64,000 nucleotides of DNA from contig NZ_CP134049.1 of assembly GCF_031582965.1 (NCBI RefSeq), positions 3,472,001 to 3,536,000 of the forward strand. Direction: 5' to 3'. Below are positions 1 through 64,000 of this stretch, piece after piece. Both the position numbers and the translations under genes were made by a program. Origin of the DNA: Bacillus sp. NEB1478. Lineage in GTDB: Bacteria > Bacillota > Bacilli > Bacillales > Fictibacillaceae. Position 1 is the stretch's first letter, and each line of letters opens with the position of its first letter. A model generated the notes under the pieces. It had not been told where the DNA came from. It saw only the letters and a list, made by a program, of their open reading frames with translations, and did not search any database.

Positions 1-735
1 TGCTAATGCTACAGTAAGAATAGGGAAAGCGAAAATGATAATAATCGTCGTCATAAGCGCTGACCAAGTAAACATCGGCATGCGGAACAACGTCATACCA
101 GGTGCACGCATTTTAAGAATCGTAACAAGGAAGTTAATCCCGGTTAGCAGCGTACCAATACCTGAAATCTGAAGCCCTAGCAAGTAATAGTTCTGGCCAG
201 GTCCTGGACTTAATGCGTTACTTGCAAGAGGCATGTAACTTGTCCATCCTGCTGAAGGTGATCCACCTATAACAAACGAGATGTTAAACAGCATTGCACC
301 GATAAAAAATGTCCAAAAACTTACTGCGTTTAAGTAAGGAAATGCAACGTCTCGAGCACCAATCTGCAATGGTACAACCACGTTGATCAAACCTATTACG
401 AACGGCATCGCCATAAAGAGAATCATGATCGTTCCGTGTGTTGTGAAAATTTCATTGTAATGCTGTGAATCAAGGAATTTCGAATCCGGTACAGCCAGCT
501 GTGTACGCATTAATAAGGCGTCAACCCCACCGCGGAACAGCATTAGTACAGCTGAAACGATATACATAATCCCTAGTTTTTTATGGTCAACGGTTGTTAG
601 CCATTCTGTCCACAGCCAACCCCATTTTTTAAAATATGTTAAATAGAACAAGATTCCCGCTGCTGTTAATGCGATTGAAACGTCGGCACCGTAAATCAGC
701 GGATCTCCTGTTACAAAAAATTCATCCCATTTCAT
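1..735 (-). CDS. qoxB: Quinol oxidase aa3 subunit I, N-terminal part (cut by window edge)
   Basis: Catalytic subunit of the haem-copper menaquinol oxidase, an integral membrane proton pump. Only the first 245 codons are present; the gene continues past base 1. The start is the ATG at 735, with AGGAGG about nine bases upstream. The visible part is strongly hydrophobic with several membrane segments and contains [13 protein letters not shown], where the His is the expected low-spin haem ligand of the family. It lies 33 bases downstream of qoxA in the same direction, the usual qoxA-qoxB order. The lack of CuA ligands in the neighbouring subunit II supports quinol rather than cytochrome c as donor. 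The binuclear-centre histidines lie outside the window. Confidence 0.93.
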
Positions 736-768
736 TATTAATTGCCTCCTCTGCTACTGGGCATGAGA

Positions 769-1719
769 TTATTCATGAGACTCTGACTCTTCAAGCTTCT
801 TTTTTTGTTCTTTAGCTTCTCTAGAGTGAGGAACTTTTGGCTCATAGCCTAATCGTTCACGTGTTTTTAAAGCATAATCTTGTATTTCGGCATGGTTAAC
901 CCAACCTAAATGAGTTGAAGAAAACGTCATTTGTTTTGTATGGCCCGGAAGCAACAATTTATCATACTGATCTTTCGTTAACTTCGGAGCTTTATTTTTT
1001 GTTTCTGTTGCCCATTTATCGAAAGCGCTTTCTGATACGGATTTCACATCAAATGTTTGGTTTGTGAACCCTTCCCCCGTAAAGTTAGAGTTTCTTCCTT
1101 CATACGTTCCCTGTTCATCCGCTAGTAGATATAACTTCGTTTCCATACCTGCCATCGCATACTTTTGACCCCCTAATTGAGGGACCCAAAACGATGCCAT
1201 AGAGTCAGCCGAAGTTAATTTAAATAAAATAGGACGATCTTCTGGGATGTGAATGTAGTTAACTGTTTCAATCCCTTGCTCCGGATAGGTAAAAATCCAT
1301 TTCCAATCTACAGCTGTCGCGTGAATCACTAAAGGTTCCTTTTTCGAGTCAGCCTTTTCTTTAGCAGCAATCGGAGCCTCTTCTAAAGAATAATTTAATT
1401 TTATCGTTGGAATTGCGAGTGCAATTATAATAATAATCGGAATGATCCACCAGATCGTTTCAAGCAAATGACTTCCTTCATTATCTGGATCATAGCCTTT
1501 ATGATTTTTGTGGTCGCGGTATTTATAAACAATAAAAGTAAACAATGCATATACAACAACTAGAATGAATGCCATGAATCCAATCGAATACATGATCAGT
1601 TCTTTCTGTTGTTGACCCACAGGTCCTTTAGGATCTAGAACTACCATATCGCTGCAGCCGCTAAGCATAACTACAGCAAGCATCAACCCGAATGTCAAAA
1701 ACGGCTTTAACCGTTGCAT
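769..1719 (-). CDS. qoxA: Quinol oxidase aa3 subunit II, lipoprotein
   Basis: Subunit II of the menaquinol oxidase, anchored in the cytoplasmic membrane. I place the start at the ATG at 1719 behind AAGGAAGGTGG; the longer open frame upstream has no signal-like sequence. The N-terminus is a lipoprotein signal with lipobox LSGC near residues 18-21, followed by two membrane helices (about residues 45-65 and 90-110) and a cupredoxin-type extracellular domain. The CuA-binding Cys-x3-Cys of cytochrome c oxidases is absent, as expected for a quinol oxidase. The charged C-terminal tail is rich in Lys and Glu. The gene is followed by qoxB after 33 bases, so the two form one operon, with the promoter somewhere in 1720-2096. 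Confidence 0.93.
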   Translation of the reverse strand: MQRLKPFLTFGLMLAVVMLSGCSDMVVLDPKGPVGQQQKELIMYSIGFMAFILVVVYALFTFIVYKYRDHKNHKGYDPDNEGSHLLETIWWIIPIIIIIALAIPTIKLNYSLEEAPIAAKEKADSKKEPLVIHATAVDWKWIFTYPEQGIETVNYIHIPEDRPILFKLTSADSMASFWVPQLGGQKYAMAGMETKLYLLADEQGTYEGRNSNFTGEGFTNQTFDVKSVSESAFDKWATETKNKAPKLTKDQYDKLLLPGHTKQMTFSSTHLGWVNHAEIQDYALKTRERLGYEPKVPHSREAKEQKKKLEESESHE

Positions 1720-2096
1720 CACCAGGTCCACCTTCCTTTCTCTATTTAAAACATCTTTTTTAACTAAATGATATCTAGCTTCTATTATGGAGCAGATTTC
1801 TAACATTGTGAAGTATATCACAATGTCTTTCGCAGACCAAACAAAAACTAATAACCCTGCCACTATAGTATCAAAACGTCCAAAAAAGTAACCTCAAAAA
1901 ACAGAAGTGTCACAAGTATTTCAAATAAAGCTCACAACTTTATCACACTTTCGTCAAACAATGTTCACTAATTTGGAAAACCCTTCATCTGTTGGAAAAC
2001 AGACTCTTCTTAGAATGACTCAGTTTTATAATTTTTACCCTAATTTTTATTGCTTCACACATGAAAGATCTATTAATCGAAACAAAAATGACAAAA

Positions 2097-2137
2097 AAGA
2101 CTCAAAATGATGCTCTTCTAGAGCAATTTTGAGTCTT
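2097..2137 (-). terminator. Rho-independent terminator-like hairpin
   Basis: Arms AAGACTCAAAAT and ATTTTGAGTCTT flank a smaller inner stem (GCTCT/AGAGC). On the minus strand the hairpin is followed by a run of T. It sits between tcyP and qoxA and would insulate the qox promoter from read-through. Confidence 0.7.
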
Positions 2138-2260
2138 CCTTCATTTTTAGGAATGCTAGGTTGCGGAAATATTCTTTAAAAAACCCGTTGAAATATGAAA
2201 AAGAATTTTTTAGTGCGAATAAATTAGAATTCTCCTTTGGGTAAATCCCCAATATCAGCA

Positions 2261-2290
2261 AGGGAAATAAATTGTATGGGGTCAGTCCCC
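2261..2290 (+). repeat. Dispersed 30-base repeat, copy 1
   Basis: AGGGAAATAAATTGTA followed by T and then GGGGTCAGTCCCC. The same 30 bases, with one mismatch, occur inverted at 14119-14148. The GGGG/CCCC end can pair as a small hairpin. Related GGGGTCTGTCCCC palindromes are at 9158-9174 and 22810-22837. Looks like a REP-type element; no transposase gene is in the window. Confidence 0.75.
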
Positions 2291-2314
2291 AACCCTCAAC
2301 TAACACACCACACA

Positions 2315-2351
2315 AAGAACGGTCTCACCGACAATCGGTGAGACCGTTCTT
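2315..2351 (-). terminator. Terminator of tcyP
   Basis: A perfect 17-base-pair stem beginning AAGAACGGTCTCACCGA with a three-base loop, 17 bases after the tcyP stop codon. The T-run on the minus strand is modest (TTCTTTG). Confidence 0.8.
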
Positions 2352-2367
2352 ATCTATTTGGATTTCA

Positions 2368-3756
2368 TTAAGCACTTACATCCACTTGGTTTCCACTATC
2401 ATTGTACGCTTCCGAATCTAGCTGTTTATTAATTTTACTAGTCAATATTCCTGTTGTCATTGCACCGCTGACATTCAGCGCCGTACGTCCCATGTCGATC
2501 AACGGTTCAACCGAGATCAACAAACCTGCTAATGCTATTGGAAGATCCATCGCTGACAATACAAGTATCGCAGCAAATGTTGCTCCGCCTCCTACCCCCG
2601 CTACACCAAAAGAGCTAAGAGCTACAATCAGAACCAGTGTTAATAAGAAGGATGGCGTTAATGGATCAATGCCAACTGTCGGCGCGATCATTACCGCGAG
2701 CATGGCAGGATATATTCCCGCGCATCCATTTTGTCCGATTGATAAACCGAATGATCCAGCAAAATTCGCAATTCCATCAGGTACACCCATGCTTTTTTGC
2801 GTTTGAATATTTAAAGGAAGCGCCCCTGCACTCGTTCGTGAAGTGAAAGAGAACGAAAGTACCGGAAAAGCTTTTTTCATATATGTTACTGGACTCAAAC
2901 CTGCCAACATCAACAGCAGCAAGTGGATGGCAAACATAATCAGTAAGGCAACATACGAAGCAACAACGAACTTACCGAGTTTTACTATAGCATCCATATC
3001 ACTCAGAGCTACCGTTTTTGTCATTAAGGCAAGAATTCCGTATGGCGTTAAGCGAAGAACTAACGTCACAACACGCATAATGACGGAATAGAAAGCATCC
3101 ACAATTTTTGCAAAAGTCTCAGCATGCTCTTCCTGCTTACTCTTCACACCAAGATAAGCAACACCTATAAAAGCTGCAAAAATGACGACCGCGATTGTTG
3201 AAGTAGCTCTGGCACCTGTAAAGTCTAAAAATGGATTTGCTGGCAGCAGTGACAGCACTTGCTGTGGCAAAGTAACGTCTTTCACCTGAGAAAACGTACC
3301 TTCTAACTGCTCACCCCGTGCTGTTTCAGCATCACCTTGGTCGATTTGTACCGCTTCAAGTCCGAATCCAGATGCCGTTGCAATTCCCACAACGGCTGCT
3401 ACTGCAGTAGTACCTACAAGTAATGCGATGATCAGCACGCTTAACTTTCCGACATTTCCTTTCATATTTAAACGAGTGAACGCTGAAAGTATCGAAATAA
3501 AGACAAGCGGCATAACGATCATTTTTAGAAAGGTTACGTATCCAGCTCCAACAAGATTAAACCAATCCGTTGATGTCGAAGTTACTTCAGAATCTGCACC
3601 ATAACCATATTGAAGCACGAGACCAAACAATATACCTAATCCAAGACCTGTGAACACACGTTTTGAAAAAGAAACATGCTTTTTTTGCATATAAAACAAT
3701 ACACTTAAAAGGATAAGCATAATTGCAATATTCAATAAAACCAAAGTAGCATCCAC
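2368..3756 (-). CDS. tcyP: L-cystine:cation symporter TcyP
   Basis: Membrane importer of the dicarboxylate/amino acid:cation symporter family (DAACS), 462 residues, matching the length of B. subtilis TcyP, which takes up L-cystine. The start is a GTG at 3756 with GGGAGG nine bases upstream. The protein has about eight hydrophobic segments; the N-terminal region (MQKKHVSFSKRVFTGLGLG) and the family core (NPFLDF, GARATSTIAVV, SIGQNGCAGIYPA) are TcyP-like. It stands alone with its own terminator at 2315-2351. In B. subtilis the gene is under CymR control; I did not find a convincing CymR box. A general dicarboxylate carrier is the less likely alternative. Confidence 0.9.
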   Translation of the reverse strand: MDATLVLLNIAIMLILLSVLFYMQKKHVSFSKRVFTGLGLGILFGLVLQYGYGADSEVTSTSTDWFNLVGAGYVTFLKMIVMPLVFISILSAFTRLNMKGNVGKLSVLIIALLVGTTAVAAVVGIATASGFGLEAVQIDQGDAETARGEQLEGTFSQVKDVTLPQQVLSLLPANPFLDFTGARATSTIAVVIFAAFIGVAYLGVKSKQEEHAETFAKIVDAFYSVIMRVVTLVLRLTPYGILALMTKTVALSDMDAIVKLGKFVVASYVALLIMFAIHLLLLMLAGLSPVTYMKKAFPVLSFSFTSRTSAGALPLNIQTQKSMGVPDGIANFAGSFGLSIGQNGCAGIYPAMLAVMIAPTVGIDPLTPSFLLTLVLIVALSSFGVAGVGGGATFAAILVLSAMDLPIALAGLLISVEPLIDMGRTALNVSGAMTTGILTSKINKQLDSEAYNDSGNQVDVSA

Positions 3757-4058
3757 TTGCGAGTCCCTCCCTTATTTCGTGTTAGTACTTCAAATGCCCT
3801 TCGCTTTATAGGAATGATCTTGTGAATACGTTTTTCTTTATATTTTTCAACCACCTCCTTTTTGCACAACAAAAGGCAAGCCTTCTGAATTGAAAGAGCA
3901 TGCCTTTACTGTAATTGTGCTGAGAGTTTTGTGAGCTTATTTACTTGTGTTACAGGTATATTCTTTTGTTTATAAAAATATTCATGTTGTCCCTTTATTT
4001 TTGTAGCTAACTTATATTATCAGGTGTTAAAATTTGGATATATAAGGGGGGTTTTCCA
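3757..4058. other. Divergent intergenic region between tcyP and the PfpI gene
   Basis: Contains an interrupted inverted repeat with arms AAAGGCA and TGCCTTT (3872-3907) and, on the minus strand, an AGGAGG at 3854-3859 that does not belong to tcyP. A TTG at 3850 just behind it would open a 14-codon reading frame ending at 3806, so a leader peptide for tcyP is possible, although the spacing of three bases is short. ATAAGGGGGG before 4059 is the ribosome-binding site of the plus-strand gene. No known riboswitch was recognised. Confidence 0.4.
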
Positions 4059-4634
4059 ATGAAAAAAGTTCTCATGTTTGTTTACGATTCTTTTGCTGAA
4101 TTTGAAGTATCAATCTTAATCACTTGTTTAAGCGGTAAAAAAACTAATATTGATCTCTTTACTTGTTCGGATAAAGCAGCTGGAGAAACTGTGACATCTA
4201 CAGGTAGAATGAAAGTTATGCCTGACCTGACCCTTGATGAAGTGAATCCAGAAGATTATTGTGCGCTCATTATTCCAGGCGGAAGCCCATTCACTCTTTT
4301 TGAGAATAAAAAAGTAATTTCCATGGTCCGATCTTTTTTTGATCAAAACATTTTAATCGGTGCTATTTGCGGCGGACCAGGATTACTTGGAGCTGCTGGC
4401 ATTTTTGAGCATGTTCAGTACACTGCCTCTCTCACAAAAGACGATATGGAATATTTACATGTATTAAATTGGGAAAACAAGCGAGATGAATTACTCGTTG
4501 TCGATCAAAACGTCGTAACGGCAACAGGATCGAACTATATCCAATTTGCTGAAGAAATTTTACGCCAGTTGAATATCGTCCCAAAAACTGAAGAATATCC
4601 ACTTCAATATTTTAGAGAACCTTCACTGGCTTAG
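4059..4634 (+). CDS. DJ-1/PfpI family protein
   Basis: 191-residue cytoplasmic protein of the DJ-1/PfpI (class I glutamine amidotransferase-like) superfamily. Visible family features are the N-terminal strand MKKVLMFVYDSFAEFE, the loop IIPGGSP (about residues 71-77) and the nucleophile elbow AICGGPGLL, in which the Cys near residue 105 is the expected catalytic residue. Members act as glyoxalases, deglycases, proteases or chaperones, and the substrate cannot be told from sequence. The start has a strong AAGGGGGG site. The gene is convergent with the next one and overlaps it by 23 bases at the 3' ends. Confidence 0.85.
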   Translation: MKKVLMFVYDSFAEFEVSILITCLSGKKTNIDLFTCSDKAAGETVTSTGRMKVMPDLTLDEVNPEDYCALIIPGGSPFTLFENKKVISMVRSFFDQNILIGAICGGPGLLGAAGIFEHVQYTASLTKDDMEYLHVLNWENKRDELLVVDQNVVTATGSNYIQFAEEILRQLNIVPKTEEYPLQYFREPSLA

Positions 4635-5355
4635 TTACTAGCTGCTTTGAGATCCACTCTTTGATTTCTTTTAAAACTGGCATTGCTTCCATATCTTCTT
4701 TACTCACTTCACTCCACACAATCCCTGTTGGTTTCGGGTATGGTGAATTTGTTTTAATCAACCCTTTTTCCGTTGCAATCCAATCAACCGTCAAATCATA
4801 CACATCAACAGGGATATCCTCTTCTACAAGCTGTGCACTTTGTATCGAAGTGATAATCGGAACCTCATTATTGCCAAGTTCCCTGATGATCGCATATTCC
4901 CGATCCGCATATCCTTCCCCTTTTCCTAACCTCCTGCCATCAGGATGAATGGCAACTGAACCGACTACAATCAGGTCAATTTCAGGCATTTGCGACAAAG
5001 GAAGAACCCTTCCATATTTCATGATGCTCGAAAGACTAGCCGCTTTTCTTTCTTCACCTTTTGGAACCCACTCCGGTTTAACCTGAATGAACCCCTTTTT
5101 CAGCCTTGGTGTAGGAACTAGCAGCATTTTTCCATCTTTTAAAATCTGTGTACGGAGCGGCAGCTGAGGAGAATCTGGGTTCACTTTTATTACGTTTGCC
5201 CTTTTGTATTGCTCCATTTCTGTTATGTATCTTGCTGCGGCCTCGGCTCCTTTAAAGTTAGGAATTCGATTTACGAGCGGAAACGGAAACCGTCCCAGTT
5301 TTTCTTGTGAAAGTTTGTTCCACACTTGATTTCGGATTTCATCTTTTTTGTTCAT
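4612..5355 (-). CDS. 5-formyltetrahydrofolate cyclo-ligase family paralogue
   Basis: 247-residue cytoplasmic protein of the 5-FCL/MTHFS superfamily. It is longer and more divergent than the roughly 190-residue housekeeping enzyme. The C-terminal half carries the family pattern GRRLGKGEGYADREYAII, where the GxGxGYxDRE-like loop binds nucleotide and folate in true cyclo-ligases. The N-terminal half (WNKLSQEKLGRFPFPLVNRI) matches a paralogue group (MTHFSD-like) that published comparative work links to thiamine salvage; that role is inference here. Start ATG at 5355 behind AAAAGGAG. Single gene, convergent with and overlapping the PfpI gene; no thiamine gene is adjacent. Confidence 0.75.
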   Translation of the reverse strand: MNKKDEIRNQVWNKLSQEKLGRFPFPLVNRIPNFKGAEAAARYITEMEQYKRANVIKVNPDSPQLPLRTQILKDGKMLLVPTPRLKKGFIQVKPEWVPKGEERKAASLSSIMKYGRVLPLSQMPEIDLIVVGSVAIHPDGRRLGKGEGYADREYAIIRELGNNEVPIITSIQSAQLVEEDIPVDVYDLTVDWIATEKGLIKTNSPYPKPTGIVWSEVSKEDMEAMPVLKEIKEWISKQLVTKPVKVL

Positions 5356-5476
5356 TATGTTTCTCCTTTTCGTTCTAATAGGATAAAAGTCACCAACAAA
5401 AGAAGGACTATTCTCCTGTTTCGCATAATAAAGTGAGAGGGATATTTGAAATTATTCTTTTAAAGGGGGAAATTTA

Positions 5477-5929
5477 ATGACACTTTACGGCACTGTTGTT
5501 TTAATTCATGTGATCGCAGCTATTATAGGACTTGGTGCGAGCTTTGCGATGCCTGTTGTTACTAAGTTTGCAAAAACAAAAAGCCAGGCTCAATTCGCAC
5601 TTGATCTAAACGCAAAAATTGAAACACTTCCGAAAATCGGAAGCCTAGCCTTACTTTTTACAGGACTTATTTTAGGATATATGAACACCGCATTATTTAC
5701 TGAGGTTTGGTATATAACCTCACTTGTCATATACGTTGTGGCACAAGTTCTCGTTATTGGAATCATCCCGAAAAAGCAAAAGCAGATGAGTGAGATCCTC
5801 GTTGGTCACGATGGCGATGACTTGCCGGATGATTACAGAATGATTGATAAGCAGACAGACCCTTACATCTATCTTTTACACAGTTTGGCCGTCGTAATAA
5901 TTATATTAATGGTTGTTAAACCGTTTTAA
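5477..5929 (+). CDS. DUF2269-type integral membrane protein
   Basis: 150-residue protein with four predicted membrane helices (about residues 3-25, 50-70, 75-97 and 127-148). The opening LYGTVVLIHVIAAIIGLGAS resembles the DUF2269 family of uncharacterised small membrane proteins. A conserved His sits in helix 1 (IHVIAA) and another in the last helix (LLHSLAVV), a pattern that could bind a metal or haem, but this is speculation. Ribosome-binding site AAAGGGGG precedes the ATG. It is followed by a 53-residue reading frame after 64 bases. Confidence 0.7.
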   Translation: MTLYGTVVLIHVIAAIIGLGASFAMPVVTKFAKTKSQAQFALDLNAKIETLPKIGSLALLFTGLILGYMNTALFTEVWYITSLVIYVVAQVLVIGIIPKKQKQMSEILVGHDGDDLPDDYRMIDKQTDPYIYLLHSLAVVIIILMVVKPF

Positions 5930-5993
5930 TCTAACATAATCACAACACCACTTGGACACAATACGGTGTATCAAGAAATAGGAGTGAACAAAC

Positions 5994-6155
5994 ATGTCAC
6001 GTGGTAAAGATTTTGAACATAAGAAAAAAGGCCATCCGGGCAGATTTCCAGATAACACGCTGCAAAACAGACTCGTGCAAGCGAGTGATGAAACTGACTC
6101 CACTTCGCTGGAAACAAAGGAAGCTTTTAAAAATCGCACAGAAGAAACAGAATAA
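5994..6155 (+). CDS. Small charged hypothetical protein (53 aa)
   Basis: Short reading frame starting MSRGKDFEHKKKGHPGRF, preceded by AGGAGTG about eight bases before the ATG. It is rich in Lys, Glu, Asp and Thr, has no hydrophobic segment and no Cys. The Gly-His-Pro-Gly stretch followed by an acidic tail looks like a Bacillus spore- or stress-type small protein, but I do not recognise a family. It lies between a membrane protein gene and yfmM, all on the plus strand. Called from the ribosome-binding site, codon pattern and clean stop. Confidence 0.6.
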   Translation: MSRGKDFEHKKKGHPGRFPDNTLQNRLVQASDETDSTSLETKEAFKNRTEETE

Positions 6156-6295
6156 TTTACTCGAGCACTCTTGGTAAAATAGACCATGGGTGCTTTTTCT
6201 TGAATAGGATTATACATCCGCCTATTGAGTTCCTTCCCCATTCAATACTATAATCTTAGAGGGAACACATTACTGACAGAAAAGGTGTTATATAG

Positions 6296-7852
6296 ATGAG
6301 TATTTTAACTGTAAAAGATTTGAGTCACGGTTTTGGCGACCGGGCAATTTTTAACAATGTTTCATTCCGTCTTTTAAAAGGTGAACATATCGGTTTAATC
6401 GGTGCAAATGGTGAAGGAAAATCAACCTTCATGAACATTATCACAGGCAAGCTTAAGCCTGATGAAGGAAAAGTCGAATGGGCGAAGAAAGTGCGTGTCG
6501 GCTATCTCGATCAGCACACCGTTTTAGAAAAAGGGATGACAATCCGCGACGTACTAAAAAGTGCTTTTCAATATTTGCTCGACATGGAAAATGAAATGAA
6601 CAGCATGTACGAAAAAATGGGAGAAGCCACTCCTGAAGAACTTGAAAAACTTCTTGAAGATGTTGGGGTACTTCAGGATACGTTAACGAATAACGATTTT
6701 TACGTAATTGATGCTAAAGTTGAAGAAATCGCCCGTGGTTTAGGTCTTGAAGACATCGGACTGGATCGTGACGTTCATGACTTGAGCGGCGGCCAGCGTA
6801 CAAAAGTCTTATTAGCAAAACTACTACTGGAAAAACCAGAAATTCTTTTGCTGGATGAGCCGACAAACTACCTGGACGAACAGCACATCGAATGGCTGAA
6901 GCGCTACTTGCAGGAATACGAAAATGCTTTTATTTTGATCTCGCATGATATTCCATTCCTAAACAGTGTTATCAATTTGATCTATCACATGGAGAATCAG
7001 GAATTGAATCGTTATGTAGGTGACTATGATCACTTCAAATCGGTTCATGAGATGAAAAAGTCCCAGCTGGAATCAGCTTATAAACGCCAGCAGCAGGAAA
7101 TTGCCGGTCTAAAAGATTTCGTTGCGCGTAACAAAGCTCGTGTTTCCACACGAAACATGGCGATGTCCCGCCAGAAAAAACTCGATAAAATGGACGTTAT
7201 TGAACTGGCTCGTGAAAAGCCGAAGCCGGAATTCAATTTCAAAGAAGCACGCACACCAAGCAAGCTGATTTTTGAAACGAAGGACCTTATCATCGGATAT
7301 GATGAGCCATTGTCACGCCCGCTTAACTTGCGTATGGAACGCGGACAAAAAATCGCTTTAGTCGGTGCGAACGGTATTGGTAAAACAACATTGCTGCGCA
7401 GTCTTCTAGGTGAGATCAATCCTGTCTCAGGTACAGTTGACCGCGGTGAAAACCTGGAAATCGGTTATTTCGAGCAGGAAATTAAGAAGGCGAACCACAA
7501 CACATGTATCGAAGAGATCTGGAGCGAGTTTCCCGGCTTCTCTCATCATGAAGTGCGTGCGGCACTTGCAAAATGCGGATTGACGACAAAACATATCGAG
7601 AGCAAAGTGGAAGTATTGAGCGGTGGCGAAAAAGCGAAAGTCCGTTTATGTAAACTGATCAACCACGAAAATAACGTACTCGTACTCGATGAGCCGACAA
7701 ACCACTTAGACGTTGAGGCGAAAGAAGAATTGAAGCGCGCATTGAGAGCTTTCAAAGGCAGCGTTCTATTGATCTCCCATGAACCTGAATTCTATCAAGA
7801 AGTTGCCAATGAAGTTTGGAATTGCGAAAAATGGACAACAAAAGTATTTTAA
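6296..7852 (+). CDS. yfmM: ABC-F family ATPase YfmM
   Basis: 518-residue cytoplasmic protein with two ABC ATPase domains and no membrane segment. Domain 1 has Walker A GANGEGKST (about residues 35-43), signature LSGGQRTKV and Walker B ILLLDEPTNYLD. Domain 2 has GANGIGKTT (about 356-364), signature LSGGEKAKV and VLVLDEPTNHLD. The linker carries the basic ABC-F segment (RNKARVSTRNMAMSRQKKLD) that in this family reaches into the ribosomal E site. Length and start (MSILTVKDLSHGFGDRAIF) match B. subtilis YfmM. ABC-F proteins relieve stalled ribosomes or protect them from antibiotics; the specific trigger is not visible. Followed by a terminator. Confidence 0.92.
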   Translation: MSILTVKDLSHGFGDRAIFNNVSFRLLKGEHIGLIGANGEGKSTFMNIITGKLKPDEGKVEWAKKVRVGYLDQHTVLEKGMTIRDVLKSAFQYLLDMENEMNSMYEKMGEATPEELEKLLEDVGVLQDTLTNNDFYVIDAKVEEIARGLGLEDIGLDRDVHDLSGGQRTKVLLAKLLLEKPEILLLDEPTNYLDEQHIEWLKRYLQEYENAFILISHDIPFLNSVINLIYHMENQELNRYVGDYDHFKSVHEMKKSQLESAYKRQQQEIAGLKDFVARNKARVSTRNMAMSRQKKLDKMDVIELAREKPKPEFNFKEARTPSKLIFETKDLIIGYDEPLSRPLNLRMERGQKIALVGANGIGKTTLLRSLLGEINPVSGTVDRGENLEIGYFEQEIKKANHNTCIEEIWSEFPGFSHHEVRAALAKCGLTTKHIESKVEVLSGGEKAKVRLCKLINHENNVLVLDEPTNHLDVEAKEELKRALRAFKGSVLLISHEPEFYQEVANEVWNCEKWTTKVF

Positions 7853-7860
7853 TAAACTTG

Positions 7861-7890
7861 AACCTTCACTTTTAAAAGTGGGGGTTTTTT
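7861..7890 (+). terminator. Terminator of yfmM
   Basis: CACTTTTAAAAGTG palindrome extended by CC/GG pairs and followed by GGTTTTTTATTTT. It overlaps the 3' end of the convergent NERD gene. Confidence 0.8.
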
Positions 7891-8869
7891 ATTTTGGCAG
7901 CGGAAGCTTGTAAGTGGCGGAATTGGTGTTGCCTCCAGGGAGAATTCCCATCGAAAATAGGAGCTTTTTCATCGAGTTTCTAGAAGATATGTGCAGGAAT
8001 TTTCTTAATGCTTTATTTTTAACGTTTTTATCAAATAAAAGGGAGTAATCTTGTATAGCTTGAATGTGCGCAGTTTTGGATCGTTTTTGACAAGAGCTGC
8101 AAAACCAGTTTCCATAAGTGCGAATCATTGGTAGATTTCCACAATAAGGACAAATAACACCTGTCTGAATGTCATCTGGATGAATGTTGTAAATGCTCAG
8201 CAAATCACTATTATTAGGTTCATGTTGTTTGAACAGTTTTGCAGAAAGCCGATTCATGTCTTTTTTTTCTAAAATTATATCTGAGGGTGTGTTGATGAAC
8301 TCCCTTATTTTAGAGGCTAAAACTCTTCCTCTGACAATTTTTTCAGCTTTTGCTTTTTCATAAAGCGGTGATAATGAAATATGAGACCTGGGATTTGTAA
8401 TCACAACGAGGGTGTAAAGAGGGATCTTTGAAAATTTGTTTTGTATGAGCCATTTTGCAAAATATTCTTTCTGTAATTCAACCTGAATTACAGGATCGGA
8501 AAATGTTTCTTTCACACCATTTCTTGTTCTAATCATCTGATCAAACTGATGATCGAAATAAAGATCACCAATCATATTCTTTACTTCCAGCAGCAAACAA
8601 AATTGAGGGTGAACAAGCAAACAATCGATTTGAAAATAATATTTTTTACTAGAAACTCTCAGTAAGCGAAGATCATGCAGAATATCAAATACATCATGTT
8701 GTAATTCGGATAAATGAAAATCTAGTGACTCTTCTCCAATATGGCCAGTATGAGATTTAGAGTATTCATTTCGTATATCATGCATACTCGGGTGATTCAG
8801 CAGTAATCGGTTTAAAATTACTTCAAGTTTTAGCAATTTAAGAGACTTTGTTCGTTGTTTTTTTATCAA
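7889..8869 (-). CDS. NERD domain and zinc-ribbon protein
   Basis: 326-residue protein with an N-terminal nuclease-related domain (NERD). The GHIGEESLDFHLSEL stretch (about residues 42-56) and the D...E-x-K core (FQIDCLLV ... LLLEVKN, about 79-98) match the restriction-endonuclease-like active site of that family. A C-terminal zinc ribbon has CPYCG (about 239-243) and CSSCQK (about 256-261). NERD proteins are thought to bind or cut DNA; most are uncharacterised. The start is a TTG at 8869 behind AGGAAGAGGTGG. Single gene, convergent with yfmM and ending inside its terminator. A second NERD protein is at 47989-48723. Confidence 0.8.
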   Translation of the reverse strand: MIKKQRTKSLKLLKLEVILNRLLLNHPSMHDIRNEYSKSHTGHIGEESLDFHLSELQHDVFDILHDLRLLRVSSKKYYFQIDCLLVHPQFCLLLEVKNMIGDLYFDHQFDQMIRTRNGVKETFSDPVIQVELQKEYFAKWLIQNKFSKIPLYTLVVITNPRSHISLSPLYEKAKAEKIVRGRVLASKIREFINTPSDIILEKKDMNRLSAKLFKQHEPNNSDLLSIYNIHPDDIQTGVICPYCGNLPMIRTYGNWFCSSCQKRSKTAHIQAIQDYSLLFDKNVKNKALRKFLHISSRNSMKKLLFSMGILPGGNTNSATYKLPLPK

Positions 8870-8964
8870 GAAACCACCTCTTCCTAATGAGTTATTACAA
8901 AAGTTCTCTAAAAAGAGCTATTTTCCTTTGAGAAAGAAAAGAAAATTTTGGTAGAAAGGTTATT

Positions 8965-9096
8965 ATTGAGTTTAAATTTTATTATTGAGTCTAAATTAAA
9001 GAAATTGAGTCTTTTGGGTTGAGGATTGAGCCTTATATGCTCTTAATTGAGTCTCTCACTCCTTAAATTGCGTCTATCTACAATTTTTGCTAAAAA
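8965..9096 (+). repeat. Phased word array A (ATTGAGTCT, 6 units)
   Basis: The word ATTGAGTCT or a near match starts at 8965, 8984, 9004, 9025, 9046 and 9067, steps of 19, 20, 21, 21 and 21 bases. The bases between words are not conserved. The last unit (ATTGCGTCT) runs into TACAATTTTTGCTAAAAA at 9079-9096, a version of the end motif shared with other arrays here. It occupies much of the spacer between the NERD gene and yfmR. Confidence 0.85.
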
Positions 9097-9157
9097 ACGA
9101 CATTTTTCTAATTCTGAATGTCCACCCGACAAATACAAAAAGCGGTTTTGTATTTGT

Positions 9158-9174
9158 ATGGGGTCTGTCCCCAT
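9158..9174 (+). repeat. GGGGTCTGTCCCC palindrome
   Basis: ATGGGG/CCCCAT arms around a five-base loop. It is preceded by TTTGT, as in the 30-base repeat at 2261-2290 (ATTGT), and differs from it at the loop centre (T for A). Short member of the same dispersed family. Confidence 0.6.
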
Positions 9175-9190
9175 AGCAAATTCACAAAAA

Positions 9191-9210
9191 CCCCCTGCTT
9201 CTGCAGGGGG
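9191..9210 (-). terminator. Terminator of yfmR
   Basis: CCCCCTGC/GCAGGGGG stem with a four-base loop followed on the minus strand by TTTTTG, 13 bases after the yfmR stop. Confidence 0.88.
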
Positions 9211-9222
9211 CTCCTATCCATT

Positions 9223-11133
9223 CTAGTTATTCAGTTCTTCGACGAGCAGCGACAGCTCTTCCCAGCGTTCCATCGCTGATTCGAGCTCGCCTTCTATCTT
9301 CTTTTGTTCAGCAAACAGTTCGCTGATCCGTCCAAAATCACTGCCTGCAGCAGCGATTTCTGCTTCAAGCTGTTCTTTCTTTTCTTCCAGCTTCATGATG
9401 CGTTCTTCAATCGTTTCCCATTCTTGCTGCTCTTTATAAGATAGCTTTTTCCGCTTTTCTTTACGCGGTGAAGCCGCGGCAGAATCGGCTGCTTCCTGTT
9501 CTTCCTTTTTTTCAGCAGCCGCAGTCAGTTCATCCCGCTCTTTTTTCTCATCCATATAGTCGGAATAGCTGCCTTGAAAACGAACAACTTTCCCTTCTCC
9601 CTCAAAGGCAAGCAAATGATCGACCACGCGATCCAAAAAGTACCGATCATGCGAAACTGTCAAAACAACGCCAGGGAAGTGTTCTAGATATTCTTCCAAA
9701 ATACTGAGGGTCTGAATGTCCAAATCATTCGTCGGCTCATCCAGAAACAGCACGTTTGGCTCTTCCATCAGCACTTTCAGTAAATACAAACGGCGCTTTT
9801 CTCCGCCAGACAATTTGCGAATATACGTATATTGCATATAGCGCGGGAATAGAAATCTTTCGAGCATCTGCTCCGCAGTAATGCTTTGCCCATCAACTGT
9901 ACTGATTACTTGAGCGGTTTCTTTAACATAATCGATCATACGAAGATTGCCGTCCAGTTCCTCATGATCTTGTGTGTAGTAGCCGATCTTGACTGTTTCA
10001 CCAATTTCAATCGAACCCGAATCAGGCTTCACTCTTCCAGCCAGCATATTTAATAGGGTCGTTTTTCCGCTGCCGTTCGGACCGATAATCCCAAGCCTTT
10101 CACCAGGAACGATCAAGTAATCCAATCCACCGAGAAGCAGCTTTCCATCAAGGCTCTTCGACAGTCCTTCCACCTCGATTACTTTTTTACCAAGACGCTG
10201 TGAACCAATCGCAAACTCAACGCTTCCTTTTGCAGCTGGACCAGTTTCATCCTGTAATTTTTCTACTCGCTGAATCCGCGCTTTTTGTTTTGTGGTACGT
10301 GCTTTTGCACCACGTCGCAGCCAGGCTAATTCCCTTCGCAGCGTGTTTTGACGTTTGTCTTCAGTTTGCATAGCCAGCTCTTCACGCTCGGCCTTTTTTT
10401 CTAAATACGTTTCATAGTTCCCTTCATAGACATATAGCTTACCGGCGTCCATTTCAAAAATATGATTGGTCACGCGGTTCAAGAAATATCGATCATGGGT
10501 AACCATTAAAAGGGAACCTTTATAGCCAGCAAGAAAGGCTTCCAGCCATTCGACAGTATCATTATCCAAATGATTCGTAGGCTCATCCAAAATGAGCAAA
10601 TCTGCTGGTTGAATGAGTGCTTTCGCAATTGCCACTCGTTTTTTCTGGCCACCGCTTAAATGCTTCACTTGACGAGAAAAATCGCGCAATCCGAGCTTAG
10701 TCAAAACTGTTTTCGCCACTGTATTCGCTTCCCATGCTTCTGTCTCATCCATTTTTTGCTGACAGTTCATTAATCGCTGCAGTTTTTTCTCGTTAGCAGA
10801 ATCAGCTTCTAAATCAAGCAATGCTTGCTCATAATCTCTCATCGTCCTCATGATAAGAGAATCACCATAATAGATTTGCTCCAGAACAGACAGCTCTTCA
10901 TCCAGCACAGGCTCTTGCGCCACATATTCAATATGAAACTGGTTCGCGTGCGAAATCGTTCCTTTTTCAGCCGGTTCAAAGCCTGCGATTGCTTTTAGAA
11001 GCGACGATTTCCCTGTTCCGTTAGGTCCGATCAAACCGATTCTTTGTTTTTCTCCAATCGTAAAAGAAATCTCATCAAACAGTGTTTTTTCGCCATACGT
11101 TTTATATAAATTTTCAGCTTGTAAAATACTCAA
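9223..11133 (-). CDS. yfmR: ABC-F family ATPase YfmR
   Basis: Cytoplasmic ABC-F protein, 636 residues from the chosen TTG at 11133 (SD AAGGATG, then MSILQAENLYKTYGE), close to B. subtilis YfmR in length and N-terminus. Domain 1 has GPNGTGKSS, LSGGQKKRV and LLILDEPTNHLD; domain 2 has GPNGSGKTT, LSGGEKRRL and VLFLDEPTNDLD. A basic interdomain linker (RRGAKARTTKQKARIQR) and a C-terminal coiled coil (about residues 560-630, rich in Glu and Lys) are typical of the Uup/YfmR branch. In B. subtilis YfmR helps ribosomes through difficult stretches together with EF-P. The longer open frame to 11250 would include the promoter region and is rejected. Followed by a strong terminator. Confidence 0.92.
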   Translation of the reverse strand: MSILQAENLYKTYGEKTLFDEISFTIGEKQRIGLIGPNGTGKSSLLKAIAGFEPAEKGTISHANQFHIEYVAQEPVLDEELSVLEQIYYGDSLIMRTMRDYEQALLDLEADSANEKKLQRLMNCQQKMDETEAWEANTVAKTVLTKLGLRDFSRQVKHLSGGQKKRVAIAKALIQPADLLILDEPTNHLDNDTVEWLEAFLAGYKGSLLMVTHDRYFLNRVTNHIFEMDAGKLYVYEGNYETYLEKKAEREELAMQTEDKRQNTLRRELAWLRRGAKARTTKQKARIQRVEKLQDETGPAAKGSVEFAIGSQRLGKKVIEVEGLSKSLDGKLLLGGLDYLIVPGERLGIIGPNGSGKTTLLNMLAGRVKPDSGSIEIGETVKIGYYTQDHEELDGNLRMIDYVKETAQVISTVDGQSITAEQMLERFLFPRYMQYTYIRKLSGGEKRRLYLLKVLMEEPNVLFLDEPTNDLDIQTLSILEEYLEHFPGVVLTVSHDRYFLDRVVDHLLAFEGEGKVVRFQGSYSDYMDEKKERDELTAAAEKKEEQEAADSAAASPRKEKRKKLSYKEQQEWETIEERIMKLEEKKEQLEAEIAAAGSDFGRISELFAEQKKIEGELESAMERWEELSLLVEELNN

Positions 11134-11533
11134 AGTAATCATCCTTACCGTAATAAAAGTCATATCCCTATTGTATCTTAAGCCCGATAGATTAGCATCT
11201 TTACCATATGATTTGGGTTTTGTCTCAATCTTTGTTATAGTGTACAACATGTCCGAAAAGGAGTGGGCAATTGTTTGGAGTCTAAACGAATGCCACTATT
11301 TTCGTTATATGTCGGTTTTGGCTTGTATCTTGTAGTTAACCGGACCCCCATCCGGAACTAATTCAAGCGCATTTTTGTCTGCGCAATAACTTCAAGTTTT
11401 TTCACTCCTCGCAAGTCTTTTAAAAACTCCAATCTAGCTAGTACAACCAGCAATACGTCTCATAATGATGTTAGTTGCTGAGCAAACTAACATGAGTCAC
11501 TTCATGAAATTAGAAAAGGAGAGATTTTTTTAC
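11134..11533. other. Divergent control region between yfmR and putP
   Basis: Two small hairpins are visible: CCGGA/TCCGG near 11340-11356 and GCGCA/TGCGC near 11368-11385. A 28-codon frame at about 11250-11336 (ATGTCCGAAAAGGAG...) is too weak to call. The AAAGGAGAG at 11514-11524 is the putP ribosome-binding site. No further gene seen. Confidence 0.4.
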
Positions 11534-13009
11534 ATGCAAATAGGAGTAATCATTTCTTTAGTTATTTACATGGCCGGTATGCTTTATATCGGTTACTGGG
11601 CATATAAGAAAACATCGGATCTATCCGATTATATGCTCGGAGGAAGAGGACTGGGTCCCGCTGTTACAGCATTATCTGCTGGCGCATCCGATATGAGCGG
11701 ATGGATGATGATGGGGATACCAGGTGCGATGTTTACAGATGGCGTAAGCAGTATTTGGATTTCTGTCGGTTTGACGATCGGTGCATTTCTGAATTACATT
11801 CTTGTTGCACCTCGGCTTCGTACCTATACGGAAGTTGCGGATGATTCAATTACGATTCCGGATTATCTAGAAAATCGTTTTAACGATACAAAGAAAATTT
11901 TACGTATTGTTTCAGGACTTGTTATTATTATTTTCTTTACGCTTTATTCCTCCGCTGGTCTAGTATCTGGAGGAAAGCTATTTGAAAGTGCGTTCGGCTT
12001 AGACTACATGACAGGTATGATTTTAACTGGTGCCGTAGTTGTTGCCTACACGCTATTTGGGGGATTCCTTGCAGTAAGCTGGACTGACTTTGTGCAAGGT
12101 TGTATTATGTTCATTGCTCTTGTTCTAGTACCTATCGTGGCATTTACAGATGTTGGCGACACACAAACGGTATTAGATACAGTGCGCGGAGTAGATCCAT
12201 CATTGCTTGATCCAACAAAAGGATTAACATTACTCGGACTTTTATCGTTACTAGCTTGGGGATTAGGTTACTTTGGCCAGCCGCACATTATTGTTCGTTT
12301 TATGGCCATCACATCTGTAAAAGATATCAAAACAGCTAGAAGAATCGGTATGAGCTGGATGATTATCTCGCTTATCGGTGCATCATTAACTGGTTTAATT
12401 GGTGTAGCATGGTTCGCGAAAGCTGGTCGAAAACTTGCTGACCCTGAAACGGTGTTTATCGAGTTTGCTAACTTGCTGTTCCATCCATTGATTACAGGGT
12501 TCTTGCTTGCCGCGATTTTAGCAGCCATCATGAGTACAATTTCTTCGCAGCTGCTCGTAACTTCTTCATCTGTTACGGAAGATTTTTATAAGCAGTTCTT
12601 GAAAAAAGACGCTACACAAAAGGAACTCGTTCTTATTGGGAGAATATCAGTACTAACTGTTGCGGTTGTTGCAACATTACTATCGCTAAACCCTAATGAT
12701 ACGATTCTTAGTCTTGTAGGTTATGCTTGGGCAGGATTTGGTTCAGCATTCGGGCCTCTTATCTTGCTGAGTCTTTTCTGGAAACGCATGACAAAATGGG
12801 GCGCGTTAGCTGGTATCATTGTAGGTGCCGTTACGGTATTAGCTTGGGTCCAGTTCCCTGACTTGAAAGAACAAGTTTACGAAATGATTCCAGGTTTCTT
12901 CTTTAGTTTAATTGCGATCATAGTTGTAAGCTTCATAACAAAAGATCCTTCTACAAAAGTACAAGATCAATTCGAAGACATGGAAGATACTTTAAAAGAA
13001 AACTCATAA
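11534..13009 (+). CDS. putP: Sodium/proline symporter
   Basis: Integral membrane transporter of the sodium:solute symporter family, 491 residues from the ATG at 11534 (AAAGGAGAG ten bases upstream; the frame is open to 11465 but upstream codons look non-coding). About 13 membrane helices. PutP signatures include SDYMLGGRGLGP (about residues 30-41), LSAGASDMSGWMMMG (about 47-61, sodium-site region) and LAAILAAIMSTISSQLLV (about 322-339). Imports L-proline with sodium for nutrition or osmoprotection; the OpuE-type osmoregulated paralogue is an equally possible role. Single gene with its own terminator. Confidence 0.9.
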   Translation: MQIGVIISLVIYMAGMLYIGYWAYKKTSDLSDYMLGGRGLGPAVTALSAGASDMSGWMMMGIPGAMFTDGVSSIWISVGLTIGAFLNYILVAPRLRTYTEVADDSITIPDYLENRFNDTKKILRIVSGLVIIIFFTLYSSAGLVSGGKLFESAFGLDYMTGMILTGAVVVAYTLFGGFLAVSWTDFVQGCIMFIALVLVPIVAFTDVGDTQTVLDTVRGVDPSLLDPTKGLTLLGLLSLLAWGLGYFGQPHIIVRFMAITSVKDIKTARRIGMSWMIISLIGASLTGLIGVAWFAKAGRKLADPETVFIEFANLLFHPLITGFLLAAILAAIMSTISSQLLVTSSSVTEDFYKQFLKKDATQKELVLIGRISVLTVAVVATLLSLNPNDTILSLVGYAWAGFGSAFGPLILLSLFWKRMTKWGALAGIIVGAVTVLAWVQFPDLKEQVYEMIPGFFFSLIAIIVVSFITKDPSTKVQDQFEDMEDTLKENS

Positions 13010-13020
13010 AATGGTTAAAA

Positions 13021-13048
13021 AAAGCGTTCCTGATTTCAGGAACGCTTT
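13021..13048. terminator. Bidirectional terminator putP/fni
   Basis: AAAGCGTTCCTGA and TCAGGAACGCTTT arms with a two-base loop, T-run on the plus strand and A-run before it, so it can serve both converging genes. Confidence 0.9.
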
Positions 13049-14098
13049 TTATTTTGTTTTTTTAAGGAACCGGTTATTATAGGCAAGATCTCGGATTGTT
13101 GCTGCTCCAATACCAAACATCGCTGCCCTAAGTTCAAACTCTATCCGTTCCATTTGTAAAAGCAATGCATGAGTTCCTTCCTCGATCGCCGATTGTAATA
13201 GGGTACGGCCAAAGCCCGCTAGATTCGCGCCTAATGCGATTGATTTTGCAGCTTCTACACCATTTTTTAACCCGCCACTCGCGATAAGCGGAATTTTACG
13301 GTTCGTTTCACGAATACCGATAATACAGTCAGCAGTCGGCAGTCCCCAATCCAAGAATGCTTCTGCCGCTTCCTTTTTGATCTTAGAGTTTGCGCGATGA
13401 CTTTCAACTTGTATCCAGGATGTACCCCCAGCACCTGCCACATCGATAAATTGCACACCTGCAGCTATTAGTTTGTCGGATGTTTCATTGTCTATTCCCA
13501 TACCCACCTCTTTAACTCCGATTGGAACATGCGGGATTTCTTTTGTGAGTTTTTCAATCTTTGAAAGAAGATGAGAAAAATCCGTATTGCCTTCAGGCTG
13601 AAAAACTTCTTGTAATGTATTCAAATGAAGTACAATGGCATCCGCTTCTGCAAGATCAACAGCCCTTTTGCATTCTTCTGCACCAAAACCATAATTCAGC
13701 TGTACTGCTCCTACATTCGCAATCACAGGTACGTCAGGTGCCAAGTGCCTAATTTGAAACGTGTACGCCAGCTCTTCTTTTTCAACCGCAGCCCTCATAG
13801 AACCAAGACCAATTGCCCAGCCTCTTTCTTGAGCCGCTTCAGCCAAATTCTGATTAATTTGATGCGCGAGCTTTGTCCCACCTGTCATGGAACTGATCAA
13901 GAAAGGCGTTCTAACGTTTCTATTTAAAAATGTTGATGCTATCGATATATTGCTAAAAGCAATTTCAGGCAAAGGGTTAGGAATGAACCGATATTGATCA
14001 AGTCCGGTTGTAATGCCCTTTCCTTCAACATCCTGAGTCAGACTGATCTCAATATGCTCCGACTTCCGCTTTTCTGTATAATCACGCTCATCACCCAA
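13049..14098 (-). CDS. fni: Type 2 isopentenyl-diphosphate delta-isomerase
   Basis: FMN-dependent cytoplasmic enzyme that interconverts isopentenyl and dimethylallyl diphosphate for isoprenoid synthesis; 349 residues, the usual length. Visible family motifs are RKSEHIEISL at the N-terminus, TPFLISSMTGGT (about residues 59-70), GLGSMRAA, the LHLNTLQE substrate region with QPEGNTDF after it, and the C-terminal flavin phosphate loop IASGGLKNG followed by GANLAGFGRTLL. The start is a TTG at 14098 behind GGAGG. Single gene, convergent with putP. A copy of the 30-base dispersed repeat lies just upstream at 14119-14148. Confidence 0.93.
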   Translation of the reverse strand: MGDERDYTEKRKSEHIEISLTQDVEGKGITTGLDQYRFIPNPLPEIAFSNISIASTFLNRNVRTPFLISSMTGGTKLAHQINQNLAEAAQERGWAIGLGSMRAAVEKEELAYTFQIRHLAPDVPVIANVGAVQLNYGFGAEECKRAVDLAEADAIVLHLNTLQEVFQPEGNTDFSHLLSKIEKLTKEIPHVPIGVKEVGMGIDNETSDKLIAAGVQFIDVAGAGGTSWIQVESHRANSKIKKEAAEAFLDWGLPTADCIIGIRETNRKIPLIASGGLKNGVEAAKSIALGANLAGFGRTLLQSAIEEGTHALLLQMERIEFELRAAMFGIGAATIRDLAYNNRFLKKTK

Positions 14099-14118
14099 CT
14101 CATCACCTCCAATGATAG

Positions 14119-14148
14119 GGGGACTGACCCCTTACAATTTATTTCCCT
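14119..14148 (-). repeat. Dispersed 30-base repeat, copy 2
   Basis: Read on the minus strand this is AGGGAAATAAATTGTA, then A, then GGGGTCAGTCCCC. It matches 29 of the 30 bases of the copy at 2261-2290 and lies just upstream of fni. Confidence 0.75.
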
Positions 14149-14307
14149 TCGTCAAATCGAGAAAACACCCGAAGGGTTTTCTCATTTTCACACACCTAAA
14201 TCGATGCTTTTCCTTTTAGTATTTCTAATCCCTCAAAAATTACTGATAGCTACACATCTTCGTTCTATGATAAACTGTCAAATAAAACAATTAGTGGGGG
14301 TTTTTGT

Positions 14308-14823
14308 ATGGAAATAAGACTGCTCAATCCTTCAGATGCAGAGAGTTATTGGGAGCTCCGATTAGAAGCTTTGCAACAAAACCCTGAAGCTTTTGCGACT
14401 AGTTATGAAGAAGCTTTAAAAAGAGAAAACCCGATCGAACAAGTTGCAAGCAGACTCCAAGGTAACGGGGACTTCACCTTTGGTGCTTTCCACAACGGCA
14501 AACTGATCGGTGTCGTCACTTTACTTCAAGAGAAAGTCATGAAAATGGCTCACAAAGCCTATATATTAGCGATGTATGTCACTCCTGGCAATCGTGGTAA
14601 AAGTGTCGGAAAAGCTATTTTAACAGAAGCGATCAATCACGCAAAACAAAATTCTGAGATTATGAAACTAAACTTAACTGTAGTTTCCAGCAATGAAAGT
14701 GCAAAGAAACTCTACGCTTCCCTCGGTTTCAAAGCTTATGGATATGAAAAAGCGGCGCTCAAAGTAAATGATAAATATTATGATGAAGAACATATGGTTT
14801 TGTTCTTACAGAATTATAATTGA
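14308..14823 (+). CDS. GNAT family N-acetyltransferase
   Basis: 171-residue cytoplasmic acetyl-CoA-dependent acetyltransferase. The N-terminal IRLLNPSDAESYWELRLEA is a typical first strand and helix, and the acetyl-CoA loop is VTPGNRGKSVGKAIL (about residues 91-105), a variant of Q/RxxGxG/A. The motif SSNESAKKLYASLGFKAYG near residues 129-147 is the usual motif B. The substrate cannot be inferred. ATG behind GGGGG. Downstream, after 60 bases, lies phased word array B, whose end motif faces this gene. Confidence 0.85.
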   Translation: MEIRLLNPSDAESYWELRLEALQQNPEAFATSYEEALKRENPIEQVASRLQGNGDFTFGAFHNGKLIGVVTLLQEKVMKMAHKAYILAMYVTPGNRGKSVGKAILTEAINHAKQNSEIMKLNLTVVSSNESAKKLYASLGFKAYGYEKAALKVNDKYYDEEHMVLFLQNYN

Positions 14824-14884
14824 ACACACTGTAGACTGGAGACTTCATGAATTTGAAGTTTCTTTTTTATTTCCTGTTTGTCGA

Positions 14885-14998
14885 TTTATAACGAATTTTG
14901 TCAAAAAACTTAATTGTTGTCCAATTAGACTTAATTAGGTTTAAAAGAGACTTAATTATCCATTGATCAGACTTAATAACACCCGAATCAGACTTAAT
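14885..14998 (-). repeat. Phased word array B (ATTAAGTCT on minus strand, 5 units)
   Basis: On the plus strand the core ACTTAAT starts at 14908, 14929, 14950, 14971 and 14992, exactly 21 bases apart each time. Read on the minus strand the word is ATTAAGTCT (first base of the last unit at 14914), and that unit runs into GACAAAATTCGTTATAAA at 14902-14885, the shared end motif, 12 bases after the word start as in arrays A and C. Lies between the GNAT gene and the convergent small membrane protein gene. Confidence 0.88.
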
Positions 14999-15049
14999 CA
15001 CACCTTTTCGCCTATCAACAAAAACACCAAAAAAAGCCACATAAAAAGA

Positions 15050-15066
15050 GCCAGCAATTTGCTGGC
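15050..15066 (-). terminator. Terminator of the kinase/small membrane protein operon
   Basis: GCCAGCA/TGCTGGC stem with a three-base loop, followed on the minus strand by TCTTTTTATG, just after the stop at 15073. Confidence 0.85.
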
Positions 15067-15072
15067 CCTCGT

Positions 15073-15231
15073 TTATTTGTCATCCTTCTCTAAATAGCTT
15101 TCTTCTTCATTAATGCGTTTTTTCTTTTTAGCTGCGCGAACAATAAAAATGATGATGAACACGAGCAATAGTAAACTAACGCTGAAAAATCCGCCTAAAA
15201 ACTTAAAAATATCTGTTAAGAAGTTATCCAT
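15073..15231 (-). CDS. Small single-pass membrane protein (52 aa)
   Basis: Reading frame starting MDNFLTDIFKFLGGFFSVSL with AGAGGTG nine bases upstream. One membrane helix (about residues 10-35) is followed by a basic stretch (RAAKKKKR) and an acidic cytoplasmic tail, so the C-terminus should face the cytoplasm. It starts 46 bases after the stop of the KinB-like kinase and ends at a terminator, so it is probably co-transcribed with it. I do not recognise a family. A small accessory or modulator of the kinase is a reasonable but untested idea. Confidence 0.65.
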   Translation of the reverse strand: MDNFLTDIFKFLGGFFSVSLLLLVFIIIFIVRAAKKKKRINEEESYLEKDDK

Positions 15232-15277
15232 GCTGATTAATCACCTCTTCAGACGGTATTCCCATATCGAAGAGTTA

Positions 15278-16552
15278 TTAAACTTGCTCATCAGCTTCCA
15301 ACTTATTCAAAGGTAATGTAACACTCACCTTTGTGCCTTTATTCAGCTTGCTCGCGTACTCGACTTTCCCGCCCATTGACTCAATGATACGGATAGAAAC
15401 CATCGTTCCAAGCCCTGTTCCTTGTTCTTTCGTAGAGAAAAACAAAGATCCGATATTGGACAGCTGTTCTTTTGACATACCTTTACCCGTATCTCTCACA
15501 ACAATCTTTGCCTGCTCCTCTTCCGGAAACAGTTTTATCGAAACGCGGCCGCCCTTATGAGTTGCCTCAATCGCATTTTTCAAAATATTAATCAGTGCTT
15601 GCTTCAATTGATTGCGGTCAGTCGTCATTTCAGCATCTGACTCAATTGAATGAAAGAGCGTTATGCCTTCCTTCAGTGCATAAGGATTGAGCAAAATACT
15701 TAAATCAACCACAAGCTCTGCAATAGAGAATGTCTCTAATTTCTTAAACTCCGGCTTTGCAAAATTCAAGTAATCACTAATGATATGCTCAGCCCTGCCA
15801 AGTTCACTCAAAATAAGAGGATAATAATTTTTATGACGCTCATCCTCGCCCTCCATCAGCTGCAAAAAGCCTTTTACAACGGTTAGCGGATTCCGCACCT
15901 CATGAGCTATAGAAGCAGCTAGTTCACCGAGTGTATGCTGTTTTTCAGAACGCCGTATCTCATCTTTCATTAAGTTTCGTTCAATAATCGCTTCATTCAG
16001 TATGGCCGCTAAAACAACGCCGCCGATTTGCATACAGCCAAAAATCGATATGTACACCAGCAAACTATGATCTAAATGGTCAGCTATTTTGGGTCCTTGT
16101 ATAAACATATAAGACAGGAGTATTAATAACTGTACGAACGCAGGCCAAAAACCTGCCATGATAGAAATATAAATTCTCTTTCGAGGATTAGCATTCAGGA
16201 AATAATTTCTCATTAAAAAAGGCATAGAACATGCTGCGGCAGCACTGATGTAAGCAAAAACTAGGGTATTGGTATCCATTAATGTCCGAGTTATTAAAAG
16301 AAATACAAGTGTGATGATTCCAGATATAGGTCCGCCGTAAAAGATGGACAATACTAGCGGTACATACCGCAAGTCCCAATATAACCCGATATCGTAATAA
16401 GCAAAGTACATGCAAAGTGACGCTGAAGTTCCGTATAAAACTCCCAAAAAATACGGAGACTTCCCAATTTTGCGGCCTTCGACAAAAAAGCTATAGAGCA
16501 ATACAGGAGCGAGCACGATCAAAACATGTAAAAGCAGTTTTTCTACTATCAT
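15278..16552 (-). CDS. KinB-like membrane sensor histidine kinase
   Basis: 424-residue kinase from the ATG at 16552 (GGAG eight bases upstream; an upstream TTG at 16570 is weaker). The N-terminal half has about six membrane helices of the 5TMR-LYT type, with no large extracellular domain. The dimerisation helix carries the phospho-acceptor His in ELAASIAHEVRNPLTVVKGF (about residues 212-231), then N box NILKNAIEA, G1 DTGKGMS and G2 GTGLGTMVSI. Architecture and H-box match the sporulation kinase KinB, which feeds the Spo0 phosphorelay; other orphan kinases of the same type are possible. No response regulator is adjacent. Confidence 0.82.
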   Translation of the reverse strand: MIVEKLLLHVLIVLAPVLLYSFFVEGRKIGKSPYFLGVLYGTSASLCMYFAYYDIGLYWDLRYVPLVLSIFYGGPISGIITLVFLLITRTLMDTNTLVFAYISAAAACSMPFLMRNYFLNANPRKRIYISIMAGFWPAFVQLLILLSYMFIQGPKIADHLDHSLLVYISIFGCMQIGGVVLAAILNEAIIERNLMKDEIRRSEKQHTLGELAASIAHEVRNPLTVVKGFLQLMEGEDERHKNYYPLILSELGRAEHIISDYLNFAKPEFKKLETFSIAELVVDLSILLNPYALKEGITLFHSIESDAEMTTDRNQLKQALINILKNAIEATHKGGRVSIKLFPEEEQAKIVVRDTGKGMSKEQLSNIGSLFFSTKEQGTGLGTMVSIRIIESMGGKVEYASKLNKGTKVSVTLPLNKLEADEQV

Positions 16553-16684
16553 CTCAAATCTCCAGTTCAAAAATGGCTTGTGAACTAAGAATACGACAAA
16601 AAAAGGGAAATTCCTGCAAGAACCGCCCTCTGTATACTACTTTAGAAACGTTTTTATTAATACAAATGTATTATTTTTTTCAAA

Positions 16685-18484
16685 TTAAGCGTCTTTTTTT
16701 AACTGGCTATGAAAAAGGGAATGGTAAAATTCTTTATTCTTCAAAAGCTCCTCATGTGTTCCTTTTTCTAAAATTCCGCCATCATGAAGAACCAAAATTT
16801 GATCTGCTTTTTGAATTGTATTCAATCGATGCGCGATCACAAAACTTGTACGTCCTTCCATTAATCTTTGAAGCGCCTCTTGAATCTTCATTTCTGTAAT
16901 CGTATCGATGCTGCTCGTCGCCTCGTCCAGAATCAATAATGAAGGGTCAGCTAAAATAGCTCTTGCAATCGACAACAGCTGCTTCTGCCCCTGACTTATT
17001 CCGCTGCCTTCCTGACTCAGCACCGTGCTGTAGCCTTTTGAAAGCTTTTTAATAAACGAGTGAGCATTCGCAAGTTTAGCAGCTTCGATTACTTCTTCAT
17101 CTGTAGCGTCTAGTCTGCCATATCTAATATTTTCAAAGATTGTTCCTTCAAACAAAAAGGAATCCTGCAGCACAAAAGCCATATGACTTCTAAGACTGCT
17201 TCTTTTTACTTTTTGAATGTCATGGCCATCGAGCAAAATCTGTCCCTTATCAGCATCGTAAAAACGAGAAAGCAAGTTCACAACAGTAGTCTTCCCAGCC
17301 CCAGTCGGCCCGACTAAGGCGACTGTTTCCCCTTCCTTAACAGAAAAGTTCAGACCAGCAACTGTAGTACCATCTTTTTCATAGGAAAATGAAACATCGC
17401 GGAACTCTACTTTTCCTTTTACAGACGACAAATCAATCGCATCCGTTTCATCGCTTTCTTCTTGCGCTTCATCTAAAATCTCAAACACCCTCTCAGCACC
17501 TGCAACGGCTGATAATAGCGTATTGAACTGGTTCGCCAAATCGTTCAAAGGTCTTGTAAACTGTCTTGAATACTCCACAAAAATAACGATAACCCCAATC
17601 GAAATTTTTCCGTTCAGCGCCAGCACACCACCAATTCCGGCAATTAGTGCAAAGCTTCCGTTATTCAACACGTTCATGAGCTTCGGTATAAAGCCGGAGA
17701 ATGTCTGAGCCCAATAACCAGACTCCCGTAAACGCTCATTTTTTACTAAAAATTCTTCTATGACTCTCTTTTCCTGTGAAAATGATTTTACGATTCGCTG
17801 TCCTGAAGTAATCTCTTCTACGTATCCGTTGATATCGCCAAGGTTACGCTGCTGCTCCTTAAATCGAACCCCCGTCCTTTTCGTGATCCACTTCAGGCCA
17901 AAAAACATGAGCGGTACGATTGATAGAGATATAAGTGTCAGCATCGGGCTTAAATACAGCATCACACCTACTGTACCCAGAAGAGTCAAAACACTCGAAA
18001 ACACTTGGATAAACGAACTATTCAGTGTGGAACTGACATTCTCAATGTCATTCGTTACACGGCTCATCAGTTCACCGTGCTGTCTCTTATCAAAGAAACT
18101 GATCGGCAGCCGGTGAAACTGTGTGAACAAATCCTTTCTCATTCTGAAAACCGTTTGCTGAGCAATCCCGATCATCCAATAGTTTTGCAGAAACGTCGAA
18201 ACAGATTGACCAATGAAAACAAATATAAGTCCGATCAGCATTTTCGTTAACCCATCCACATTGCCTTTCACAACATAGTGGTCAATTGCTTTACCGATCA
18301 AAAATGGTCCGAGCAAGCTTAGGGCTGAACTGACAATGACCATTAACAGCACTAAACTGAGCAAAATCTTTTCGTTCGCAAAATAACGTCCAATACGTTT
18401 TACCGTATCCGTCCAGTTTTTCGGTTTCACCTTCTCACCGAACAAATGATTATGTGGATGAGGTCTGTTTGAACCCTTTGACAT
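16685..18484 (-). CDS. yfiC: ABC exporter subunit, YfiC-like
   Basis: 599-residue half-transporter: six-helix type IV exporter membrane domain (about residues 35-320), then an ATPase domain with Walker A GPTGAGKTT, signature ISQGQKQLLS and Walker B LLILDEATSSID. I use the ATG at 18484 behind GGGGAGGAGG, giving a 35-base overlap with the upstream partner gene. The signature is ISQGQ rather than LSGGQ, as is common in one half of heterodimeric exporters. Forms a heterodimer with the 18450-20207 product; such pairs export drugs or lipids. Assignment to YfiC rests on size, order and pairing. No terminator is obvious downstream. Confidence 0.82.
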   Translation of the reverse strand: MSKGSNRPHPHNHLFGEKVKPKNWTDTVKRIGRYFANEKILLSLVLLMVIVSSALSLLGPFLIGKAIDHYVVKGNVDGLTKMLIGLIFVFIGQSVSTFLQNYWMIGIAQQTVFRMRKDLFTQFHRLPISFFDKRQHGELMSRVTNDIENVSSTLNSSFIQVFSSVLTLLGTVGVMLYLSPMLTLISLSIVPLMFFGLKWITKRTGVRFKEQQRNLGDINGYVEEITSGQRIVKSFSQEKRVIEEFLVKNERLRESGYWAQTFSGFIPKLMNVLNNGSFALIAGIGGVLALNGKISIGVIVIFVEYSRQFTRPLNDLANQFNTLLSAVAGAERVFEILDEAQEESDETDAIDLSSVKGKVEFRDVSFSYEKDGTTVAGLNFSVKEGETVALVGPTGAGKTTVVNLLSRFYDADKGQILLDGHDIQKVKRSSLRSHMAFVLQDSFLFEGTIFENIRYGRLDATDEEVIEAAKLANAHSFIKKLSKGYSTVLSQEGSGISQGQKQLLSIARAILADPSLLILDEATSSIDTITEMKIQEALQRLMEGRTSFVIAHRLNTIQKADQILVLHDGGILEKGTHEELLKNKEFYHSLFHSQLKKDA

Positions 18485-20207
18485 GCTGAAAATCCTCCTC
18501 CCCAAACTGTGACTGCACCATTTTTACATATAGCGGCGATGTCTTCAGCAGCTCTTCGTGTGTGCCCCATGCTTCCACACGACCGTCATCCAAAATCAAG
18601 ATCCGATTCGCTTCCATCGCTGTACTGATTTTTTGAGTGATTACAAATGTCGTACACGAATACTTCTTTAATGCGGTCAATAGCTTTCCTTCAGTACGCA
18701 GATCCAGAGCACTTGTACTGTCATCCAGCATTAATATTTTTGGACGGCGCACTAATGCACGGGCTATGGATAGACGCTGTTTCTGACCGCCGGAAAGGTT
18801 CACCCCGCGCTGACCGACTCTCGTCTCATACTTATTTGGCAGCTTTTCGATCGTCTCATGAATTTGGGCATCTTTTGCCGCCTCAACAATTTCCTCCGAT
18901 GTTGCATCTTCTTTACCCCAGCCAATATTTTCAATGACTGATCCTGTAAAAAGAACAGCCTCCTGCGGAACGACTCCAATGCCTTTTCGAAGAGTTTCGA
19001 TAGGGTAAAGCTTCACATCATGTCCGTCAACAAGCACTTGCCCTTCATTCACTTCATACAGTCGAGGAATAAGCTGAACGAGCGACGTTTTCCCTGAGCC
19101 TGTCGAGCCCATGATCGCCAGTGTTTCTCCTTCTTTTACAGCAAAAGAGACATCTTGCAAAACAGGCACTTCGCTCTCTGGGTAGTGAAAAGAAACATGC
19201 TTAAATTCCACGAGGCCCTTTTGTATGGCAAGCGCTTGATCTGTGCCAGCTGATTCAGACAAATCCACTTCCGTATCCAAAACCTCCCCGATACGCTGAG
19301 CTGAAGCTTTCGCACGTGAAAAAGCCATAATGATAAATGAAATAATCGTTAAAACTGATGAGATACGAAATGTGTAATTGACGATAGCTACAACTTCCCC
19401 TACCGCAATCGAACCTAAGTTAACTTGTTTTGTCCCGATCCACAAAATAAATAGAATCCCGATATTCATAACAAAAAGCAAAACCGGAATCGAGACTTCA
19501 ATTAAACGAAGCGAAGATATGGTTTGTGTTTTCAGGTCATCACTCGCTTGTTCAAACCGGTCAGATTCATGGCTTCTTCTTAAGAATGCTTTAATTAGGC
19601 GCATCCCCATCAAATTTTCGCGCATGACCCTGTTCACACCATCGAGTTTATCTTGAACATCACGAAACATCATGCCTGCCTTTTTCATTACCCAGCTCAA
19701 AAAGAATAATAAAATCGGAAGTGCAACAACGAGCACCATAGCCAGTTTCCAGTTCACAATTAGTGACATGATGACACTACCCATTAATAAAAGCGGTGCC
19801 CTAAGCATGATTCGCAAGCTCATGAATACCGTATTTTGAAGTTGGGTAACATCGTTCGTCATTCTCGTAATCAATGAAGATGCCGGAAACTTATTAAAAT
19901 TAACAAAGGAGAAAGACTGTACTTTTTCGAAAACCCGCCGCCTTATGTCAAAGCCGTAGTTTTGACTAACATGCGCTGAGAAAAATGAGTTTGTGATTCC
20001 GGCTAGAAACGCTATAAGCGCAAGCCCAAACATAACTGCTCCCCAGAATTTCACCACTCCTAAATCACTTTTTAAAATGCCTTGATCAATGATTTTTGCC
20101 ATAATTAACGGCTGCAGCAATTCCACACCTAATTCAGTCAGTGTTAAAAAAAGCGCGGCAGCAATCGCTAGACGATATGCTTTTAAATAAGCAAACACTT
20201 TCCACAT
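18450..20207 (-). CDS. yfiB: ABC exporter subunit, YfiB-like
   Basis: 585-residue half-transporter with an N-terminal six-helix membrane domain and a C-terminal ATPase domain: Walker A GSTGSGKTS (about residues 372-380), signature LSGGQKQRLS and Walker B ILMLDDSTSALD. The catalytic Glu after Walker B is replaced by Asp (DDSTSALD), and the switch His is Gln (VITQKIS). So this half carries the degenerate site of a heterodimeric exporter, while the partner keeps DEATS and AHR. The gene overlaps its partner by 35 bases, pointing to translational coupling. The start ATG is preceded by GGGGGAAGC. Upstream lies phased word array C. Confidence 0.84.
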   Translation of the reverse strand: MWKVFAYLKAYRLAIAAALFLTLTELGVELLQPLIMAKIIDQGILKSDLGVVKFWGAVMFGLALIAFLAGITNSFFSAHVSQNYGFDIRRRVFEKVQSFSFVNFNKFPASSLITRMTNDVTQLQNTVFMSLRIMLRAPLLLMGSVIMSLIVNWKLAMVLVVALPILLFFLSWVMKKAGMMFRDVQDKLDGVNRVMRENLMGMRLIKAFLRRSHESDRFEQASDDLKTQTISSLRLIEVSIPVLLFVMNIGILFILWIGTKQVNLGSIAVGEVVAIVNYTFRISSVLTIISFIIMAFSRAKASAQRIGEVLDTEVDLSESAGTDQALAIQKGLVEFKHVSFHYPESEVPVLQDVSFAVKEGETLAIMGSTGSGKTSLVQLIPRLYEVNEGQVLVDGHDVKLYPIETLRKGIGVVPQEAVLFTGSVIENIGWGKEDATSEEIVEAAKDAQIHETIEKLPNKYETRVGQRGVNLSGGQKQRLSIARALVRRPKILMLDDSTSALDLRTEGKLLTALKKYSCTTFVITQKISTAMEANRILILDDGRVEAWGTHEELLKTSPLYVKMVQSQFGEEDFQHVKGFKQTSST

Positions 20208-20381
20208 AAAGCTTCCCCCGAACTCCCAAGTTGTTTAACAAACTTAACAATCTACTACTATTTTATCCTTTTTGAGGAAAATATTTAACTATTTCGACTT
20301 CTTATCTTAAAATCTTAGGTCAGATGCGGTGAATAAGGACTTTATTTGAGGGAAATGATATGTGATTTTCTGATTTTCTGT

Positions 20382-20532
20382 ATTAAGTCTCATATGAGAT
20401 TATTAAGTCTAATTAGTGCCCGATAAGTCTGATTTGAAAAAATTAAGTCTGATTTAAAAAAATTAAGTCTTTTTGAGTCAGAATTACGTCTCATTTTAAA
20501 TAATTAAGTCTTTCTACAAATTTCGGCAAAAA
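20382..20532 (+). repeat. Phased word array C (ATTAAGTCT, 7 units)
   Basis: Word starts at 20382, 20402, 20422 (GATAAGTCT), 20442, 20462, 20483 (ATTACGTCT) and 20503; steps are 20 bases with one of 21. Bases between words vary, though two spacers share GATTT. The last unit runs into TACAAATTTCGGCAAAAA at 20515-20532, the best copy of the end motif, 12 bases after the word start. Sits between the symporter terminator and the start of the exporter operon. Confidence 0.9.
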
Positions 20533-20568
20533 TCAAACACACACCCTATTGAACCCGACCCAAATAAA

Positions 20569-20612
20569 AAAAGCCGAACCCAGTATGCAATAAGCACCAT
20601 GGGATCAGCTTT
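20569..20612 (-). terminator. Terminator of the alanine/glycine symporter gene
   Basis: Imperfect stem AAAGCTGATCCCA/TGGGTTCGGCTTT with a run of seven T on the minus strand, 12 bases after the stop codon. Confidence 0.8.
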
Positions 20613-20623
20613 GATAAAAATAG

Positions 20624-22114
20624 TTATGAAACTCTTTCTTCATTTTCACCATCACTTGCATCATATCCGCCTTCCCAATAATCAGCATTCTTAATGCCGA
20701 GCTTATTGGAATCAAAGACAGGATCGAGACCAGCTTTTTTCTGCTCCTCGTAATCTTTTAAAACTTTCAGCGCTGGTTTGGCGAGAATCAAGATCGCGAT
20801 CAAATTCAGCCATACCATGATTCCAAGACCGAGATCTCCGAGCGCCCATGCCAGGTCGGCTGTTTTAACCGCTCCGTAATAAGTAGACGCTAACAGGACA
20901 ATTTTAAGAAGAAACATCGGAATTTTATTGTTTCGGCCCCGCACAAGGTAAGCGATATTTGTTTCTGCAATATAGTAGTAAGCCATAATCGTCGTAAATG
21001 CGAAGAAAAATAACGACACAGCTACAAATCCAGAACCAAAACCAGGGATGACAGACTCAATTGCCTTTTGTGTAAATGTCGCACCAGCTTCAACACCTGG
21101 TATATTTTCAACGATAAACGATTTGTCGGCTTCATTTTGAACGTTGTACATTCCTGTGAAAAGAATCATGAATGCAGTTGCTGTACATACGAGCCATGTA
21201 TCAATGTAAACAGAGAAAGCTTGTACTAATCCCTGCTTTGCTGGGTGTGAAACTTCAGCTGCCGCTGCTGGATGAGCCCCTGTCCCCTGACCGGCTTCGT
21301 TCGAATAAATTCCTCGCTTAACGCCCCACATAATTGCCGATCCAATAATACCCCCAAATGCGGAATCCATTGCAAAGGCGCTTTTGAAAATTAATCCGAA
21401 CACTTCTGGTATTTGTGGAATATGGAATGCCACAATAATAAGTGATACGAGTACATAACCGATCGCCATAAAAGGCACGACATATTGAGCCACATTGGCA
21501 ATTCGTTTAACACCGCCAAAAATGATTGCTCCTAGAATCAAGACAAGAAAAATTCCAGTTATTTTGGGATCAACATTAAACGCATTGTCAATTCCGAGAG
21601 CGATTGAATTGGATTGAATCCCGGGCATCAGCAAGCTCATAGCCAATAATGCTGAAACGGCAAAAATTACACCATACCATTTCCACCCAATCCCTTTTTC
21701 AATGTAATAAGCAGGACCTCCGCGATATTCTCCTTCCTGTTTTACTTTGTAAATTTGTGCAAGTGCCGATTCAACAAAAGCAGTAGCTGCACCAATAAAC
21801 GCAATCATCCACATCCAGAAGACAGCCCCTGGTCCACCGAATCCGATAGCCGTTGCCGTACCCGCAATATTACCTGTACCAACACGTCCTGACAGTGCAA
21901 TTGCTAAAGCCTGAAAAGATGAAACGCCAGCGTCAGAACTCTTTCCTTCTAACATAAGTTTAATCATTTCTTTAAAATGGCGTACTTGTAAAAACCGTGT
22001 TAAAAATGAAAATAATAGGCCAACACCAATACATAAGTAAATCATCGGCTGACTCCAAAGAATCGCCACTGCATCCCCTACAAAAGCTTCAAAGCTGTTT
22101 TGAAATGTCCCCAT
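20624..22114 (-). CDS. Alanine or glycine:cation symporter (AGCS family)
   Basis: 496-residue integral membrane transporter. AGCS signatures are visible: FQALAIALSGRVGTGNIAGTAT (about residues 67-88, split here as SGRVGTGNIAG), GGPGAVFWMW and GIYSNEAGQGTGAHPAAAAE near residue 275, where the GxGTGN and EAGQG loops form the substrate and sodium sites. About ten membrane helices, with a hydrophilic C-terminal tail of some 40 residues rich in Asp and Glu. Imports alanine or glycine with sodium or protons; a glutamine carrier of the AlsT type is an alternative. Single gene with its own terminator; the start ATG has GGGGGAAAAG upstream. Confidence 0.88.
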   Translation of the reverse strand: MGTFQNSFEAFVGDAVAILWSQPMIYLCIGVGLLFSFLTRFLQVRHFKEMIKLMLEGKSSDAGVSSFQALAIALSGRVGTGNIAGTATAIGFGGPGAVFWMWMIAFIGAATAFVESALAQIYKVKQEGEYRGGPAYYIEKGIGWKWYGVIFAVSALLAMSLLMPGIQSNSIALGIDNAFNVDPKITGIFLVLILGAIIFGGVKRIANVAQYVVPFMAIGYVLVSLIIVAFHIPQIPEVFGLIFKSAFAMDSAFGGIIGSAIMWGVKRGIYSNEAGQGTGAHPAAAAEVSHPAKQGLVQAFSVYIDTWLVCTATAFMILFTGMYNVQNEADKSFIVENIPGVEAGATFTQKAIESVIPGFGSGFVAVSLFFFAFTTIMAYYYIAETNIAYLVRGRNNKIPMFLLKIVLLASTYYGAVKTADLAWALGDLGLGIMVWLNLIAILILAKPALKVLKDYEEQKKAGLDPVFDSNKLGIKNADYWEGGYDASDGENEERVS

Positions 22115-22467
22115 CTTTTCCCCCTTGAATTTGATTGATGATAAAGAAAACTTAGCTGGTTTGATGCAATATCCATCAGCTTTAGTTGAGCTTATACTAT
22201 CCTCTTAAACTTGTTACTGCGTCGATAATCATTTTAATAACAAGTTATACGTGATGATAGTGAAAATTGCGACAAACTTCTTCAATTGGTTTCTTCTAGT
22301 ATTAATGGAAAACTGGTCATAAAACAACAGAAAATTCTTTCCAGGGTGGACATTTGTATCTTTAGTAACATACAACCAACAACTTAATATACAGAAAATT
22401 ACATTAACCTAGTAAAATTAGAATAGATAAAAAAGAGCGGAATTTTTTATAGAGGGAGGTCTTTTCA
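22115..22467. other. Divergent intergenic region
   Basis: AT-rich stretch between the symporter and the small membrane protein gene. GGGAGG at 22454-22459 is a clear ribosome-binding site for the plus-strand gene. No hairpins, repeats or known riboswitch seen. Confidence 0.5.
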
Positions 22468-22758
22468 ATCAAAATATCATTCTTCATAGGATTATTGATA
22501 TCTTGTTTAGGAATCTGCATTGGTTATTTCGCAGGATGGCAAATCACTATATTAAGCTGCGGCTTTATTGGAATCGGCACTTTAATCATATATGGTTTAT
22601 TGGAAAATGTATTTGTAAGAGGTGATCAAACCCGTACAAACTTTATAATTGAGCAACATGAAGACCGAAAAAAAAGAAATGGGAAATCTCTCTGTCTTTA
22701 CATCATCGGCTTTCCAAACTTAACCACAGCCATAACCCTCTTGTTTATCACTCGATAA
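22468..22758 (+). CDS. Small membrane protein, apparent ATC start (96 aa)
   Basis: The reading frame has two membrane helices near its N-terminus followed by a polar stretch (QHEDRKKRNGKS) and a third hydrophobic segment. A strong GGGAGG lies eight bases before ATC AAA ATA TCA, which is exactly where an ATG would be expected and would encode (M)KISFFIGLLIS. The first conventional start in frame is the TTG at 22495, with no suitable ribosome-binding site and lying inside the first hydrophobic segment. Either ATC is used as a rare start or an ATG to ATC change has damaged the gene. Family not recognised. Followed by a terminator at 22763. Confidence 0.55.
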   Translation: MKISFFIGLLISCLGICIGYFAGWQITILSCGFIGIGTLIIYGLLENVFVRGDQTRTNFIIEQHEDRKKRNGKSLCLYIIGFPNLTTAITLLFITR

Positions 22759-22762
22759 AGTA

Positions 22763-22797
22763 AAGAACCCTCGCTCAGTTCATGAGTGGGGGTTCTT
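22763..22797 (+). terminator. Terminator of the small membrane protein gene
   Basis: AAGAACCC/GGGTTCTT arms with further pairing (CTCA/TGAG) and T-rich sequence after it. Confidence 0.8.
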
Positions 22798-22809
22798 ATT
22801 ATAAAGCAA

Positions 22810-22837
22810 GGGGGGACAGACCCGGGTCTGTCCCCCC
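22810..22837. repeat. 28-base perfect palindrome of the GGGGTCTGTCCCC family
   Basis: Two copies of GGGTCTGTCCCCCC meet head to head around a central CCCGGG, giving a perfect 28-base palindrome beginning GGGGGGACAGACCC. It lies in the short gap between two convergent genes and differs from the small hairpins at 9158 and 2278 in having no loop. Confidence 0.8.
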
Positions 22838-22844
22838 TCTATTT

Positions 22845-23300
22845 TTATTGGGATTTATCCACGATCGATTTTAGTCTAGACCGGCGAATCACCTGATTGA
22901 TCACTTCAGAAAAGACGAGGCCAATCGCGATCGAACCCGATATCATAAACGCCTTAGCAGCAAGATTAATTGCTAAATTGTAGTCATTTTGTACAAAGTT
23001 ACGCATTGCGTTATACGCGATGCCTCCTGGGACGAGCGGTATAATCCCGGCAACACTGTAGATGATGACAGGCGTTTTATATTTTTTTGCAAAATATTGA
23101 GCAGCAATCGCAATCGCAAACGCTGCGATAACGGTAGATAGAACCATATCGAGCCCGTTGCTTTCTAAAAGGTAATAAAGCATCCATCCGATCATGCCTA
23201 CAAGTCCACAATGAAAAAGCGAACGTTTTGGACCGTTAAAAATAATAACAAAAGCCGCTGACGCGATAAAACTCGTAACAAGCTGTTCAATAATCGGCAT
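22845..23300 (-). CDS. ThrE2-type threonine/serine exporter subunit
   Basis: 151-residue integral membrane protein with about four helices, matching the short partner (ThrE2/DUF3815) of split threonine/serine exporters. The segment YSVAGIIPLVPGGIAYNAMR (about residues 81-100) contains the PxxPGxxxxNAxR motif that also ends the large subunit. It starts 15 bases downstream of the ThrE-like gene, so the two should be one operon and one complex that exports threonine or serine. The start is an ATG behind AGGGG. The ribbon-like 28-base palindrome lies just after the stop. Confidence 0.82.
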   Translation of the reverse strand: MPIIEQLVTSFIASAAFVIIFNGPKRSLFHCGLVGMIGWMLYYLLESNGLDMVLSTVIAAFAIAIAAQYFAKKYKTPVIIYSVAGIIPLVPGGIAYNAMRNFVQNDYNLAINLAAKAFMISGSIAIGLVFSEVINQVIRRSRLKSIVDKSQ

Positions 23301-23315
23301 CTAAAACGCCCCTTT

Positions 23316-24083
23316 CTACAAAAATGAAAACGTAACTGCAATTCCTGCTCCAATCGCAAAAGCCGTCAGAAAAGCATCTGCCCCTTTCGCAAGACCGGAA
23401 ATCAGATGCCCTGCCATCAAATCACGGACGGCGTTTGTAATGAGCAATCCTGGAACGAGCGGCATTACAGAACCAATGATAATTTTATCGAGTTCACTGC
23501 CAATTCCTATATATACAAAAAAGAAAGCCTGCAGCCCAATCAATAACGACGCAGAAAACTCTGAGAAAAATTTAATCTGCACGAGTCTGTGAAAATAAAG
23601 CAGCGATAAAAACCCTGCACCACCCGTGATGAACGCCGGAAAAAAGTCTCCCCAGCTTCCTTGGAACATAATCAAAAAACACCCCGATGAAATGGCCGCT
23701 GCCAATACATGTACCCATAACGAATATGGTGATTCTGATTGATCGATTTTCTTTAATAGTTTGTAAGCTTGTTCAATCGTATATTCACCCGTACTGATTT
23801 TACGCGATATTCCATTTACACTTGCTACTTTTTCAAGATCAGTCGTGCGCTCTACGATCCTAATGAGTTTCGTTTTCGTAGGTTCAGCGCCTTCAACCGA
23901 AAAAAGTATGCCCGTTGGCGTCACATACGGATGAGATTGATAGGCACCAAAAGAAGCCGCGATCCGCATCATCGTATCCTCGACTCTGTATGTTTCCGCG
24001 CCGCTTTGCAGCATGATTTTCCCTGCAAGCAAGCAGACAGCCATTATGTCATAGGTTTCTTGTATTTCAATCTCAGTTTCCAT
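23316..24083 (-). CDS. ThrE-type threonine/serine exporter subunit (DUF1212)
   Basis: Large subunit of a split ThrE exporter. I use the ATG at 24083 (GGAG nine bases upstream, METEIEIQE); further in-frame starts up to 24125 exist and the choice is uncertain. The N-terminal cytoplasmic domain (to about residue 115) has the conserved SGAETYRVEDTMMRIA and PTGILFS, followed by about five helices and VMPLVPGLLITNAVRDLM, the PxxPGxxxxNAxRD motif. It exports threonine/serine in characterised relatives; here that is a family inference. Followed after 15 bases by the small subunit. Confidence 0.83.
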   Translation of the reverse strand: METEIEIQETYDIMAVCLLAGKIMLQSGAETYRVEDTMMRIAASFGAYQSHPYVTPTGILFSVEGAEPTKTKLIRIVERTTDLEKVASVNGISRKISTGEYTIEQAYKLLKKIDQSESPYSLWVHVLAAAISSGCFLIMFQGSWGDFFPAFITGGAGFLSLLYFHRLVQIKFFSEFSASLLIGLQAFFFVYIGIGSELDKIIIGSVMPLVPGLLITNAVRDLMAGHLISGLAKGADAFLTAFAIGAGIAVTFSFL

Positions 24084-24189
24084 CTGCATACGCTCCAATA
24101 CCATTCTTACATTCATTTTACCCAAAACATCAGCTTAACATTTTTACAGTTTAACTGATTGAAGCAAGTTGGGCAATGAGAGAAGAAAA

Positions 24190-24220
24190 AAGCACCTGCC
24201 ATAATTTTCGGCAGATGCTT
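24190..24220 (-). terminator. Terminator of the sigma/anti-sigma operon
   Basis: AAGCATCTGCC/GGCAGGTGCTT stem read on the minus strand, followed by TTTTTCTTCTC, nine bases after the stop at 24229. Confidence 0.88.
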
Positions 24221-24228
24221 CTTCCCAT

Positions 24229-25629
24229 TTATTTTAGTTCTACTTTAATTGGATCGATCGGAATCTCGTCATTCAAACTGAAAATCTCAAATGGAACCAT
24301 GAGCGAGTAATCATTTAAGTTAAAGTCCTTCACTCCGTCTATTTTAAACGTGGATTGAAAACGGAGCGTATCCTCATCCACTAGCTTTCCTTTGTTTCCA
24401 AGAATGAGAGAATCACGTTTGAGAGCATCATATTGTGCCTGCATATCTTCTCCTTCCACCACATCTTCTGTACGGACTAAAGTAATCATGTCCGCAAAAT
24501 TCATGAGGAAGTCTTTTCTCGTTTTCACATTCTGAATTTGATAATCAACTACCACTTCTTCGTTCTTCTTTTCTACTTTTCCTACTACCATTCTATAATC
24601 GAAACGGCGGCTGTTCATCTCAAAAGGAACCGTCTTGTTTAATGGTGCAATCGCATCTTTTTCACCTTGATTTACCTCAGGATAGATTATTAAGTATTTT
24701 GCATCACTATTAATTTTATCGATTTGGTAACGTGTTTCTTTCTCAACATGGCCTTCCGCTTTTTCCACTTTAAACACACTGCTTCCAGATACGCTAATTC
24801 TTCTTCCTCGATCATCCATCACTTTTAGATCCACTGAATCACCTTTGCCCTCAAGAGGATGAACGGACGTGAAGTCCAAGAGTGCTGTTGCTTTTCCTTT
24901 TGTTACAGAATGTATCAAGATGCCGTGCTTCCTGTCTTTCGTAAAACCTTTTGCGTCTGACATGATTTTTTCGACCGGCAGCTGTCTGACTGGAACATCA
25001 AACCTCCAGACACCTTTTTTATTTGCCATTGAAGTAAATGTTAAAGGAAGCGTGAAGTCTTTCGGTAATTCTCGATCGCGCATTTGAAATTCTATTGCCG
25101 CGACATAGCTTCCATCCTCCATCTTTTTCAAATCTCCTATTGTACCGCCAAGCTGTTTGCTATCTTCTCCTCCAAGGGTATAACCTGCTTCCGGACTATT
25201 CTCTTTATCCATTTTTTCTAAAGATAAATCCTTCCCCTCAGCTTTAAAGGTCACTCCGATCATCACACCATCGTAATAAGCACTCGTCAGCGTCACATCT
25301 ACTCCGTTACTCGTTGCATTTTGATTGATCTCTGTCACAAGATGACTTGCCGCCAAATCTTTTCCGATTTTAAAATTTACTTTTTCATAAAGCGAACCAA
25401 TCAGCGGGACGTCTGCCAATACGGTTTGAATCGGAGAAAACATAAAGCCTGAAGCAAGAACAACAGAAGCTGCGGTTCCTGTAGCCCATGCAGACAGCCT
25501 TAAACCCGAATTCATTTTTCGCTTTCTTTTGATTCGTCTTCCTTCTTCCATCCCGTTTCGGATAGCCTGGAATATTTCTTCTCTCGGAAGCTCATCATGA
25601 TATTGTTTATTAAACTGTTCTTTGTCCAT
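24229..25629 (-). CDS. DUF4179 putative anti-sigma factor
   Basis: 466-residue membrane protein from the ATG at 25629 (AAGGAG upstream). The N-terminal 55 residues are cytoplasmic and should bind the sigma factor encoded just upstream. One membrane helix (about residues 47-68, ending SPIQTVLADVPLIGSLYE) is followed by a DUF4179 domain and a large extracellular region of beta-rich character. The gene overlaps the sigma gene by 20 bases, the standard arrangement of an ECF sigma factor with its membrane anti-sigma. The inducing signal is unknown. A second such pair lies at 42859-44683. Confidence 0.85.
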   Translation of the reverse strand: MDKEQFNKQYHDELPREEIFQAIRNGMEEGRRIKRKRKMNSGLRLSAWATGTAASVVLASGFMFSPIQTVLADVPLIGSLYEKVNFKIGKDLAASHLVTEINQNATSNGVDVTLTSAYYDGVMIGVTFKAEGKDLSLEKMDKENSPEAGYTLGGEDSKQLGGTIGDLKKMEDGSYVAAIEFQMRDRELPKDFTLPLTFTSMANKKGVWRFDVPVRQLPVEKIMSDAKGFTKDRKHGILIHSVTKGKATALLDFTSVHPLEGKGDSVDLKVMDDRGRRISVSGSSVFKVEKAEGHVEKETRYQIDKINSDAKYLIIYPEVNQGEKDAIAPLNKTVPFEMNSRRFDYRMVVGKVEKKNEEVVVDYQIQNVKTRKDFLMNFADMITLVRTEDVVEGEDMQAQYDALKRDSLILGNKGKLVDEDTLRFQSTFKIDGVKDFNLNDYSLMVPFEIFSLNDEIPIDPIKVELK

Positions 25630-26149
25630 ATGTGCCCGCTCCTTCCAATAGCTTCTTAAGCTCTTGTCTCGCTCTATGCAGGTTTGTTTTGATTGTCCCT
25701 TCAGGTGTTTGCATACTCTCAGCAATTGCTTTTATGGATAGATCATGGAAATAAAATAAGATAATGACCGTTTGATACGTTTCATTCAAATTAGAAATGG
25801 CTTCCGTTAAATCCAGATCTTCGCCTGTATAATGCTGTTTATTTTCGCTCAACTGCTGGATGAAAGCATCGCCTGTTAAAACCAATTTTTTATTCTTATG
25901 AAGAAGCTGAAAAGCAGACCGGATTAATATCTTAATTAGCCACGTACTAAAAAACTGGGGTTCTCTTAATTTATGAATGCCGACAAAAGCTTTACAAACC
26001 GTTTCCTGCAAAACGTCCAGCGCATCTTCCTTATTGCGGACATATAAATAAGCTGTCTTGTACAATTTATCGCTTTCTAACGTAATCAACTGTTCAAATG
26101 CTTCTTCGTTTCCTTTAATCGCTCGTTTAACTAATTTTGTATCAATCAA
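25610..26149 (-). CDS. ECF-type RNA polymerase sigma factor
   Basis: 179-residue group IV sigma factor. I choose the TTG at 26149 because AAGGGGGC lies seven bases upstream; the TTG at 26167 has no site. Region 2 contains DKLYKTAYLYVRNKEDALDV with the DVLQET core, and region 4 has the helix-turn-helix FHDLSIKAIAESMQTPEGTI (about residues 137-156). It resembles the SigV/SigM-like factors of Bacillus, which answer to envelope stress, and is encoded with its DUF4179 anti-sigma partner downstream. Autoregulation would be expected, but I could not identify a promoter with certainty. Confidence 0.88.
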   Translation of the reverse strand: MIDTKLVKRAIKGNEEAFEQLITLESDKLYKTAYLYVRNKEDALDVLQETVCKAFVGIHKLREPQFFSTWLIKILIRSAFQLLHKNKKLVLTGDAFIQQLSENKQHYTGEDLDLTEAISNLNETYQTVIILFYFHDLSIKAIAESMQTPEGTIKTNLHRARQELKKLLEGAGTYGQRTV

Positions 26150-26386
26150 TGCCTTGCCCCCTTTCAACCATTAGAGCACTTACAACATGGAATAAGTTTC
26201 AAAAATAGAATTTATTATTTAGTTCGGTTTCAATAAGTACAATTTCCATATGGAAGGTACATTTTCTTTCCATGAAGAATATAATTACAGCAGTTTACTT
26301 TAAAAAAGGCTGTTTTCGTATTAAAAATGAGATTTGAAAGCAACAATCTTTTAGAAAATAGCCTTAAAAAAAGAGGAGTAATCGAT

Positions 26387-26854
26387 ATGGAGCATATAGT
26401 AAAAGCTGAAGTGTCAGATGCCTCAGAAATCCTTTCCCTGCAAAAGCTTGCTTACTTATCTGAAGCAGAACTGTATGGTAATTATGAGATAGAACCTTTA
26501 AAACAAACCGTTCAAGAAATAGAAAAAGCCTTTGAGAACAGCTTTATCCTTAAATATATGGATAATGGAATGATTATTGGCTCAGTAAAGGCATATGAAA
26601 GGGACGGGACATGTTACATAGGAAAATTGATGGTACACCCAGATTACCAGAATAAAGGTATCGGAAAAAAGCTGATGAATGAGATCGAAAGCAAATTTGA
26701 GCATGTACGCTATGAATTATTTACCGGAAGCAAAAGTATTAAAAATATCACCTTTTATGAAAGACTAGGTTATAGGGGTTTTTCAGAAAAAAAATTAGAT
26801 AGAGAAGAAACGATTTTTATATTTATGGAAAAGCAGGTTGAAATGAGACCATAA
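26387..26854 (+). CDS. GNAT family N-acetyltransferase
   Basis: 155-residue cytoplasmic acetyltransferase from the ATG at 26387 (GAGGAG eight bases upstream); the frame is open further upstream, but that part has no site. Acetyl-CoA-binding segment VHPDYQNKGIGKKLMNEIE (about residues 85-103) carries the QNKGIG loop, and FYERLGYRGFSEK near residue 130 is the usual motif B. Substrate unknown. Phased word array D begins immediately after the stop codon, with its end motif touching the gene. Confidence 0.85.
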   Translation: MEHIVKAEVSDASEILSLQKLAYLSEAELYGNYEIEPLKQTVQEIEKAFENSFILKYMDNGMIIGSVKAYERDGTCYIGKLMVHPDYQNKGIGKKLMNEIESKFEHVRYELFTGSKSIKNITFYERLGYRGFSEKKLDREETIFIFMEKQVEMRP

Positions 26855-26855
26855 C

Positions 26856-26971
26856 TTTTTGTCGATCTTTGTCGGTTCGGGAGTATATGGAGAAAACCCG
26901 GTGGATTATTGGTTAAACCCGGTGGATTATGGGCAATTCTTGGTGGATTAACGCCAAAACTCGGTGGATTA
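26856..26971 (-). repeat. Phased word array D (TAATCCACC on minus strand, 4 full units)
   Basis: On the plus strand CGGTGGATTA (once TGGTGGATTA) starts at 26899, 26920, 26941 and 26962, exactly 21 bases apart. Read on the minus strand the word is TAATCCACCG; a fifth, decayed unit TATACTCCCG starts at 26887 and leads into GACAAAGATCGACAAAAA (26873-26856), a good match to the end motif of arrays A-C although the word itself is different. The array begins two bases after the GNAT stop codon. Confidence 0.88.
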
Positions 26972-27021
26972 ATGTCATTTCATCTAAGGCGTTACTACGC
27001 TCAGTCCATGACTCCATGAAA

Positions 27022-27061
27022 AAGACCTGAAAAGTGCACGATTATGCACCATTCAGGTCTT
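27022..27061 (-). terminator. Terminator of the ABC/DUF6526 operon
   Basis: AAGACCTGAA/TTCAGGTCTT arms with inner GTGCA/TGCAC pairing, then TTTTTCATGG on the minus strand. Confidence 0.85.
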
Positions 27062-27092
27062 CAATTAACCATGTGGAATGGATTTGCTGACA

Positions 27093-27515
27093 TTAAATCC
27101 TAAAATGATCTGCTTTCCAGTTGTTAATCGCTTGTTTAATTTCTTTCGGAGCCATGTTCTCAGATGCCGCTCGATCAGCAAGAGCAACAAACTCTTCATC
27201 TGGAGCAAAGCGCAGTGCTACGATTTGACCAGGTGTTAATTTCGGATTAAGCAGCTTTCCTGTTAACACATAATAACGAAGGTTTTCTTCTGCACGAATT
27301 GCACGATCTTGCGCTTTAAGCGGATACGTGCGCAATAATACAAATATGACCACAAAAATAAGTGACATCACGACTAGCAAAACACCCAAGAACTTATCAT
27401 CAGTCTTAACCAGGTATACAATACTTGATATTAATCCCCCAACAACTAAAAGTGATAGGACATAGTGATAAATCGGATGCATCCGGGCGTGATTTTTAAA
27501 ATTTTGTTCGTTCAT
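27093..27515 (-). CDS. DUF6526-type membrane protein
   Basis: 140-residue protein with two membrane helices (about residues 17-37 and 43-63) and a C-terminal cytoplasmic half containing KAQDRAIRAEENLRYYVLTG and TPGQIVALRFAPDEEFVALA, which are characteristic of an uncharacterised Bacillus family (DUF6526). It starts 33 bases after the ABC permease stop with GAGGAG before the ATG, so it is the last gene of the ArsR-ATPase-permease operon. A role as accessory protein of that exporter is inferred from position only. Confidence 0.75.
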   Translation of the reverse strand: MNEQNFKNHARMHPIYHYVLSLLVVGGLISSIVYLVKTDDKFLGVLLVVMSLIFVVIFVLLRTYPLKAQDRAIRAEENLRYYVLTGKLLNPKLTPGQIVALRFAPDEEFVALADRAASENMAPKEIKQAINNWKADHFRI

Positions 27516-27548
27516 TTTTTTCTCCTCTTTCCCTATTAACTTACTAGC

Positions 27549-28646
27549 TTACTCCCATTTAAAAACAAAGCTTGCGATAATAAATGCCCCAACGAGCCAG
27601 CCGCCTAGAATCAGTGCTTCCATACCGAGACTCATAAAGGACGCTCCAACGTTCATCGTTTCACGCAGCGCATGGCTCAAGTGAGCAATCGGTAAGATCT
27701 GTACAATCGGCTGTAAAAAATCTGGCATGTTCTTAATCGGAAAGAACACCCCTCCTAAAAACAGCATCGGAAAGCTTAAGAAACCTGCAATTGGCGAGGC
27801 ACTTTCAGGTGTTTTCGCAATACCTGCGATAATAAAACCAATCGCCATAAACGCCAGCGTTCCTAGTGACACAAAGGTAATCAGTGTCAGCCATGACCCT
27901 CGAACTTCTACCCCAAACACGAGCCAGGCTACACCAAGCACGATCATTGCCTGCAATCCGTTGAGCAAGAATCGAGCTGTAATCTGCGCAGCAATAAAAG
28001 TTGATGCTTTTAGCGTCGTTCCTTGCATTCTTCTTAATATACCGCGTTCACGCCAAGCTGAAATCTGACCAGCAACACCGTTCATGTTATTGCTCATGAT
28101 CATCATCGCGACGATTCCCGGTACAAGGAAATCAATGTACCTTAAATTCAGTGTTTCGACCCCTTTGGAATCTGTCACGACAACCGGCTTGTAATCTACT
28201 TGTTTCTTACTGATCGTATCTACTGCATTGTTTACGAGCTGCAGACCGACCTGTGAAATCGTTAAATTCGTTTCATTGTAATAGACTGGCAGTTTCAATG
28301 GCTGCCCACCCGGTCCAGCTTTCACGCTTTGATCATATCCCTTTGGAATAACAACGACTAATTGCGTGTCACCTTTTTTCAGCGTGCTTAGTGCTTTCTT
28401 TTCGTCAGAATTTTTTTCTATTGAGATGGCTTTATTTTTCTTAAGCTCACTCACAAGATCCTTTGATTGGGCAGTTCCATCATGATCTACAACAGCTACT
28501 GTTAATGACAGACCATTTCCATTCCCTAAAAAGGAACCCAGCATAACCATCAAAAAGATCGGAAAAGCGAGTGTCCAGAATAATACTTGCCGGTTTCGAA
28601 GGAAGATCCGCAGCTGTGCTAAAGTTAATTGGTAGTATGCTCTCAT
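27549..28646 (-). CDS. ABC-2 type transporter permease
   Basis: 365-residue permease. One membrane helix near the N-terminus (about residues 20-40) is followed by an extracellular domain of about 130 residues and five C-terminal helices, the ABC2_membrane_3 layout. The segment LSFPMLFLGGVFFPIKNMPDFLQ near residue 290 (here LFLGGVFFPIKNMP) is typical of YhgE/YbhS-like drug or lipid exporters. Its ATG overlaps the stop of the ATPase gene (ATGA), so the two are translationally coupled. Substrate unknown; the ArsR-type regulator upstream suggests induction by an internal signal. Confidence 0.85.
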   Translation of the reverse strand: MRAYYQLTLAQLRIFLRNRQVLFWTLAFPIFLMVMLGSFLGNGNGLSLTVAVVDHDGTAQSKDLVSELKKNKAISIEKNSDEKKALSTLKKGDTQLVVVIPKGYDQSVKAGPGGQPLKLPVYYNETNLTISQVGLQLVNNAVDTISKKQVDYKPVVVTDSKGVETLNLRYIDFLVPGIVAMMIMSNNMNGVAGQISAWRERGILRRMQGTTLKASTFIAAQITARFLLNGLQAMIVLGVAWLVFGVEVRGSWLTLITFVSLGTLAFMAIGFIIAGIAKTPESASPIAGFLSFPMLFLGGVFFPIKNMPDFLQPIVQILPIAHLSHALRETMNVGASFMSLGMEALILGGWLVGAFIIASFVFKWE

Positions 28647-29572
28647 CCTTCTCGCAACCTTCTTCCTGTCATGTGAATAAACACGTCCTCAAGCGTTGCT
28701 GTACGTGTCTGTAAATCTACTAGCTTCAGCTCTTTTTCAGAAGCTAAAGCTATTAAACTTGTAAGTGTCTTCTGCAGATCATCCGTATAAAGAACGTGGA
28801 CATCCTTTTGGCTTCCGACTTGTTTAACTCCTTCGATTTCGGCTAAATCGACATCAACTTCCTCTACTGCAAAACGAAACTCTACAGCACTGTCCGACTG
28901 CAGATTTTTTACGAGTTCACTAGGTGTATCAAGCGCAATCAGCTTCCCTTGATCCATGATCGCAATCCGGTCACATAGCACATGTGCTTCATCCATATAA
29001 TGAGTCGTCAGAACAACCGTTTTCCCTCTCTCTTTTAAGCGGAGGATGATATCCCACAACGTACGGCGAGCTTGTGGATCCAGCCCTGTCGTCGGTTCAT
29101 CCAAAAAGATAATCTGAGGGTCATGCACTAGGGCGAGCGCTATTGCTAGCCGCTGCTTTTGTCCGCCTGACATTCCTTTGATGCGGCTGTTTTTTTTCTC
29201 AGATAACAGCATGTCATCGATTAGTTCAGGAATCGCCACATGACTGCGATAAAAACTGCCATACAAATAAAGAATTTCCTCAACCGTCAGCAATTCAAAA
29301 AGAGTCGTCGATTGCAGCTGTACCCCAATGACTTCTTTTACTTTGTCGAGCTCACGCGTAATATCAAAACCGCCAACGATCGCCGTTCCTTCATCGGGTT
29401 TACGAAGACCAACCAGCATCTCGAGCGTCGTCGTTTTTCCGGCACCGTTCGGACCGAGAACGCCGAAAACTTCTCCCTTATGTACTTGGAAAACACTGCC
29501 GTCAACAGCAGTGAAATCCCCGTATCTTTTCACTATGCTTTGTACATCAATGATTACTTGCTGTGAATCCAT
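28643..29572 (-). CDS. ABC transporter ATP-binding protein
   Basis: 309-residue cytoplasmic ATPase of the DrrA/CcmA type. Walker A is GPNGAGKTT (about residues 39-47), signature MSGGQKQRLA, Walker B IIFLDEPTTGLDPQ and switch LTTHYMDEA. A C-terminal domain of about 90 residues (DUF4162-like) ends with TATLEDVFIHMTGRRLREG, the usual end of this group. It partners with the permease whose start overlaps its stop. GGAG lies before the ATG. Confidence 0.9.
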   Translation of the reverse strand: MDSQQVIIDVQSIVKRYGDFTAVDGSVFQVHKGEVFGVLGPNGAGKTTTLEMLVGLRKPDEGTAIVGGFDITRELDKVKEVIGVQLQSTTLFELLTVEEILYLYGSFYRSHVAIPELIDDMLLSEKKNSRIKGMSGGQKQRLAIALALVHDPQIIFLDEPTTGLDPQARRTLWDIILRLKERGKTVVLTTHYMDEAHVLCDRIAIMDQGKLIALDTPSELVKNLQSDSAVEFRFAVEEVDVDLAEIEGVKQVGSQKDVHVLYTDDLQKTLTSLIALASEKELKLVDLQTRTATLEDVFIHMTGRRLREG

Positions 29573-29595
29573 TTTTCACACTCCAAACGTAAACT

Positions 29596-29925
29596 TCACT
29601 GCTTTTTATTTTTGTTTCCGCCAAACATATCTTCAAACTTTGTCCATATTTGTTTTAATGCAGTCATCCATTCACAGGCACAATCCATCGACTCTGGCTT
29701 CATGGAATAATATCGGTAACGGCCTTCCTTCCGCTGCGTTACAAGACCCGCATTCTCCAAAACTTTTAAATGTTTCGAGATTGCCGGAAGCGACATATCA
29801 AAAGGCTCAGCTAACTCCTGGACACTCCTTTCTCCTTTTGACAGCTGCTCGATAATGCTCCGTCTTGTCGGATCGGATAAAACAGAAAATACATCATTCA
29901 AATTCTCGCTATTATATTTAACCAT
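29596..29925 (-). CDS. ArsR/SdpR-type winged-helix repressor
   Basis: 109-residue DNA-binding protein from the ATG at 29925; a GTG at 29955 in frame is possible. The sequence VFSVLSDPTRRSIIEQLS and the recognition helix MSLPAISKHLKVLENAGLV are diagnostic of the ArsR superfamily. No CxC metal site is seen at the expected helix; Cys residues occur only in MDCACEWM near residue 83. It begins the operon with the ABC exporter. A near-perfect 26-base palindrome (29913-29938) covers its start codon and is a likely autoregulatory operator. Confidence 0.88.
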   Translation of the reverse strand: MVKYNSENLNDVFSVLSDPTRRSIIEQLSKGERSVQELAEPFDMSLPAISKHLKVLENAGLVTQRKEGRYRYYSMKPESMDCACEWMTALKQIWTKFEDMFGGNKNKKQ

Positions 29926-29938
29926 TTGGTTAAGTATA
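29913..29938. promoter_or_regulatory. Palindromic operator at the ArsR-type gene
   Basis: TATA-x-TTAACC-ATTT-GGTTAA-y-TATA: ten of eleven positions per arm are complementary. It overlaps the ATG at 29925, and a TATAAT-like box lies about 20 bases upstream on the minus strand, so a dimeric regulator bound here would block the operon promoter. The TTAACCA/TGGTTAA form fits known sites of this repressor group. Confidence 0.7.
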
Positions 29939-29974
29939 ATTCTCTCCGCTCTCACCTGTCAAATTATACCTTAC

Positions 29975-30658
29975 TTACCCATACATAAATTCAATTTTTA
30001 CTGTGGCTGTGATCTTGTTTTCGCCGGGCTGGATCGGAACACCAGAATCTTGGGCAAGTGACATCGCTTGAAAAAGAATCGGTCTAGGCGGCAAGTTTTG
30101 AGAAAGTTCTTGAACGACAATCGGCACAGGGCTAAGCGTAACTTGCAGTGCCCGTGCCATCACGATTGCTTTTTGCTGAGCATTTTGAATCGCTAAAGTC
30201 AGTGCCTGATTATAAAAAGAATCAGGGTTTGAAACGGTGAATTGAATCGACGAAACAAAGTTTGCTCCACTCGCAACTGCGATGTCGATTACCTGCCCTG
30301 TTTTGCCCAAATCTTTAATTGTAACTTGAAGCTGGTGCTCCACCTTATATCCTCTGAAGATCTGTTTACCCTCTACATAGTCGTACTGTGGTTCAATTCG
30401 GTATGCAATCGACTGAATATCGTTTTGAGGAATTCCAAGTGCCAGCAGTGAGTTGATTACTGCTGACGTTTTATCTGTATTTTCTTTTTGTGCGATACTT
30501 AAGTTTCGGTTTTCCGTAATTACACCGATCGTAATCACTGCACGATCCGGATTTGCATAAACAGACCCTTCACCTGTAACCATTAAGCGATTTGGCTTCG
30601 TTGGAGCTTGTGACTGTCCGCTTCCCATTGCTGGATAGCCAGGCTGACTGTAATACAT
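29975..30658 (-). CDS. SIMPL (DUF541) domain protein
   Basis: 227-residue protein with a proline- and glutamine-rich N-terminal 25 residues and a SIMPL domain (about residues 26-225): VTGEGSVYANPDRAVITIGV, NIQSIAYRIEP-type segment and a C-terminal TATVKIEF strand. There is no obvious signal peptide, unlike many family members, so it is probably cytoplasmic or surface-associated by another route. The ATG at 30658 sits behind AAAGGAG. Function of the family is poorly known (oxidative stress or signalling). Single gene. Confidence 0.85.
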   Translation of the reverse strand: MYYSQPGYPAMGSGQSQAPTKPNRLMVTGEGSVYANPDRAVITIGVITENRNLSIAQKENTDKTSAVINSLLALGIPQNDIQSIAYRIEPQYDYVEGKQIFRGYKVEHQLQVTIKDLGKTGQVIDIAVASGANFVSSIQFTVSNPDSFYNQALTLAIQNAQQKAIVMARALQVTLSPVPIVVQELSQNLPPRPILFQAMSLAQDSGVPIQPGENKITATVKIEFMYG

Positions 30659-30910
30659 CTGCAATCTCCTTTCTCTTCGTACTCCCTACAAGCTATGCAA
30701 GCACTTTTAATAAAAGAAGAACACTCTTTACCAATAAAGAAAACTTGGCTGACGCAAGTCTTTTCCGTAAGCCTTCGTTGCCTATATATTTCTGCTATGA
30801 CCATCCCTACTGCAAACAAGTTATACTTTCTGATAGTACAAAAATAAGCATTTGCCGCACTAAGACGACAAACACTCATATAATCGTTATAAAATTATTC
30901 AACCGTTCTT

Positions 30911-31837
30911 TTATCTTGGCAGATAGTTTAGGAAGTTTTGATAGGCAAAGCCTTTTACTTCGTCCTCTTTGTAATGTTTCAACAGTTCATTTATTAGGTT
31001 CTGGGTTTTCGATGCATCCTCAAGATCAACAATGAGATTAGTAATACCATCAAAATCCGATCCTAAACCAATCTGTTTCACACCGCCTAATCCGCAAAAA
31101 TGATCAATATGCTTTATTAAATCAGAAATGCTCGCTGATCCTTCACTCTTTGTAAAAGGTGGATTATAAACAACATGAACCACTCCGCCTTTTTGGAACA
31201 TCTCTTTTGCCATCTCATCTGTTAAATTACGCGGATGATTGCATAAAGCGCGCGAATTAGAATGGCTTGCCAAAGGATATTTCGCGATCTCCATTACGTC
31301 CCAAAAAGCTCTGTCGCACAAATGAGAGACATCCGTTAAAATGTGATGCTGATTATTAAATCGGACGATTTCTTTTCCGAACAATGTCAGACCTGCTCCG
31401 CGCGGTTCTTGTGCTCCATCGGCAGCTAGATTCGCATGATTCCATGTTAGACCGATCAACCGAACACCTAAGTGGTGAAGAATACTGAGCTTTGAAATAT
31501 CATCACCAATCGCGTCAACACCTTCAAGTGTTAGTATCGCACCTATTTCGCCATCTTTTAATGTATCAAAATCAGACCAATTCTTTAAATGCTTCATCTC
31601 CGGATTATTACCGAGGACTTCACGATAAAAATGATCCACTTGGTCTAAAGCAGCTTGAAACTTTTGGTCATATGGAATAAACGGTTCTATGAAAATAGCA
31701 AAAAACTGAACCTTCACTTTCCCTTTTTGAAGACGTTCTTTATTTGTGGCAAGTTCAGGTGCATCCGCATAACGCAAATCACCCTTTGTTTCCCAAAGCT
31801 TTAATAAAGCATCACAATGCAAGTCAATAACATTCAT
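30911..31837 (-). CDS. Membrane dipeptidase family (M19) metallopeptidase
   Basis: 308-residue zinc enzyme from the ATG at 31837 (GGTGGG seven bases upstream). The N-terminal VIDLHCDALL supplies the HxD zinc ligands, LTLEGVDAIG the bridging Glu, and ILTDVSHL and ASHSNSRAL the two further His ligands; GLGSDFDGI provides the late Asp. All M19 key residues appear intact. Relatives cleave dipeptides, including D-amino acid dipeptides. No signal peptide is present, so it acts in the cytoplasm. Divergent from glnS. Confidence 0.88.
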   Translation of the reverse strand: MNVIDLHCDALLKLWETKGDLRYADAPELATNKERLQKGKVKVQFFAIFIEPFIPYDQKFQAALDQVDHFYREVLGNNPEMKHLKNWSDFDTLKDGEIGAILTLEGVDAIGDDISKLSILHHLGVRLIGLTWNHANLAADGAQEPRGAGLTLFGKEIVRFNNQHHILTDVSHLCDRAFWDVMEIAKYPLASHSNSRALCNHPRNLTDEMAKEMFQKGGVVHVVYNPPFTKSEGSASISDLIKHIDHFCGLGGVKQIGLGSDFDGITNLIVDLEDASKTQNLINELLKHYKEDEVKGFAYQNFLNYLPR

Positions 31838-32021
31838 ATCTGATCCCACCGTTTCTAATAATCATCCCTTAACAATAGAATGTGTAATGTAAACTACTTC
31901 TCCCTAAAGAGTATTGTTTAAGGTTTGTTCTCATTCTTATATCATCCTATAATAGGCTTTTCCTTGTAAACCGCAGATAAAAGCAAAAGAATACGTTTAG
32001 TTGAAAATTATTTTTGTTATA

Positions 32022-32046
32022 ATGTAAAGTATACTTTAGTTTACAT
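32022..32046. promoter_or_regulatory. Promoter -10 box and nested palindrome upstream of glnS
   Basis: TATAAT at 32018-32023 is a good -10 box. Directly after it lies ATGTAAA...TTTACAT (32022-32028 and 32040-32046) enclosing a perfect 14-base palindrome TAAAGTATACTTTA (32025-32038). The position over the transcription start suggests a repressor operator. AAGGAAAGG before 32069 is the glnS ribosome-binding site. Confidence 0.65.
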
Positions 32047-32068
32047 ATAAGGAAAGGCTTGATACGGG

Positions 32069-33730
32069 ATGGAGAATAGTTCTTCAAATTTTATTAAAAC
32101 AATCATCCAAGGTGATCTGGAATCCGGAAAACATAAGAAAATCGTTACACGCTTCCCCCCAGAACCAAACGGATATCTTCATATTGGACATGCAAAATCA
32201 ATCGTAATTAACTTCGGACTTGCAGATGAATTTGGCGGAGAAACGAACCTTCGCTTTGATGATACAAACCCATTAAAAGAAGATCAAGAGTACGTTGATG
32301 CAATCAAAAAAGACGTAGAATGGCTTGGCTTCGAATGGGAGAACCTTCGCTATGCTTCTGATTACTTTGAAGAAATGTACACACGCGCTGTTCTTTTAAT
32401 CAAAAAAGGAAAAGCATACGTGGATGACTTAAACGCAGAAGAGATCCGTGAATACCGCGGAACATTAACGCAACCTGGAAAAGAAAGCCCCTATCGTGAT
32501 CGTTCTGTTGAAGAGAACTTGGATCTATTCGACCGCATGCGTAAAGGCGAATTCGAAAACGGACAAAAAGTGCTTCGTGCAAAAATTGATATGAGTTCAC
32601 CAAACATTAACTTGCGTGACCCTGTTCTATACCGCGTATCTCACGCAACTCACCATAACACAGGAGATACATGGTGCATCTATCCAATGTATGCTTTCGC
32701 TCATCCGATCGAGGACGCAATTGAAGGCGTTACACACTCGCTTTGTACGACTGAGTTTGAAGACCAGCGCCCTCTTTATAACTGGGTTGTTGCAGAGTGT
32801 GAGATGGAAGTTCAGCCTCAGCAAATCGAGTTTGGCCGTTTAGGTCTTATCAACACGGTTATGAGTAAGCGTAAATTAAAGCAGCTTGTAGATGAAGGAT
32901 ATGTGGATGGATGGGACGATCCGCGCATGCCAACGATCTCAGGATTACGCCGAAAAGGATACACACCAGAGTCAATCGTTAATTTTGTAAAAGAAACCGG
33001 CGTTTCAAAAGGTTCCGGTCTTGCCGACACGGCGATGCTTGAGCATTTTATTCGGGAAGACTTAAAAGTAAAAGCACCTCGTACAATGGGGATTGTTGAT
33101 CCGCTTAAAGTCGTTATCACGAACTATCCTGAAGGACAAGTTGAAATGCTGGATGCTGAAATCAACCCTGAAAACGAAGAGATGGGATCACGTCAAATTC
33201 CTTTCTCCCGCGAAATCTATATCGAGCGTGAAGACTTCATGGAGGATCCTCCGAAAAAGTACTTCCGCCTCTTCCCAGGAAACGAAGTTCGTTTAAAACA
33301 TGCTTACTTCATTAAATGTGAAGATTTTATAAAAGACGAAAACGGTAATGTAGTTGAGCTTCATTGTACGTATGACGTTGAAACAAAGTCCGGTACAGGA
33401 TTTACTGGCCGCAAAGTAAAAGGAACACTTCACTGGGTAGAAGCAACTCAAGCTGTGCCAGCTGAGTTCCGTGTGTATGAACCGCTTATCATGGATGCAG
33501 ATATGGAAAACGAAGAAGACAGCGAAGGTAAAACATTCTTGGATTACGTAAACAAAGAGTCATTGGTGGTAAAACAAGGATTTATCGAAGCGAACATGAA
33601 GGATGCGAAACCGCAAGACAAGTTCCAATTCTTCCGCCACGGATACTTCAACGTAGATCCAAAGCATACAACAGAAGACAAAATCGTATTCAACGAAATC
33701 GTATCATTGAAAAGTTCATTTAAGCTGTAA
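32069..33730 (+). CDS. glnS: Glutaminyl-tRNA synthetase
   Basis: 553-residue class I synthetase that charges tRNA-Gln with glutamine. The HIGH motif is YLHIGHAKS (about residues 33-41) and the KMSKS loop appears as VMSKRKL (about 267-273). The signature [19 protein letters not shown] and the C-terminal anticodon-binding beta-barrels are bacterial GlnRS type; the length equals the E. coli enzyme, with no YqeY extension. B. subtilis and many Firmicutes lack this gene and make Gln-tRNA-Gln through GluRS and GatCAB, so it is likely a horizontally acquired or lineage-specific addition. It has its own promoter with a palindrome and a terminator at 33738. Confidence 0.95.
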
Positions 33731-33737
33731 TAAGATA

Positions 33738-33770
33738 AAGGCGTACCCGATCAGACACGGTGTACGCCTT
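33738..33770 (+). terminator. Terminator of glnS
   Basis: AAGGCGTAC/GTACGCCTT stem followed by TTGCTTTT, beginning seven bases after the stop. Confidence 0.85.
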
Positions 33771-33783
33771 TTGCTTTTATGAA

Positions 33784-34206
33784 TCAATTAACTTTTATCT
33801 CTTTCGTTCTAATCAGCTTATCTCCACGGTATAGCTTAATCCAGTACTGTCCCGATTCCCAGCTCTTCGGATCAATTTCATTTATTTTTCCTGATGTTCC
33901 ATTTGTATCTTGCCAAGTATCTTCAAATACAACCAGCTTATTTTCTGTTTTCAGTATTTGCAATTTAGCAGCAGTCTCATCATCTTTTTCAACCATATTT
34001 GCGTAGATGACACCGACATGAAAAGGCTGCTTTCTTTTAATAGTGTACGTTAGGTCATTTATCTTAGCACTTTCATCATCTACTTTATATCCCACTTGGA
34101 TTTCATCTTGAGTAGGGGGAGTAAATTTTTGTTCCATCCTAAAATAAAGAAACCCAATAAACAGAACCGCCATACTAATAATGGCAATGAACTTTACCCA
34201 TTTCAT
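33784..34206 (-). CDS. Membrane-anchored hypothetical protein
   Basis: 140-residue protein with an N-terminal membrane anchor (about residues 4-22) and an extracellular domain of about 115 residues rich in beta-strand patterns (FHVGVIYANMVE, YWIKLYRGDKLIRTKEIKV). The fold pattern resembles small immunoglobulin-like or FixH-like domains, but I do not recognise a family. It starts 14 bases after the stop of the CwlK-like gene and is last in a three-gene cluster with it and the 34765-35268 gene. Confidence 0.65.
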   Translation of the reverse strand: MKWVKFIAIISMAVLFIGFLYFRMEQKFTPPTQDEIQVGYKVDDESAKINDLTYTIKRKQPFHVGVIYANMVEKDDETAAKLQILKTENKLVVFEDTWQDTNGTSGKINEIDPKSWESGQYWIKLYRGDKLIRTKEIKVN

Positions 34207-34220
34207 ATTTGCTTTTTCCC

Positions 34221-34745
34221 CTATTCCTTCACTGGCGGCCGTTCACCATATTGCAGTTCGCGAATGCTTAACCCAAAATCCATCTCCATGTGTGGATAGT
34301 CTTTAAAACCATACCAATCTCCACCCCACTCAAATCCTAATTCCTTTCCGATCGCGACTACTTCCATCCAATCCGACTTTCCGTTTTTATTATCATCACG
34401 TTTCAAATCCCACACAACGGTTCCATCTTTCAAAAGAAGGGCAAAATCAATCGCAAGCCCATAATTATGGTACGATTCCCCGCCCTCCACATGTGTCACG
34501 ATCGTTCCTTCAGTCGTTCTTCCACGAGCGTATAATTTATCCTGTTCTGCAGCTGAACGAAAATCATCGGTAATCACGATATTGATCCCCTTTTGAGCTG
34601 CTCTTTGAATGAGCTGATCCCGATGCGACGCTACAATAGGATTTATCTCAGTTGGCATTGGTACATTCTTTCTTCGCATTTCGTCAATAATCCAATAAAA
34701 TAACACGAACAAAACAGCAATAAAAATAAATGTTTTAAATTTCAC
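34221..34745 (-). CDS. cwlK: CwlK-like peptidoglycan L-alanyl-D-glutamate endopeptidase (M15)
   Basis: 174-residue exported enzyme from the GTG at 34745 (AGGAGG twelve bases upstream; a TTG nine bases further up is an alternative). An N-terminal membrane segment (about residues 5-22) acts as anchor or signal. The M15 zinc site is visible: SYHNYGLAIDFAL gives the His and Asp ligands, WGGDWYGFKDYPHMEMD the catalytic Glu region and the third His. DDFRSAAEQDKLYARGRT is the standard substrate-side segment. Cleaves between L-Ala and D-Glu of the stem peptide in B. subtilis CwlK. Co-transcribed with the membrane protein genes on both sides. Confidence 0.84.
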   Translation of the reverse strand: MKFKTFIFIAVLFVLFYWIIDEMRRKNVPMPTEINPIVASHRDQLIQRAAQKGINIVITDDFRSAAEQDKLYARGRTTEGTIVTHVEGGESYHNYGLAIDFALLLKDGTVVWDLKRDDNKNGKSDWMEVVAIGKELGFEWGGDWYGFKDYPHMEMDFGLSIRELQYGERPPVKE

Positions 34746-34764
34746 TTGAGGCAAAGTCCTCCTG

Positions 34765-35268
34765 TTACTCCAGCATTTTGTTAAATGCCTCTTCTGATAA
34801 AACGACCGGCTTAAATCCGCCAAGCTCGATATATTCCACCTCACCGTTGATGCTAACTTTAAACACATCGTCCATTATAGTATGTTCAATCGAATCTACA
34901 AATCGATTGTGTGTAAAATAATGATTCTTAATTTCATTTTCGTAGTCATAAAGAGGTTCATTCGATAGTTCATATGGCATTTTCATTTTTTCTATTTTCT
35001 TTAAAGTAGATGACGGCTTTCGCTTTCTCTCCCCTTGATTATAAATACCTTGGAGGAGTCCGACCACTTCAGAAAATCCTAAAAAAATGACGCACCATAT
35101 AACACCGCCAGCAGCGTAGGCGAATGAAACAAGACCTTGATGATTTTCTGCGGGATCCCCTGGCAATACAGAGGTTAAATGAATCAATCCTAATAAAAGC
35201 CCTGCAGCTAAACAGGCCCATCCAAGCCATTTTAATGCATCAGCAATCAAATTTTCCTTGCTCGTCAC
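34765..35268 (-). CDS. Two-helix membrane protein of unknown function
   Basis: 167-residue protein from the GTG at 35268, which has GGGGGAG about seven bases upstream. The frame stays open to 35436, but the extra codons read into phased word array F (the apparent MWNYDGLPWNY is the repeat word translated), so I reject that start; an internal ATG at 35361 cannot be excluded. Two membrane helices (about residues 12-32 and 45-65) are followed by a cytoplasmic region of about 100 residues with many charged residues and no known motif. It ends 19 bases before the CwlK-like start, so they form an operon. Confidence 0.6.
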   Translation of the reverse strand: MTSKENLIADALKWLGWACLAAGLLLGLIHLTSVLPGDPAENHQGLVSFAYAAGGVIWCVIFLGFSEVVGLLQGIYNQGERKRKPSSTLKKIEKMKMPYELSNEPLYDYENEIKNHYFTHNRFVDSIEHTIMDDVFKVSINGEVEYIELGGFKPVVLSEEAFNKMLE

Positions 35269-35403
35269 CTTTTCTCCCCCTTGTAACTCTCTCAATATAC
35301 TAAATTTACCATATTTTCCATAATGAAAGAGGATATTTAAAATTTGAGGGTCTTTTTCATACATATGCTTCGGAATATCTATCTCTACTGATGCTGTGAC
35401 AAC

Positions 35404-35520
35404 ATAATTCCACGGTAATCCATCATAATTCCACACTCATGCTCCATAATTCAACGGTAATCAACCGTAATTCCACAAAAACACCTGACATGACCACGAG
35501 TCGACATTATTCGGCAAAGA
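35404..35520 (+). repeat. Phased word array F (ATAATTCCAC, 4 units plus decayed fifth)
   Basis: ATAATTCCAC or a near match starts at 35404, 35425, 35446 (ATAATTCAAC) and 35467 (GTAATTCCAC), exactly 21 bases apart; a decayed fifth unit ACATGACCAC is at 35488. This leads into GACATTATTCGGCAAAGA at 35503-35520, clearly the end motif seen in the other arrays. Spacers differ, although the first and third share CGGTAATC. Lies in the 382-base gap between the RsbR-like gene and the membrane protein operon; nothing else was seen in that gap. Confidence 0.87.
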
Positions 35521-35650
35521 CTGTACATGCTTTGGGCTACTTAAAGGCAAAACCAGCCAATCCACGCCCACTTCCATCCAGAATAAAAAAACCGGCACCA
35601 AAGGATTACTTCTGCAAGCAACCTTTTGATGTCGGTTCACATCACTGGAT

Positions 35651-36487
35651 CTATTGAGTTCCTTCACTAATCGCCTGTGCTAGATTAGATTTTATCGAGA
35701 TACTTTCAAAAGAAAGTCCTAGCTGTATGGCTGTCATTGCGATCTCTGGTCTGATTCCAGACAATGTCGATTTTACGCCGATTAAACTCAGTGTTTCGAT
35801 TAACTGGAAAATCTGCTGTGCGACCATTGTATCAATGATAAGAACACCAGATAAATCTATCAAGAGATGGGAGATATCTTTATCTATACAATGCTTCAGC
35901 GTATTCTCCACTATGAATCGTGCTCTCGTCGTATCAATTTCCCCAATTAATGGGAGAAGTCCCATCTGATTATTCAGCGCAATAACCGGTGTACTTAATT
36001 CATTGATCATCTCCTGCTGAGCTTCTAATCTTTGAATTGATACTTTTTGATTTTCCTCAACAAACCAGGTAACGATTTTATTAAATGTACTAATGATAAT
36101 TTCATTCCAAGAGTCAATCGTCGTTTGAGGATATTCACCTTCATGCAGGTAAACAAACTCTTTCACAAAACTGAGGTACTGTTTTTGAACACTAAAAAAT
36201 TCGTTCATAATGACTGTAACAGGAGTATTTAAATGTTCTTCGTCCTGTGCAATCATGATTACCCATTTCTCGAAGTCTTTTAGAAACTTGGACTCCTCGG
36301 TAACGAAAACTTCACAAAAATGCAGATGAAAGCCGTGATTTTGTTTTTTTAGAGTGGCAATGGTTTTAGGATCAGTAGAAGCATAGACCCCAGAAACTTT
36401 ACTTTTGTCGATAGAAGCATACCAATCTTCCGTCATTTGCCAAGTTTTATCTATTAAAAATGCGTGAAGTTCTTTATCTCTATGCAT
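35651..36487 (-). CDS. RsbR-family stressosome protein (STAS domain)
   Basis: 278-residue cytoplasmic protein with an N-terminal helical sensor domain (RsbR non-haem globin-like, about residues 1-150) and a C-terminal STAS domain (about 160-275). The phospho-acceptor region LLIDLSGVLIIDTMVAQQI contains the Thr corresponding to the second RsbT site, and INELSTPVIALNNQMGLLPL is the conserved linker and first strand. RsbR paralogues form the stressosome that controls sigma B. No rsbS or rsbT is adjacent, as for the scattered B. subtilis paralogues rsbRB, RC and RD. The ATG has GGAGAG upstream. Confidence 0.88.
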   Translation of the reverse strand: MHRDKELHAFLIDKTWQMTEDWYASIDKSKVSGVYASTDPKTIATLKKQNHGFHLHFCEVFVTEESKFLKDFEKWVIMIAQDEEHLNTPVTVIMNEFFSVQKQYLSFVKEFVYLHEGEYPQTTIDSWNEIIISTFNKIVTWFVEENQKVSIQRLEAQQEMINELSTPVIALNNQMGLLPLIGEIDTTRARFIVENTLKHCIDKDISHLLIDLSGVLIIDTMVAQQIFQLIETLSLIGVKSTLSGIRPEIAMTAIQLGLSFESISIKSNLAQAISEGTQ

Positions 36488-36577
36488 TTCTCACTCTCCA
36501 ATTCTGCCATTACGAATGAAAACCTTCTTTTCTTTATCATATATCTGTCAGAGTGATTTTACAATTTTTACAAACTA

Positions 36578-36808
36578 TTAATCTTCGTCTTTTGCATCCC
36601 AATCCTCTGGAATAGGTTCGCTTAAATATTCTTCTATTAATTCTTTATATTTTTCCATTTGTTCTAGATGTGTGTCGAACTGGTCTTTATTGATCAAATG
36701 TTGGGTTCCATCAAAAAGAGCACGAATCTTTTTCTCCTGAATTAAACGTTCAATGAATTCTTCAGACATCGATAAATATTCTGCCGTTTCCTTTATTGTA
36801 AGGTACAT
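36578..36808 (-). CDS. Small helix-turn-helix protein (excisionase-like)
   Basis: 76-residue protein. Residues 1-50 match the MerR/excisionase-type HTH_17 domain: MYLTIKETAEYLSMSEEFIERLIQ followed by KKIRALFDGTQHLINKDQF, seen here in shorter pieces TIKETAEYLSMS and LFDGTQHLI. An acidic C-terminal tail (EPIPEDWDAKDED) follows. No phage or transposon gene lies nearby, so excisionase activity is doubtful; many Bacillus genomes keep such proteins as stand-alone regulators. GGATAGG precedes the ATG. Confidence 0.7.
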   Translation of the reverse strand: MYLTIKETAEYLSMSEEFIERLIQEKKIRALFDGTQHLINKDQFDTHLEQMEKYKELIEEYLSEPIPEDWDAKDED

Positions 36809-36910
36809 AACCTATCCCACCTTGTCCTACTCATAGTTAACCTAAGCTTACAAGAAGAATGATAACTCTTCAATGTTCACCCCAACTGCACGAGCCAAAA
36901 AATTATTCCA

Positions 36911-38086
36911 TTAATCCTGGAATGATCTTTTCTTGTTTAATAAAGTCTTAGTCATAACGATTGCAAACAATAAAAATGCCACATCAATGAATCCATATAA
37001 AAGCCCGTAACTGCCTAAATGAAACAGCATGCTTCCTAATATCGGGCCAACTGCCATTCCCATGTAACGAAAGAAATTATATGCCCCAATCGCAGTCGCA
37101 CGATTTTCCTGAAACTGCTGAGTAAGCAAAGCCGTCTGTACCGGAAGTGATGTTCCTAAAAACAGACCAAAGAGACTAATAGAAATGATAAGCAAGGGCA
37201 GTGAAATATGCGACACCAAAATAAACAACAATAAAGAAGCTGTATTCATAAAAGTTGTGTATACGACCACCTTTCTTTCATCAAATCTTCGAAGCTTTCC
37301 ACCGATAATGCTGCCCGCCACTATACCAAGCGATAATGGAAGGAAAACAAGACCCTTTTGCTCCACAGATAAAGAATAGCGTTCACTCATGATTCCTGGC
37401 AGGAATACTAAAAAGTTATACAACCCATAATATTGGATGAACCCAAGACCAATAACCGAAAAACCTATTCGGTTTTGTAAAATCTTAATAAAATCTACGA
37501 ATCTAAAATTTTGCTTTTGATGGGACTCTGGTTTCGTTTCTTTTAAATAAAAGTAATTCCCCGCAAACACGATAATTCCTACACACAATAAAGCAACGAA
37601 AACCATATGAAAATCAAACGAACCACTCAAAAATCCGCCAGCAACAGGACCTACAACAGGACCAAGAGAAACCATCATCTGAAAAGTCCCCATCGGCTGG
37701 ATGCGATTCTTGCCTTCAAATAAATCGCCGATAACAGTTACTGCTACAACTGAACCTGCAGCAATTCCTACCGCTTGCAACGAACGGAAGATGAGCAGAA
37801 ATTCTATGGACTCTGAAAAATAACAGCCAATCGTTGCTGCCAAATAAATAAGCAGTCCGGTCAGCATCACTTTCCGCCGGCCAATTGAGTCTGTAAGTGG
37901 ACCGTAGACCATCTGCATCAACGCTAAGAAAACCGTATAGATCGAGATCGATACATTGACTAAGAATGGCGTCGTATGAAGTTCCTTTGTTACTTCTGGA
38001 ATAATAGGAACATAGATCGTTTGTGAAAAAGGACCAAGAAATGCAGCAATCGCTACTAAATAAACAATAAGAATACGGTATTTCAA
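36911..38086 (-). CDS. Major facilitator superfamily transporter
   Basis: 391-residue membrane transporter with 12 predicted helices. The loop 2-3 motif is YGPLTDSIGRRKVMLTG (about residues 61-77), and MVSLGPVVGPVAGGFLSG (about 138-155) is the antiporter motif C of 12-helix drug/proton exporters such as Bcr/CflA. The start is a TTG at 38086 behind GAGGAG. Substrate unknown. The gene follows the dimethylamine-monooxygenase-like operon on the same strand but is separated by a gene remnant and a terminator, so it is probably an independent unit. Confidence 0.88.
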   Translation of the reverse strand: MKYRILIVYLVAIAAFLGPFSQTIYVPIIPEVTKELHTTPFLVNVSISIYTVFLALMQMVYGPLTDSIGRRKVMLTGLLIYLAATIGCYFSESIEFLLIFRSLQAVGIAAGSVVAVTVIGDLFEGKNRIQPMGTFQMMVSLGPVVGPVAGGFLSGSFDFHMVFVALLCVGIIVFAGNYFYLKETKPESHQKQNFRFVDFIKILQNRIGFSVIGLGFIQYYGLYNFLVFLPGIMSERYSLSVEQKGLVFLPLSLGIVAGSIIGGKLRRFDERKVVVYTTFMNTASLLLFILVSHISLPLLIISISLFGLFLGTSLPVQTALLTQQFQENRATAIGAYNFFRYMGMAVGPILGSMLFHLGSYGLLYGFIDVAFLLFAIVMTKTLLNKKRSFQD

Positions 38087-38117
38087 AGAGAAAACTCCTC
38101 GTCATCTGAAATAAGAA

Positions 38118-38150
38118 AAGTCTGCTGAAACGAAGGCTTCAGTCAGACTT
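38118..38150 (-). terminator. Terminator-like hairpin
   Basis: AAGTCTGACTGAA/TTCAGCAGACTT pairing (one mismatch) with TTCTTATTTC after it on the minus strand; between the pRiA4b ORF-3 remnant and the MFS gene. Confidence 0.7.
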
Positions 38151-38218
38151 GAATCATTAATTTTCAATTGTAAATTATACACCTGATTAATCTTTTCTAA
38201 AAAGGTTAAGCTCAAAAA

Positions 38219-38464
38219 TTAACATTTGATTTTTTTCAGGCGGCGATTCATTTCCTTTAAATCGAAATGTTCCGGATCAAACTGACGGCCATCTGTATCT
38301 TCCTCCGCCCATTGCATCATGTGTTCATATTCTTCGTCCTTAGGATTTCCAATGATAGAAAGGAAATAAGAATATCCTCCAGGACCTCCAACATCCTCAG
38401 GAGGACGGCTGCGGCTGCCTTCAAGACAATGAGGATATCTAGGCCCATCTTCAATCAGTACTTC
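38219..38464 (-). pseudogene. Remnant of a plasmid pRiA4b ORF-3-like gene
   Basis: The minus strand encodes about 80 residues with the typical C-terminus of the pRiA4b ORF-3 family: EDGPRYPHCLEGSRSRPPED, then DVGGPGGYSYFLSII and EEYEHMMQWAEE, ending in RRLKKIKC. There is no start codon: an in-frame TAG lies directly upstream at 38465-38467, and the next gene ends at 38478. Only the C-terminal third of the usual protein remains, so the 5' part was lost, probably by deletion. The family often travels with mobile DNA. Confidence 0.8.
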
Positions 38465-38477
38465 CTACTTTGTTCAG

Positions 38478-39434
38478 CTAAATCTCTAACACTACCTTAT
38501 CTGATTTCGCCCGTGAAACACAAGTTAAGATCATGGCGTTCGATTTCTGCTGCTCGTCATTAAGAAATGAATCAAAATGTTCGATTTCCCCTTCTCTTAC
38601 TCTCACTTCACAAGTTCCGCACCGTCCAACTTGGCATGAATAAGGGACTTGGACTCCATGTTCATGGAGAGCATTTAAAAGGGTTTGATCTTTATTAACA
38701 GAAATTAGATGGCCATCTTTTAATTCTACTAGAAAAGGTTTAAGATTCTTTGGCTGCGGCGGTGTGAAACGTTCAAAGTGGATATTCATCTTGGTGTAGC
38801 CCATTCGAATTGCCGCATCTGTAAATTCAGTTATAAAGGAGTCAGGACCGCAGAAATATACGTGCGTTCCCATTCTGTGATTTTCTAAAATGTGCGTGTT
38901 CATACGTTGCTGATCTTTAGAAAAATAGAATTGAGTTTGGTCCCGATAGTGTTGTTTTAAAAAGTCATAAAAAGCACAAATGTCTTTTGACTTTGAAGCA
39001 TAATGAAGCTCAAATGAAGAACCTTTCTCTTGAAGTTCTTCTATCATTGATAAAAAGGGAGTTATACCAATCCCAGCCGCATAAAACACATGATGCCTCG
39101 CTTTAAAACTGAGCGGGAAGTGATTCTTTGGATAACTGATTTCCAGCTCATCGCCAACCTTTATATGCTGATGCCAATATCGAGACCCGCCCCTAGAAAA
39201 TTCGCTCAACCTGACAGCTATCTTGTAATATTGCGTTTCATCTGGACCGCTTGTCAAAGAATAGTGTCTTACGATCAATCCGTTAGGCGTTTCGATGTAT
39301 GCAGCAATATGCGCACCTCCACTAAATTTCGGGAGCAGGTTTCCATCAAGCGCCGCTAAAGCGAAGCGTTTTACATTTTCTGTCTCCTTATCAATCGATT
39401 TCACAAATACCCGTATCGTTTTTTCTTTATACAA
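38478..39434 (-). CDS. PDR/VanB-type ferredoxin-NAD(P)H reductase, Dmm-like
   Basis: 318-residue flavin and iron-sulfur reductase. Flavin site RHYSLTSGP (about residues 55-63), nucleotide-binding GIGITPFLSM (about 119-128) and a C-terminal plant-type 2Fe-2S domain with CQVGRCGTC and a later TCVSRA (Cys spacing C-x4-C-x2-C...C). The start is a TTG at 39434 behind AGGGGTG. It is the third gene after a DUF3445 protein and a DmmA-like protein, the same set that makes dimethylamine monooxygenase in other bacteria, where this subunit delivers electrons. Other Rieske-type partners are not present. Confidence 0.82.
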   Translation of the reverse strand: MYKEKTIRVFVKSIDKETENVKRFALAALDGNLLPKFSGGAHIAAYIETPNGLIVRHYSLTSGPDETQYYKIAVRLSEFSRGGSRYWHQHIKVGDELEISYPKNHFPLSFKARHHVFYAAGIGITPFLSMIEELQEKGSSFELHYASKSKDICAFYDFLKQHYRDQTQFYFSKDQQRMNTHILENHRMGTHVYFCGPDSFITEFTDAAIRMGYTKMNIHFERFTPPQPKNLKPFLVELKDGHLISVNKDQTLLNALHEHGVQVPYSCQVGRCGTCEVRVREGEIEHFDSFLNDEQQKSNAMILTCVSRAKSDKVVLEI

Positions 39435-39446
39435 CGATTATCACCC

Positions 39447-39893
39447 CTACAGTTTCGCCACATATCCCAAATAAGCATCGTGCGTTTTAGAATAGTGATC
39501 CGAAATCGAAAGCTCCAAACCGCAATGTTGACAAAAGATTTCCAGTTGCTTATCAACCTTTTTGTTTATTCCATGACAACGGCAGCAAAAAACTCGAACT
39601 ACTTTTTCACCGTATCCAATAAACTGCGCGTCCCCTTCAGAAAAACCTGCATCCTCACTAAGCTTTCTTGCCTGAGAAAGATCGTTAGGCGGAAGGGAAA
39701 CATACAGGTAAGTACCTATTTTTTGCTTTTCTAAAAAGCTAGTAAACTCCGTCCAGTCCCGCTCATCTTCAAATCGAAAGATCTCTTTTTCACTCGCCTG
39801 CTCCATTACATCACTCAGCAGCTTCATCCCCTGTTGATCAGCACAAAACAAATACTTTCTTTTGTTTCCTATAAAAACGCCATCATGTGTCAT
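39447..39893 (-). CDS. DmmA-like subunit with zinc-ribbon C-terminus
   Basis: 148-residue cytoplasmic protein. The C-terminal region FCCRCHGINKKVDKQ ... IFCQHCGLELSISDHYS ends LGYVAKL, which is the zinc-ribbon and SDHYS pattern of the DmmA family of dimethylamine monooxygenase. The N-terminal 95 residues are less conserved (FADQQ/FRFEDERDWTEF-like). It overlaps the stop of the DUF3445 gene by four bases (ATGA) and is followed by the reductase after 12 bases, so the three genes are one transcript. Confidence 0.75.
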   Translation of the reverse strand: MTHDGVFIGNKRKYLFCADQQGMKLLSDVMEQASEKEIFRFEDERDWTEFTSFLEKQKIGTYLYVSLPPNDLSQARKLSEDAGFSEGDAQFIGYGEKVVRVFCCRCHGINKKVDKQLEIFCQHCGLELSISDHYSKTHDAYLGYVAKL

Positions 39894-40846
39894 AGGACTT
39901 TCTCACTTTTCATCCGTTCACTTAAATACGCCAAGACCTCATCACGGTATAAAGAAATTCCTTTATAGTCATAAATCTGTGATGGAAGCTCGGATAGTAT
40001 GTCGTAAAACTGCTGCAGCCACGCTGGATTAGAAGTTAAATTTTCTAAGGATAAAAGATGTGTATGAATCGTAAAAAGGATGCTGTTCGTTCTTGGTAAT
40101 CGGAACAATTTCTGAACTTCAATCCTTAAGTGGACGAGTTCGCCTGTATTCTCCTTTGTTACTTGTTTTCTTAACTTACCCCACTCATCAAACGTTTCAA
40201 TTGATGTATCGAGTCGATCCCCCGCCATGAGCGACCAGTTTTTCCGCTCCCAAGGGTTACCCGCTTCCAGCCTCAAAAGAAATTGCATAATTCTCGCATC
40301 TAAACCTTCTTCATTAAAACCGGGAATCGGATGGTGGATGCTTTTAAACGCCATTCCTAAATTAAATGCGAGCGACCAGTTTGCCGGAAAGCAAAGCTGA
40401 CCCGCATCCAGATAAAGATCCCCATCCCTTTGCATCATGTAGATCAAATCCTCCTGTACATGACGACTGATAAAATGCAGCGGTTCAAATGGAAGTGTGC
40501 TGTTGTCGCCAAATGTAAAGAAATGCACTTCATTAAAAAGCTTATTGTGGAAAGTCCACTCGTTATCGGATTTTTGTAATGAAAAATGTTGAGGGTACGC
40601 GCTAACAAGATGATCGATCACTAAATCTACAATCTCCCACTGCCCTGTAAACGTATGTGGCAATGATTGATAACAACGTTCAGAATGATGGGTTAACAGA
40701 TCCCTTTTCAACTGCATCTCTTCCATGTAACTTGGAGTAATTTCGATACTGATCGGACTTTTCATCGGTATGGAGTTATTCGAATAGCGATAAGTTGAAC
40801 CTTTAAACGGATACGGAAACTGTTCCAAATTGGTCGTCCACTTCAT
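39890..40846 (-). CDS. DUF3445 haem-dependent oxidative N-demethylase-like protein
   Basis: 318-residue cytoplasmic protein of the DUF3445 family, whose members include the haem-dependent oxidative N-demethylase and the catalytic subunit of dimethylamine monooxygenase. Visible family parts are QEDLIYMMQRDGDLYLDAGQ, LCFPANWSLAFNLGM and HHPIPGFNEEGL (about residues 160-215), and RVEVQKLFRLPRTNSILFTIHT-like text near 240-260. First gene of the operon, ATG behind AAGGGTGAGG. The predicted activity is oxidative removal of a methyl group from a small amine; the true substrate is not known. Confidence 0.8.
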   Translation of the reverse strand: MKWTTNLEQFPYPFKGSTYRYSNNSIPMKSPISIEITPSYMEEMQLKRDLLTHHSERCYQSLPHTFTGQWEIVDLVIDHLVSAYPQHFSLQKSDNEWTFHNKLFNEVHFFTFGDNSTLPFEPLHFISRHVQEDLIYMMQRDGDLYLDAGQLCFPANWSLAFNLGMAFKSIHHPIPGFNEEGLDARIMQFLLRLEAGNPWERKNWSLMAGDRLDTSIETFDEWGKLRKQVTKENTGELVHLRIEVQKLFRLPRTNSILFTIHTHLLSLENLTSNPAWLQQFYDILSELPSQIYDYKGISLYRDEVLAYLSERMKSEKVL

Positions 40847-41041
40847 ACCCTCACCCTTTAACTGAATATTCTTATAATTTATTGTATAGAAAATAGGTGG
40901 GTAATGAAAGTAGGAAGGTAATGGAAAAGCGGAATAAATAATCTCACTTATGGAGGTTTTTACAGACGATTTTTGGATTACATGCTGCGTTTGTTGGATA
41001 ACGCCCTGACTCGATCATAAAAATGGTTTCTAACAAAAAAC

Positions 41042-41071
41042 AATCAGGAGAGACTATACGTCCTCCTGATT
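41042..41071 (-). terminator. Terminator of the VOC gene
   Basis: AATCAGGAG/CTCCTGATT stem followed on the minus strand by GTTTTTTGTT, ten bases after the stop. Confidence 0.88.
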
Positions 41072-41081
41072 TTCATATTCC

Positions 41082-41495
41082 CTATTCTTTTTTCTCAGGA
41101 TAATCACATAACTCTATGATCTGCCCTTGTGAGTGAATCGGGTTCATGTAAATTAATCTTCTGCCAAACGGATTTGTCCGGTACGTATCCTTTAAAAAAG
41201 TAAATCCTCTATTCTCAAAGTCTTTTATGGTTTCGAGAAGATCGTCCACTTCATAAGCTAGATGATGCACGCCTTTCCCTTTTTGACGGATGAATCGCTC
41301 AACAGGAGATGTTCTGCTGGTCGGTTCAAGCAGTTCAATCACTTGATTCTCCAATTCAATTACTGCGATGTGCGTCTCAACTCCAGGCTTTTCACTCGTA
41401 TAACGTTCAGTCAACTTCCCGCCTAATACATTTGTATAAAATTCAATCGCTTCATCTATCCGCCGAACAGCGATTCCTGTATGATCCAGTCTCAT
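41082..41495 (-). CDS. VOC family protein, methylmalonyl-CoA epimerase/glyoxalase-like
   Basis: 137-residue protein from the ATG at 41495 (GAGGTG upstream). It has two beta-alpha-beta-beta-beta modules: MRLDHTGIAVRRIDEAIEFY with the first metal-site His, ELENQVIELLEP with a Glu, GVHHLAYEVDDL with the second His and GQIIELCDYP with the last Glu. This His/Glu/His/Glu set fits methylmalonyl-CoA epimerase or a similar metal-dependent VOC enzyme. No mutase or propionyl-CoA gene is adjacent, so the substrate is open. Confidence 0.8.
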   Translation of the reverse strand: MRLDHTGIAVRRIDEAIEFYTNVLGGKLTERYTSEKPGVETHIAVIELENQVIELLEPTSRTSPVERFIRQKGKGVHHLAYEVDDLLETIKDFENRGFTFLKDTYRTNPFGRRLIYMNPIHSQGQIIELCDYPEKKE

Positions 41496-41620
41496 TCCGA
41501 TCACCTCTTCCTTTTGTTGTCTTGAATTATAAAGAGTTAAAAATCAATCCGCAAAATTCTTTAATTACTTATCAGCTTCAGCGTGATTTGGCGAGTTATT
41601 ATTTTTGTTCAATACCTTTG

Positions 41621-42760
41621 TTACAAAGCTGGCTGTACTACTTCTTTTTCCACGCGTACCCTTTTTCCTTTCATTCCAAATAAAAATCTTAATATACTAA
41701 ACTTTTGAATGACAAAATGATAGCAGAGCATGATAATTAGAAACGAAATGGGTATTAGGAAAAGCAGCTTTAATGAAATGGGCCATGCCAAATTCCGAAT
41801 CATAAACCCTAAGCACAAAATAATCGGCTGATGAAGTATATAAAATGGCATTGAAGCTTCACTCGCGTACTTATGAAAGTCATTTGAAAATGACAAATAT
41901 TTATCTGCCAGGAAGAAGATACATAATAATAAACTCCAGCAATTTATAGTGCGCACAGCAAAAAAGAGTATTTCTTGTTCTGACCCCTGTTGAGGGTATG
42001 CCTTCATAAACCAATTGATGTAAATGACAGAAGAAATAAAAGCCAAAACAAGGTTAAATCTGAAGGTAGATTTAAACGTTTGTTTAAAAGCTTCACTTGA
42101 AAAGAAATAATAGCCATAAATAAAAACGAGCAAATAAAACATTAGGTCCCAGCCACCTAATCCTTGTGTCTTAATCAATCCGGAAGCAAAAAGAAATATA
42201 GGCAACAGACAATAATGAATGAGTCTAAATTCACCCTTTTTAGTGATTCCTTTAAACAATGGAATGGTCAAAAAAGAAAATACGACGAGAACAAGTAAAT
42301 ACCACAGATGCAGACCAAAGAATGCAAAATTCCCTGTCCCTCCAAAGTCTAAATAGATCCCATCAAAGAAATGAGGAAAAAACTCAAAATACGAACCGTT
42401 AAATTGGTTGTTAGCCACTCGTTCCATATAAATCTGTGGAGGAGTCAAAAATAATACACCAAACAAAAGGGGTACCCCTAACCTTTTTAGCCGTTCTTTA
42501 AGATACAATGACACACTCCTTTTTTCGAAAGCATAAGAAACACTTACACCAGAAACCGCAAAGAAAATCGGCATGATCCAAGCCCCAACAAAAAGTGAGA
42601 AAACTAGAATACTGCTAGAATCAATTTCATTATTTTTTACGTGCCAAGGAAAAGGATTCACAAACATTGAGCAATGGTAAAGAAAGACACCAACTGTAGC
42701 CAAAACACGAATCCAATCCATATCATACTGTCTCTTTAAAAAGATATCGTGATTCTCCAT
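41621..42760 (-). CDS. Acyltransferase family 3 membrane protein
   Basis: 379-residue integral membrane protein with about ten helices, from the ATG at 42760 (GAGGTGG just upstream; a further ATG at 42784 has no site). The N-terminal RQYDMDWIRVLATVGVFLYHCSM contains the catalytic His of acyltransferase 3 proteins (FLYHC), followed by the charged loop KERLKRLGVPLLFGVLFL. The C-terminus is basic. Relatives O-acetylate cell-wall or surface polysaccharides (OatA-like); the GDSL-type extracellular domain of OatA is absent, so the acceptor is unknown. Confidence 0.83.
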   Translation of the reverse strand: MENHDIFLKRQYDMDWIRVLATVGVFLYHCSMFVNPFPWHVKNNEIDSSSILVFSLFVGAWIMPIFFAVSGVSVSYAFEKRSVSLYLKERLKRLGVPLLFGVLFLTPPQIYMERVANNQFNGSYFEFFPHFFDGIYLDFGGTGNFAFFGLHLWYLLVLVVFSFLTIPLFKGITKKGEFRLIHYCLLPIFLFASGLIKTQGLGGWDLMFYLLVFIYGYYFFSSEAFKQTFKSTFRFNLVLAFISSVIYINWFMKAYPQQGSEQEILFFAVRTINCWSLLLCIFFLADKYLSFSNDFHKYASEASMPFYILHQPIILCLGFMIRNLAWPISLKLLFLIPISFLIIMLCYHFVIQKFSILRFLFGMKGKRVRVEKEVVQPAL

Positions 42761-42818
42761 ACTCCACCTCAGAACAAAATTCATTTTAGTAATATTTTAC
42801 ATTTTGTGACACAAAAAA

Positions 42819-42847
42819 AGAAGATGAAACTACAATAATTTCATCTT
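42819..42847 (-). terminator. Terminator of the second sigma/anti-sigma operon
   Basis: GAAGATGAAA/TTTCATCTTC stem followed by a run of seven T on the minus strand, about 12 bases after the stop at 42859. Confidence 0.92.
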
Positions 42848-42858
42848 CCTAAAAAATA

Positions 42859-44169
42859 TTATTTTATTCTTATTTTTTCGTGACCTTTTATCCAAGAAGG
42901 ATAATAGTTTAATTCCATAGATATTGGGTTTTTAAAAGTGTTCTTTGGAGGAAGCTTAATACCTAATTCAGTAACTTTCTTCTCGTCACTTGAACTCATT
43001 GATTGTTCATGTACATCTATTTTATTTCCGCTTGCGTCAATAATATCACCGAAGACTTCAAAGTTAAATTGTTTGCTTGAATGAAGCTCAAATACAAGCC
43101 CTCTTTCTTCCTCAAACCGGATGTTCTGCAACACTTCTCCAGTTGGCTGTTTTAGAATTTCCAGCTTATCGGTATCAACAACAACCTTTAAATCTTTTTT
43201 ATCAACAGCCTGGGCACTGCCTAAAACTAAATAAAGCACATTTGGATCTGTAAAATAGTTGCTTTGCAAATAGATTTCTTGCTCTGTATCTTTGTCACCT
43301 GATCCGGTAGCACCATTTGCAATTTTCCCCCACACTTCATTGTTCCCATCCACAAGACGAAGATCATCTAGATTCAGAATCTGTTTTGTGTTATTCGGAT
43401 CCATCTTCAAATGAATAGCCACCCTTAAAGGATAAATTACTGCTTTTTCTACATTAATTTTCTGGCCATCCAGTTCCATTGTTCTATTTATTGTGTATTC
43501 TTTTTTGGTTTTAAAATCGTTTAGTGTGAAAGGCAAGATGAATTTCTTTCCTTTTACCTCAACATCAATGATATATTTTTTAGCTATTAATGGAGCTTCA
43601 AAGAAATATTCGATTTCACCGCTAAAGGAATGTTCTCCTTTTTCAGACTGATGAAATTCTCCGTATGAAATAGAGGCTTCATCTAATACCGTTCCATCTT
43701 GGGCTTTTAAATTTACTTTATCAATCTGGATTTCTTTTATTTTTTCCTTAGAATGCAGCGTGTAAAAAAGAACAATTCCTTTTTCATCAGATATTGTCCC
43801 ATCAATGGTTACTTTTAAGCCATCTTTTTCATCAGATACACTTTGCTTTTGGAAGTATTTCTTTTCAACGGCTGCCATCCTGCCTTTATCGTCATCTATG
43901 AGCTCCACGATCTTTTCCATCCCAGGAATTTCAGAAATGTAACTCGCAAATGCCGGTGAGATCTTTATTGAAGAAAATAACCCAATGAGCAATACAGCGG
44001 CTGTTACAAAACTATAGATGCCTCGCATTGTTATAGTCCGTTTCCTTTTTTCCTTTTTCGCTTTATGAAAACCAGACATTATAGCGTTATCCAATGAATC
44101 TAGCGAAACAGGAAGATTATCTAATTCATTTTTATAATGTGTTAATTTTTCCTCTTCATTTTTAAACAT
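42859..44169 (-). CDS. DUF4179 putative anti-sigma factor (second pair)
   Basis: 436-residue single-pass membrane protein. The cytoplasmic N-terminus (about residues 1-48, ending KAKKEKRKRTITMR) should hold the sigma factor. One helix (about 50-70) leads to the DUF4179 segment SPAFASYISEIPGMEKIVEL and a large extracellular part with a C-terminal DUF5643-like region. It overlaps the upstream sigma gene by eight bases. The layout is the same as the 24229-26149 pair, but identity is low, so this is an old paralogue or a separate acquisition rather than a recent duplication. Confidence 0.84.
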   Translation of the reverse strand: MFKNEEEKLTHYKNELDNLPVSLDSLDNAIMSGFHKAKKEKRKRTITMRGIYSFVTAAVLLIGLFSSIKISPAFASYISEIPGMEKIVELIDDDKGRMAAVEKKYFQKQSVSDEKDGLKVTIDGTISDEKGIVLFYTLHSKEKIKEIQIDKVNLKAQDGTVLDEASISYGEFHQSEKGEHSFSGEIEYFFEAPLIAKKYIIDVEVKGKKFILPFTLNDFKTKKEYTINRTMELDGQKINVEKAVIYPLRVAIHLKMDPNNTKQILNLDDLRLVDGNNEVWGKIANGATGSGDKDTEQEIYLQSNYFTDPNVLYLVLGSAQAVDKKDLKVVVDTDKLEILKQPTGEVLQNIRFEEERGLVFELHSSKQFNFEVFGDIIDASGNKIDVHEQSMSSSDEKKVTELGIKLPPKNTFKNPISMELNYYPSWIKGHEKIRIK

Positions 44170-44683
44170 TGAGATTTCCTCCTTTCTCCTCCAGTTTGGA
44201 TCGTAATGCTTTCAATGCCTTGTTCAGCCATGTTTTCACTGTTCCTTCAGGGCATTGCATGGAACTCGCAATCTCATTTATTTTCAAGTCATGAAAATAC
44301 TTTAATGTCAGAATTTCACGGGATCGGTCATCTAACCCAAGCATGGCGTCCTTTAACTCCATCTCGGTATAATTTTCAGATACTGCTTGAACGTCCAGCA
44401 GCTCGTCGTTTAAAACGAGTCTCTTCCTCTTTTTTAATTGATCGTTACAATAATTGATCATGATGCGGATCAGCCATGTCTTAAAAAAAGAAGGTTCTTT
44501 CAGCTTGCGGATACTCTTATAAGATCGGTAAGTTACCTCTTGAATGGCTTCTAGCGCTTCTTCCTCATTCCTTAAATAAGATAAAGCCGTTTTATATAGA
44601 TCTATTTTATAAGCTTGAATGAGCTGCAAAAATGCTTCGTCATCGCCCTTTATTGCTTTTTTGACTGCTTGCTCTGTCTCCAA
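44162..44683 (-). CDS. ECF-type RNA polymerase sigma factor (second pair)
   Basis: 173-residue sigma factor starting at a TTG at 44683 behind AAGGGGGC, METEQAVKKAIKGDDEAFLQ. Region 2 has DLYKTALSYLRNEEEALEAI with the QEVTYRSYKS end, and region 4 has the helix-turn-helix FHDLKINEIASSMQCPEGTV (about residues 130-149). It is closely similar in layout to the 25610 sigma factor, including the PEGT(I/V)K turn. The DUF4179 anti-sigma follows with an eight-base overlap. The regulon and signal are not visible. Confidence 0.88.
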   Translation of the reverse strand: METEQAVKKAIKGDDEAFLQLIQAYKIDLYKTALSYLRNEEEALEAIQEVTYRSYKSIRKLKEPSFFKTWLIRIMINYCNDQLKKRKRLVLNDELLDVQAVSENYTEMELKDAMLGLDDRSREILTLKYFHDLKINEIASSMQCPEGTVKTWLNKALKALRSKLEEKGGNLNV

Positions 44684-44755
44684 CTTTTCGCCCCCTTAAC
44701 CCCTATCTATATATTAGACCTACGGAACTGGAAAAAGTTTTGAAATTAATAAAAA

Positions 44756-44784
44756 AATCAGCCCTATTTTTTCAAGAGCTGATT
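44756..44784 (-). terminator. Terminator of the helicase gene
   Basis: AATCAGCTCT/AGGGCTGATT stem with a run of seven T on the minus strand, eight bases after the stop at 44792. Confidence 0.9.
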
Positions 44785-44791
44785 CTCTGTA

Positions 44792-47700
44792 TTACAGGAT
44801 ATTTTTATTCGCTTTTGGAACGAGATACGATGGCATCTCTTCATGTAACCGCCATTGAATACTAACAGGTTTACTTCCATAATGACTAACATGCTCAACT
44901 GTTCCTAAGAAAATAAAGGGTGATGTATATCCATTTTCTTTTTTATATTCACGAACAAATAAAGCTATTTGATGGTTATTCTGGCGATGATTAATATATC
45001 GTTTCGCTGTACTACTTCCCTCTGCTACTGTGCTTTGAGATTGCCAATGAAACAATCTCTCATTTACTGCATAATCATCATAAAGTGTTGATGGAGAGAA
45101 ATCTTTTTCTGATTTATTTAAAGTTGTAAAAAATATATCGAGATTTTTATCGTTGAAATGTTTAACACCTTCTCGAAATGCAGGGCTTTTCTCTTCGTTA
45201 AAATAACCCAGTGCAGCTAATACTTGTGCAGTTGAATATTTGCCATGAACTCGTAATGGAGTAGTAAATTTCAAATTTGTCTCATGTTCGATAGTATCTA
45301 GTGAGTTATAAAGGTAGTTAAGTATAGCTGAAATTTCAGAATTAAACTCGAATGAAGATAGAATCTTTTGTATTCCTTCTTCAATAGAAGTTAGTCCTTC
45401 TTTTTCTGGACAAGATTTATAAAAGGAATAATAAAACATTGCAAGCATCAGATGCTCTTCGTCATTGGTAACCGATCCTTCATTAATGTATTTGATTAAA
45501 AATTTTAAAAGATAACTCGAATTCAAATGAAAAAGTGCAGATAGCCGTTTTGTTACTAGAGTCTCATTACTAAACTGAAAGTCTGGTTTAACTCCAGCTT
45601 CTACCATCATTCTACTAAAGCTTCGTTCCCCATTTTTACCATAAAAGTCATACAAGTTTAAATGATGATAAGTAAGGAAATTGCTGAGTGTTAATAGTAA
45701 TCCTGTATCTTGTTCAAAATGTTTCATTTTAGAAATCAAGTTAGCTTTTGTGTTTGATGATGATTTAATATTCCTCAAAATATAATCTTTTGCTTGTTTC
45801 TCTAACTGAACGAAACACCCTTTAGGTAGGTTGAAAAATCCATTCTCAACATAAAATTGTACAGAATGCTTCGTTCTCCCGATCAACGCTCTAAACTTTT
45901 CTTCAAAATTGTAGTTCTGGTGAGCTTGTCCTACAAAATCAAGAACCGTCAGGCAATCTTTTCCCTCACTTAACCGCAAACCACGACCCAATTGTTGAAG
46001 GAAGATTGTTAAACTTTCAGTTGGCCTTAAAAAAAGGACTGTATTTACTTGAGGGATATCAATTCCTTCATTGTATAAATCAACAACAAAAATAAATTTT
46101 ATTTCTCCACTCACAAGCCTTGCTTGAGCTTCTCGACGAATAGATTGTTGAACATCTCCGTATAAAGCGATAGAAGGGATTCCAACTTGATTAAAAAATT
46201 CAGCCATATATTTTGCATGTTCTACTGAAACACAGAATCCAAGACCTTTAACATCATCAAGGTCAGTTACATATTTTTTGACACTTTTTACGATCAAGTT
46301 ACTTCTCATCGAATTAGAAGTGTACACTTTCTCCAATTCTTTAATTTCGTACCCTTTTCGACTCCACTTTAGTTTGGATAAATCTACCGTGTCACTTACA
46401 CAAAAATACTGAAAAGGACTTAACAGTTTTTTATCTACGGCTTCTGTTAGACGCATTTCCGCAGCAATTGTATCATCGAAGTATGACAATATACTTTTAC
46501 CGTCCATACGTTCTGGTGTTGCTGTTAATCCTAATAAAATTTTCGGTTGATAATGGTTTAATAACCTTTGATAGGATTCTGCGGCAGCATGATGAAATTC
46601 ATCAACAATAATAAAATCATAATAATCACTCGTCGTTCTCTCATAGAGCTTCTTACTATTAAAGCTCTGTATGCTTACAAATAAATGATCAATTGATGTT
46701 GGTATACTACTACCTACTAGCATTTCACCAAAATTCGCATCCTTTAAAATGGCTCGAAACGTGTTTAAACTTTGTTTTAGGATCTCTTCACGATGAGCAA
46801 CAAAAAGAAGTCGTGAAGTTCCTTTGTTTTGTGATTTGAACCGTTTGTAATCAAATGCTGATATTACTGTTTTACCTACACCAGTTGCAGCTACCACTAG
46901 ATTCTTCATCCGTTTGTGAATGGATCTTTCGGCTTCCAGATTATCAAGAATTTCTTTTTGATAATAAAATGGCTGAATATCAAATATGAAATGAAGATCA
47001 TTTTTTTCTTTAAGTTTTTCCTTAGAGAGCGCTAGTCTGAGTAATTCATGGTCATGTTCATTTTCCATGTGGAATTGTTTAAACTCATTATCATTCCAGT
47101 AGCTTTCAAATGTCGCTTCAAACTTCTTTAAAATATCGAATGAATCTTTCTCTGTCACTTTAATATTCCATTCCAGTCCTGAGGTTAAAGCTGGATTGGA
47201 CAAATTGGAAGATCCAATATAAGCCGTACTGAATCCTGTTTCACGTTTAAACAAATACGCTTTCGCATGAAGACGTGTGCGATCTACATCGTACGAAATT
47301 TTAATTTCGGTATTTGGTAGTTTACTCAGTTCAATAATAGCTTTATAATCAGTGGCTTCCATGTAAGAAGTTGTTATTACGCGAAGCTTTTTCCCGGCTT
47401 CAGTAAAAACCTTTAATTCTTCTAAAATACAACGTAATCCACTCCATTTTATAAATGAGACGAGCATATCAATAGAGTCTGCAGATAGAATCTCCTTTTT
47501 TAATTCCCCCATCATATTCGGTTCATAATTAGATCCGGTAAAAAGAGAACTTTGAGAAATAGGCGTGACAGGACGAATCGTCTCACCTTTTCGTATACTA
47601 CGAACCGAATTTATCCGTGAATAAATGGAAGTTAATACTTCGCCTTCTTCTTCAATCTTCAATGCCCGAAATTCATCCTGGTCTAGTCTTTCACTTAATA

Positions 47701-47944
47701 TTGTAATGATGTCATTGCATGTTTGAATTTGATTAAGTAGAGCGACTCTATCGTCCTTTTCATTATCTCTAACAAACTTCAAAGCCTTTCTGGTAATAGT
47801 TGAAATGTAAGAAGATAATAGTTTTCTGGCTTCCTCCACATCTATTTTCTCCTTCTCAACATCAAATTTCCCTAACTCTAAATGAGAAAGATCGTCCTTA
47901 AGCTTTTGTGTAATAATTTCTTCATAAATTCCTTGTTTAAGCAT
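44792..47944 (-). CDS. PLD-helicase-DUF3427 protein
   Basis: 1050-residue cytoplasmic protein. An N-terminal helical region (about 1-120) is followed by a phospholipase D-like nuclease domain with one HxK motif (RLHAKAYLF, about residues 224-232, and YIGSSNLS at 242-249). Then comes a superfamily 2 helicase core: Walker A ATGVGKT at 353-359, DEFH at 448-451, TATP at 474-477, DLYNEGIDIP at 632-641 and QLGRGLR at 651-657. The C-terminal 350 residues match DUF3427. Family members sit in DNA-processing and defence settings. A NERD/zinc-ribbon gene lies 44 bases upstream on the same strand, suggesting an operon. Codon use is more AT-rich than its neighbours. A defence role is inference. Confidence 0.85.
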   Translation of the reverse strand: MLKQGIYEEIITQKLKDDLSHLELGKFDVEKEKIDVEEARKLLSSYISTITRKALKFVRDNEKDDRVALLNQIQTCNDIITILSERLDQDEFRALKIEEEGEVLTSIYSRINSVRSIRKGETIRPVTPISQSSLFTGSNYEPNMMGELKKEILSADSIDMLVSFIKWSGLRCILEELKVFTEAGKKLRVITTSYMEATDYKAIIELSKLPNTEIKISYDVDRTRLHAKAYLFKRETGFSTAYIGSSNLSNPALTSGLEWNIKVTEKDSFDILKKFEATFESYWNDNEFKQFHMENEHDHELLRLALSKEKLKEKNDLHFIFDIQPFYYQKEILDNLEAERSIHKRMKNLVVAATGVGKTVISAFDYKRFKSQNKGTSRLLFVAHREEILKQSLNTFRAILKDANFGEMLVGSSIPTSIDHLFVSIQSFNSKKLYERTTSDYYDFIIVDEFHHAAAESYQRLLNHYQPKILLGLTATPERMDGKSILSYFDDTIAAEMRLTEAVDKKLLSPFQYFCVSDTVDLSKLKWSRKGYEIKELEKVYTSNSMRSNLIVKSVKKYVTDLDDVKGLGFCVSVEHAKYMAEFFNQVGIPSIALYGDVQQSIRREAQARLVSGEIKFIFVVDLYNEGIDIPQVNTVLFLRPTESLTIFLQQLGRGLRLSEGKDCLTVLDFVGQAHQNYNFEEKFRALIGRTKHSVQFYVENGFFNLPKGCFVQLEKQAKDYILRNIKSSSNTKANLISKMKHFEQDTGLLLTLSNFLTYHHLNLYDFYGKNGERSFSRMMVEAGVKPDFQFSNETLVTKRLSALFHLNSSYLLKFLIKYINEGSVTNDEEHLMLAMFYYSFYKSCPEKEGLTSIEEGIQKILSSFEFNSEISAILNYLYNSLDTIEHETNLKFTTPLRVHGKYSTAQVLAALGYFNEEKSPAFREGVKHFNDKNLDIFFTTLNKSEKDFSPSTLYDDYAVNERLFHWQSQSTVAEGSSTAKRYINHRQNNHQIALFVREYKKENGYTSPFIFLGTVEHVSHYGSKPVSIQWRLHEEMPSYLVPKANKNIL

Positions 47945-47988
47945 ATTTCACCTCTGAAGTATGTCTTGGTTTACTAGTTTCTACCTTT

Positions 47989-48723
47989 TTATGCTCCACG
48001 ACTAACAAATCTACATTTTGGATAATTACTGCAGCCCTTGAAAAAACCGTATTTTCCTTTTCGGTTAACGAGGGTGCTTCCGCAAGATGGGCAAGTATCT
48101 TGATTTATTTTTTGTTTTTTTACACGAAGATCTGTTTTAATCTGCTTAACATGTTCTTTTCGTATAGTTCTATCTTTCATGTTACCTTTTGATATCAACT
48201 CAGCTATTACCTTCATGTTATGTTGACTCATAACCTGTTGAAAGTGGCTATGAATAGTCGTAGTAATATATTTCATGTAAACGACTTTGGTTTCAGTGGG
48301 CTCTAACTTTAATTTGCAACTGTTACTAAAAGCAATGATTGATCTAATAGGTATGGTATCGTCATAAATTAAATCTTTTATCGAGGTGACATGTCCTTTG
48401 TTTTGTTTAATTGGATTATAAAACTTTTGTTTTCTTTTATAAATTACTTGTGTCCAATACTGGCTCTTTTCACTTCCAAAAATCCAACCTTGATAGTTTT
48501 TAGTCTCAATTACAAAAACACCAAAAATAGATACAACAATATGATCAACCTGTGTAGTTGTACCATCCTTTTTTGTTAGTAGTACATCCTTTAAGATTAT
48601 GTAATTATTTGGATCTAACTTCTTTAACTGATTGTTTACAACCATTTCACCAATATACCCTTTGATATATGGTGACTTAAGAGCAATCGCCATAATAAAG
48701 ACTAATAATAAGAAATAACCCAT
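47989..48723 (-). CDS. NERD domain protein with topoisomerase-type zinc ribbon
   Basis: 244-residue protein with a hydrophobic N-terminus (about residues 2-15, probable membrane anchor), a NERD domain (about 20-130) and a C-terminal zinc ribbon. NERD residues are visible: GYIGEMVVNNQL, then QVDHIVVSIFGVFVIETKNY with the D...ExK nuclease-like core. The ribbon CPSCGSTLVNRKGKYGFF is followed by GCSNYPKCRF, the zf-C4_Topoisom pattern. The ATG has GGGGGG upstream. It precedes the PLD-helicase gene by 44 bases. The two together could act on foreign or damaged DNA, but this is inferred from domain content only. Confidence 0.83.
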   Translation of the reverse strand: MGYFLLLVFIMAIALKSPYIKGYIGEMVVNNQLKKLDPNNYIILKDVLLTKKDGTTTQVDHIVVSIFGVFVIETKNYQGWIFGSEKSQYWTQVIYKRKQKFYNPIKQNKGHVTSIKDLIYDDTIPIRSIIAFSNSCKLKLEPTETKVVYMKYITTTIHSHFQQVMSQHNMKVIAELISKGNMKDRTIRKEHVKQIKTDLRVKKQKINQDTCPSCGSTLVNRKGKYGFFKGCSNYPKCRFVSRGA

Positions 48724-48802
48724 ACAATGATCCCCCCAACCAACTCTCTTTTAGTTAAATTTTACCATTCATTCCACTTTCAAAATAGATCTCTCAACGA
48801 AA

Positions 48803-48830
48803 AAACCCTTATCACAATCGACAAGGGTTT
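48803..48830 (-). terminator. Terminator of the L,D-transpeptidase gene
   Basis: AAACCCTT/AAGGGTTT stem followed on the minus strand by TTTTTCG, starting about 16 bases after the stop at 48846. Confidence 0.88.
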
Positions 48831-48845
48831 TAAACAACTGTTTAA

Positions 48846-49592
48846 TTAAAACATCCCCAGCGCTTTTTTCGTTGCTGGTCCTACGATTCCATCTACTTTT
48901 AGTTTCTTTGCTTTTTGGAATTTACGTACGGCAGCATCTGTGTTGGCGCCAAATATGCCATCGATCCCTTTTGTGCTGTATCCTAAGTTTGTGAGCCTGC
49001 TTTGAAGTTCTCTGACTTCAGCCCCTCTGCTTCCTTTTTTCAAATTATAAATGGAGAAAACAGGTACAGTTGATCCATTCGTCACTTTATAACCGTTTGC
49101 TGATGCGATGGCTGTAAATGTTTTTCCGGAAGTCGTGATAATAACTGGCGTGTTCACTGGAATTCTGGCGTATAGCCATTGCACGTCATTATTGTACATA
49201 CGAATACAGCCTGCACTCACATATCCTCCTATTGAACTTGCATTGTTGTTTCCGTGAATGGCATACGTTGTTCCCCACGTTCCTCTTGCATTTAGTCCCA
49301 GCCAGCGGTTTCCTAAAGGATTTCTTGGATCTCCCCCTGGTATTTTCCCTGTATAATAAGGCCTGTTTACGATTTTGTTCACTATTTTAAACTTTCCTTC
49401 CGGTGTGTAAGAAGGCTGTCGTCCTGTCCCTACCTTAAATGTTTTTACTACTTTATTATTCTCGAAATACGCCAGCTGGTTGTTTGACTTATTTATTATG
49501 ATTAAAGAAGAAGCTTCGGCTGTGGCCGGCTGAACAAAAAAGAACATTAAACAAAACATAAGTAACGCAGAAACTATTTTTTTCGTCTTCAT
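48846..49592 (-). CDS. L,D-transpeptidase with peptidoglycan-binding domain
   Basis: 248-residue secreted enzyme. A signal peptide (about residues 1-27, cleavage near AEA-SS) is followed by a YkuD catalytic domain (about 28-140) with the active-site motif HGNNNASSIGGYVSAGCIRM, where the His and Cys are catalytic, and a C-terminal PG_binding_1 repeat (about 180-245: LKKGSRGAEVRELQSRLTNL, GIDGIFGANTDAAVRKFQ). It makes 3-3 crosslinks or attaches to the stem peptide in the wall or spore cortex. Domain order is catalytic first, binding second, unlike B. subtilis YkuD, which has an N-terminal LysM. Single gene with own terminator. Confidence 0.92.
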   Translation of the reverse strand: MKTKKIVSALLMFCLMFFFVQPATAEASSLIIINKSNNQLAYFENNKVVKTFKVGTGRQPSYTPEGKFKIVNKIVNRPYYTGKIPGGDPRNPLGNRWLGLNARGTWGTTYAIHGNNNASSIGGYVSAGCIRMYNNDVQWLYARIPVNTPVIITTSGKTFTAIASANGYKVTNGSTVPVFSIYNLKKGSRGAEVRELQSRLTNLGYSTKGIDGIFGANTDAAVRKFQKAKKLKVDGIVGPATKKALGMF

Positions 49593-49773
49593 TCCTTCGC
49601 TCCTATTCCTCTGAAAAATTTAAAATCCTCATATTCTATGCGAGGTAATAGGATCTGCATGCTTATTTTGTAAAAATTTTAATAAAAAAATCATGAATAT
49701 TAAGCTTGTACCATGAATAGACTGATAGGTTATATTTAAAATAAGGATCAATAAGAGAAAGTAGTTGAAATAG

Positions 49774-50307
49774 ATGCAGAAAATTATGCTGAAAAACAAT
49801 TTAGAAGTTGAGATCAGAAAAGTTAATAAAGAAGATGCCCAAAACATGATTGATTTTTATAATGTGGTCGGTGGTGAAACAGATTTTCTTTCTTTCGGAA
49901 AAGATGAGTTTAAGAAGACACGAGAAGAATATGAGGCGTATATCGAAACGGTTTCAATAGAAGAGAATTCCATTATGCTGCTTGCAACGATTGACTCTCA
50001 GATCGTGAGTATCGCAACGGTTAATTCCTCACAAAAAGAAAGAACCAAGCATGTGGGGACACTAGGAATCGTAATCTCAGAAGCTTACACTGGTTTAGGC
50101 TTAGGGAAAATTCTAATGAACGAATTGATCGAGTTCGCTAAACAGAACAGCATTACGAAAAAGATCAGCCTTGTTACGCGAGAAGATAATGTCGTGGCGA
50201 TTGAGCTATATAAGAAGTTAGGCTTTGAGGTTGAAGGCGTTATGAAAAAAGATAATTTCATAAGAGGACAATATTACGGTACGATCGCGATGGGGCTGTT
50301 TATCTAA
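49774..50307 (+). CDS. GNAT family N-acetyltransferase
   Basis: 177-residue cytoplasmic acetyltransferase. The acetyl-CoA loop is GTLGIVISEAYTGLGLGKIL (about residues 89-108) and motif B is NVVAIELYKKLGFEVEGVMK (about 147-166), a pattern close to ribosomal protein and amino acid acetyltransferases such as RimJ/YhhY types. The ribosome-binding site is weak (GAGAAAG far upstream), so the start could also be the ATG at 49786. Ends at a strong bidirectional terminator shared with yaaN. Confidence 0.82.
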   Translation: MQKIMLKNNLEVEIRKVNKEDAQNMIDFYNVVGGETDFLSFGKDEFKKTREEYEAYIETVSIEENSIMLLATIDSQIVSIATVNSSQKERTKHVGTLGIVISEAYTGLGLGKILMNELIEFAKQNSITKKISLVTREDNVVAIELYKKLGFEVEGVMKKDNFIRGQYYGTIAMGLFI

Positions 50308-50314
50308 ACGGAAA

Positions 50315-50342
50315 AAGGTACCTGCATCTCTACAGGTACCTT
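50315..50342. terminator. Bidirectional terminator
   Basis: AAGGTACCTG/CAGGTACCTT perfect stem, eight-base loop, five A before it and TCTCTACTT after it; it serves the GNAT gene and yaaN. Confidence 0.85.
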
Positions 50343-50349
50343 CTCTACT

Positions 50350-51528
50350 TTATTCCCCTTTAATCTCCAGCAGCTTTTGTCTTAATCCAATCTCCATTGT
50401 TGCGAGTTCTTCTTCAGCAAGCCTTCGCTTCATTCGTCCTTCTTCTTGGATACGAAGAGTTTCTTCTAGAGTAGATAGTAAGTTTTCTTGTGTTTTCTTC
50501 AAAGTCTCAATATCGATCAAACCGCGTTCATTCTCTTTTGCGACTTCGATCGTATTCGTCTTAAGCAGTTCTGCATTTTTTAACAGCAGTTCATTCGTCG
50601 TTTTTGAAACTTGTTTTTGGGCTTCTACTGCATTTCGCTGTCTGATGAGTGTGAGCGCAATCGCCACTTGATTTTTCCATAGCGGAATTGCTGTCATGAT
50701 CGATGATTGAACTTTTTCGATCAGTGCTTGGTTTGTGTTTTGAATCAAACGAATCTGTGGGGCGCTTTGGATCGTGATCTCCCTGCTAAGCTTCAAATCA
50801 TGCAATCTTTTATCTAATCGATCGGCAAACTGGACCATGTCGTTTACTTCTTGATACTTCATCTGATCGTTCGTTTGCTCTGCCACTCTTCTCATCTCTG
50901 GAATCGTGACTTGATTCAGTTCATCCAGCTTCAATTCTCCGGCTGCAATGTATACATTGAGCGCTTGGAAGTATTCTTTATTGTTTTCATAAAGCTTCTC
51001 CAGCATCACAATATCTGACATCAGTACGTTTTTGCTGCCCTCTAGCTTTACGGAAATACGGTCAATTTGTGCCCCAGTCTTTTGGTACTTTGATAGCACT
51101 TCTTGAACTGATCCTGAAATTTTTCCAAACATGCGGTTAATTAAAGTGGGTTTTGTAGACTTTAGTTCTTCAGGATTCACATCATGAAGCTTTCTCATTA
51201 AATCATTAATGATTTCTCCGATCTGTCCTGTGTCTTTCTTTTTCACATGTTCTAGCATCGTGTTCGAAAATGATAATAATTTCGCTTGAGCAGGTGCTCC
51301 GTATGTAATCATCGTTTGATGATTCGTAGGATCTATCTGCTTTGCCAGCTGATACGCTTTTTCTTTATTCTCTTCAGGAAGCACATCGATGAGTCTGATC
51401 TGCTTATTTTCGTTATGATTTTCTGTTATCGCTGATTCTTTCTTATTATCTCCGAACGGATTTGACAATAGCTCATCCATTAAGTTCGCATCATCGTTTT
51501 TAAACAGGGGTGCATTATTTTCGCTCAT
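50350..51528 (-). CDS. yaaN: TelA family protein YaaN
   Basis: 392-residue cytoplasmic protein of the TelA/toxic anion resistance family, largely alpha-helical and coiled-coil rich (about residues 60-390). It has the length and partner of B. subtilis YaaN. Family text such as [20 protein letters not shown] and [20 protein letters not shown] is present. It overlaps the end of xpaC by 14 bases. Members are linked to tellurite or cell-envelope stress resistance, but the biochemical role is not known. Confidence 0.88.
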
Positions 51529-52180
51529 GAATATCTCCTGCCTTTTTTATAAATTGTGATTCTTTAAGTGACCGGATCGAGTTCTTTGCGACATCGATCT
51601 CGAAATTCAGCTCTTCTATATCATTAGATAGAACGTCGTATAAATCCTTCTCAATATACGTTTTCAGCTCACTCAGCGTACTTTTCGTTTCGACCAATGA
51701 CTTTGTAATCTCTGCACTTTTTTTGGGCTGAGACAATAGAAACATATACTTTTCCGTCAGTTCAACTGTTGAATCCAAGTGAGAGAAGTAGAATTGTTCA
51801 GCTTGATAAAATCGGCGAGGTTCTTTTTTTGTTAAGCTCTGAATCTTTCTGATGACACGGACGAGTTCAACTCTTTGCTTCAAAGACGGCAAATCCCGAA
51901 TAGAAAGCAAGCTCTTCTGCAGACGATGAATCTTTGGTTTTGCTTCGTCTATATTTTGCTTGATGTATTTATACTCTCTTCTTGTGAGCTGATGTTTCGC
52001 TAGAAATCGATGCTTGGAAAGTGCCCCAGCTGCTGTATATGCAACAATTCCTCCTGCTATAGAAATTCCTGATGCTAGGAGATACGTTTGATTCAAATAT
52101 AGATAACCGATACTCCATATCCCGATGGATGCTGGTACGGCTATCATCATGCGGAGTAAAAAGGATAAAAAACCGTTCAT
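51515..52180 (-). CDS. xpaC: XpaC family protein
   Basis: 221-residue membrane-associated protein. Two hydrophobic segments near the N-terminus (about residues 3-28 and 32-52) are followed by a helical cytoplasmic region with coiled-coil pattern. The name comes from the 5-bromo-4-chloroindolyl phosphate hydrolysis family of B. subtilis XpaC, whose true activity is unclear. Directly upstream of and overlapping yaaN, the same order as in B. subtilis (xpaC-yaaN). The ATG has AGGAG ahead of it. Confidence 0.87.
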
Positions 52181-52363
52181 AATAATCGACTCCTGACGTC
52201 AAACTTCTTTCTACTCTATACATACGTAAGTACAAGTTTGGGAGTTTCGTATAAAGTGAAAAAAGTTTCCATATATTATCTTTCTATTATTACCTTACAT
52301 CTCCCTTCCTAAAATGCCCATAGCTTCAAGATGTAATGTTTTCTAAGACTTGAGGCGTATATG

Positions 52364-52495
52364 TGATTAACAAATAATGAGCTTATGTGTAGTTATGGTT
52401 GATTTATGTTGGTTTAGGAGAGGTTAATGTAGATTCAGGAGGTTTTTATAAGGATTCGCAAGCTGTTTATGTGGCATCACAGCACATTTATGTGG
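52364..52495 (-). repeat. Phased word array E (CCACATAAA on minus strand, 6 units)
   Basis: On the plus strand TTTATGTGG or a near match starts at 52382 (CTTATGTGT), 52403 (TTTATGTTG), 52424 (TTAATGTAG), 52445 (TTTATAAGG), 52466 and 52487, exactly 21 bases apart every time. Read on the minus strand the word is CCACATAAA. The unit at 52390 runs into GCTCATTATTTGTTAATC (about 52382-52364), a weaker match to the end motif of array F (shared CATTATT) at the same distance from the CCAC position. It lies in the 429-base gap between xpaC and the symporter gene; the rest of that gap holds only the terminator. Confidence 0.78.
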
Positions 52496-52552
52496 ATCCG
52501 AGTTAATTCTTAATAAATAATGAACCGCAAAACAACTCTAAACAATAAGAAA

Positions 52553-52601
52553 AAGGCTGTCACCAAAAAGTCCTTTAAATGAACTTCTGGAAAACAGCCT
52601 T
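52553..52601 (-). terminator. Terminator of the symporter operon
   Basis: AAGGCTGT/ACAGCCTT outer stem with a long inner part, followed by TTTTTCTTATTG on the minus strand, nine bases after the stop at 52610. Confidence 0.82.
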
Positions 52602-52609
52602 ATTTTTCG

Positions 52610-54082
52610 TTATGCAGTTTCCGTTTTACGGCTCGTAACAGCTACTGGTTTTGTTACTAAGCTCACAACGACAAGGACAACTACATTAATGATCATGGCA
52701 ATGATTCCTACGTTAAAGTCTTTTATCGCTTGAGGCAGGAACGGGAGCAAAGAGCCTACAGTCGAGCCGGAGATAGTAATGTACGCGACAGTTGCTACTC
52801 CTGTAATAATACCAGCAAACGCACCTTGTTTTGTCACAAAGTTTCTTTTCGTTAAGCTAAGCACTAATGTTGGGAATAGCTGTGTTACAAGACTGTACCC
52901 CATCAAAAGAAGTGTAACGAGTGTGTTTCCGCCTTTAAAAGTAAAAAATACGGCAATCAATGCTACAACGGGAACAAGATATTTAGCTGTATTCGCTACT
53001 TGTTGATCACTGATTTTCGGATTCAATACTTGATAAATATTTTTCGCTAATAGTGTCGCCGCAGCCATTAATATCATAGAACCCGGAACAAGAGCAGTTA
53101 AAATTCCAGCAGCACCAATAATTCCAACGACCCATGGATCAAAGGTTTGAATTGAAATTCTTAAAAGAGCCAAATCACCAGCAGGGCCTTCCAAACCTGG
53201 AACCTGAAGAATGGCTGCAAAACCAACAAAGAAGACAAATACAAGAATTAATTGATAAATTGGCATGAAGATTGCATTTTTTCGAAAGACTTTTTCGTTT
53301 TGCGCTGAATAAACAGAACCAAATGTATGTGGCCACATATAGAATCCAAGTGCCGTTAGAAGAACTGTCGTCACGAACCATGATGGACTCATTCCTGTTG
53401 AAGGAAGAGCAAGGAAACCTGGTTTGGCTGCTTCAACAGCCTCAAACATCGGTTGAAAGCCTCCATAATAGTGAACCGGCAAATAGATTCCTAGAAATAA
53501 AACAACGACTAGAATCAAAATATCCTTTGCGACAGCCGTCCAAGCAGATCCGTGAATACCAGATACCATTACATAAACTGTGACAACGGTTAATCCGATC
53601 CAGATGGCAACAGTAGGAGAGATCGTTCCATAAGATGCTTCGGATACAATTATACCTAGTCCCTTTAGTTGTAGAACAAAATAAGGAATCATAGCAACAA
53701 CACCAACTAAAGATACGAGTATCCCTAAATATGGACTTTTGTATTTACTAACAAAAAAATCAGATTGTGATAAAAGTTTGTTATCCTTTGCATAACGCCA
53801 GATTTTTGGAAGTAAAAAGTAAGACATAATATAGGCAAGACATCCATAACCAATAATGTAAAACGTTGGTCCGCCTTTTCCATATGCCCATCCACTTCCT
53901 CCAAGGAACGTAAACGTTGTATAGATCTCTCCAGCCATAAGCAGAAACACAAAGATGGTTCCAAATCCTCTGCCACCAACTGTCCACTGCTCAAGATCCA
54001 TATCTTTCCCTTTCTTCGCTCGGATTCCCAAGTAGATCGACATGACCATAACAGCAAATATAATGATTAGTGCTGAATTCAT
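52610..54082 (-). CDS. Sodium:solute symporter family transporter (YhjB-like)
   Basis: 490-residue membrane transporter with about 13 helices. SSS family features are EQWTVGGRGFGTIFVFLLMA (about residues 31-50) and AAGILTALVPGSMILMAAATLLA (about 318-340, here ALVPGSMILMAAATLLA). It matches B. subtilis YhjB in length and, like it, pairs with a 67-residue DUF3311 protein whose stop overlaps its start by four bases. Located last in an operon with two hydrolases that act on amides or carbamoyl amino acids, so the substrate is probably a related organic acid, amino acid or ureide. Confidence 0.86.
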   Translation of the reverse strand: MNSALIIIFAVMVMSIYLGIRAKKGKDMDLEQWTVGGRGFGTIFVFLLMAGEIYTTFTFLGGSGWAYGKGGPTFYIIGYGCLAYIMSYFLLPKIWRYAKDNKLLSQSDFFVSKYKSPYLGILVSLVGVVAMIPYFVLQLKGLGIIVSEASYGTISPTVAIWIGLTVVTVYVMVSGIHGSAWTAVAKDILILVVVLFLGIYLPVHYYGGFQPMFEAVEAAKPGFLALPSTGMSPSWFVTTVLLTALGFYMWPHTFGSVYSAQNEKVFRKNAIFMPIYQLILVFVFFVGFAAILQVPGLEGPAGDLALLRISIQTFDPWVVGIIGAAGILTALVPGSMILMAAATLLAKNIYQVLNPKISDQQVANTAKYLVPVVALIAVFFTFKGGNTLVTLLLMGYSLVTQLFPTLVLSLTKRNFVTKQGAFAGIITGVATVAYITISGSTVGSLLPFLPQAIKDFNVGIIAMIINVVVLVVVSLVTKPVAVTSRKTETA

Positions 54083-54282
54083 TGCGCTTCACCTTCCTTA
54101 TTTTTCGGATCGAGTTTGTAGATGATCGTCATTAGAACCGTAGTGATAACAACCCAAATGACACAATAAGCGAGCAAAAAGGGCATTCCGAAAAGATAAG
54201 GAGTGACTTTATTGGCAAAATAAGTTCCGACTAATAGTCCAGCAAATGGTATCAAAGCTAACAATTTTATTAGTATATTCAT
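54079..54282 (-). CDS. DUF3311 small membrane protein (YhjC-like)
   Basis: 67-residue protein with two membrane helices (about residues 4-22 and 33-55) and a short charged C-terminus (KLDPKNKEGEAQ). It matches the DUF3311 family, which is almost always encoded directly before a sodium:solute symporter, and here its stop overlaps the symporter start (ATGA). It is likely a small subunit or assembly factor of that carrier. GGGAGG-like site before the ATG. Confidence 0.85.
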   Translation of the reverse strand: MNILIKLLALIPFAGLLVGTYFANKVTPYLFGMPFLLAYCVIWVVITTVLMTIIYKLDPKNKEGEAQ

Positions 54283-54303
54283 CCCCTAAACCTCCCAAGT
54301 GTT

Positions 54304-55488
54304 CTATTGATCTAACAATTTAAAAGCGCCATGAACGAAAATACGAACCCCTTTTTCCAAGGCATCTTCATCGATTTCAAACCTTGCATGGTGATGTGGA
54401 TATACTGCGCCTTTTTCCTTATTACCTGCACCAATATAAAAGAAAGTTCCTTGAGCCTTTTGCTGGTAAGCTGAAAAATCTTCACCACCCATATTCGGTT
54501 TCATTCGATCAAGCGTTTCTTCCCCATAAACTTCAAGTATCGTATTCTCAATAACTTCTGTTACTTTATGGTCATTAATTACAGGGCGATATCCAAATTC
54601 ATAGCTAAATTCATAGTCACCTCCATGTGCCTCCGTGATCCCCTTTACAACACGCTCCATCATTTTCGGAACGTTCTGTCGTATATTTGAATCAAAACTG
54701 CGAACAGTACCCAAAATTTCTACAGAACCAGGAATTACATTATGGGTAGTCCCACCTGTAAATTTCGTAACGGATACAACAAGCTGTTCAAGTGGGTCTG
54801 TATTTCTAGAAACAATGTGTTGAAGGTTTGTCACGATTTGTGAAGCAATGGCAATAGAATCAACCGTTTGATGCGGGAGTGCTGCATGGCCCCCTTTTCC
54901 TTTCACAGTAATATAAAATGTATCTGGCGCTGCCATCATTGGTCCATAGACTACTCCAATTTTCCCAATCGGCATTGGTGCCCATAAATGTGCTCCGATA
55001 ACAGAGTCGACCCCCTCCATTACTCCTGCTTGAACCATTTCCTCTGCTCCGCCTGGATACAATTCTTCTGCGTGTTGAAAAAGGAGTCTGATTTCACCTT
55101 GAATATCTTCTTTTAATCCTGATAATACTTTTGCGGCACCTAGAAGCATGGCTGTATGTCCATCATGTCCGCAAGCATGCATTACTCCGGGATTCTTAGA
55201 GGCATATTCACTTAAATTCTCCTCTTGAATCGGAAGGGCATCCATATCTGCTCGAATCGCTATAATTTTTCCGGGACGTTTACCAATAATTCTTCCTACA
55301 ACACTTGTTTTTGTTGGGCGTGAAAGTTCAATACCGTCAAATGAGTCTAATGTTTCATATATAAATTGGGAGGTATTTTCCTCATGGAAGGATAATTCAG
55401 GATTCTCATGCAGGTAACGTCTCCATTTGGTTACTTGTTCAGACACCTCGTCGACTAAATGATCAAATGTTTTCGTCTTTACTGTCAT
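54304..55488 (-). CDS. M20 family amidohydrolase
   Basis: 394-residue zinc-dependent amidohydrolase from the ATG at 55488 (AAAGGAGAGG upstream; an ATG at 55506 is part of that site). M20D features include IRADMDALPIQEE (about residues 73-85), MHACGHDGHTAMLLGAAKVL (about 98-117) with metal His and Asp, and FQHAEELYPGGAEEMV (about 131-146) with the catalytic Glu. Relatives cleave N-acyl amino acids, p-aminobenzoyl-glutamate or indole-acetyl amino acids. It lies between the carbamoylase gene (23 bases) and the symporter genes, so it probably works on the same class of compounds. Confidence 0.88.
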   Translation of the reverse strand: MTVKTKTFDHLVDEVSEQVTKWRRYLHENPELSFHEENTSQFIYETLDSFDGIELSRPTKTSVVGRIIGKRPGKIIAIRADMDALPIQEENLSEYASKNPGVMHACGHDGHTAMLLGAAKVLSGLKEDIQGEIRLLFQHAEELYPGGAEEMVQAGVMEGVDSVIGAHLWAPMPIGKIGVVYGPMMAAPDTFYITVKGKGGHAALPHQTVDSIAIASQIVTNLQHIVSRNTDPLEQLVVSVTKFTGGTTHNVIPGSVEILGTVRSFDSNIRQNVPKMMERVVKGITEAHGGDYEFSYEFGYRPVINDHKVTEVIENTILEVYGEETLDRMKPNMGGEDFSAYQQKAQGTFFYIGAGNKEKGAVYPHHHARFEIDEDALEKGVRIFVHGAFKLLDQ

Positions 55489-55511
55489 CTTCACCTCTCC
55501 TTTCATATTTG

Positions 55512-56813
55512 TTACTCCGATACTAAAGACTCAATTGCACTTTTTAATACATGGATTGCCTGTACGCAATCATCAAGCGTGGTCCATTCTTTAGGACTAT
55601 GGCTGATACCGTTTTTGCTTCTTACAAAAATCATGGCTGAAGGTACATTGCGACCCAAAACCATCGTGTCATGTGCGGCACCACTTGGCAGCAGAACAGG
55701 TTTGATTCCGAGTTTCTTTACGTTTTCGATAAGTATATTTTGCATCGTTTCATCAATCGGTACAGGAGATACATTTAAAGTCTGTTCAAAGTCCACCTTG
55801 ATCTTATGGAGATCACCAATTTCAACAGCCTTTCTCTTAATTAAATCCGTTAATGAATCGAGTGTATGCTGTTGAATATCACGTATATCTACATAGAGCT
55901 CTACTTTTTCAGAAATAACATTTACACCATTCGGATAAACGTGTAGTTTCCCCACAGTTGCAACAGCTGTCCTGCTCACTTGCTGAGGCAGCAGGCTCAC
56001 ATGTCCAATAAAGTCACTTGCTGCAATTAAAGCGTCACTTCGATCGTTCATCGGAGTATTTCCTGCATGGCCTGATTCTCCATGAAATGTAATTCTCAGC
56101 CAAGATGGTCCTGCGATTCCTGAAACAATTCCAACCGGAACGTTCTGTTTTTCAAGTATTTTCCCTTGCTCAATATGAATTTCTACAAATGCTTTTATTT
56201 TTTTTAAGTCTCGTTTAGTATTCATAAAGCTTTGGAGTGTCAGTCCATCACTCTCAATGACTTTTTGAAAAGGATCGCCATTTGAGTCTTTTTTTTGTTC
56301 TTCTTCTTTCATGTCGAGTTCGCCACAGAAAGCTCGGCTCCCTCTTAACCCTCCGTTGAATCTTGATCCTTCTTCATCTGAAAAAATAACGACTTCATAT
56401 GATCTCTTTGGTTTATATCCTGCTGCATTCCAAGCTTCTACAACCTCAAGAGCTGCAATGACCCCCAGTGGACCATCGAAGTGACCACCGTTAGGTACAC
56501 TATCAACATGTGAACCCGAAAGTACTGTTGAATTTGGATTATCCCCCTCCAATCGTCCGAATATATTTCCTGCTCCATCCTCCTTAACTTTTAGACCAGC
56601 ATTTTCCATCCAGCTTTTCACAAGTTCTTTTGCCATTCTTTCCTCTTTAGAAAAGCCGATCCGATTGGAACCATTGTCTTCAGTTAATCCTATTTTTGAT
56701 ATCTCGTTTAAGCGCTCTGCTATCCTCTCACCCGAGATTCCTGAGTGATCCAGTTCTATGTTGTAACTTTTGAGCAGTCTTTCTTTAATGATATTTGTTT
56801 CCGTTGCAAGCAT
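55512..56813 (-). CDS. Zn-dependent hydantoinase/carbamoylase family amidase
   Basis: 433-residue M20-type enzyme of the AmaB/allantoate amidohydrolase group. Key motifs are GSHVDSVPNGGHFDGPLGV (about residues 88-106; metal His and Asp), FSDEEGSRFNGGLRGSRAF (about 128-146; catalytic and metal Glu) and HIEQGKILE near residue 202, with a late metal-site His in SGAAHDTMVLGR near 390. These enzymes remove the carbamoyl group from N-carbamoyl amino acids or ureides such as allantoate. First gene of the operon, ATG behind AAGGGGGC. The adjacent PucR-type regulator fits a ureide or amide catabolic operon; the exact substrate is not determined. Confidence 0.88.
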   Translation of the reverse strand: MLATETNIIKERLLKSYNIELDHSGISGERIAERLNEISKIGLTEDNGSNRIGFSKEERMAKELVKSWMENAGLKVKEDGAGNIFGRLEGDNPNSTVLSGSHVDSVPNGGHFDGPLGVIAALEVVEAWNAAGYKPKRSYEVVIFSDEEGSRFNGGLRGSRAFCGELDMKEEEQKKDSNGDPFQKVIESDGLTLQSFMNTKRDLKKIKAFVEIHIEQGKILEKQNVPVGIVSGIAGPSWLRITFHGESGHAGNTPMNDRSDALIAASDFIGHVSLLPQQVSRTAVATVGKLHVYPNGVNVISEKVELYVDIRDIQQHTLDSLTDLIKRKAVEIGDLHKIKVDFEQTLNVSPVPIDETMQNILIENVKKLGIKPVLLPSGAAHDTMVLGRNVPSAMIFVRSKNGISHSPKEWTTLDDCVQAIHVLKSAIESLVSE

Positions 56814-56892
56814 GTACTGCCCCCTTGTAAAATATCTTGTCTTAATTATAAAAGTATAGAATAGTCAGTATATTTTGAAAATATAAAAAAGA

Positions 56893-56918
56893 GACAAATA
56901 GAATCTGTTCTATTTGTC
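56893..56918 (-). terminator. Terminator of the PucR-type regulator gene
   Basis: GACAAATAGA/TCTATTTGTC stem followed by CTTTTTTATAT on the minus strand, nine bases after the stop at 56927; separates the regulator from the operon it probably controls. Confidence 0.9.
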
Positions 56919-56926
56919 CAAATCAG

Positions 56927-58693
56927 CTAATTATTCAATTTTAAATATTTATCAAGATAAATGGCTAACTGCAGTTCAAATAATTCTTTTCCCTGAAGCT
57001 TATCCATTTTTAGAATTCCCTTTATCTTTTGTAACCGGTATTTTATCGTATTTAAATGTACAAAGCTTTTCGCAGCCGTTAGCGTCATGTTTTGTTGGCA
57101 CTCAAGAAAAGTGTTTAATGTTTTAACTAGATCTGTATCATGCTCTTCATCATAGATGATAAGAGGGCCGAGGAGATCCATAGTATAATCCTTCAGTTCC
57201 TCTCGATCATGTTTTAAGAAAAGGCGATAGATGCCCAGCTCCTGATAAGAAAAAACAACATCACCACTATTATGCATCTTAAGAAATTCGACACATCTAA
57301 TCGCATCACGATTAGAACTGCCTATTTCATTTAGCCTATTAAAAACTCTCCCTATACCAACATGAAATACGAAAGAAGTCATTTCTTTTAACATGTGGTT
57401 GATGGTCGAAAAAAAATCAGAAAGCATCTGGATCACTTTATCTTCTTCTTTTTTATTATGAATAATTACAAGAATATCGTATTCCATATTCCGATCGAGC
57501 ATTAACACTTTATACTCTAGCTTTTGCAGTTCACGGTACAGAAGACGATTAAACAATTGCCTTTTGCTGCTTAACTCTTGGAAAGGGAGCAACTGATTCG
57601 AAATTTGGATATTAACACATAAATATTTATTTTTATTTGAAATGCCTACAATATTTCGTTGTGGTTGAGTAAATGAATCCAATTTATGATTAAGGAGTTG
57701 TTCTAACAGGTACCCTTCATATTTATAAAGGTCAGACAACATTCTTTCTTGTCCCATTAATTCTAGTGCGAAAATATTGTTAGCAAGATCGATTGCAATC
57801 TCATCAAGAGAATCCAGGTTATCTTTCATTTCACCGAATATAGCAATTACCCCGATAACTACTTTATCCGTTTTAATCGGAAAAAGAAAAATTGAACCTC
57901 GATTAATCTGCTCATGCATTATCGGATAACCTTGAATTATTTTATTAAAAAGAGATGAATGCTCTTTAGCCGCGTTTATCCCATGTTGTTTGGCGTCGGT
58001 TGATGATGCGACAGTAAAATCCAAAAATTCATTGAATAAGCATACGTCCCGGTTAATTAATTTGGCAAGGGTCTCAGATACCTTTTCTAATCCTTGTTGA
58101 GAGATAGAAGCTTGTGCAAGTTCATAATGTATCTGTTTTGATCGTTCTTGTTGTGAAAATAAAGTTGCATTTTCGATAGCAATTGAAGCCTGATTTGCGA
58201 AAGTCTCTAAGATAAGCAAATCCTGCTGATCAAAAAGCATATCCTCTGAGAAGCTGTCAATTGTTAAAACCCCTAGACAGCCTTCCTTGGAAAGCAGAGG
58301 TGCACAAATTGTGCTTTTCGGAAAGTGGTGTAATGTACGTAGAGCCCTATGAAAGTTTTCTTGATTTCCAGGTTGAATGTTTTCCATACCTTTTGTCGTA
58401 TCATTAATGTGACTGAAGATCTGCGCTTTTCGTGTAGTGAAGGTTTTCCCTGTCATTCCTTCGTCAAGATTTAGTTCTATATGCTGCATGTACTCTTGGT
58501 CAAATCCGATACACTTATTGATTACTAGTTTTTCTCGTTTTTTGTCATAAATAAATAAGATTACAGCCTCAGCTCCATCTATTACATTTAGAACTTCACT
58601 AATGAGTTTATCTAGCACAATGTCCAAATCCAGAGTAGATGTAAGAACGCGGGCCGCATTTATTAAACTCACTAACTGTTTTTCAGATCTCAT
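56927..58693 (-). CDS. GAF domain PucR/CdaR-type transcriptional regulator
   Basis: 588-residue activator from the ATG at 58693 (AGAGGTGG upstream). An N-terminal GAF domain (about residues 10-170: LDKLISEVLNVIDGAEAVIL, ICAPLLSKEGCLGVLTID) senses a small ligand. A central GGDEF-like CdaR region follows, and the C-terminal PucR helix-turn-helix is visible as TLTAAKSFVHLNTIKYRLQK (about residues 556-575). This class activates purine, ureide or sugar-acid catabolism. It is transcribed in the same direction as, and just upstream of, the carbamoylase-amidohydrolase-symporter operon, its likely target. Confidence 0.86.
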   Translation of the reverse strand: MRSEKQLVSLINAARVLTSTLDLDIVLDKLISEVLNVIDGAEAVILFIYDKKREKLVINKCIGFDQEYMQHIELNLDEGMTGKTFTTRKAQIFSHINDTTKGMENIQPGNQENFHRALRTLHHFPKSTICAPLLSKEGCLGVLTIDSFSEDMLFDQQDLLILETFANQASIAIENATLFSQQERSKQIHYELAQASISQQGLEKVSETLAKLINRDVCLFNEFLDFTVASSTDAKQHGINAAKEHSSLFNKIIQGYPIMHEQINRGSIFLFPIKTDKVVIGVIAIFGEMKDNLDSLDEIAIDLANNIFALELMGQERMLSDLYKYEGYLLEQLLNHKLDSFTQPQRNIVGISNKNKYLCVNIQISNQLLPFQELSSKRQLFNRLLYRELQKLEYKVLMLDRNMEYDILVIIHNKKEEDKVIQMLSDFFSTINHMLKEMTSFVFHVGIGRVFNRLNEIGSSNRDAIRCVEFLKMHNSGDVVFSYQELGIYRLFLKHDREELKDYTMDLLGPLIIYDEEHDTDLVKTLNTFLECQQNMTLTAAKSFVHLNTIKYRLQKIKGILKMDKLQGKELFELQLAIYLDKYLKLNN

Positions 58694-58801
58694 TAGCCCC
58701 ACCTCTTTTACAATTCATTTGTTTCTCATTATAAAGAATTTAGATTGATAAGTGGGTACCAATTTTTGTAGTCAATTATGTACGCATAAACAAAACAAAG
58801 A

Positions 58802-58832
58802 CGCTGAATATGTGTACCATACATAGACAGCG
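58802..58832. terminator. Hairpin downstream of the triple repeat
   Basis: CGCTG/CAGCG outer stem with inner ATGT/ACAT pairing; on the minus strand CTTTGTTTTGTTT follows. It could end a minus-strand transcript coming from the 59-kb repeat region, because no gene ends here. Confidence 0.55.
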
Positions 58833-58991
58833 CCTTTAACTTAAATTAACCTTATTCACTTATACGTTCTTTCCTTTCTTACTAATACACATGTGCTAGC
58901 TACTTTTTAAATAACTAGACTTCAATTAATTGTCACTCGTTTCAATCAATTGCCTTGCATTAGAATAAATTTTCATTTTCCTCGGTAAATT

Positions 58992-59345
58992 CCCACATAC
59001 TCACATATTGCGAAAATAGTTTTCACCGACTATTCTCTTTTGCAACATGATCCTAGTATGTTTCGCTCACATACGTCATTGGAATCTAACCTTTCATTAA
59101 GTGTTTCACGTGTCCCCACATATCCACACATCTCGAAACCAGTTTTCACGGGCTGATTTCTACCTGGATGTGATTATAATATGCTTCGCTTACGTGTGTC
59201 ATTGGAATCACCCTCTTTCACTGAGAGTTGCTGCGTGTCCCCGCATACCCACACATCTCGAAATCAGTTATCACGGGCTGACTTCTAACTGGATGTGATG
59301 TTGATATGCTTCGCTTACCTATTTCACTGGAATCACGCCTTCCTT
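58992..59345. repeat. Three tandem copies of a structured 123-125 base repeat
   Basis: Copies start at about 58992, 59115 and 59240. Shared landmarks are TCCC(C)RCATA at the start, a hairpin with 8-base arms (GAAAATAG/CTATTCTC, GAAACCAG/CTGATTTC, GAAATCAG/CTGACTTC in copies 1 to 3) around a TCACSG loop, then GTATG or ATATG, TTCGCT, and CATTGGAATC or CACTGGAATC. The arm bases differ between copies but mostly still pair, which suggests selection on structure. The middle and third copies are the most similar. No protein is expected; the short frame at 59101-59298 is repeat sequence. The remaining DNA from 58694 to 59611 is AT-rich with no other feature seen. Confidence 0.8.
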
Positions 59346-59611
59346 TTAATGAAGTTTGTGTTTCATTTGTTAACTATACTTTAACTTATTCTAAAGATTA
59401 TTCAAATATTCAGAATAATCAATATTATGTGATTTAAGGTGCTTTTATTCCACTTATTAGACTCGTCCTTTTTTTTTCGTACAATTCCTTTATATTTCAT
59501 CATATTTCAACAATCTAATAATTAAATACATTTTAGGCATTCACCTATTCCGACCTGTTTACATAGACTGTTTGAGAAATACACCTTATTTTCGGAAGGA
59601 GTGTTTTTAAT

Positions 59612-60712
59612 TTGGCAGGAAAAATATTAAATTATTATGCTGGCGGAAATACTGCAAGAGGGTTCCATAATTTATTTGAATCCAATCTTAGCGGACTGGA
59701 ACGATTGTTTATTTTAAAAGGCGGACCGGGAACTGGCAAGTCTACATTGATGAAGGCAATCGGAAAAAAGTGGAACGATATCGGATACGATGTGGAATAC
59801 ATTCACTGTGCATCTGACAACGGCTCGATCGATGGTGTTATTTTACGCGGCCTGAAAGTTGGAATCGTTGACGGAACTTCTCCACACGTTATTGAACCTA
59901 AAGCTCCAGGTGCATTAGAAGAATACGTTAACCTCGGTGCGGCGTGGGATTCTGTGCTGCTCGCAGAAAAAAAGGATGAGATTCTGCAGCTATCTGAATC
60001 GATTTCCGATGATTTTGCGCGGGCTTATTCCATTTTTCACGAAGCTCTTCTCGTCCATGACGAATGGGAAAAGATTTATATCGAAAGTATGGATTACAGC
60101 AAAGCCGATGAACTTACTGATGAATTGATAAGCACTTTTTTTGCGAAAAAAGTAAACCGGCAAGCAAATGTTTTTCATCGCTTTTTAGGTGCTGCAACTC
60201 CTAAAGGAGCTGTCGATCATGTGCCGAATTTAACCGAAGGCTTGAAGGAACGTTTTTTTATAAAAGGACGGCCGGGCTCAGGCAAGTCTACGTTATTGAA
60301 AAAACTCGCTGCTAAGGCAGAGGAATCTGGTTATGATGTTGAAGTTTATCATTGTGGTTTCGATCCAAACAGTCTGGATATGATTATTGTCAGAGAGCTG
60401 GGCTTTGCGATTTTCGACAGTACGGCACCACATGAGTACTTCCCTGAACGTGCTGGCGATACGATCATCGACATGTACGCAAAAACAATCACACCTGGCA
60501 CAGACGAAAAACATGCTGCCGAGCTGAAAAACATCAGTGGCCGTTACTCAGATAAAATGAAAGAAGCCATCAGCTTTTTAGCAAAGGCTAAGCGAAAGCA
60601 CGATGATTTAGAAAACTACTATATCGGTGCGATGGACTTTAGTAAAATTTCTGAGATTCAAGAACAGGTAGATCAAGAAATTGAAAAGCTGGCAGTTGCA
60701 AGGCAAAAATAA
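59612..60712 (+). CDS. Tandem P-loop ATPase (PRK06851-like)
   Basis: 366-residue cytoplasmic protein made of two similar halves. Half 1 has ILKGGPGTGKSTLMKAIGKK (about residues 34-53) and YDVEYIHCASDNGSIDGVIL; half 2 has FIKGRPGSGKSTLLKKLAAK (about 218-237) and YDVEVYHCGFDPNSLDMIIV. Both halves then have a (D/A)(G/S)T(S/A)PH motif. The internal duplication is clear by eye. The family is common in Bacillus and uncharacterised. The start is a TTG at 59612 with GGAAGGAG about 11 bases upstream. Single gene following the long non-coding stretch. Confidence 0.85.
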   Translation: MAGKILNYYAGGNTARGFHNLFESNLSGLERLFILKGGPGTGKSTLMKAIGKKWNDIGYDVEYIHCASDNGSIDGVILRGLKVGIVDGTSPHVIEPKAPGALEEYVNLGAAWDSVLLAEKKDEILQLSESISDDFARAYSIFHEALLVHDEWEKIYIESMDYSKADELTDELISTFFAKKVNRQANVFHRFLGAATPKGAVDHVPNLTEGLKERFFIKGRPGSGKSTLLKKLAAKAEESGYDVEVYHCGFDPNSLDMIIVRELGFAIFDSTAPHEYFPERAGDTIIDMYAKTITPGTDEKHAAELKNISGRYSDKMKEAISFLAKAKRKHDDLENYYIGAMDFSKISEIQEQVDQEIEKLAVARQK

Positions 60713-60814
60713 TTATTTAATAAGCAGCCGTCATTGCTTATAAGTAGTTCCGTTTCCTTGGAGAAACACTGCAACCTTTTATAAGATAATAACAATAAAA
60801 TTGCATAACAAATA

Positions 60815-60868
60815 GCACCCTGAATAACGACTTGACAATAAATAATGTCATCGTGCGAGTTAGGGTGC
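60815..60868 (+). terminator. Terminator after the tandem P-loop ATPase gene
   Basis: GCACCCT/AGGGTGC outer stem with inner TTGACA/TGTCA pairing, followed by TTTTTTAC. The gap 60713-61088 otherwise holds no feature I can support. Confidence 0.8.
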
Positions 60869-61088
60869 TTTTTTACTTGTTATTTGAGATGTGATTTTAT
60901 ACTATTCCTAGAAAACTCAAGGATTTATAACATTATGTGGTGAAATATACTTAATGATTATGAAAATTCAGTTCTTCAATTAGCGGCGCAGGTTAGCTTA
61001 AAAAATCTATATAATTATGGATTTGCAAGAAGTCAGTGTTAATGGATAATAAAGTTTTTTATATACAAAAAAGTAGGGTGATAAGTCA

Positions 61089-61760
61089 ATGATAGGAATA
61101 AGTATAGCGACGAAGTGGGAATATGAAGCGACATTGGAATACTTTAGCATAAAGGATAACGAACGTTTTGGTTATCCTTATGGTGAGTATTTCATGAGAA
61201 CAATTAATGATACTGAGCTTGTTTTTTATAGTACAGGTGTAAGAAAAGTAAATGGTGTTGGTGGTAATCAGTATATGATTTCTAAATTTAATTTAACTAA
61301 AGTAATCGTTGCTGGAACATGTGCAGGAATAGATAATAAGTTCAGAAATTTGGATATTTTTGTACCCGATAAAGCCGTCCAATATGATTGCACAGTAAAA
61401 GAAATTGAGCCTTTTATTAAACAATCCTTCATAGTCGATATTGATTTATCAAAATATGGAAATGATTTTTATATCGGAACAATTGCCACCGCTGATAAAG
61501 CAGTAGTTATGTGGAAGGACTATTTAGAACTTAAAGAAAACGAAATAACAATAGCCGATACAGAAGCGGGTGCAATTGCTTATATCTGTAAGAAGAATGA
61601 TGTTGAATGCATCATCATTAAAGGAATATCTGATTTTCCAACAGAAGATAGTAACTCTGATAAATTCGAATCGAACATTGAACAAATTAATATTTATTTA
61701 GAAAACACCCCCAAAGTTATGAACAAAATATTTGGTGAATATTTAAAGAGATTTATTTAA
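61089..61760 (+). CDS. Nucleoside phosphorylase family protein (MTA/SAH nucleosidase-like)
   Basis: 223-residue protein of the PNP/UDP phosphorylase superfamily. KVIVAGTCAGIDNKFRNLDI (about residues 72-91) is the GxxGGI-type loop, and ADTEAGAIAYICKKNDVECI (about 155-174) with KGISDFP matches the E(S/T)EAxAIA...ISD signature of nucleosidases, where the Glu holds ribose and the Asp is catalytic. Shorter and more divergent than MtnN. Codon use is clearly AT-rich compared with neighbours, which may mean recent transfer. Such stand-alone proteins occur as metabolic enzymes or as effector domains; no partner gene is adjacent. AGGGTG precedes the ATG. Confidence 0.75.
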   Translation: MIGISIATKWEYEATLEYFSIKDNERFGYPYGEYFMRTINDTELVFYSTGVRKVNGVGGNQYMISKFNLTKVIVAGTCAGIDNKFRNLDIFVPDKAVQYDCTVKEIEPFIKQSFIVDIDLSKYGNDFYIGTIATADKAVVMWKDYLELKENEITIADTEAGAIAYICKKNDVECIIIKGISDFPTEDSNSDKFESNIEQINIYLENTPKVMNKIFGEYLKRFI

Positions 61761-61885
61761 ATAAATTTGAAATAAATAGAAAGATTGTGATTGTTGATGA
61801 GACTTTTCTTTTAATGGAGTCTCCTTTGTTATACTTTCAATAGCAAGATTGTGAAAAAATGTACTTATACTAACGGGGGCTTTAA

Positions 61886-62085
61886 TTGAATAAGGACATT
61901 TAATAACAATCCCAAGCTTTTTTGGTGTGTTAATTGTATTGTTAGTTCGCTTGCTATTTATGTTGCGAAAACGACTGTTATTTGGACTGCGATTTTAAGT
62001 TTTCTCCACGTTATCGGAACTACTTACATCGCTTTTTTTGTTAAGATAAAAATAGCAAGGATCGTACATATGGGAGGAATCAAGT
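61886..62085 (+). pseudogene. Possible frameshifted small membrane protein gene
   Basis: ACGGGGGC stands before a TTG at 61886 that reads only five codons before TAA. Shifting by one base gives a continuous stretch (NNNPKLFWCVNCIVSSLAIY, then VAKTTVIWTAILSFLHVIGT) with two membrane-helix-like segments running up to the next gene. A single-base deletion or insertion near 61905 would explain this. It could also be chance in AT-rich DNA. Confidence 0.3.
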
Positions 62086-62538
62086 ATGGCGTCTTCAGAA
62101 GAAAAAAACGTACAAGCTCTTTATCAAAACTTTTTGGCTGCATGGAATGATCGCAGCGCTCGCGATATGGCGGATTATTTCTTAGCAGATGGCGAGATAA
62201 TAGGCTTTGACGGAAGTCAGGTAATCGGAAAAAAAGAGATCTACTCACATCTTCATCCGATTTTTGAAAATCATCCAACACCTCCGTATTTCGGAAAGGT
62301 AAAAAACGTTTCGTTTCTTAGCGAAGAGGCAGCTGTAATACGGGCAATTGCAGGGATGGTGCCTGAAGGGAAAACAGAGATTGTCCCTGAGTTGAACACA
62401 CACCAAACGCTGATCGCTGTAAAATCTGACGCCGAATGGAGAATCAAACTTTTTCAAAATACACCTGCTCAGTTTCACGGAAGACCTGAGCTTGTGGAGC
62501 AAATGACAGCAGAGCTAAGTGATTTGCTAGATAAATAG
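62086..62538 (+). CDS. SnoaL/NTF2-like protein (SgcJ/EcaC type)
   Basis: 150-residue cytoplasmic protein with the alpha plus beta-barrel NTF2-like fold: LYQNFLAAWNDRSARDMADY (about residues 12-31), FLADGEIIGFDGSQVIGKKE (about 32-51) and WRIKLFQNTPAQFHGRPELV near the C-terminus. These match the SgcJ/EcaC family of proteins annotated as oxidoreductases, most of unknown function. A strong GGGAGG site precedes the ATG. Single gene with its own terminator. Confidence 0.85.
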   Translation: MASSEEKNVQALYQNFLAAWNDRSARDMADYFLADGEIIGFDGSQVIGKKEIYSHLHPIFENHPTPPYFGKVKNVSFLSEEAAVIRAIAGMVPEGKTEIVPELNTHQTLIAVKSDAEWRIKLFQNTPAQFHGRPELVEQMTAELSDLLDK

Positions 62539-62557
62539 TTAAATGGAAATACGGATG

Positions 62558-62601
62558 ATGCTGACTCATGATTGTGTGATAACACACTGACGGTTCAGCA
62601 T
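62558..62601 (+). terminator. Terminator of the SnoaL-like gene
   Basis: ATGCTGA/TCAGCAT stem with inner TGTGT/ACACA pairing, followed by TTTTCTTTTG. Confidence 0.82.
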
Positions 62602-62728
62602 TTTTCTTTTGATGAAAAGTGTGTATGCGGATTGTGGTACGCGCCAATGCGTGGGATCCTCCTGCGGCACTTACAAATACGAAGATTTCCATACTGAAAA
62701 TCCAGTATATGATTAGTGATGAAAAGAA

Positions 62729-62768
62729 AAAGACCCTAAAGATGCTTTAAAACAACTTTTGGGTCTTT
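62729..62768 (-). terminator. Terminator of the 63-residue membrane protein gene
   Basis: AAAGACCC/GGGTCTTT arms around a long loop, with TTTTCTTTTC after it on the minus strand. Confidence 0.75.
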
Positions 62769-62792
62769 CTCATTAATTTTTATATAGTGAGA

Positions 62793-62984
62793 CTAACGTT
62801 TTCCTAATAACTCGAGAATTCCCTTATAAATTAAAACAACTGCAAATATAAGGACTGTCAGGATAGCGATGATCTTGATTGCCGGACCGAACGTTGCTAA
62901 AAAGGTTCCAGCTACAGGCAACCCAAGTAGAAAATAACCTGCTAATAAAGCACCAATTAATGTTAATACATTTGCATTAGACAT
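62793..62984 (-). CDS. Small two-helix membrane protein (63 aa)
   Basis: 63-residue hydrophobic protein with two membrane helices (about residues 6-28 and 34-58) and a short basic C-terminus. GGGAGG lies ahead of the ATG and a terminator follows, so it is a real single-gene unit. No family recognised. Its composition (Leu, Ile, Ala, Gly, few charges) is typical of small Bacillus membrane proteins of unknown role. Confidence 0.7.
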   Translation of the reverse strand: MSNANVLTLIGALLAGYFLLGLPVAGTFLATFGPAIKIIAILTVLIFAVVLIYKGILELLGKR

Positions 62985-63214
62985 ATTGCGCCTCCCTTTT
63001 ACAGATTTTCCTTGCTTGATATAGGATATGCTCGTTATTTAAATAGGTTAATTAAATGATTGGTTATTTTGAGGTGCGCCGTTTACGGTACATGTTATTT
63101 TATTTATTACACGATTCCACATAAAAATGCAGCTTTCACTCTTAAATTATCCATTTTCGCACTCAAATGGAAAAACAACTTTCCTTAACGACTTTTAATA
63201 GCTCCAAAAACAAA

Positions 63215-63238
63215 AAACTGGCTCGACTGAACCAGTTT
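63215..63238 (-). terminator. Terminator of mqnD
   Basis: AAACTGG/CCAGTTT stem with inner TC/GA pairing, followed by TTTTTTG on the minus strand, 14 bases after the stop. Confidence 0.88.
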
Positions 63239-63252
63239 TCATCACGATCCTA

Positions 63253-64000
63253 TTATTTTAGCAATTCTGCGTAGTCTTTCTTCGGAATGATGCCTTCATC
63301 TGCTGCACGATTCAATAGAGTTGTAACTGCATCAAACCCGCTCTGACCAAGGTCTGCGGTAAAATTATTCACATACAGATTAATGTGAGATTGCGCCACA
63401 TCTGGTGACAGTTCACTTGCATGCCGCATGACATATTCTTTTGATGCTTCAGGGTGTTCCCACGCGTATTCTACAGATTGCTTGATCCATTTGCTGATCG
63501 CCTCTAAATCTAGTGACCGGCGGGCGATGATAGCACCGAGCGGAATCGGAAGACCTGTATCCTCTTCCCACCAGTTCCCCATATCAGCTAAGAGATTCAA
63601 CCCGTAATTTTGGTATGTAAAACGGGCTTCATGGATGACAAGACCTGCATCAATACGTCCTTCTTTTACAGCAGGCATGATCTGGTCAAACGGCATCACG
63701 ACGATTTCGCCTACGCCTCCAGGAACATTTTGTGCTGCCCATAATCGGAATAATAGATAAGCGGTAGAACGTTCACTCGGAACGGCTACTTTTTTACCTG
63801 ACAGCATATCAGGCTTAACTTCACCAGGTTCGTTCACCAAAACGAGCGGTCCGCATCCGCGTCCTAATGCTCCGCCGCAATGAATCAGTGCGTACTTATC
63901 GAGCACCCAAGGCAGTGCTGCATACGAGATTTTCAAAATATCCAGCTCATCAGATCTTGCTGCTAAGCCGTTTGTTATATCAATATCAGCATATGTCACG
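63253..64000 (-). CDS. mqnD: MqnD-like 1,4-dihydroxy-6-naphthoate synthase (cut by window edge)
   Basis: Periplasmic-binding-protein-like enzyme of the futalosine route to menaquinone, or a close paralogue. The 249 visible codons begin inside the protein: the first in-frame Met (in TYADIDITNGLAARSDE context) corresponds to an internal position, and the real start lies beyond base 64000. Family text is clear: KISYAALPWVLDKYALIHCG, ALGRGCGPLVL, VAVPSERSTAYLLFRLWAA, GLVIHEARFTYQNYGL with the catalytic His, and GNWWEEDTGLPIPLGAII. B. subtilis uses the classical men pathway instead, so the role here needs the rest of the genome. Confidence 0.82.
   Translation of the reverse strand, partial: VTYADIDITNGLAARSDELDILKISYAALPWVLDKYALIHCGGALGRGCGPLVLVNEPGEVKPDMLSGKKVAVPSERSTAYLLFRLWAAQNVPGGVGEIVVMPFDQIMPAVKEGRIDAGLVIHEARFTYQNYGLNLLADMGNWWEEDTGLPIPLGAIIARRSLDLEAISKWIKQSVEYAWEHPEASKEYVMRHASELSPDVAQSHINLYVNNFTADLGQSGFDAVTTLLNRAADEGIIPKKDYAELLK

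Follow-up and report, generated by a model that had tools for sequence, protein, structure and literature searches.

The 64,000-nucleotide stretch analysed here, called the window, covers bases 3472001-3536000 of a genome that consists of one contig (3930924 bases), and the closest relatives of the gene tested are found in Fictibacillus. Between its genes lie six arrays in which a short word is repeated in one direction at steps of about two helical turns. All six had been reported in the initial annotation and are present, with copy counts of 6, 5, 7, 4, 4 and 6. Their parts are given below in window coordinates; matches at half a turn were set aside in this tally of words and steps.

8965 to 9075, minus strand: array 1, six copies of ATTGAGTCT (AGACTCAAT on the minus strand), steps 19, 20, 21, 21 and 21
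9076 to 9104, minus strand: leader-like stretch of array 1 (by eye), with TGTCG at 9098-9102 on the minus strand, then TGTAG
14838 to 14863, plus strand: intrinsic-terminator-like hairpin of the plus-strand gene upstream of array 2
14879 to 14905, plus strand: leader-like stretch of array 2 (by eye), with TGTCGA at 14879 and TGTCA at 14899
14906 to 14998, plus strand: array 2, five copies of AGACTTAAT, the first being AAACTTAAT, steps 21
15046 to 15070, minus strand: intrinsic-terminator-like hairpin of the minus-strand gene on the far side of array 2
20382 to 20511, minus strand: array 3, seven copies of ATTAAGTCT, steps 20, 20, 20, 20, 21 and 20
20512 to 20530, minus strand: leader-like stretch of array 3 (by eye), TGCCGAAATTTGTAGAA on the minus strand
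26860 to 26879, plus strand: leader of array 4, TGTCGATCTTTGTCGGTTCG
26899 to 26971, plus strand: array 4, four copies of CGGTGGATTA, steps 21
35405 to 35476, minus strand: array 5, four copies of TAATTCCAC (GTGGAATTA on the minus strand), steps 21
35497 to 35516, minus strand: leader of array 5 (by eye), TGCCGAATAATGTCGACTCG on the minus strand
52382 to 52495, no strand given: array 6, six copies of a degenerate TTTATGTGG, steps 21, no leader seen

The leader of array 5, TGCCGAATAATGTCGACTCG, differs by 1 base from the leader found throughout the genus, TGTCGN5TGTCGACTCG. The words of array 6 are the most degenerate of the six (0-2 mismatches of 9), and this array is the weakest, since it was detected by the chain-score test alone and not by the other finders. 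A weak similarity at 10-11 bases, i.e., an echo at one helical turn, is seen in arrays 2, 5 and 6. Array 3 has no plasmid match, and the 64-kb window has no Rfam match at gathering scores. Elsewhere in the window (59109-59336) there is a direct tandem duplication of a 125-base unit (1.8 copies, 87% matches) that does not resemble the arrays.

The excess of such arrays over shuffled DNA, which the initial annotation had put up for checking, is borne out. The chain score of each of the six, calculated for 9-base words at steps of 19-22, was matched by 0 of 500 dinucleotide shuffles and attained by 0 of 90 other window segments. A de novo finder, requiring at least four nine-base words at steps of 19-22 with at most two mismatches, identified 22 chains in 460 kb of the source genome and 0, 0 and 0 in three shuffles, and with other step ranges it returned 3, 1, 1 and 0 chains in the same 460 kb. 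Four of the 22 were flagged inside called reading frames, two of them (3366056 and 3496738) being coding repeats by appearance. At this standard setting arrays 2, 3 and 6 were missed; arrays 2 and 3 were recovered by the AAGTCT pattern. Pairs of AAGTCT at 19-22 bases occur 53 times in the source genome (reversed pattern 8), and pairs of GGATTA at 20-21 bases 44 times (reversed pattern 2), with 2 pairs at 24-25 bases as a period control. In relatives, steps of 15-18 yield 0 to 5 chains per block at the strict setting (5 in G010). With a looser setting of three words of 10, both step ranges give 10 chains in G015, and the 15-18 counts approach the 19-22 counts in G008, G006 and G010.

The period holds across the genus. 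Over 63 arrays of nine genomes (at least four words per array, steps of 19-22 allowed, orthologues included), 283 steps were counted, distributed over 20 (151), 21 (129), 19 (2) and 22 (1) bases. Without three long minisatellites 232 steps are left, of which 100 measure 20 bases, 129 measure 21, 2 measure 19 and 1 measures 22. Three apparent true arrays lying under spurious reading frames (3141543 in the source genome, G008 229 and G015 4044) were restored for this count of steps and identity, and a 17-unit minisatellite (G006 38592) was excluded from it; two more of this kind, G005 24627 and 57661, were also restored for the listing of words. The earlier description of mostly 21-base steps therefore holds for arrays 2, 4, 5 and 6, whereas array 3 runs at 20 and steps of 20 are about as common as 21 in the genus.

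Within the 63 arrays mean identity is 0.89 for words, 0.54 for spacers and 0.33 for shuffled spacers, the first figure being inflated because words are detected through their mutual likeness. The spacers, about 9-12 bases long, had been called mostly unrelated; they are indeed far less alike than the words, but more alike than shuffled sequence. Within them there is a small excess of word copies at half a step (3.04 vs 2.44 matches of 9, offset 10). Instead of the two word classes first distinguished there are about ten in the genus. Examples from an incomplete list are CGGTGGATTAT, CGTTGGATTAT, CGTGGAATTAT, CGCGAGATTAT, AGACTTAAT and AGACTCAAT, as well as GAAGACTTATAAA, GGCCTATAAA, GGATCATAAA, CGAGCATAAA, GTGGACAGTAAA and TTGGACAGATTA. 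When written in a single orientation, the words share a GC-richer 6-7-mer with an AT core behind it, as judged by eye.

Many arrays are preceded by the leader TGTCGN5TGTCG, whose halves are spaced by 10 bases and keep the phase of the first word. A loose leader pattern is modestly enriched, with 136 matches in 18 genomes vs 95 when reversed; in 76 of the 136 (hand count) the three free bases are ACT, giving TGTCGN5TGTCGACTCG, once with N6. The strict tandem leader occurs six times in 460 kb, always in intergenic DNA. Five of the six adjoin a detected array and the sixth adjoins CGTGG repeats (by eye and BLAST). Among 24 leader rows (25 found, two of which are one locus, with L145, which is not an array, excluded), GGTAT-like words stand 20-22 bases before the leader in 7, and ATACC stands 119-121 bases after it in 6. 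The consensus of the 0A box bound by Spo0A is TGTCGAA, and the leader TGTCGN5TGTCGAC resembles two such boxes in tandem. In G005, G010 and G012 (L202-L211, L217-L221), arrays of CGCTCAAAAT or CGCTCATAG type are accompanied by a second type of leader, ACGGTACGTGTT...TTACACG. A site of leader form with no array, similar to TGTCGACN5TGTCGTCCCG, is present in 16 of 18 genus genomes by hand count (examples are L131, L134, L139, L145 and L156, near base 1501, and G000:C1:3860783). Where it was read, it lies ahead of the start of a conserved gene, which we take to be spoVB-like.

The arrays avoid the space between divergent genes. In nine genomes 101 chains were found, and 79 intergenic ones remained after 22 lying mostly in called reading frames had been dropped; reading frames were called by a simple rule. 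Of the 79, which include 19 three-word chains (controls at that setting are weak in part of the relatives), 33 are in convergent (13.9 expected by length), 44 in tandem (43.3 expected) and 2 in divergent contexts (21.8 expected). With at least four words (n = 60) the numbers are 22 (10.5 expected), 37 (32.9) and 1 (16.6), respectively. A hairpin terminator precedes many arrays by 20-45 bases, and at one locus (locus A) an array apparently replaces the terminator that the source genome has there, both by eye.

Orientation was assigned from an analyst-made list of word patterns. A fixed orientation to the upstream gene, expected from the AGACT class of the source genome, failed over all classes: in tandem contexts 24 arrays run in the same direction, 17 in the opposite one and 3 are undecided (p = 0.35). 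In convergent contexts orientation agrees with the nearer gene end in 20 of 27. Single word classes are oriented despite the lack of an overall bias. AAGTCT pairs, for instance, lie on one replication strand in 47 of 53 cases (hand count, with the origin assumed near contig position 0). Physical properties were calculated for those arrays of 4-9 words that have convergent or tandem neighbours (n = 56). Against shuffles, RNA folding gives a mean z of -0.12 for one strand and -0.15 for the other, and 5 and 10 of the 56 arrays, respectively, fall below -2. Predicted curvature, calculated from wedge angles, exceeds z = 2 in 14 of the 56 vs 3 of 60 random segments, too modest a signal for intrinsic curvature to serve as the explanation. 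Neither do the arrays replace Rho, because all 18 genus genomes have rho.

With regard to distribution, GGATTA pairs over the 18 genus genomes amount to 200 at 20-21 bases, vs 48 at 24-25 and 40 for the reversed pattern. For seven other genomes of the family the numbers are 26 at 20-21 and 10 at 24-25, and for sixteen genomes of the order 40 and 43; all these are hand sums. AAGTCT pairs number 281 in the 18 genus genomes vs 97 for the reversed pattern, and 27 vs 80 in the other 23 genomes. The excess of one or the other word is absent from some genus members, that of GGATTA being unclear in G002, G004 and G006. Direct chains occur in eight of eight other Fictibacillus blocks, 2 to 9 each, some within reading frames. 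Outside the genus but in the same family, 2 chains were found in 100 kb of G022, 0 in 100 kb of G020 and 0 in 24 kb of G021, and 26 loci of other genera (523 kb) contain 2 chains. From this distribution of chains and pairs it follows that the arrays are a Fictibacillus trait, with traces in at least one neighbouring genus. The 27 intergenic chains in 460 kb of the source genome would extrapolate to about 230 arrays per genome. In another genus of the family, L196 (G022:C1, 498-840) carries two adjoining word arrays, ATATATCGGT in six copies and GCGTGATTAT in four.

Comparison between species, which is freer of the word-detection bias than identity within arrays, shows a rate of change in words that is about 0.4 times that in spacers. 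It drew on eight loci, picked for a shared word and with pairs that are not independent. Differences affect 27 of 866 sites in words, 62 of 756 in spacers and 417 of 3943 in flanks. At seven of the loci words evolve more slowly than spacers and at one the two rates are equal; at locus 104671a words change about as fast as the flanks. Together with the strict 20/21 steps and the period controls, these rates uphold the earlier proposal that word and spacing are selected, and argue against tandem duplication with neutral decay as the whole story.

At the same time, whole arrays turn over. Downstream of one ABC-F gene, an array or remnant is seen by eye in ten of ten Fictibacillus genomes (L031-L039, L045), with four different words among the ten and about two units only in L034. 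At locus A, between the same flanks, two genomes have TTGGACAGATTA in six copies and two have GTGGACAGTAAA, in six and five copies, the five-copy array lacking exactly one unit. At locus E, two genomes carry a 20-base minisatellite that is near-perfect, with 21 and 18 units, a third has a different word in 17 copies, and two others have almost nothing; near-perfect 20-base arrays of 15-21 units occur in several relatives. These minisatellites and the loss of one unit indicate an origin by duplication with later divergence of the spacers, so the exclusion of tandem duplication in the initial annotation is not sustained. None of the five relatives shown has window array 2 at the corresponding place. 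For array 3, four relatives were compared: three lack it, and one has an array of CCAC type at that place. One array class of the source genome exists as dispersed copies, about 240 bases long, whose left edge falls sharply at TGTCG. A 401-base query has 45 matches in this genome; among the best 13 non-self matches of the 45, ten start at query positions 52-65 (TGTCG at 64) and ten end at 297-303. Ten copies align over about 240 bases, and no inverted ends were seen by eye on this aligned family. Judged by their letters, these patterns indicate that arrays would arise by amplification of a 20/21-base unit, after which spacers drift, purifying selection maintains word and phase, and whole arrays are replaced.

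Two further observations concern array positions. Stretches of about 4.4-4.9 kb (G015 block 107477-111919, G006 block 92737-97627) occupy places at which an array is found in G003 and G008; such sites may therefore be prone to insertion. In L034, a different GC-rich sequence (GGAGCCTAAGGTGCAAGACTCCTGCAGG...), presumably a dispersed repeat, stands upstream of base 906 where the window has array 3.

The arrays share features with several known systems. REP and BIME elements of enterobacteria are extragenic, exist in many copies, favour gene 3' ends and form palindromic hairpins. The arrays are likewise extragenic, numerous and biased to gene 3' ends, but they are direct repeats with a mean folding z near 0, as expected from the first assessment that they are not REP elements. 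The same assessment had set them apart from CRISPR, correctly, as the spacers (about 9-12 bases) are inherited and drift between species, which rules out CRISPR-like acquisition. In plasmid iterons, direct repeats of 17-22 bp combine a conserved part with a variable one and are occupied head to tail. The arrays have such a conserved and a variable part too, but they are spread chromosome-wide at gene ends instead of lying at one replication origin.

The nearest published kind that was found is BrickBuilt, a minisatellite MITE of Porphyromonas gingivalis (PMC4596501). It consists of a spacer-free array of 23-base units of one family behind a leader, in 19 copies, with small inverted ends formed by leader and tail and with terminators or polyadenylation sites beside 10 of the 19 (PMC4596501). 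Common to both are intergenic short tandem units behind a leader at several loci per genome, a unit number that varies (between strains in BrickBuilt) and a better conserved half of the unit. The Fictibacillus arrays, too, are intergenic and vary in unit number at conserved loci. They are set apart from BrickBuilt by units of 20/21 bases, about ten word classes, about 230 extrapolated arrays and diverged spacers: few arrays are near-perfect, and spacer identity is 0.54 against 0.89 for words. A description of such arrays for Bacillaceae was not found in the literature searched, in which few subscription journals were covered. Another parallel is formed by the ends of Tn7-like and CAST elements, with several TnsB sites of 22 bp each; the first two share 1 bp, and those of ShCAST are unevenly spaced (PMC9371665). 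The first two sites thus lie about two turns apart, close to the 20/21 steps of the arrays. Unlike such ends, the arrays occupy many fixed intergenic places and no paired opposite end was seen.

Our preferred reading, held tentatively and with a little less than even confidence, is that the arrays are helically phased binding sites for one or more putative DNA-binding proteins of Fictibacillus and its close kin. A protein bound head to tail would be the simplest agent. Because the two-turn phase is strict and mean folding is near that of shuffles, it would be DNA that is read, on one face, as had been suggested at the outset; the slower change of the words and the period controls are consistent with this as well. 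The putative proteins may sit along that face with one protomer per two turns. The words may be allowed variants of one loose rule, the GC-richer 6-7-mer plus an AT core (ATTA, ATAAA), and the word of each array may have been fixed by its founder unit. The resulting filament could insulate, either by stopping transcription that reads through terminators or by tethering the chromosome at the ends of genes. Place alone suggests this role, and place alone also fits a repeat that is tolerated only there. In favour of the protein rows are the strict 20/21 steps, conserved words between drifting spacers, phased leaders, 3'-end placement, minisatellite forms and turnover. Several observations count against them. 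Words vary among arrays and are replaced whole between species, which a single protein must tolerate. Array orientation to genes is not fixed overall (24 vs 17), some arrays exist as dispersed copies of the kind expected from a mobile repeat, and in relatives the period controls are weaker and the pair excess is not found in every genus genome. Moreover, the 3'-end enrichment would also follow from purging of promoter insertions.

The main rival of the protein rows holds that the words are transposase-binding sites near the TGTCG-starting end of non-autonomous, MITE-like mobile repeats, and that DNA behind terminators merely tolerates insertions. We consider this possible but doubtful. It would account for the dispersed copies with shared edges near TGTCG, ten of which align over some 240 bases, for arrays that are present in one species and absent from another, for the occupation of one site by two different arrays, and for the GGTAT-like words at -20 to -22 (7/24) and ATACC at +119 to +121 (6/24). 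Tn7-like ends bear several 22-bp TnsB sites (PMC9371665). Several results speak against this rival. The Mu/Tn7-type transposase domain (Mu-transpos_C) has no match in 14 of the 18 genus genomes, the source genome included; 14 control genomes gave none either, the only positives being the other four genus genomes. The single IS21 transposase match of the source genome is far below the cut-off (19.8 bits vs 160). These two domain searches found no resident Tn7/Mu or IS21 transposase in that genome. Inverted ends were not seen by eye on the 240-base family, and words are conserved in place at orthologous loci, which would not be expected of dead copies.

Three other explanations are less probable. 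It is unlikely that the arrays are phased sites which gyrase or a nucleoid protein wraps, in regions past genes where positive supercoils accumulate. BIMEs that bind gyrase offer a parallel, and the 20/21-base phasing with its weak one-turn echo and the enrichment between convergent genes are in line with it; yet wrapping demands phased composition and not conserved 9-12-base words, and a general gyrase leaves the restriction to one genus and its near kin unexplained. Rather improbable, too, are neutral minisatellites made by slippage and then decaying. They would give the near-perfect 20-base arrays of 15-21 units in relatives and the one-unit loss, but not words and phase that persist while spacers diverge, nor a leader common to many arrays. 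An RNA element read in 20-21-base steps, an option offered by the initial annotation, is very improbable. Some classes are strand-biased (AAGTCT in 47 of 53 pairs, given the assumed origin) and a minority of arrays folds with z under -2 (5 and 10 of 56); against this, mean folding z is near 0 (-0.12, -0.15), the window has no Rfam match at gathering scores, orientation is mixed over all classes (24 vs 17, p = 0.35) and a 20/21 phase has no rationale in single-stranded RNA.

A more specific form of the protein-binding rows, which we regard as possible but less likely than not, is a lineage-specific insulator. The putative protein would polymerise on arrays past gene ends and act there as a roadblock or anchor, while the arrays, born as minisatellites, would be selected into phase and have their words swapped, recognition drifting between arrays and species. 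If a protein is indeed bound, the arrays would constitute a bacterial DNA-binding array system located at gene ends rather than promoters and, by extrapolation, present in hundreds per genome. The word replacements, births and losses would then be natural experiments on the transition from a minisatellite to a phased binding array. With them, the way in which repeats turn into regulatory sites could be tested directly in bacteria that can be cultured.
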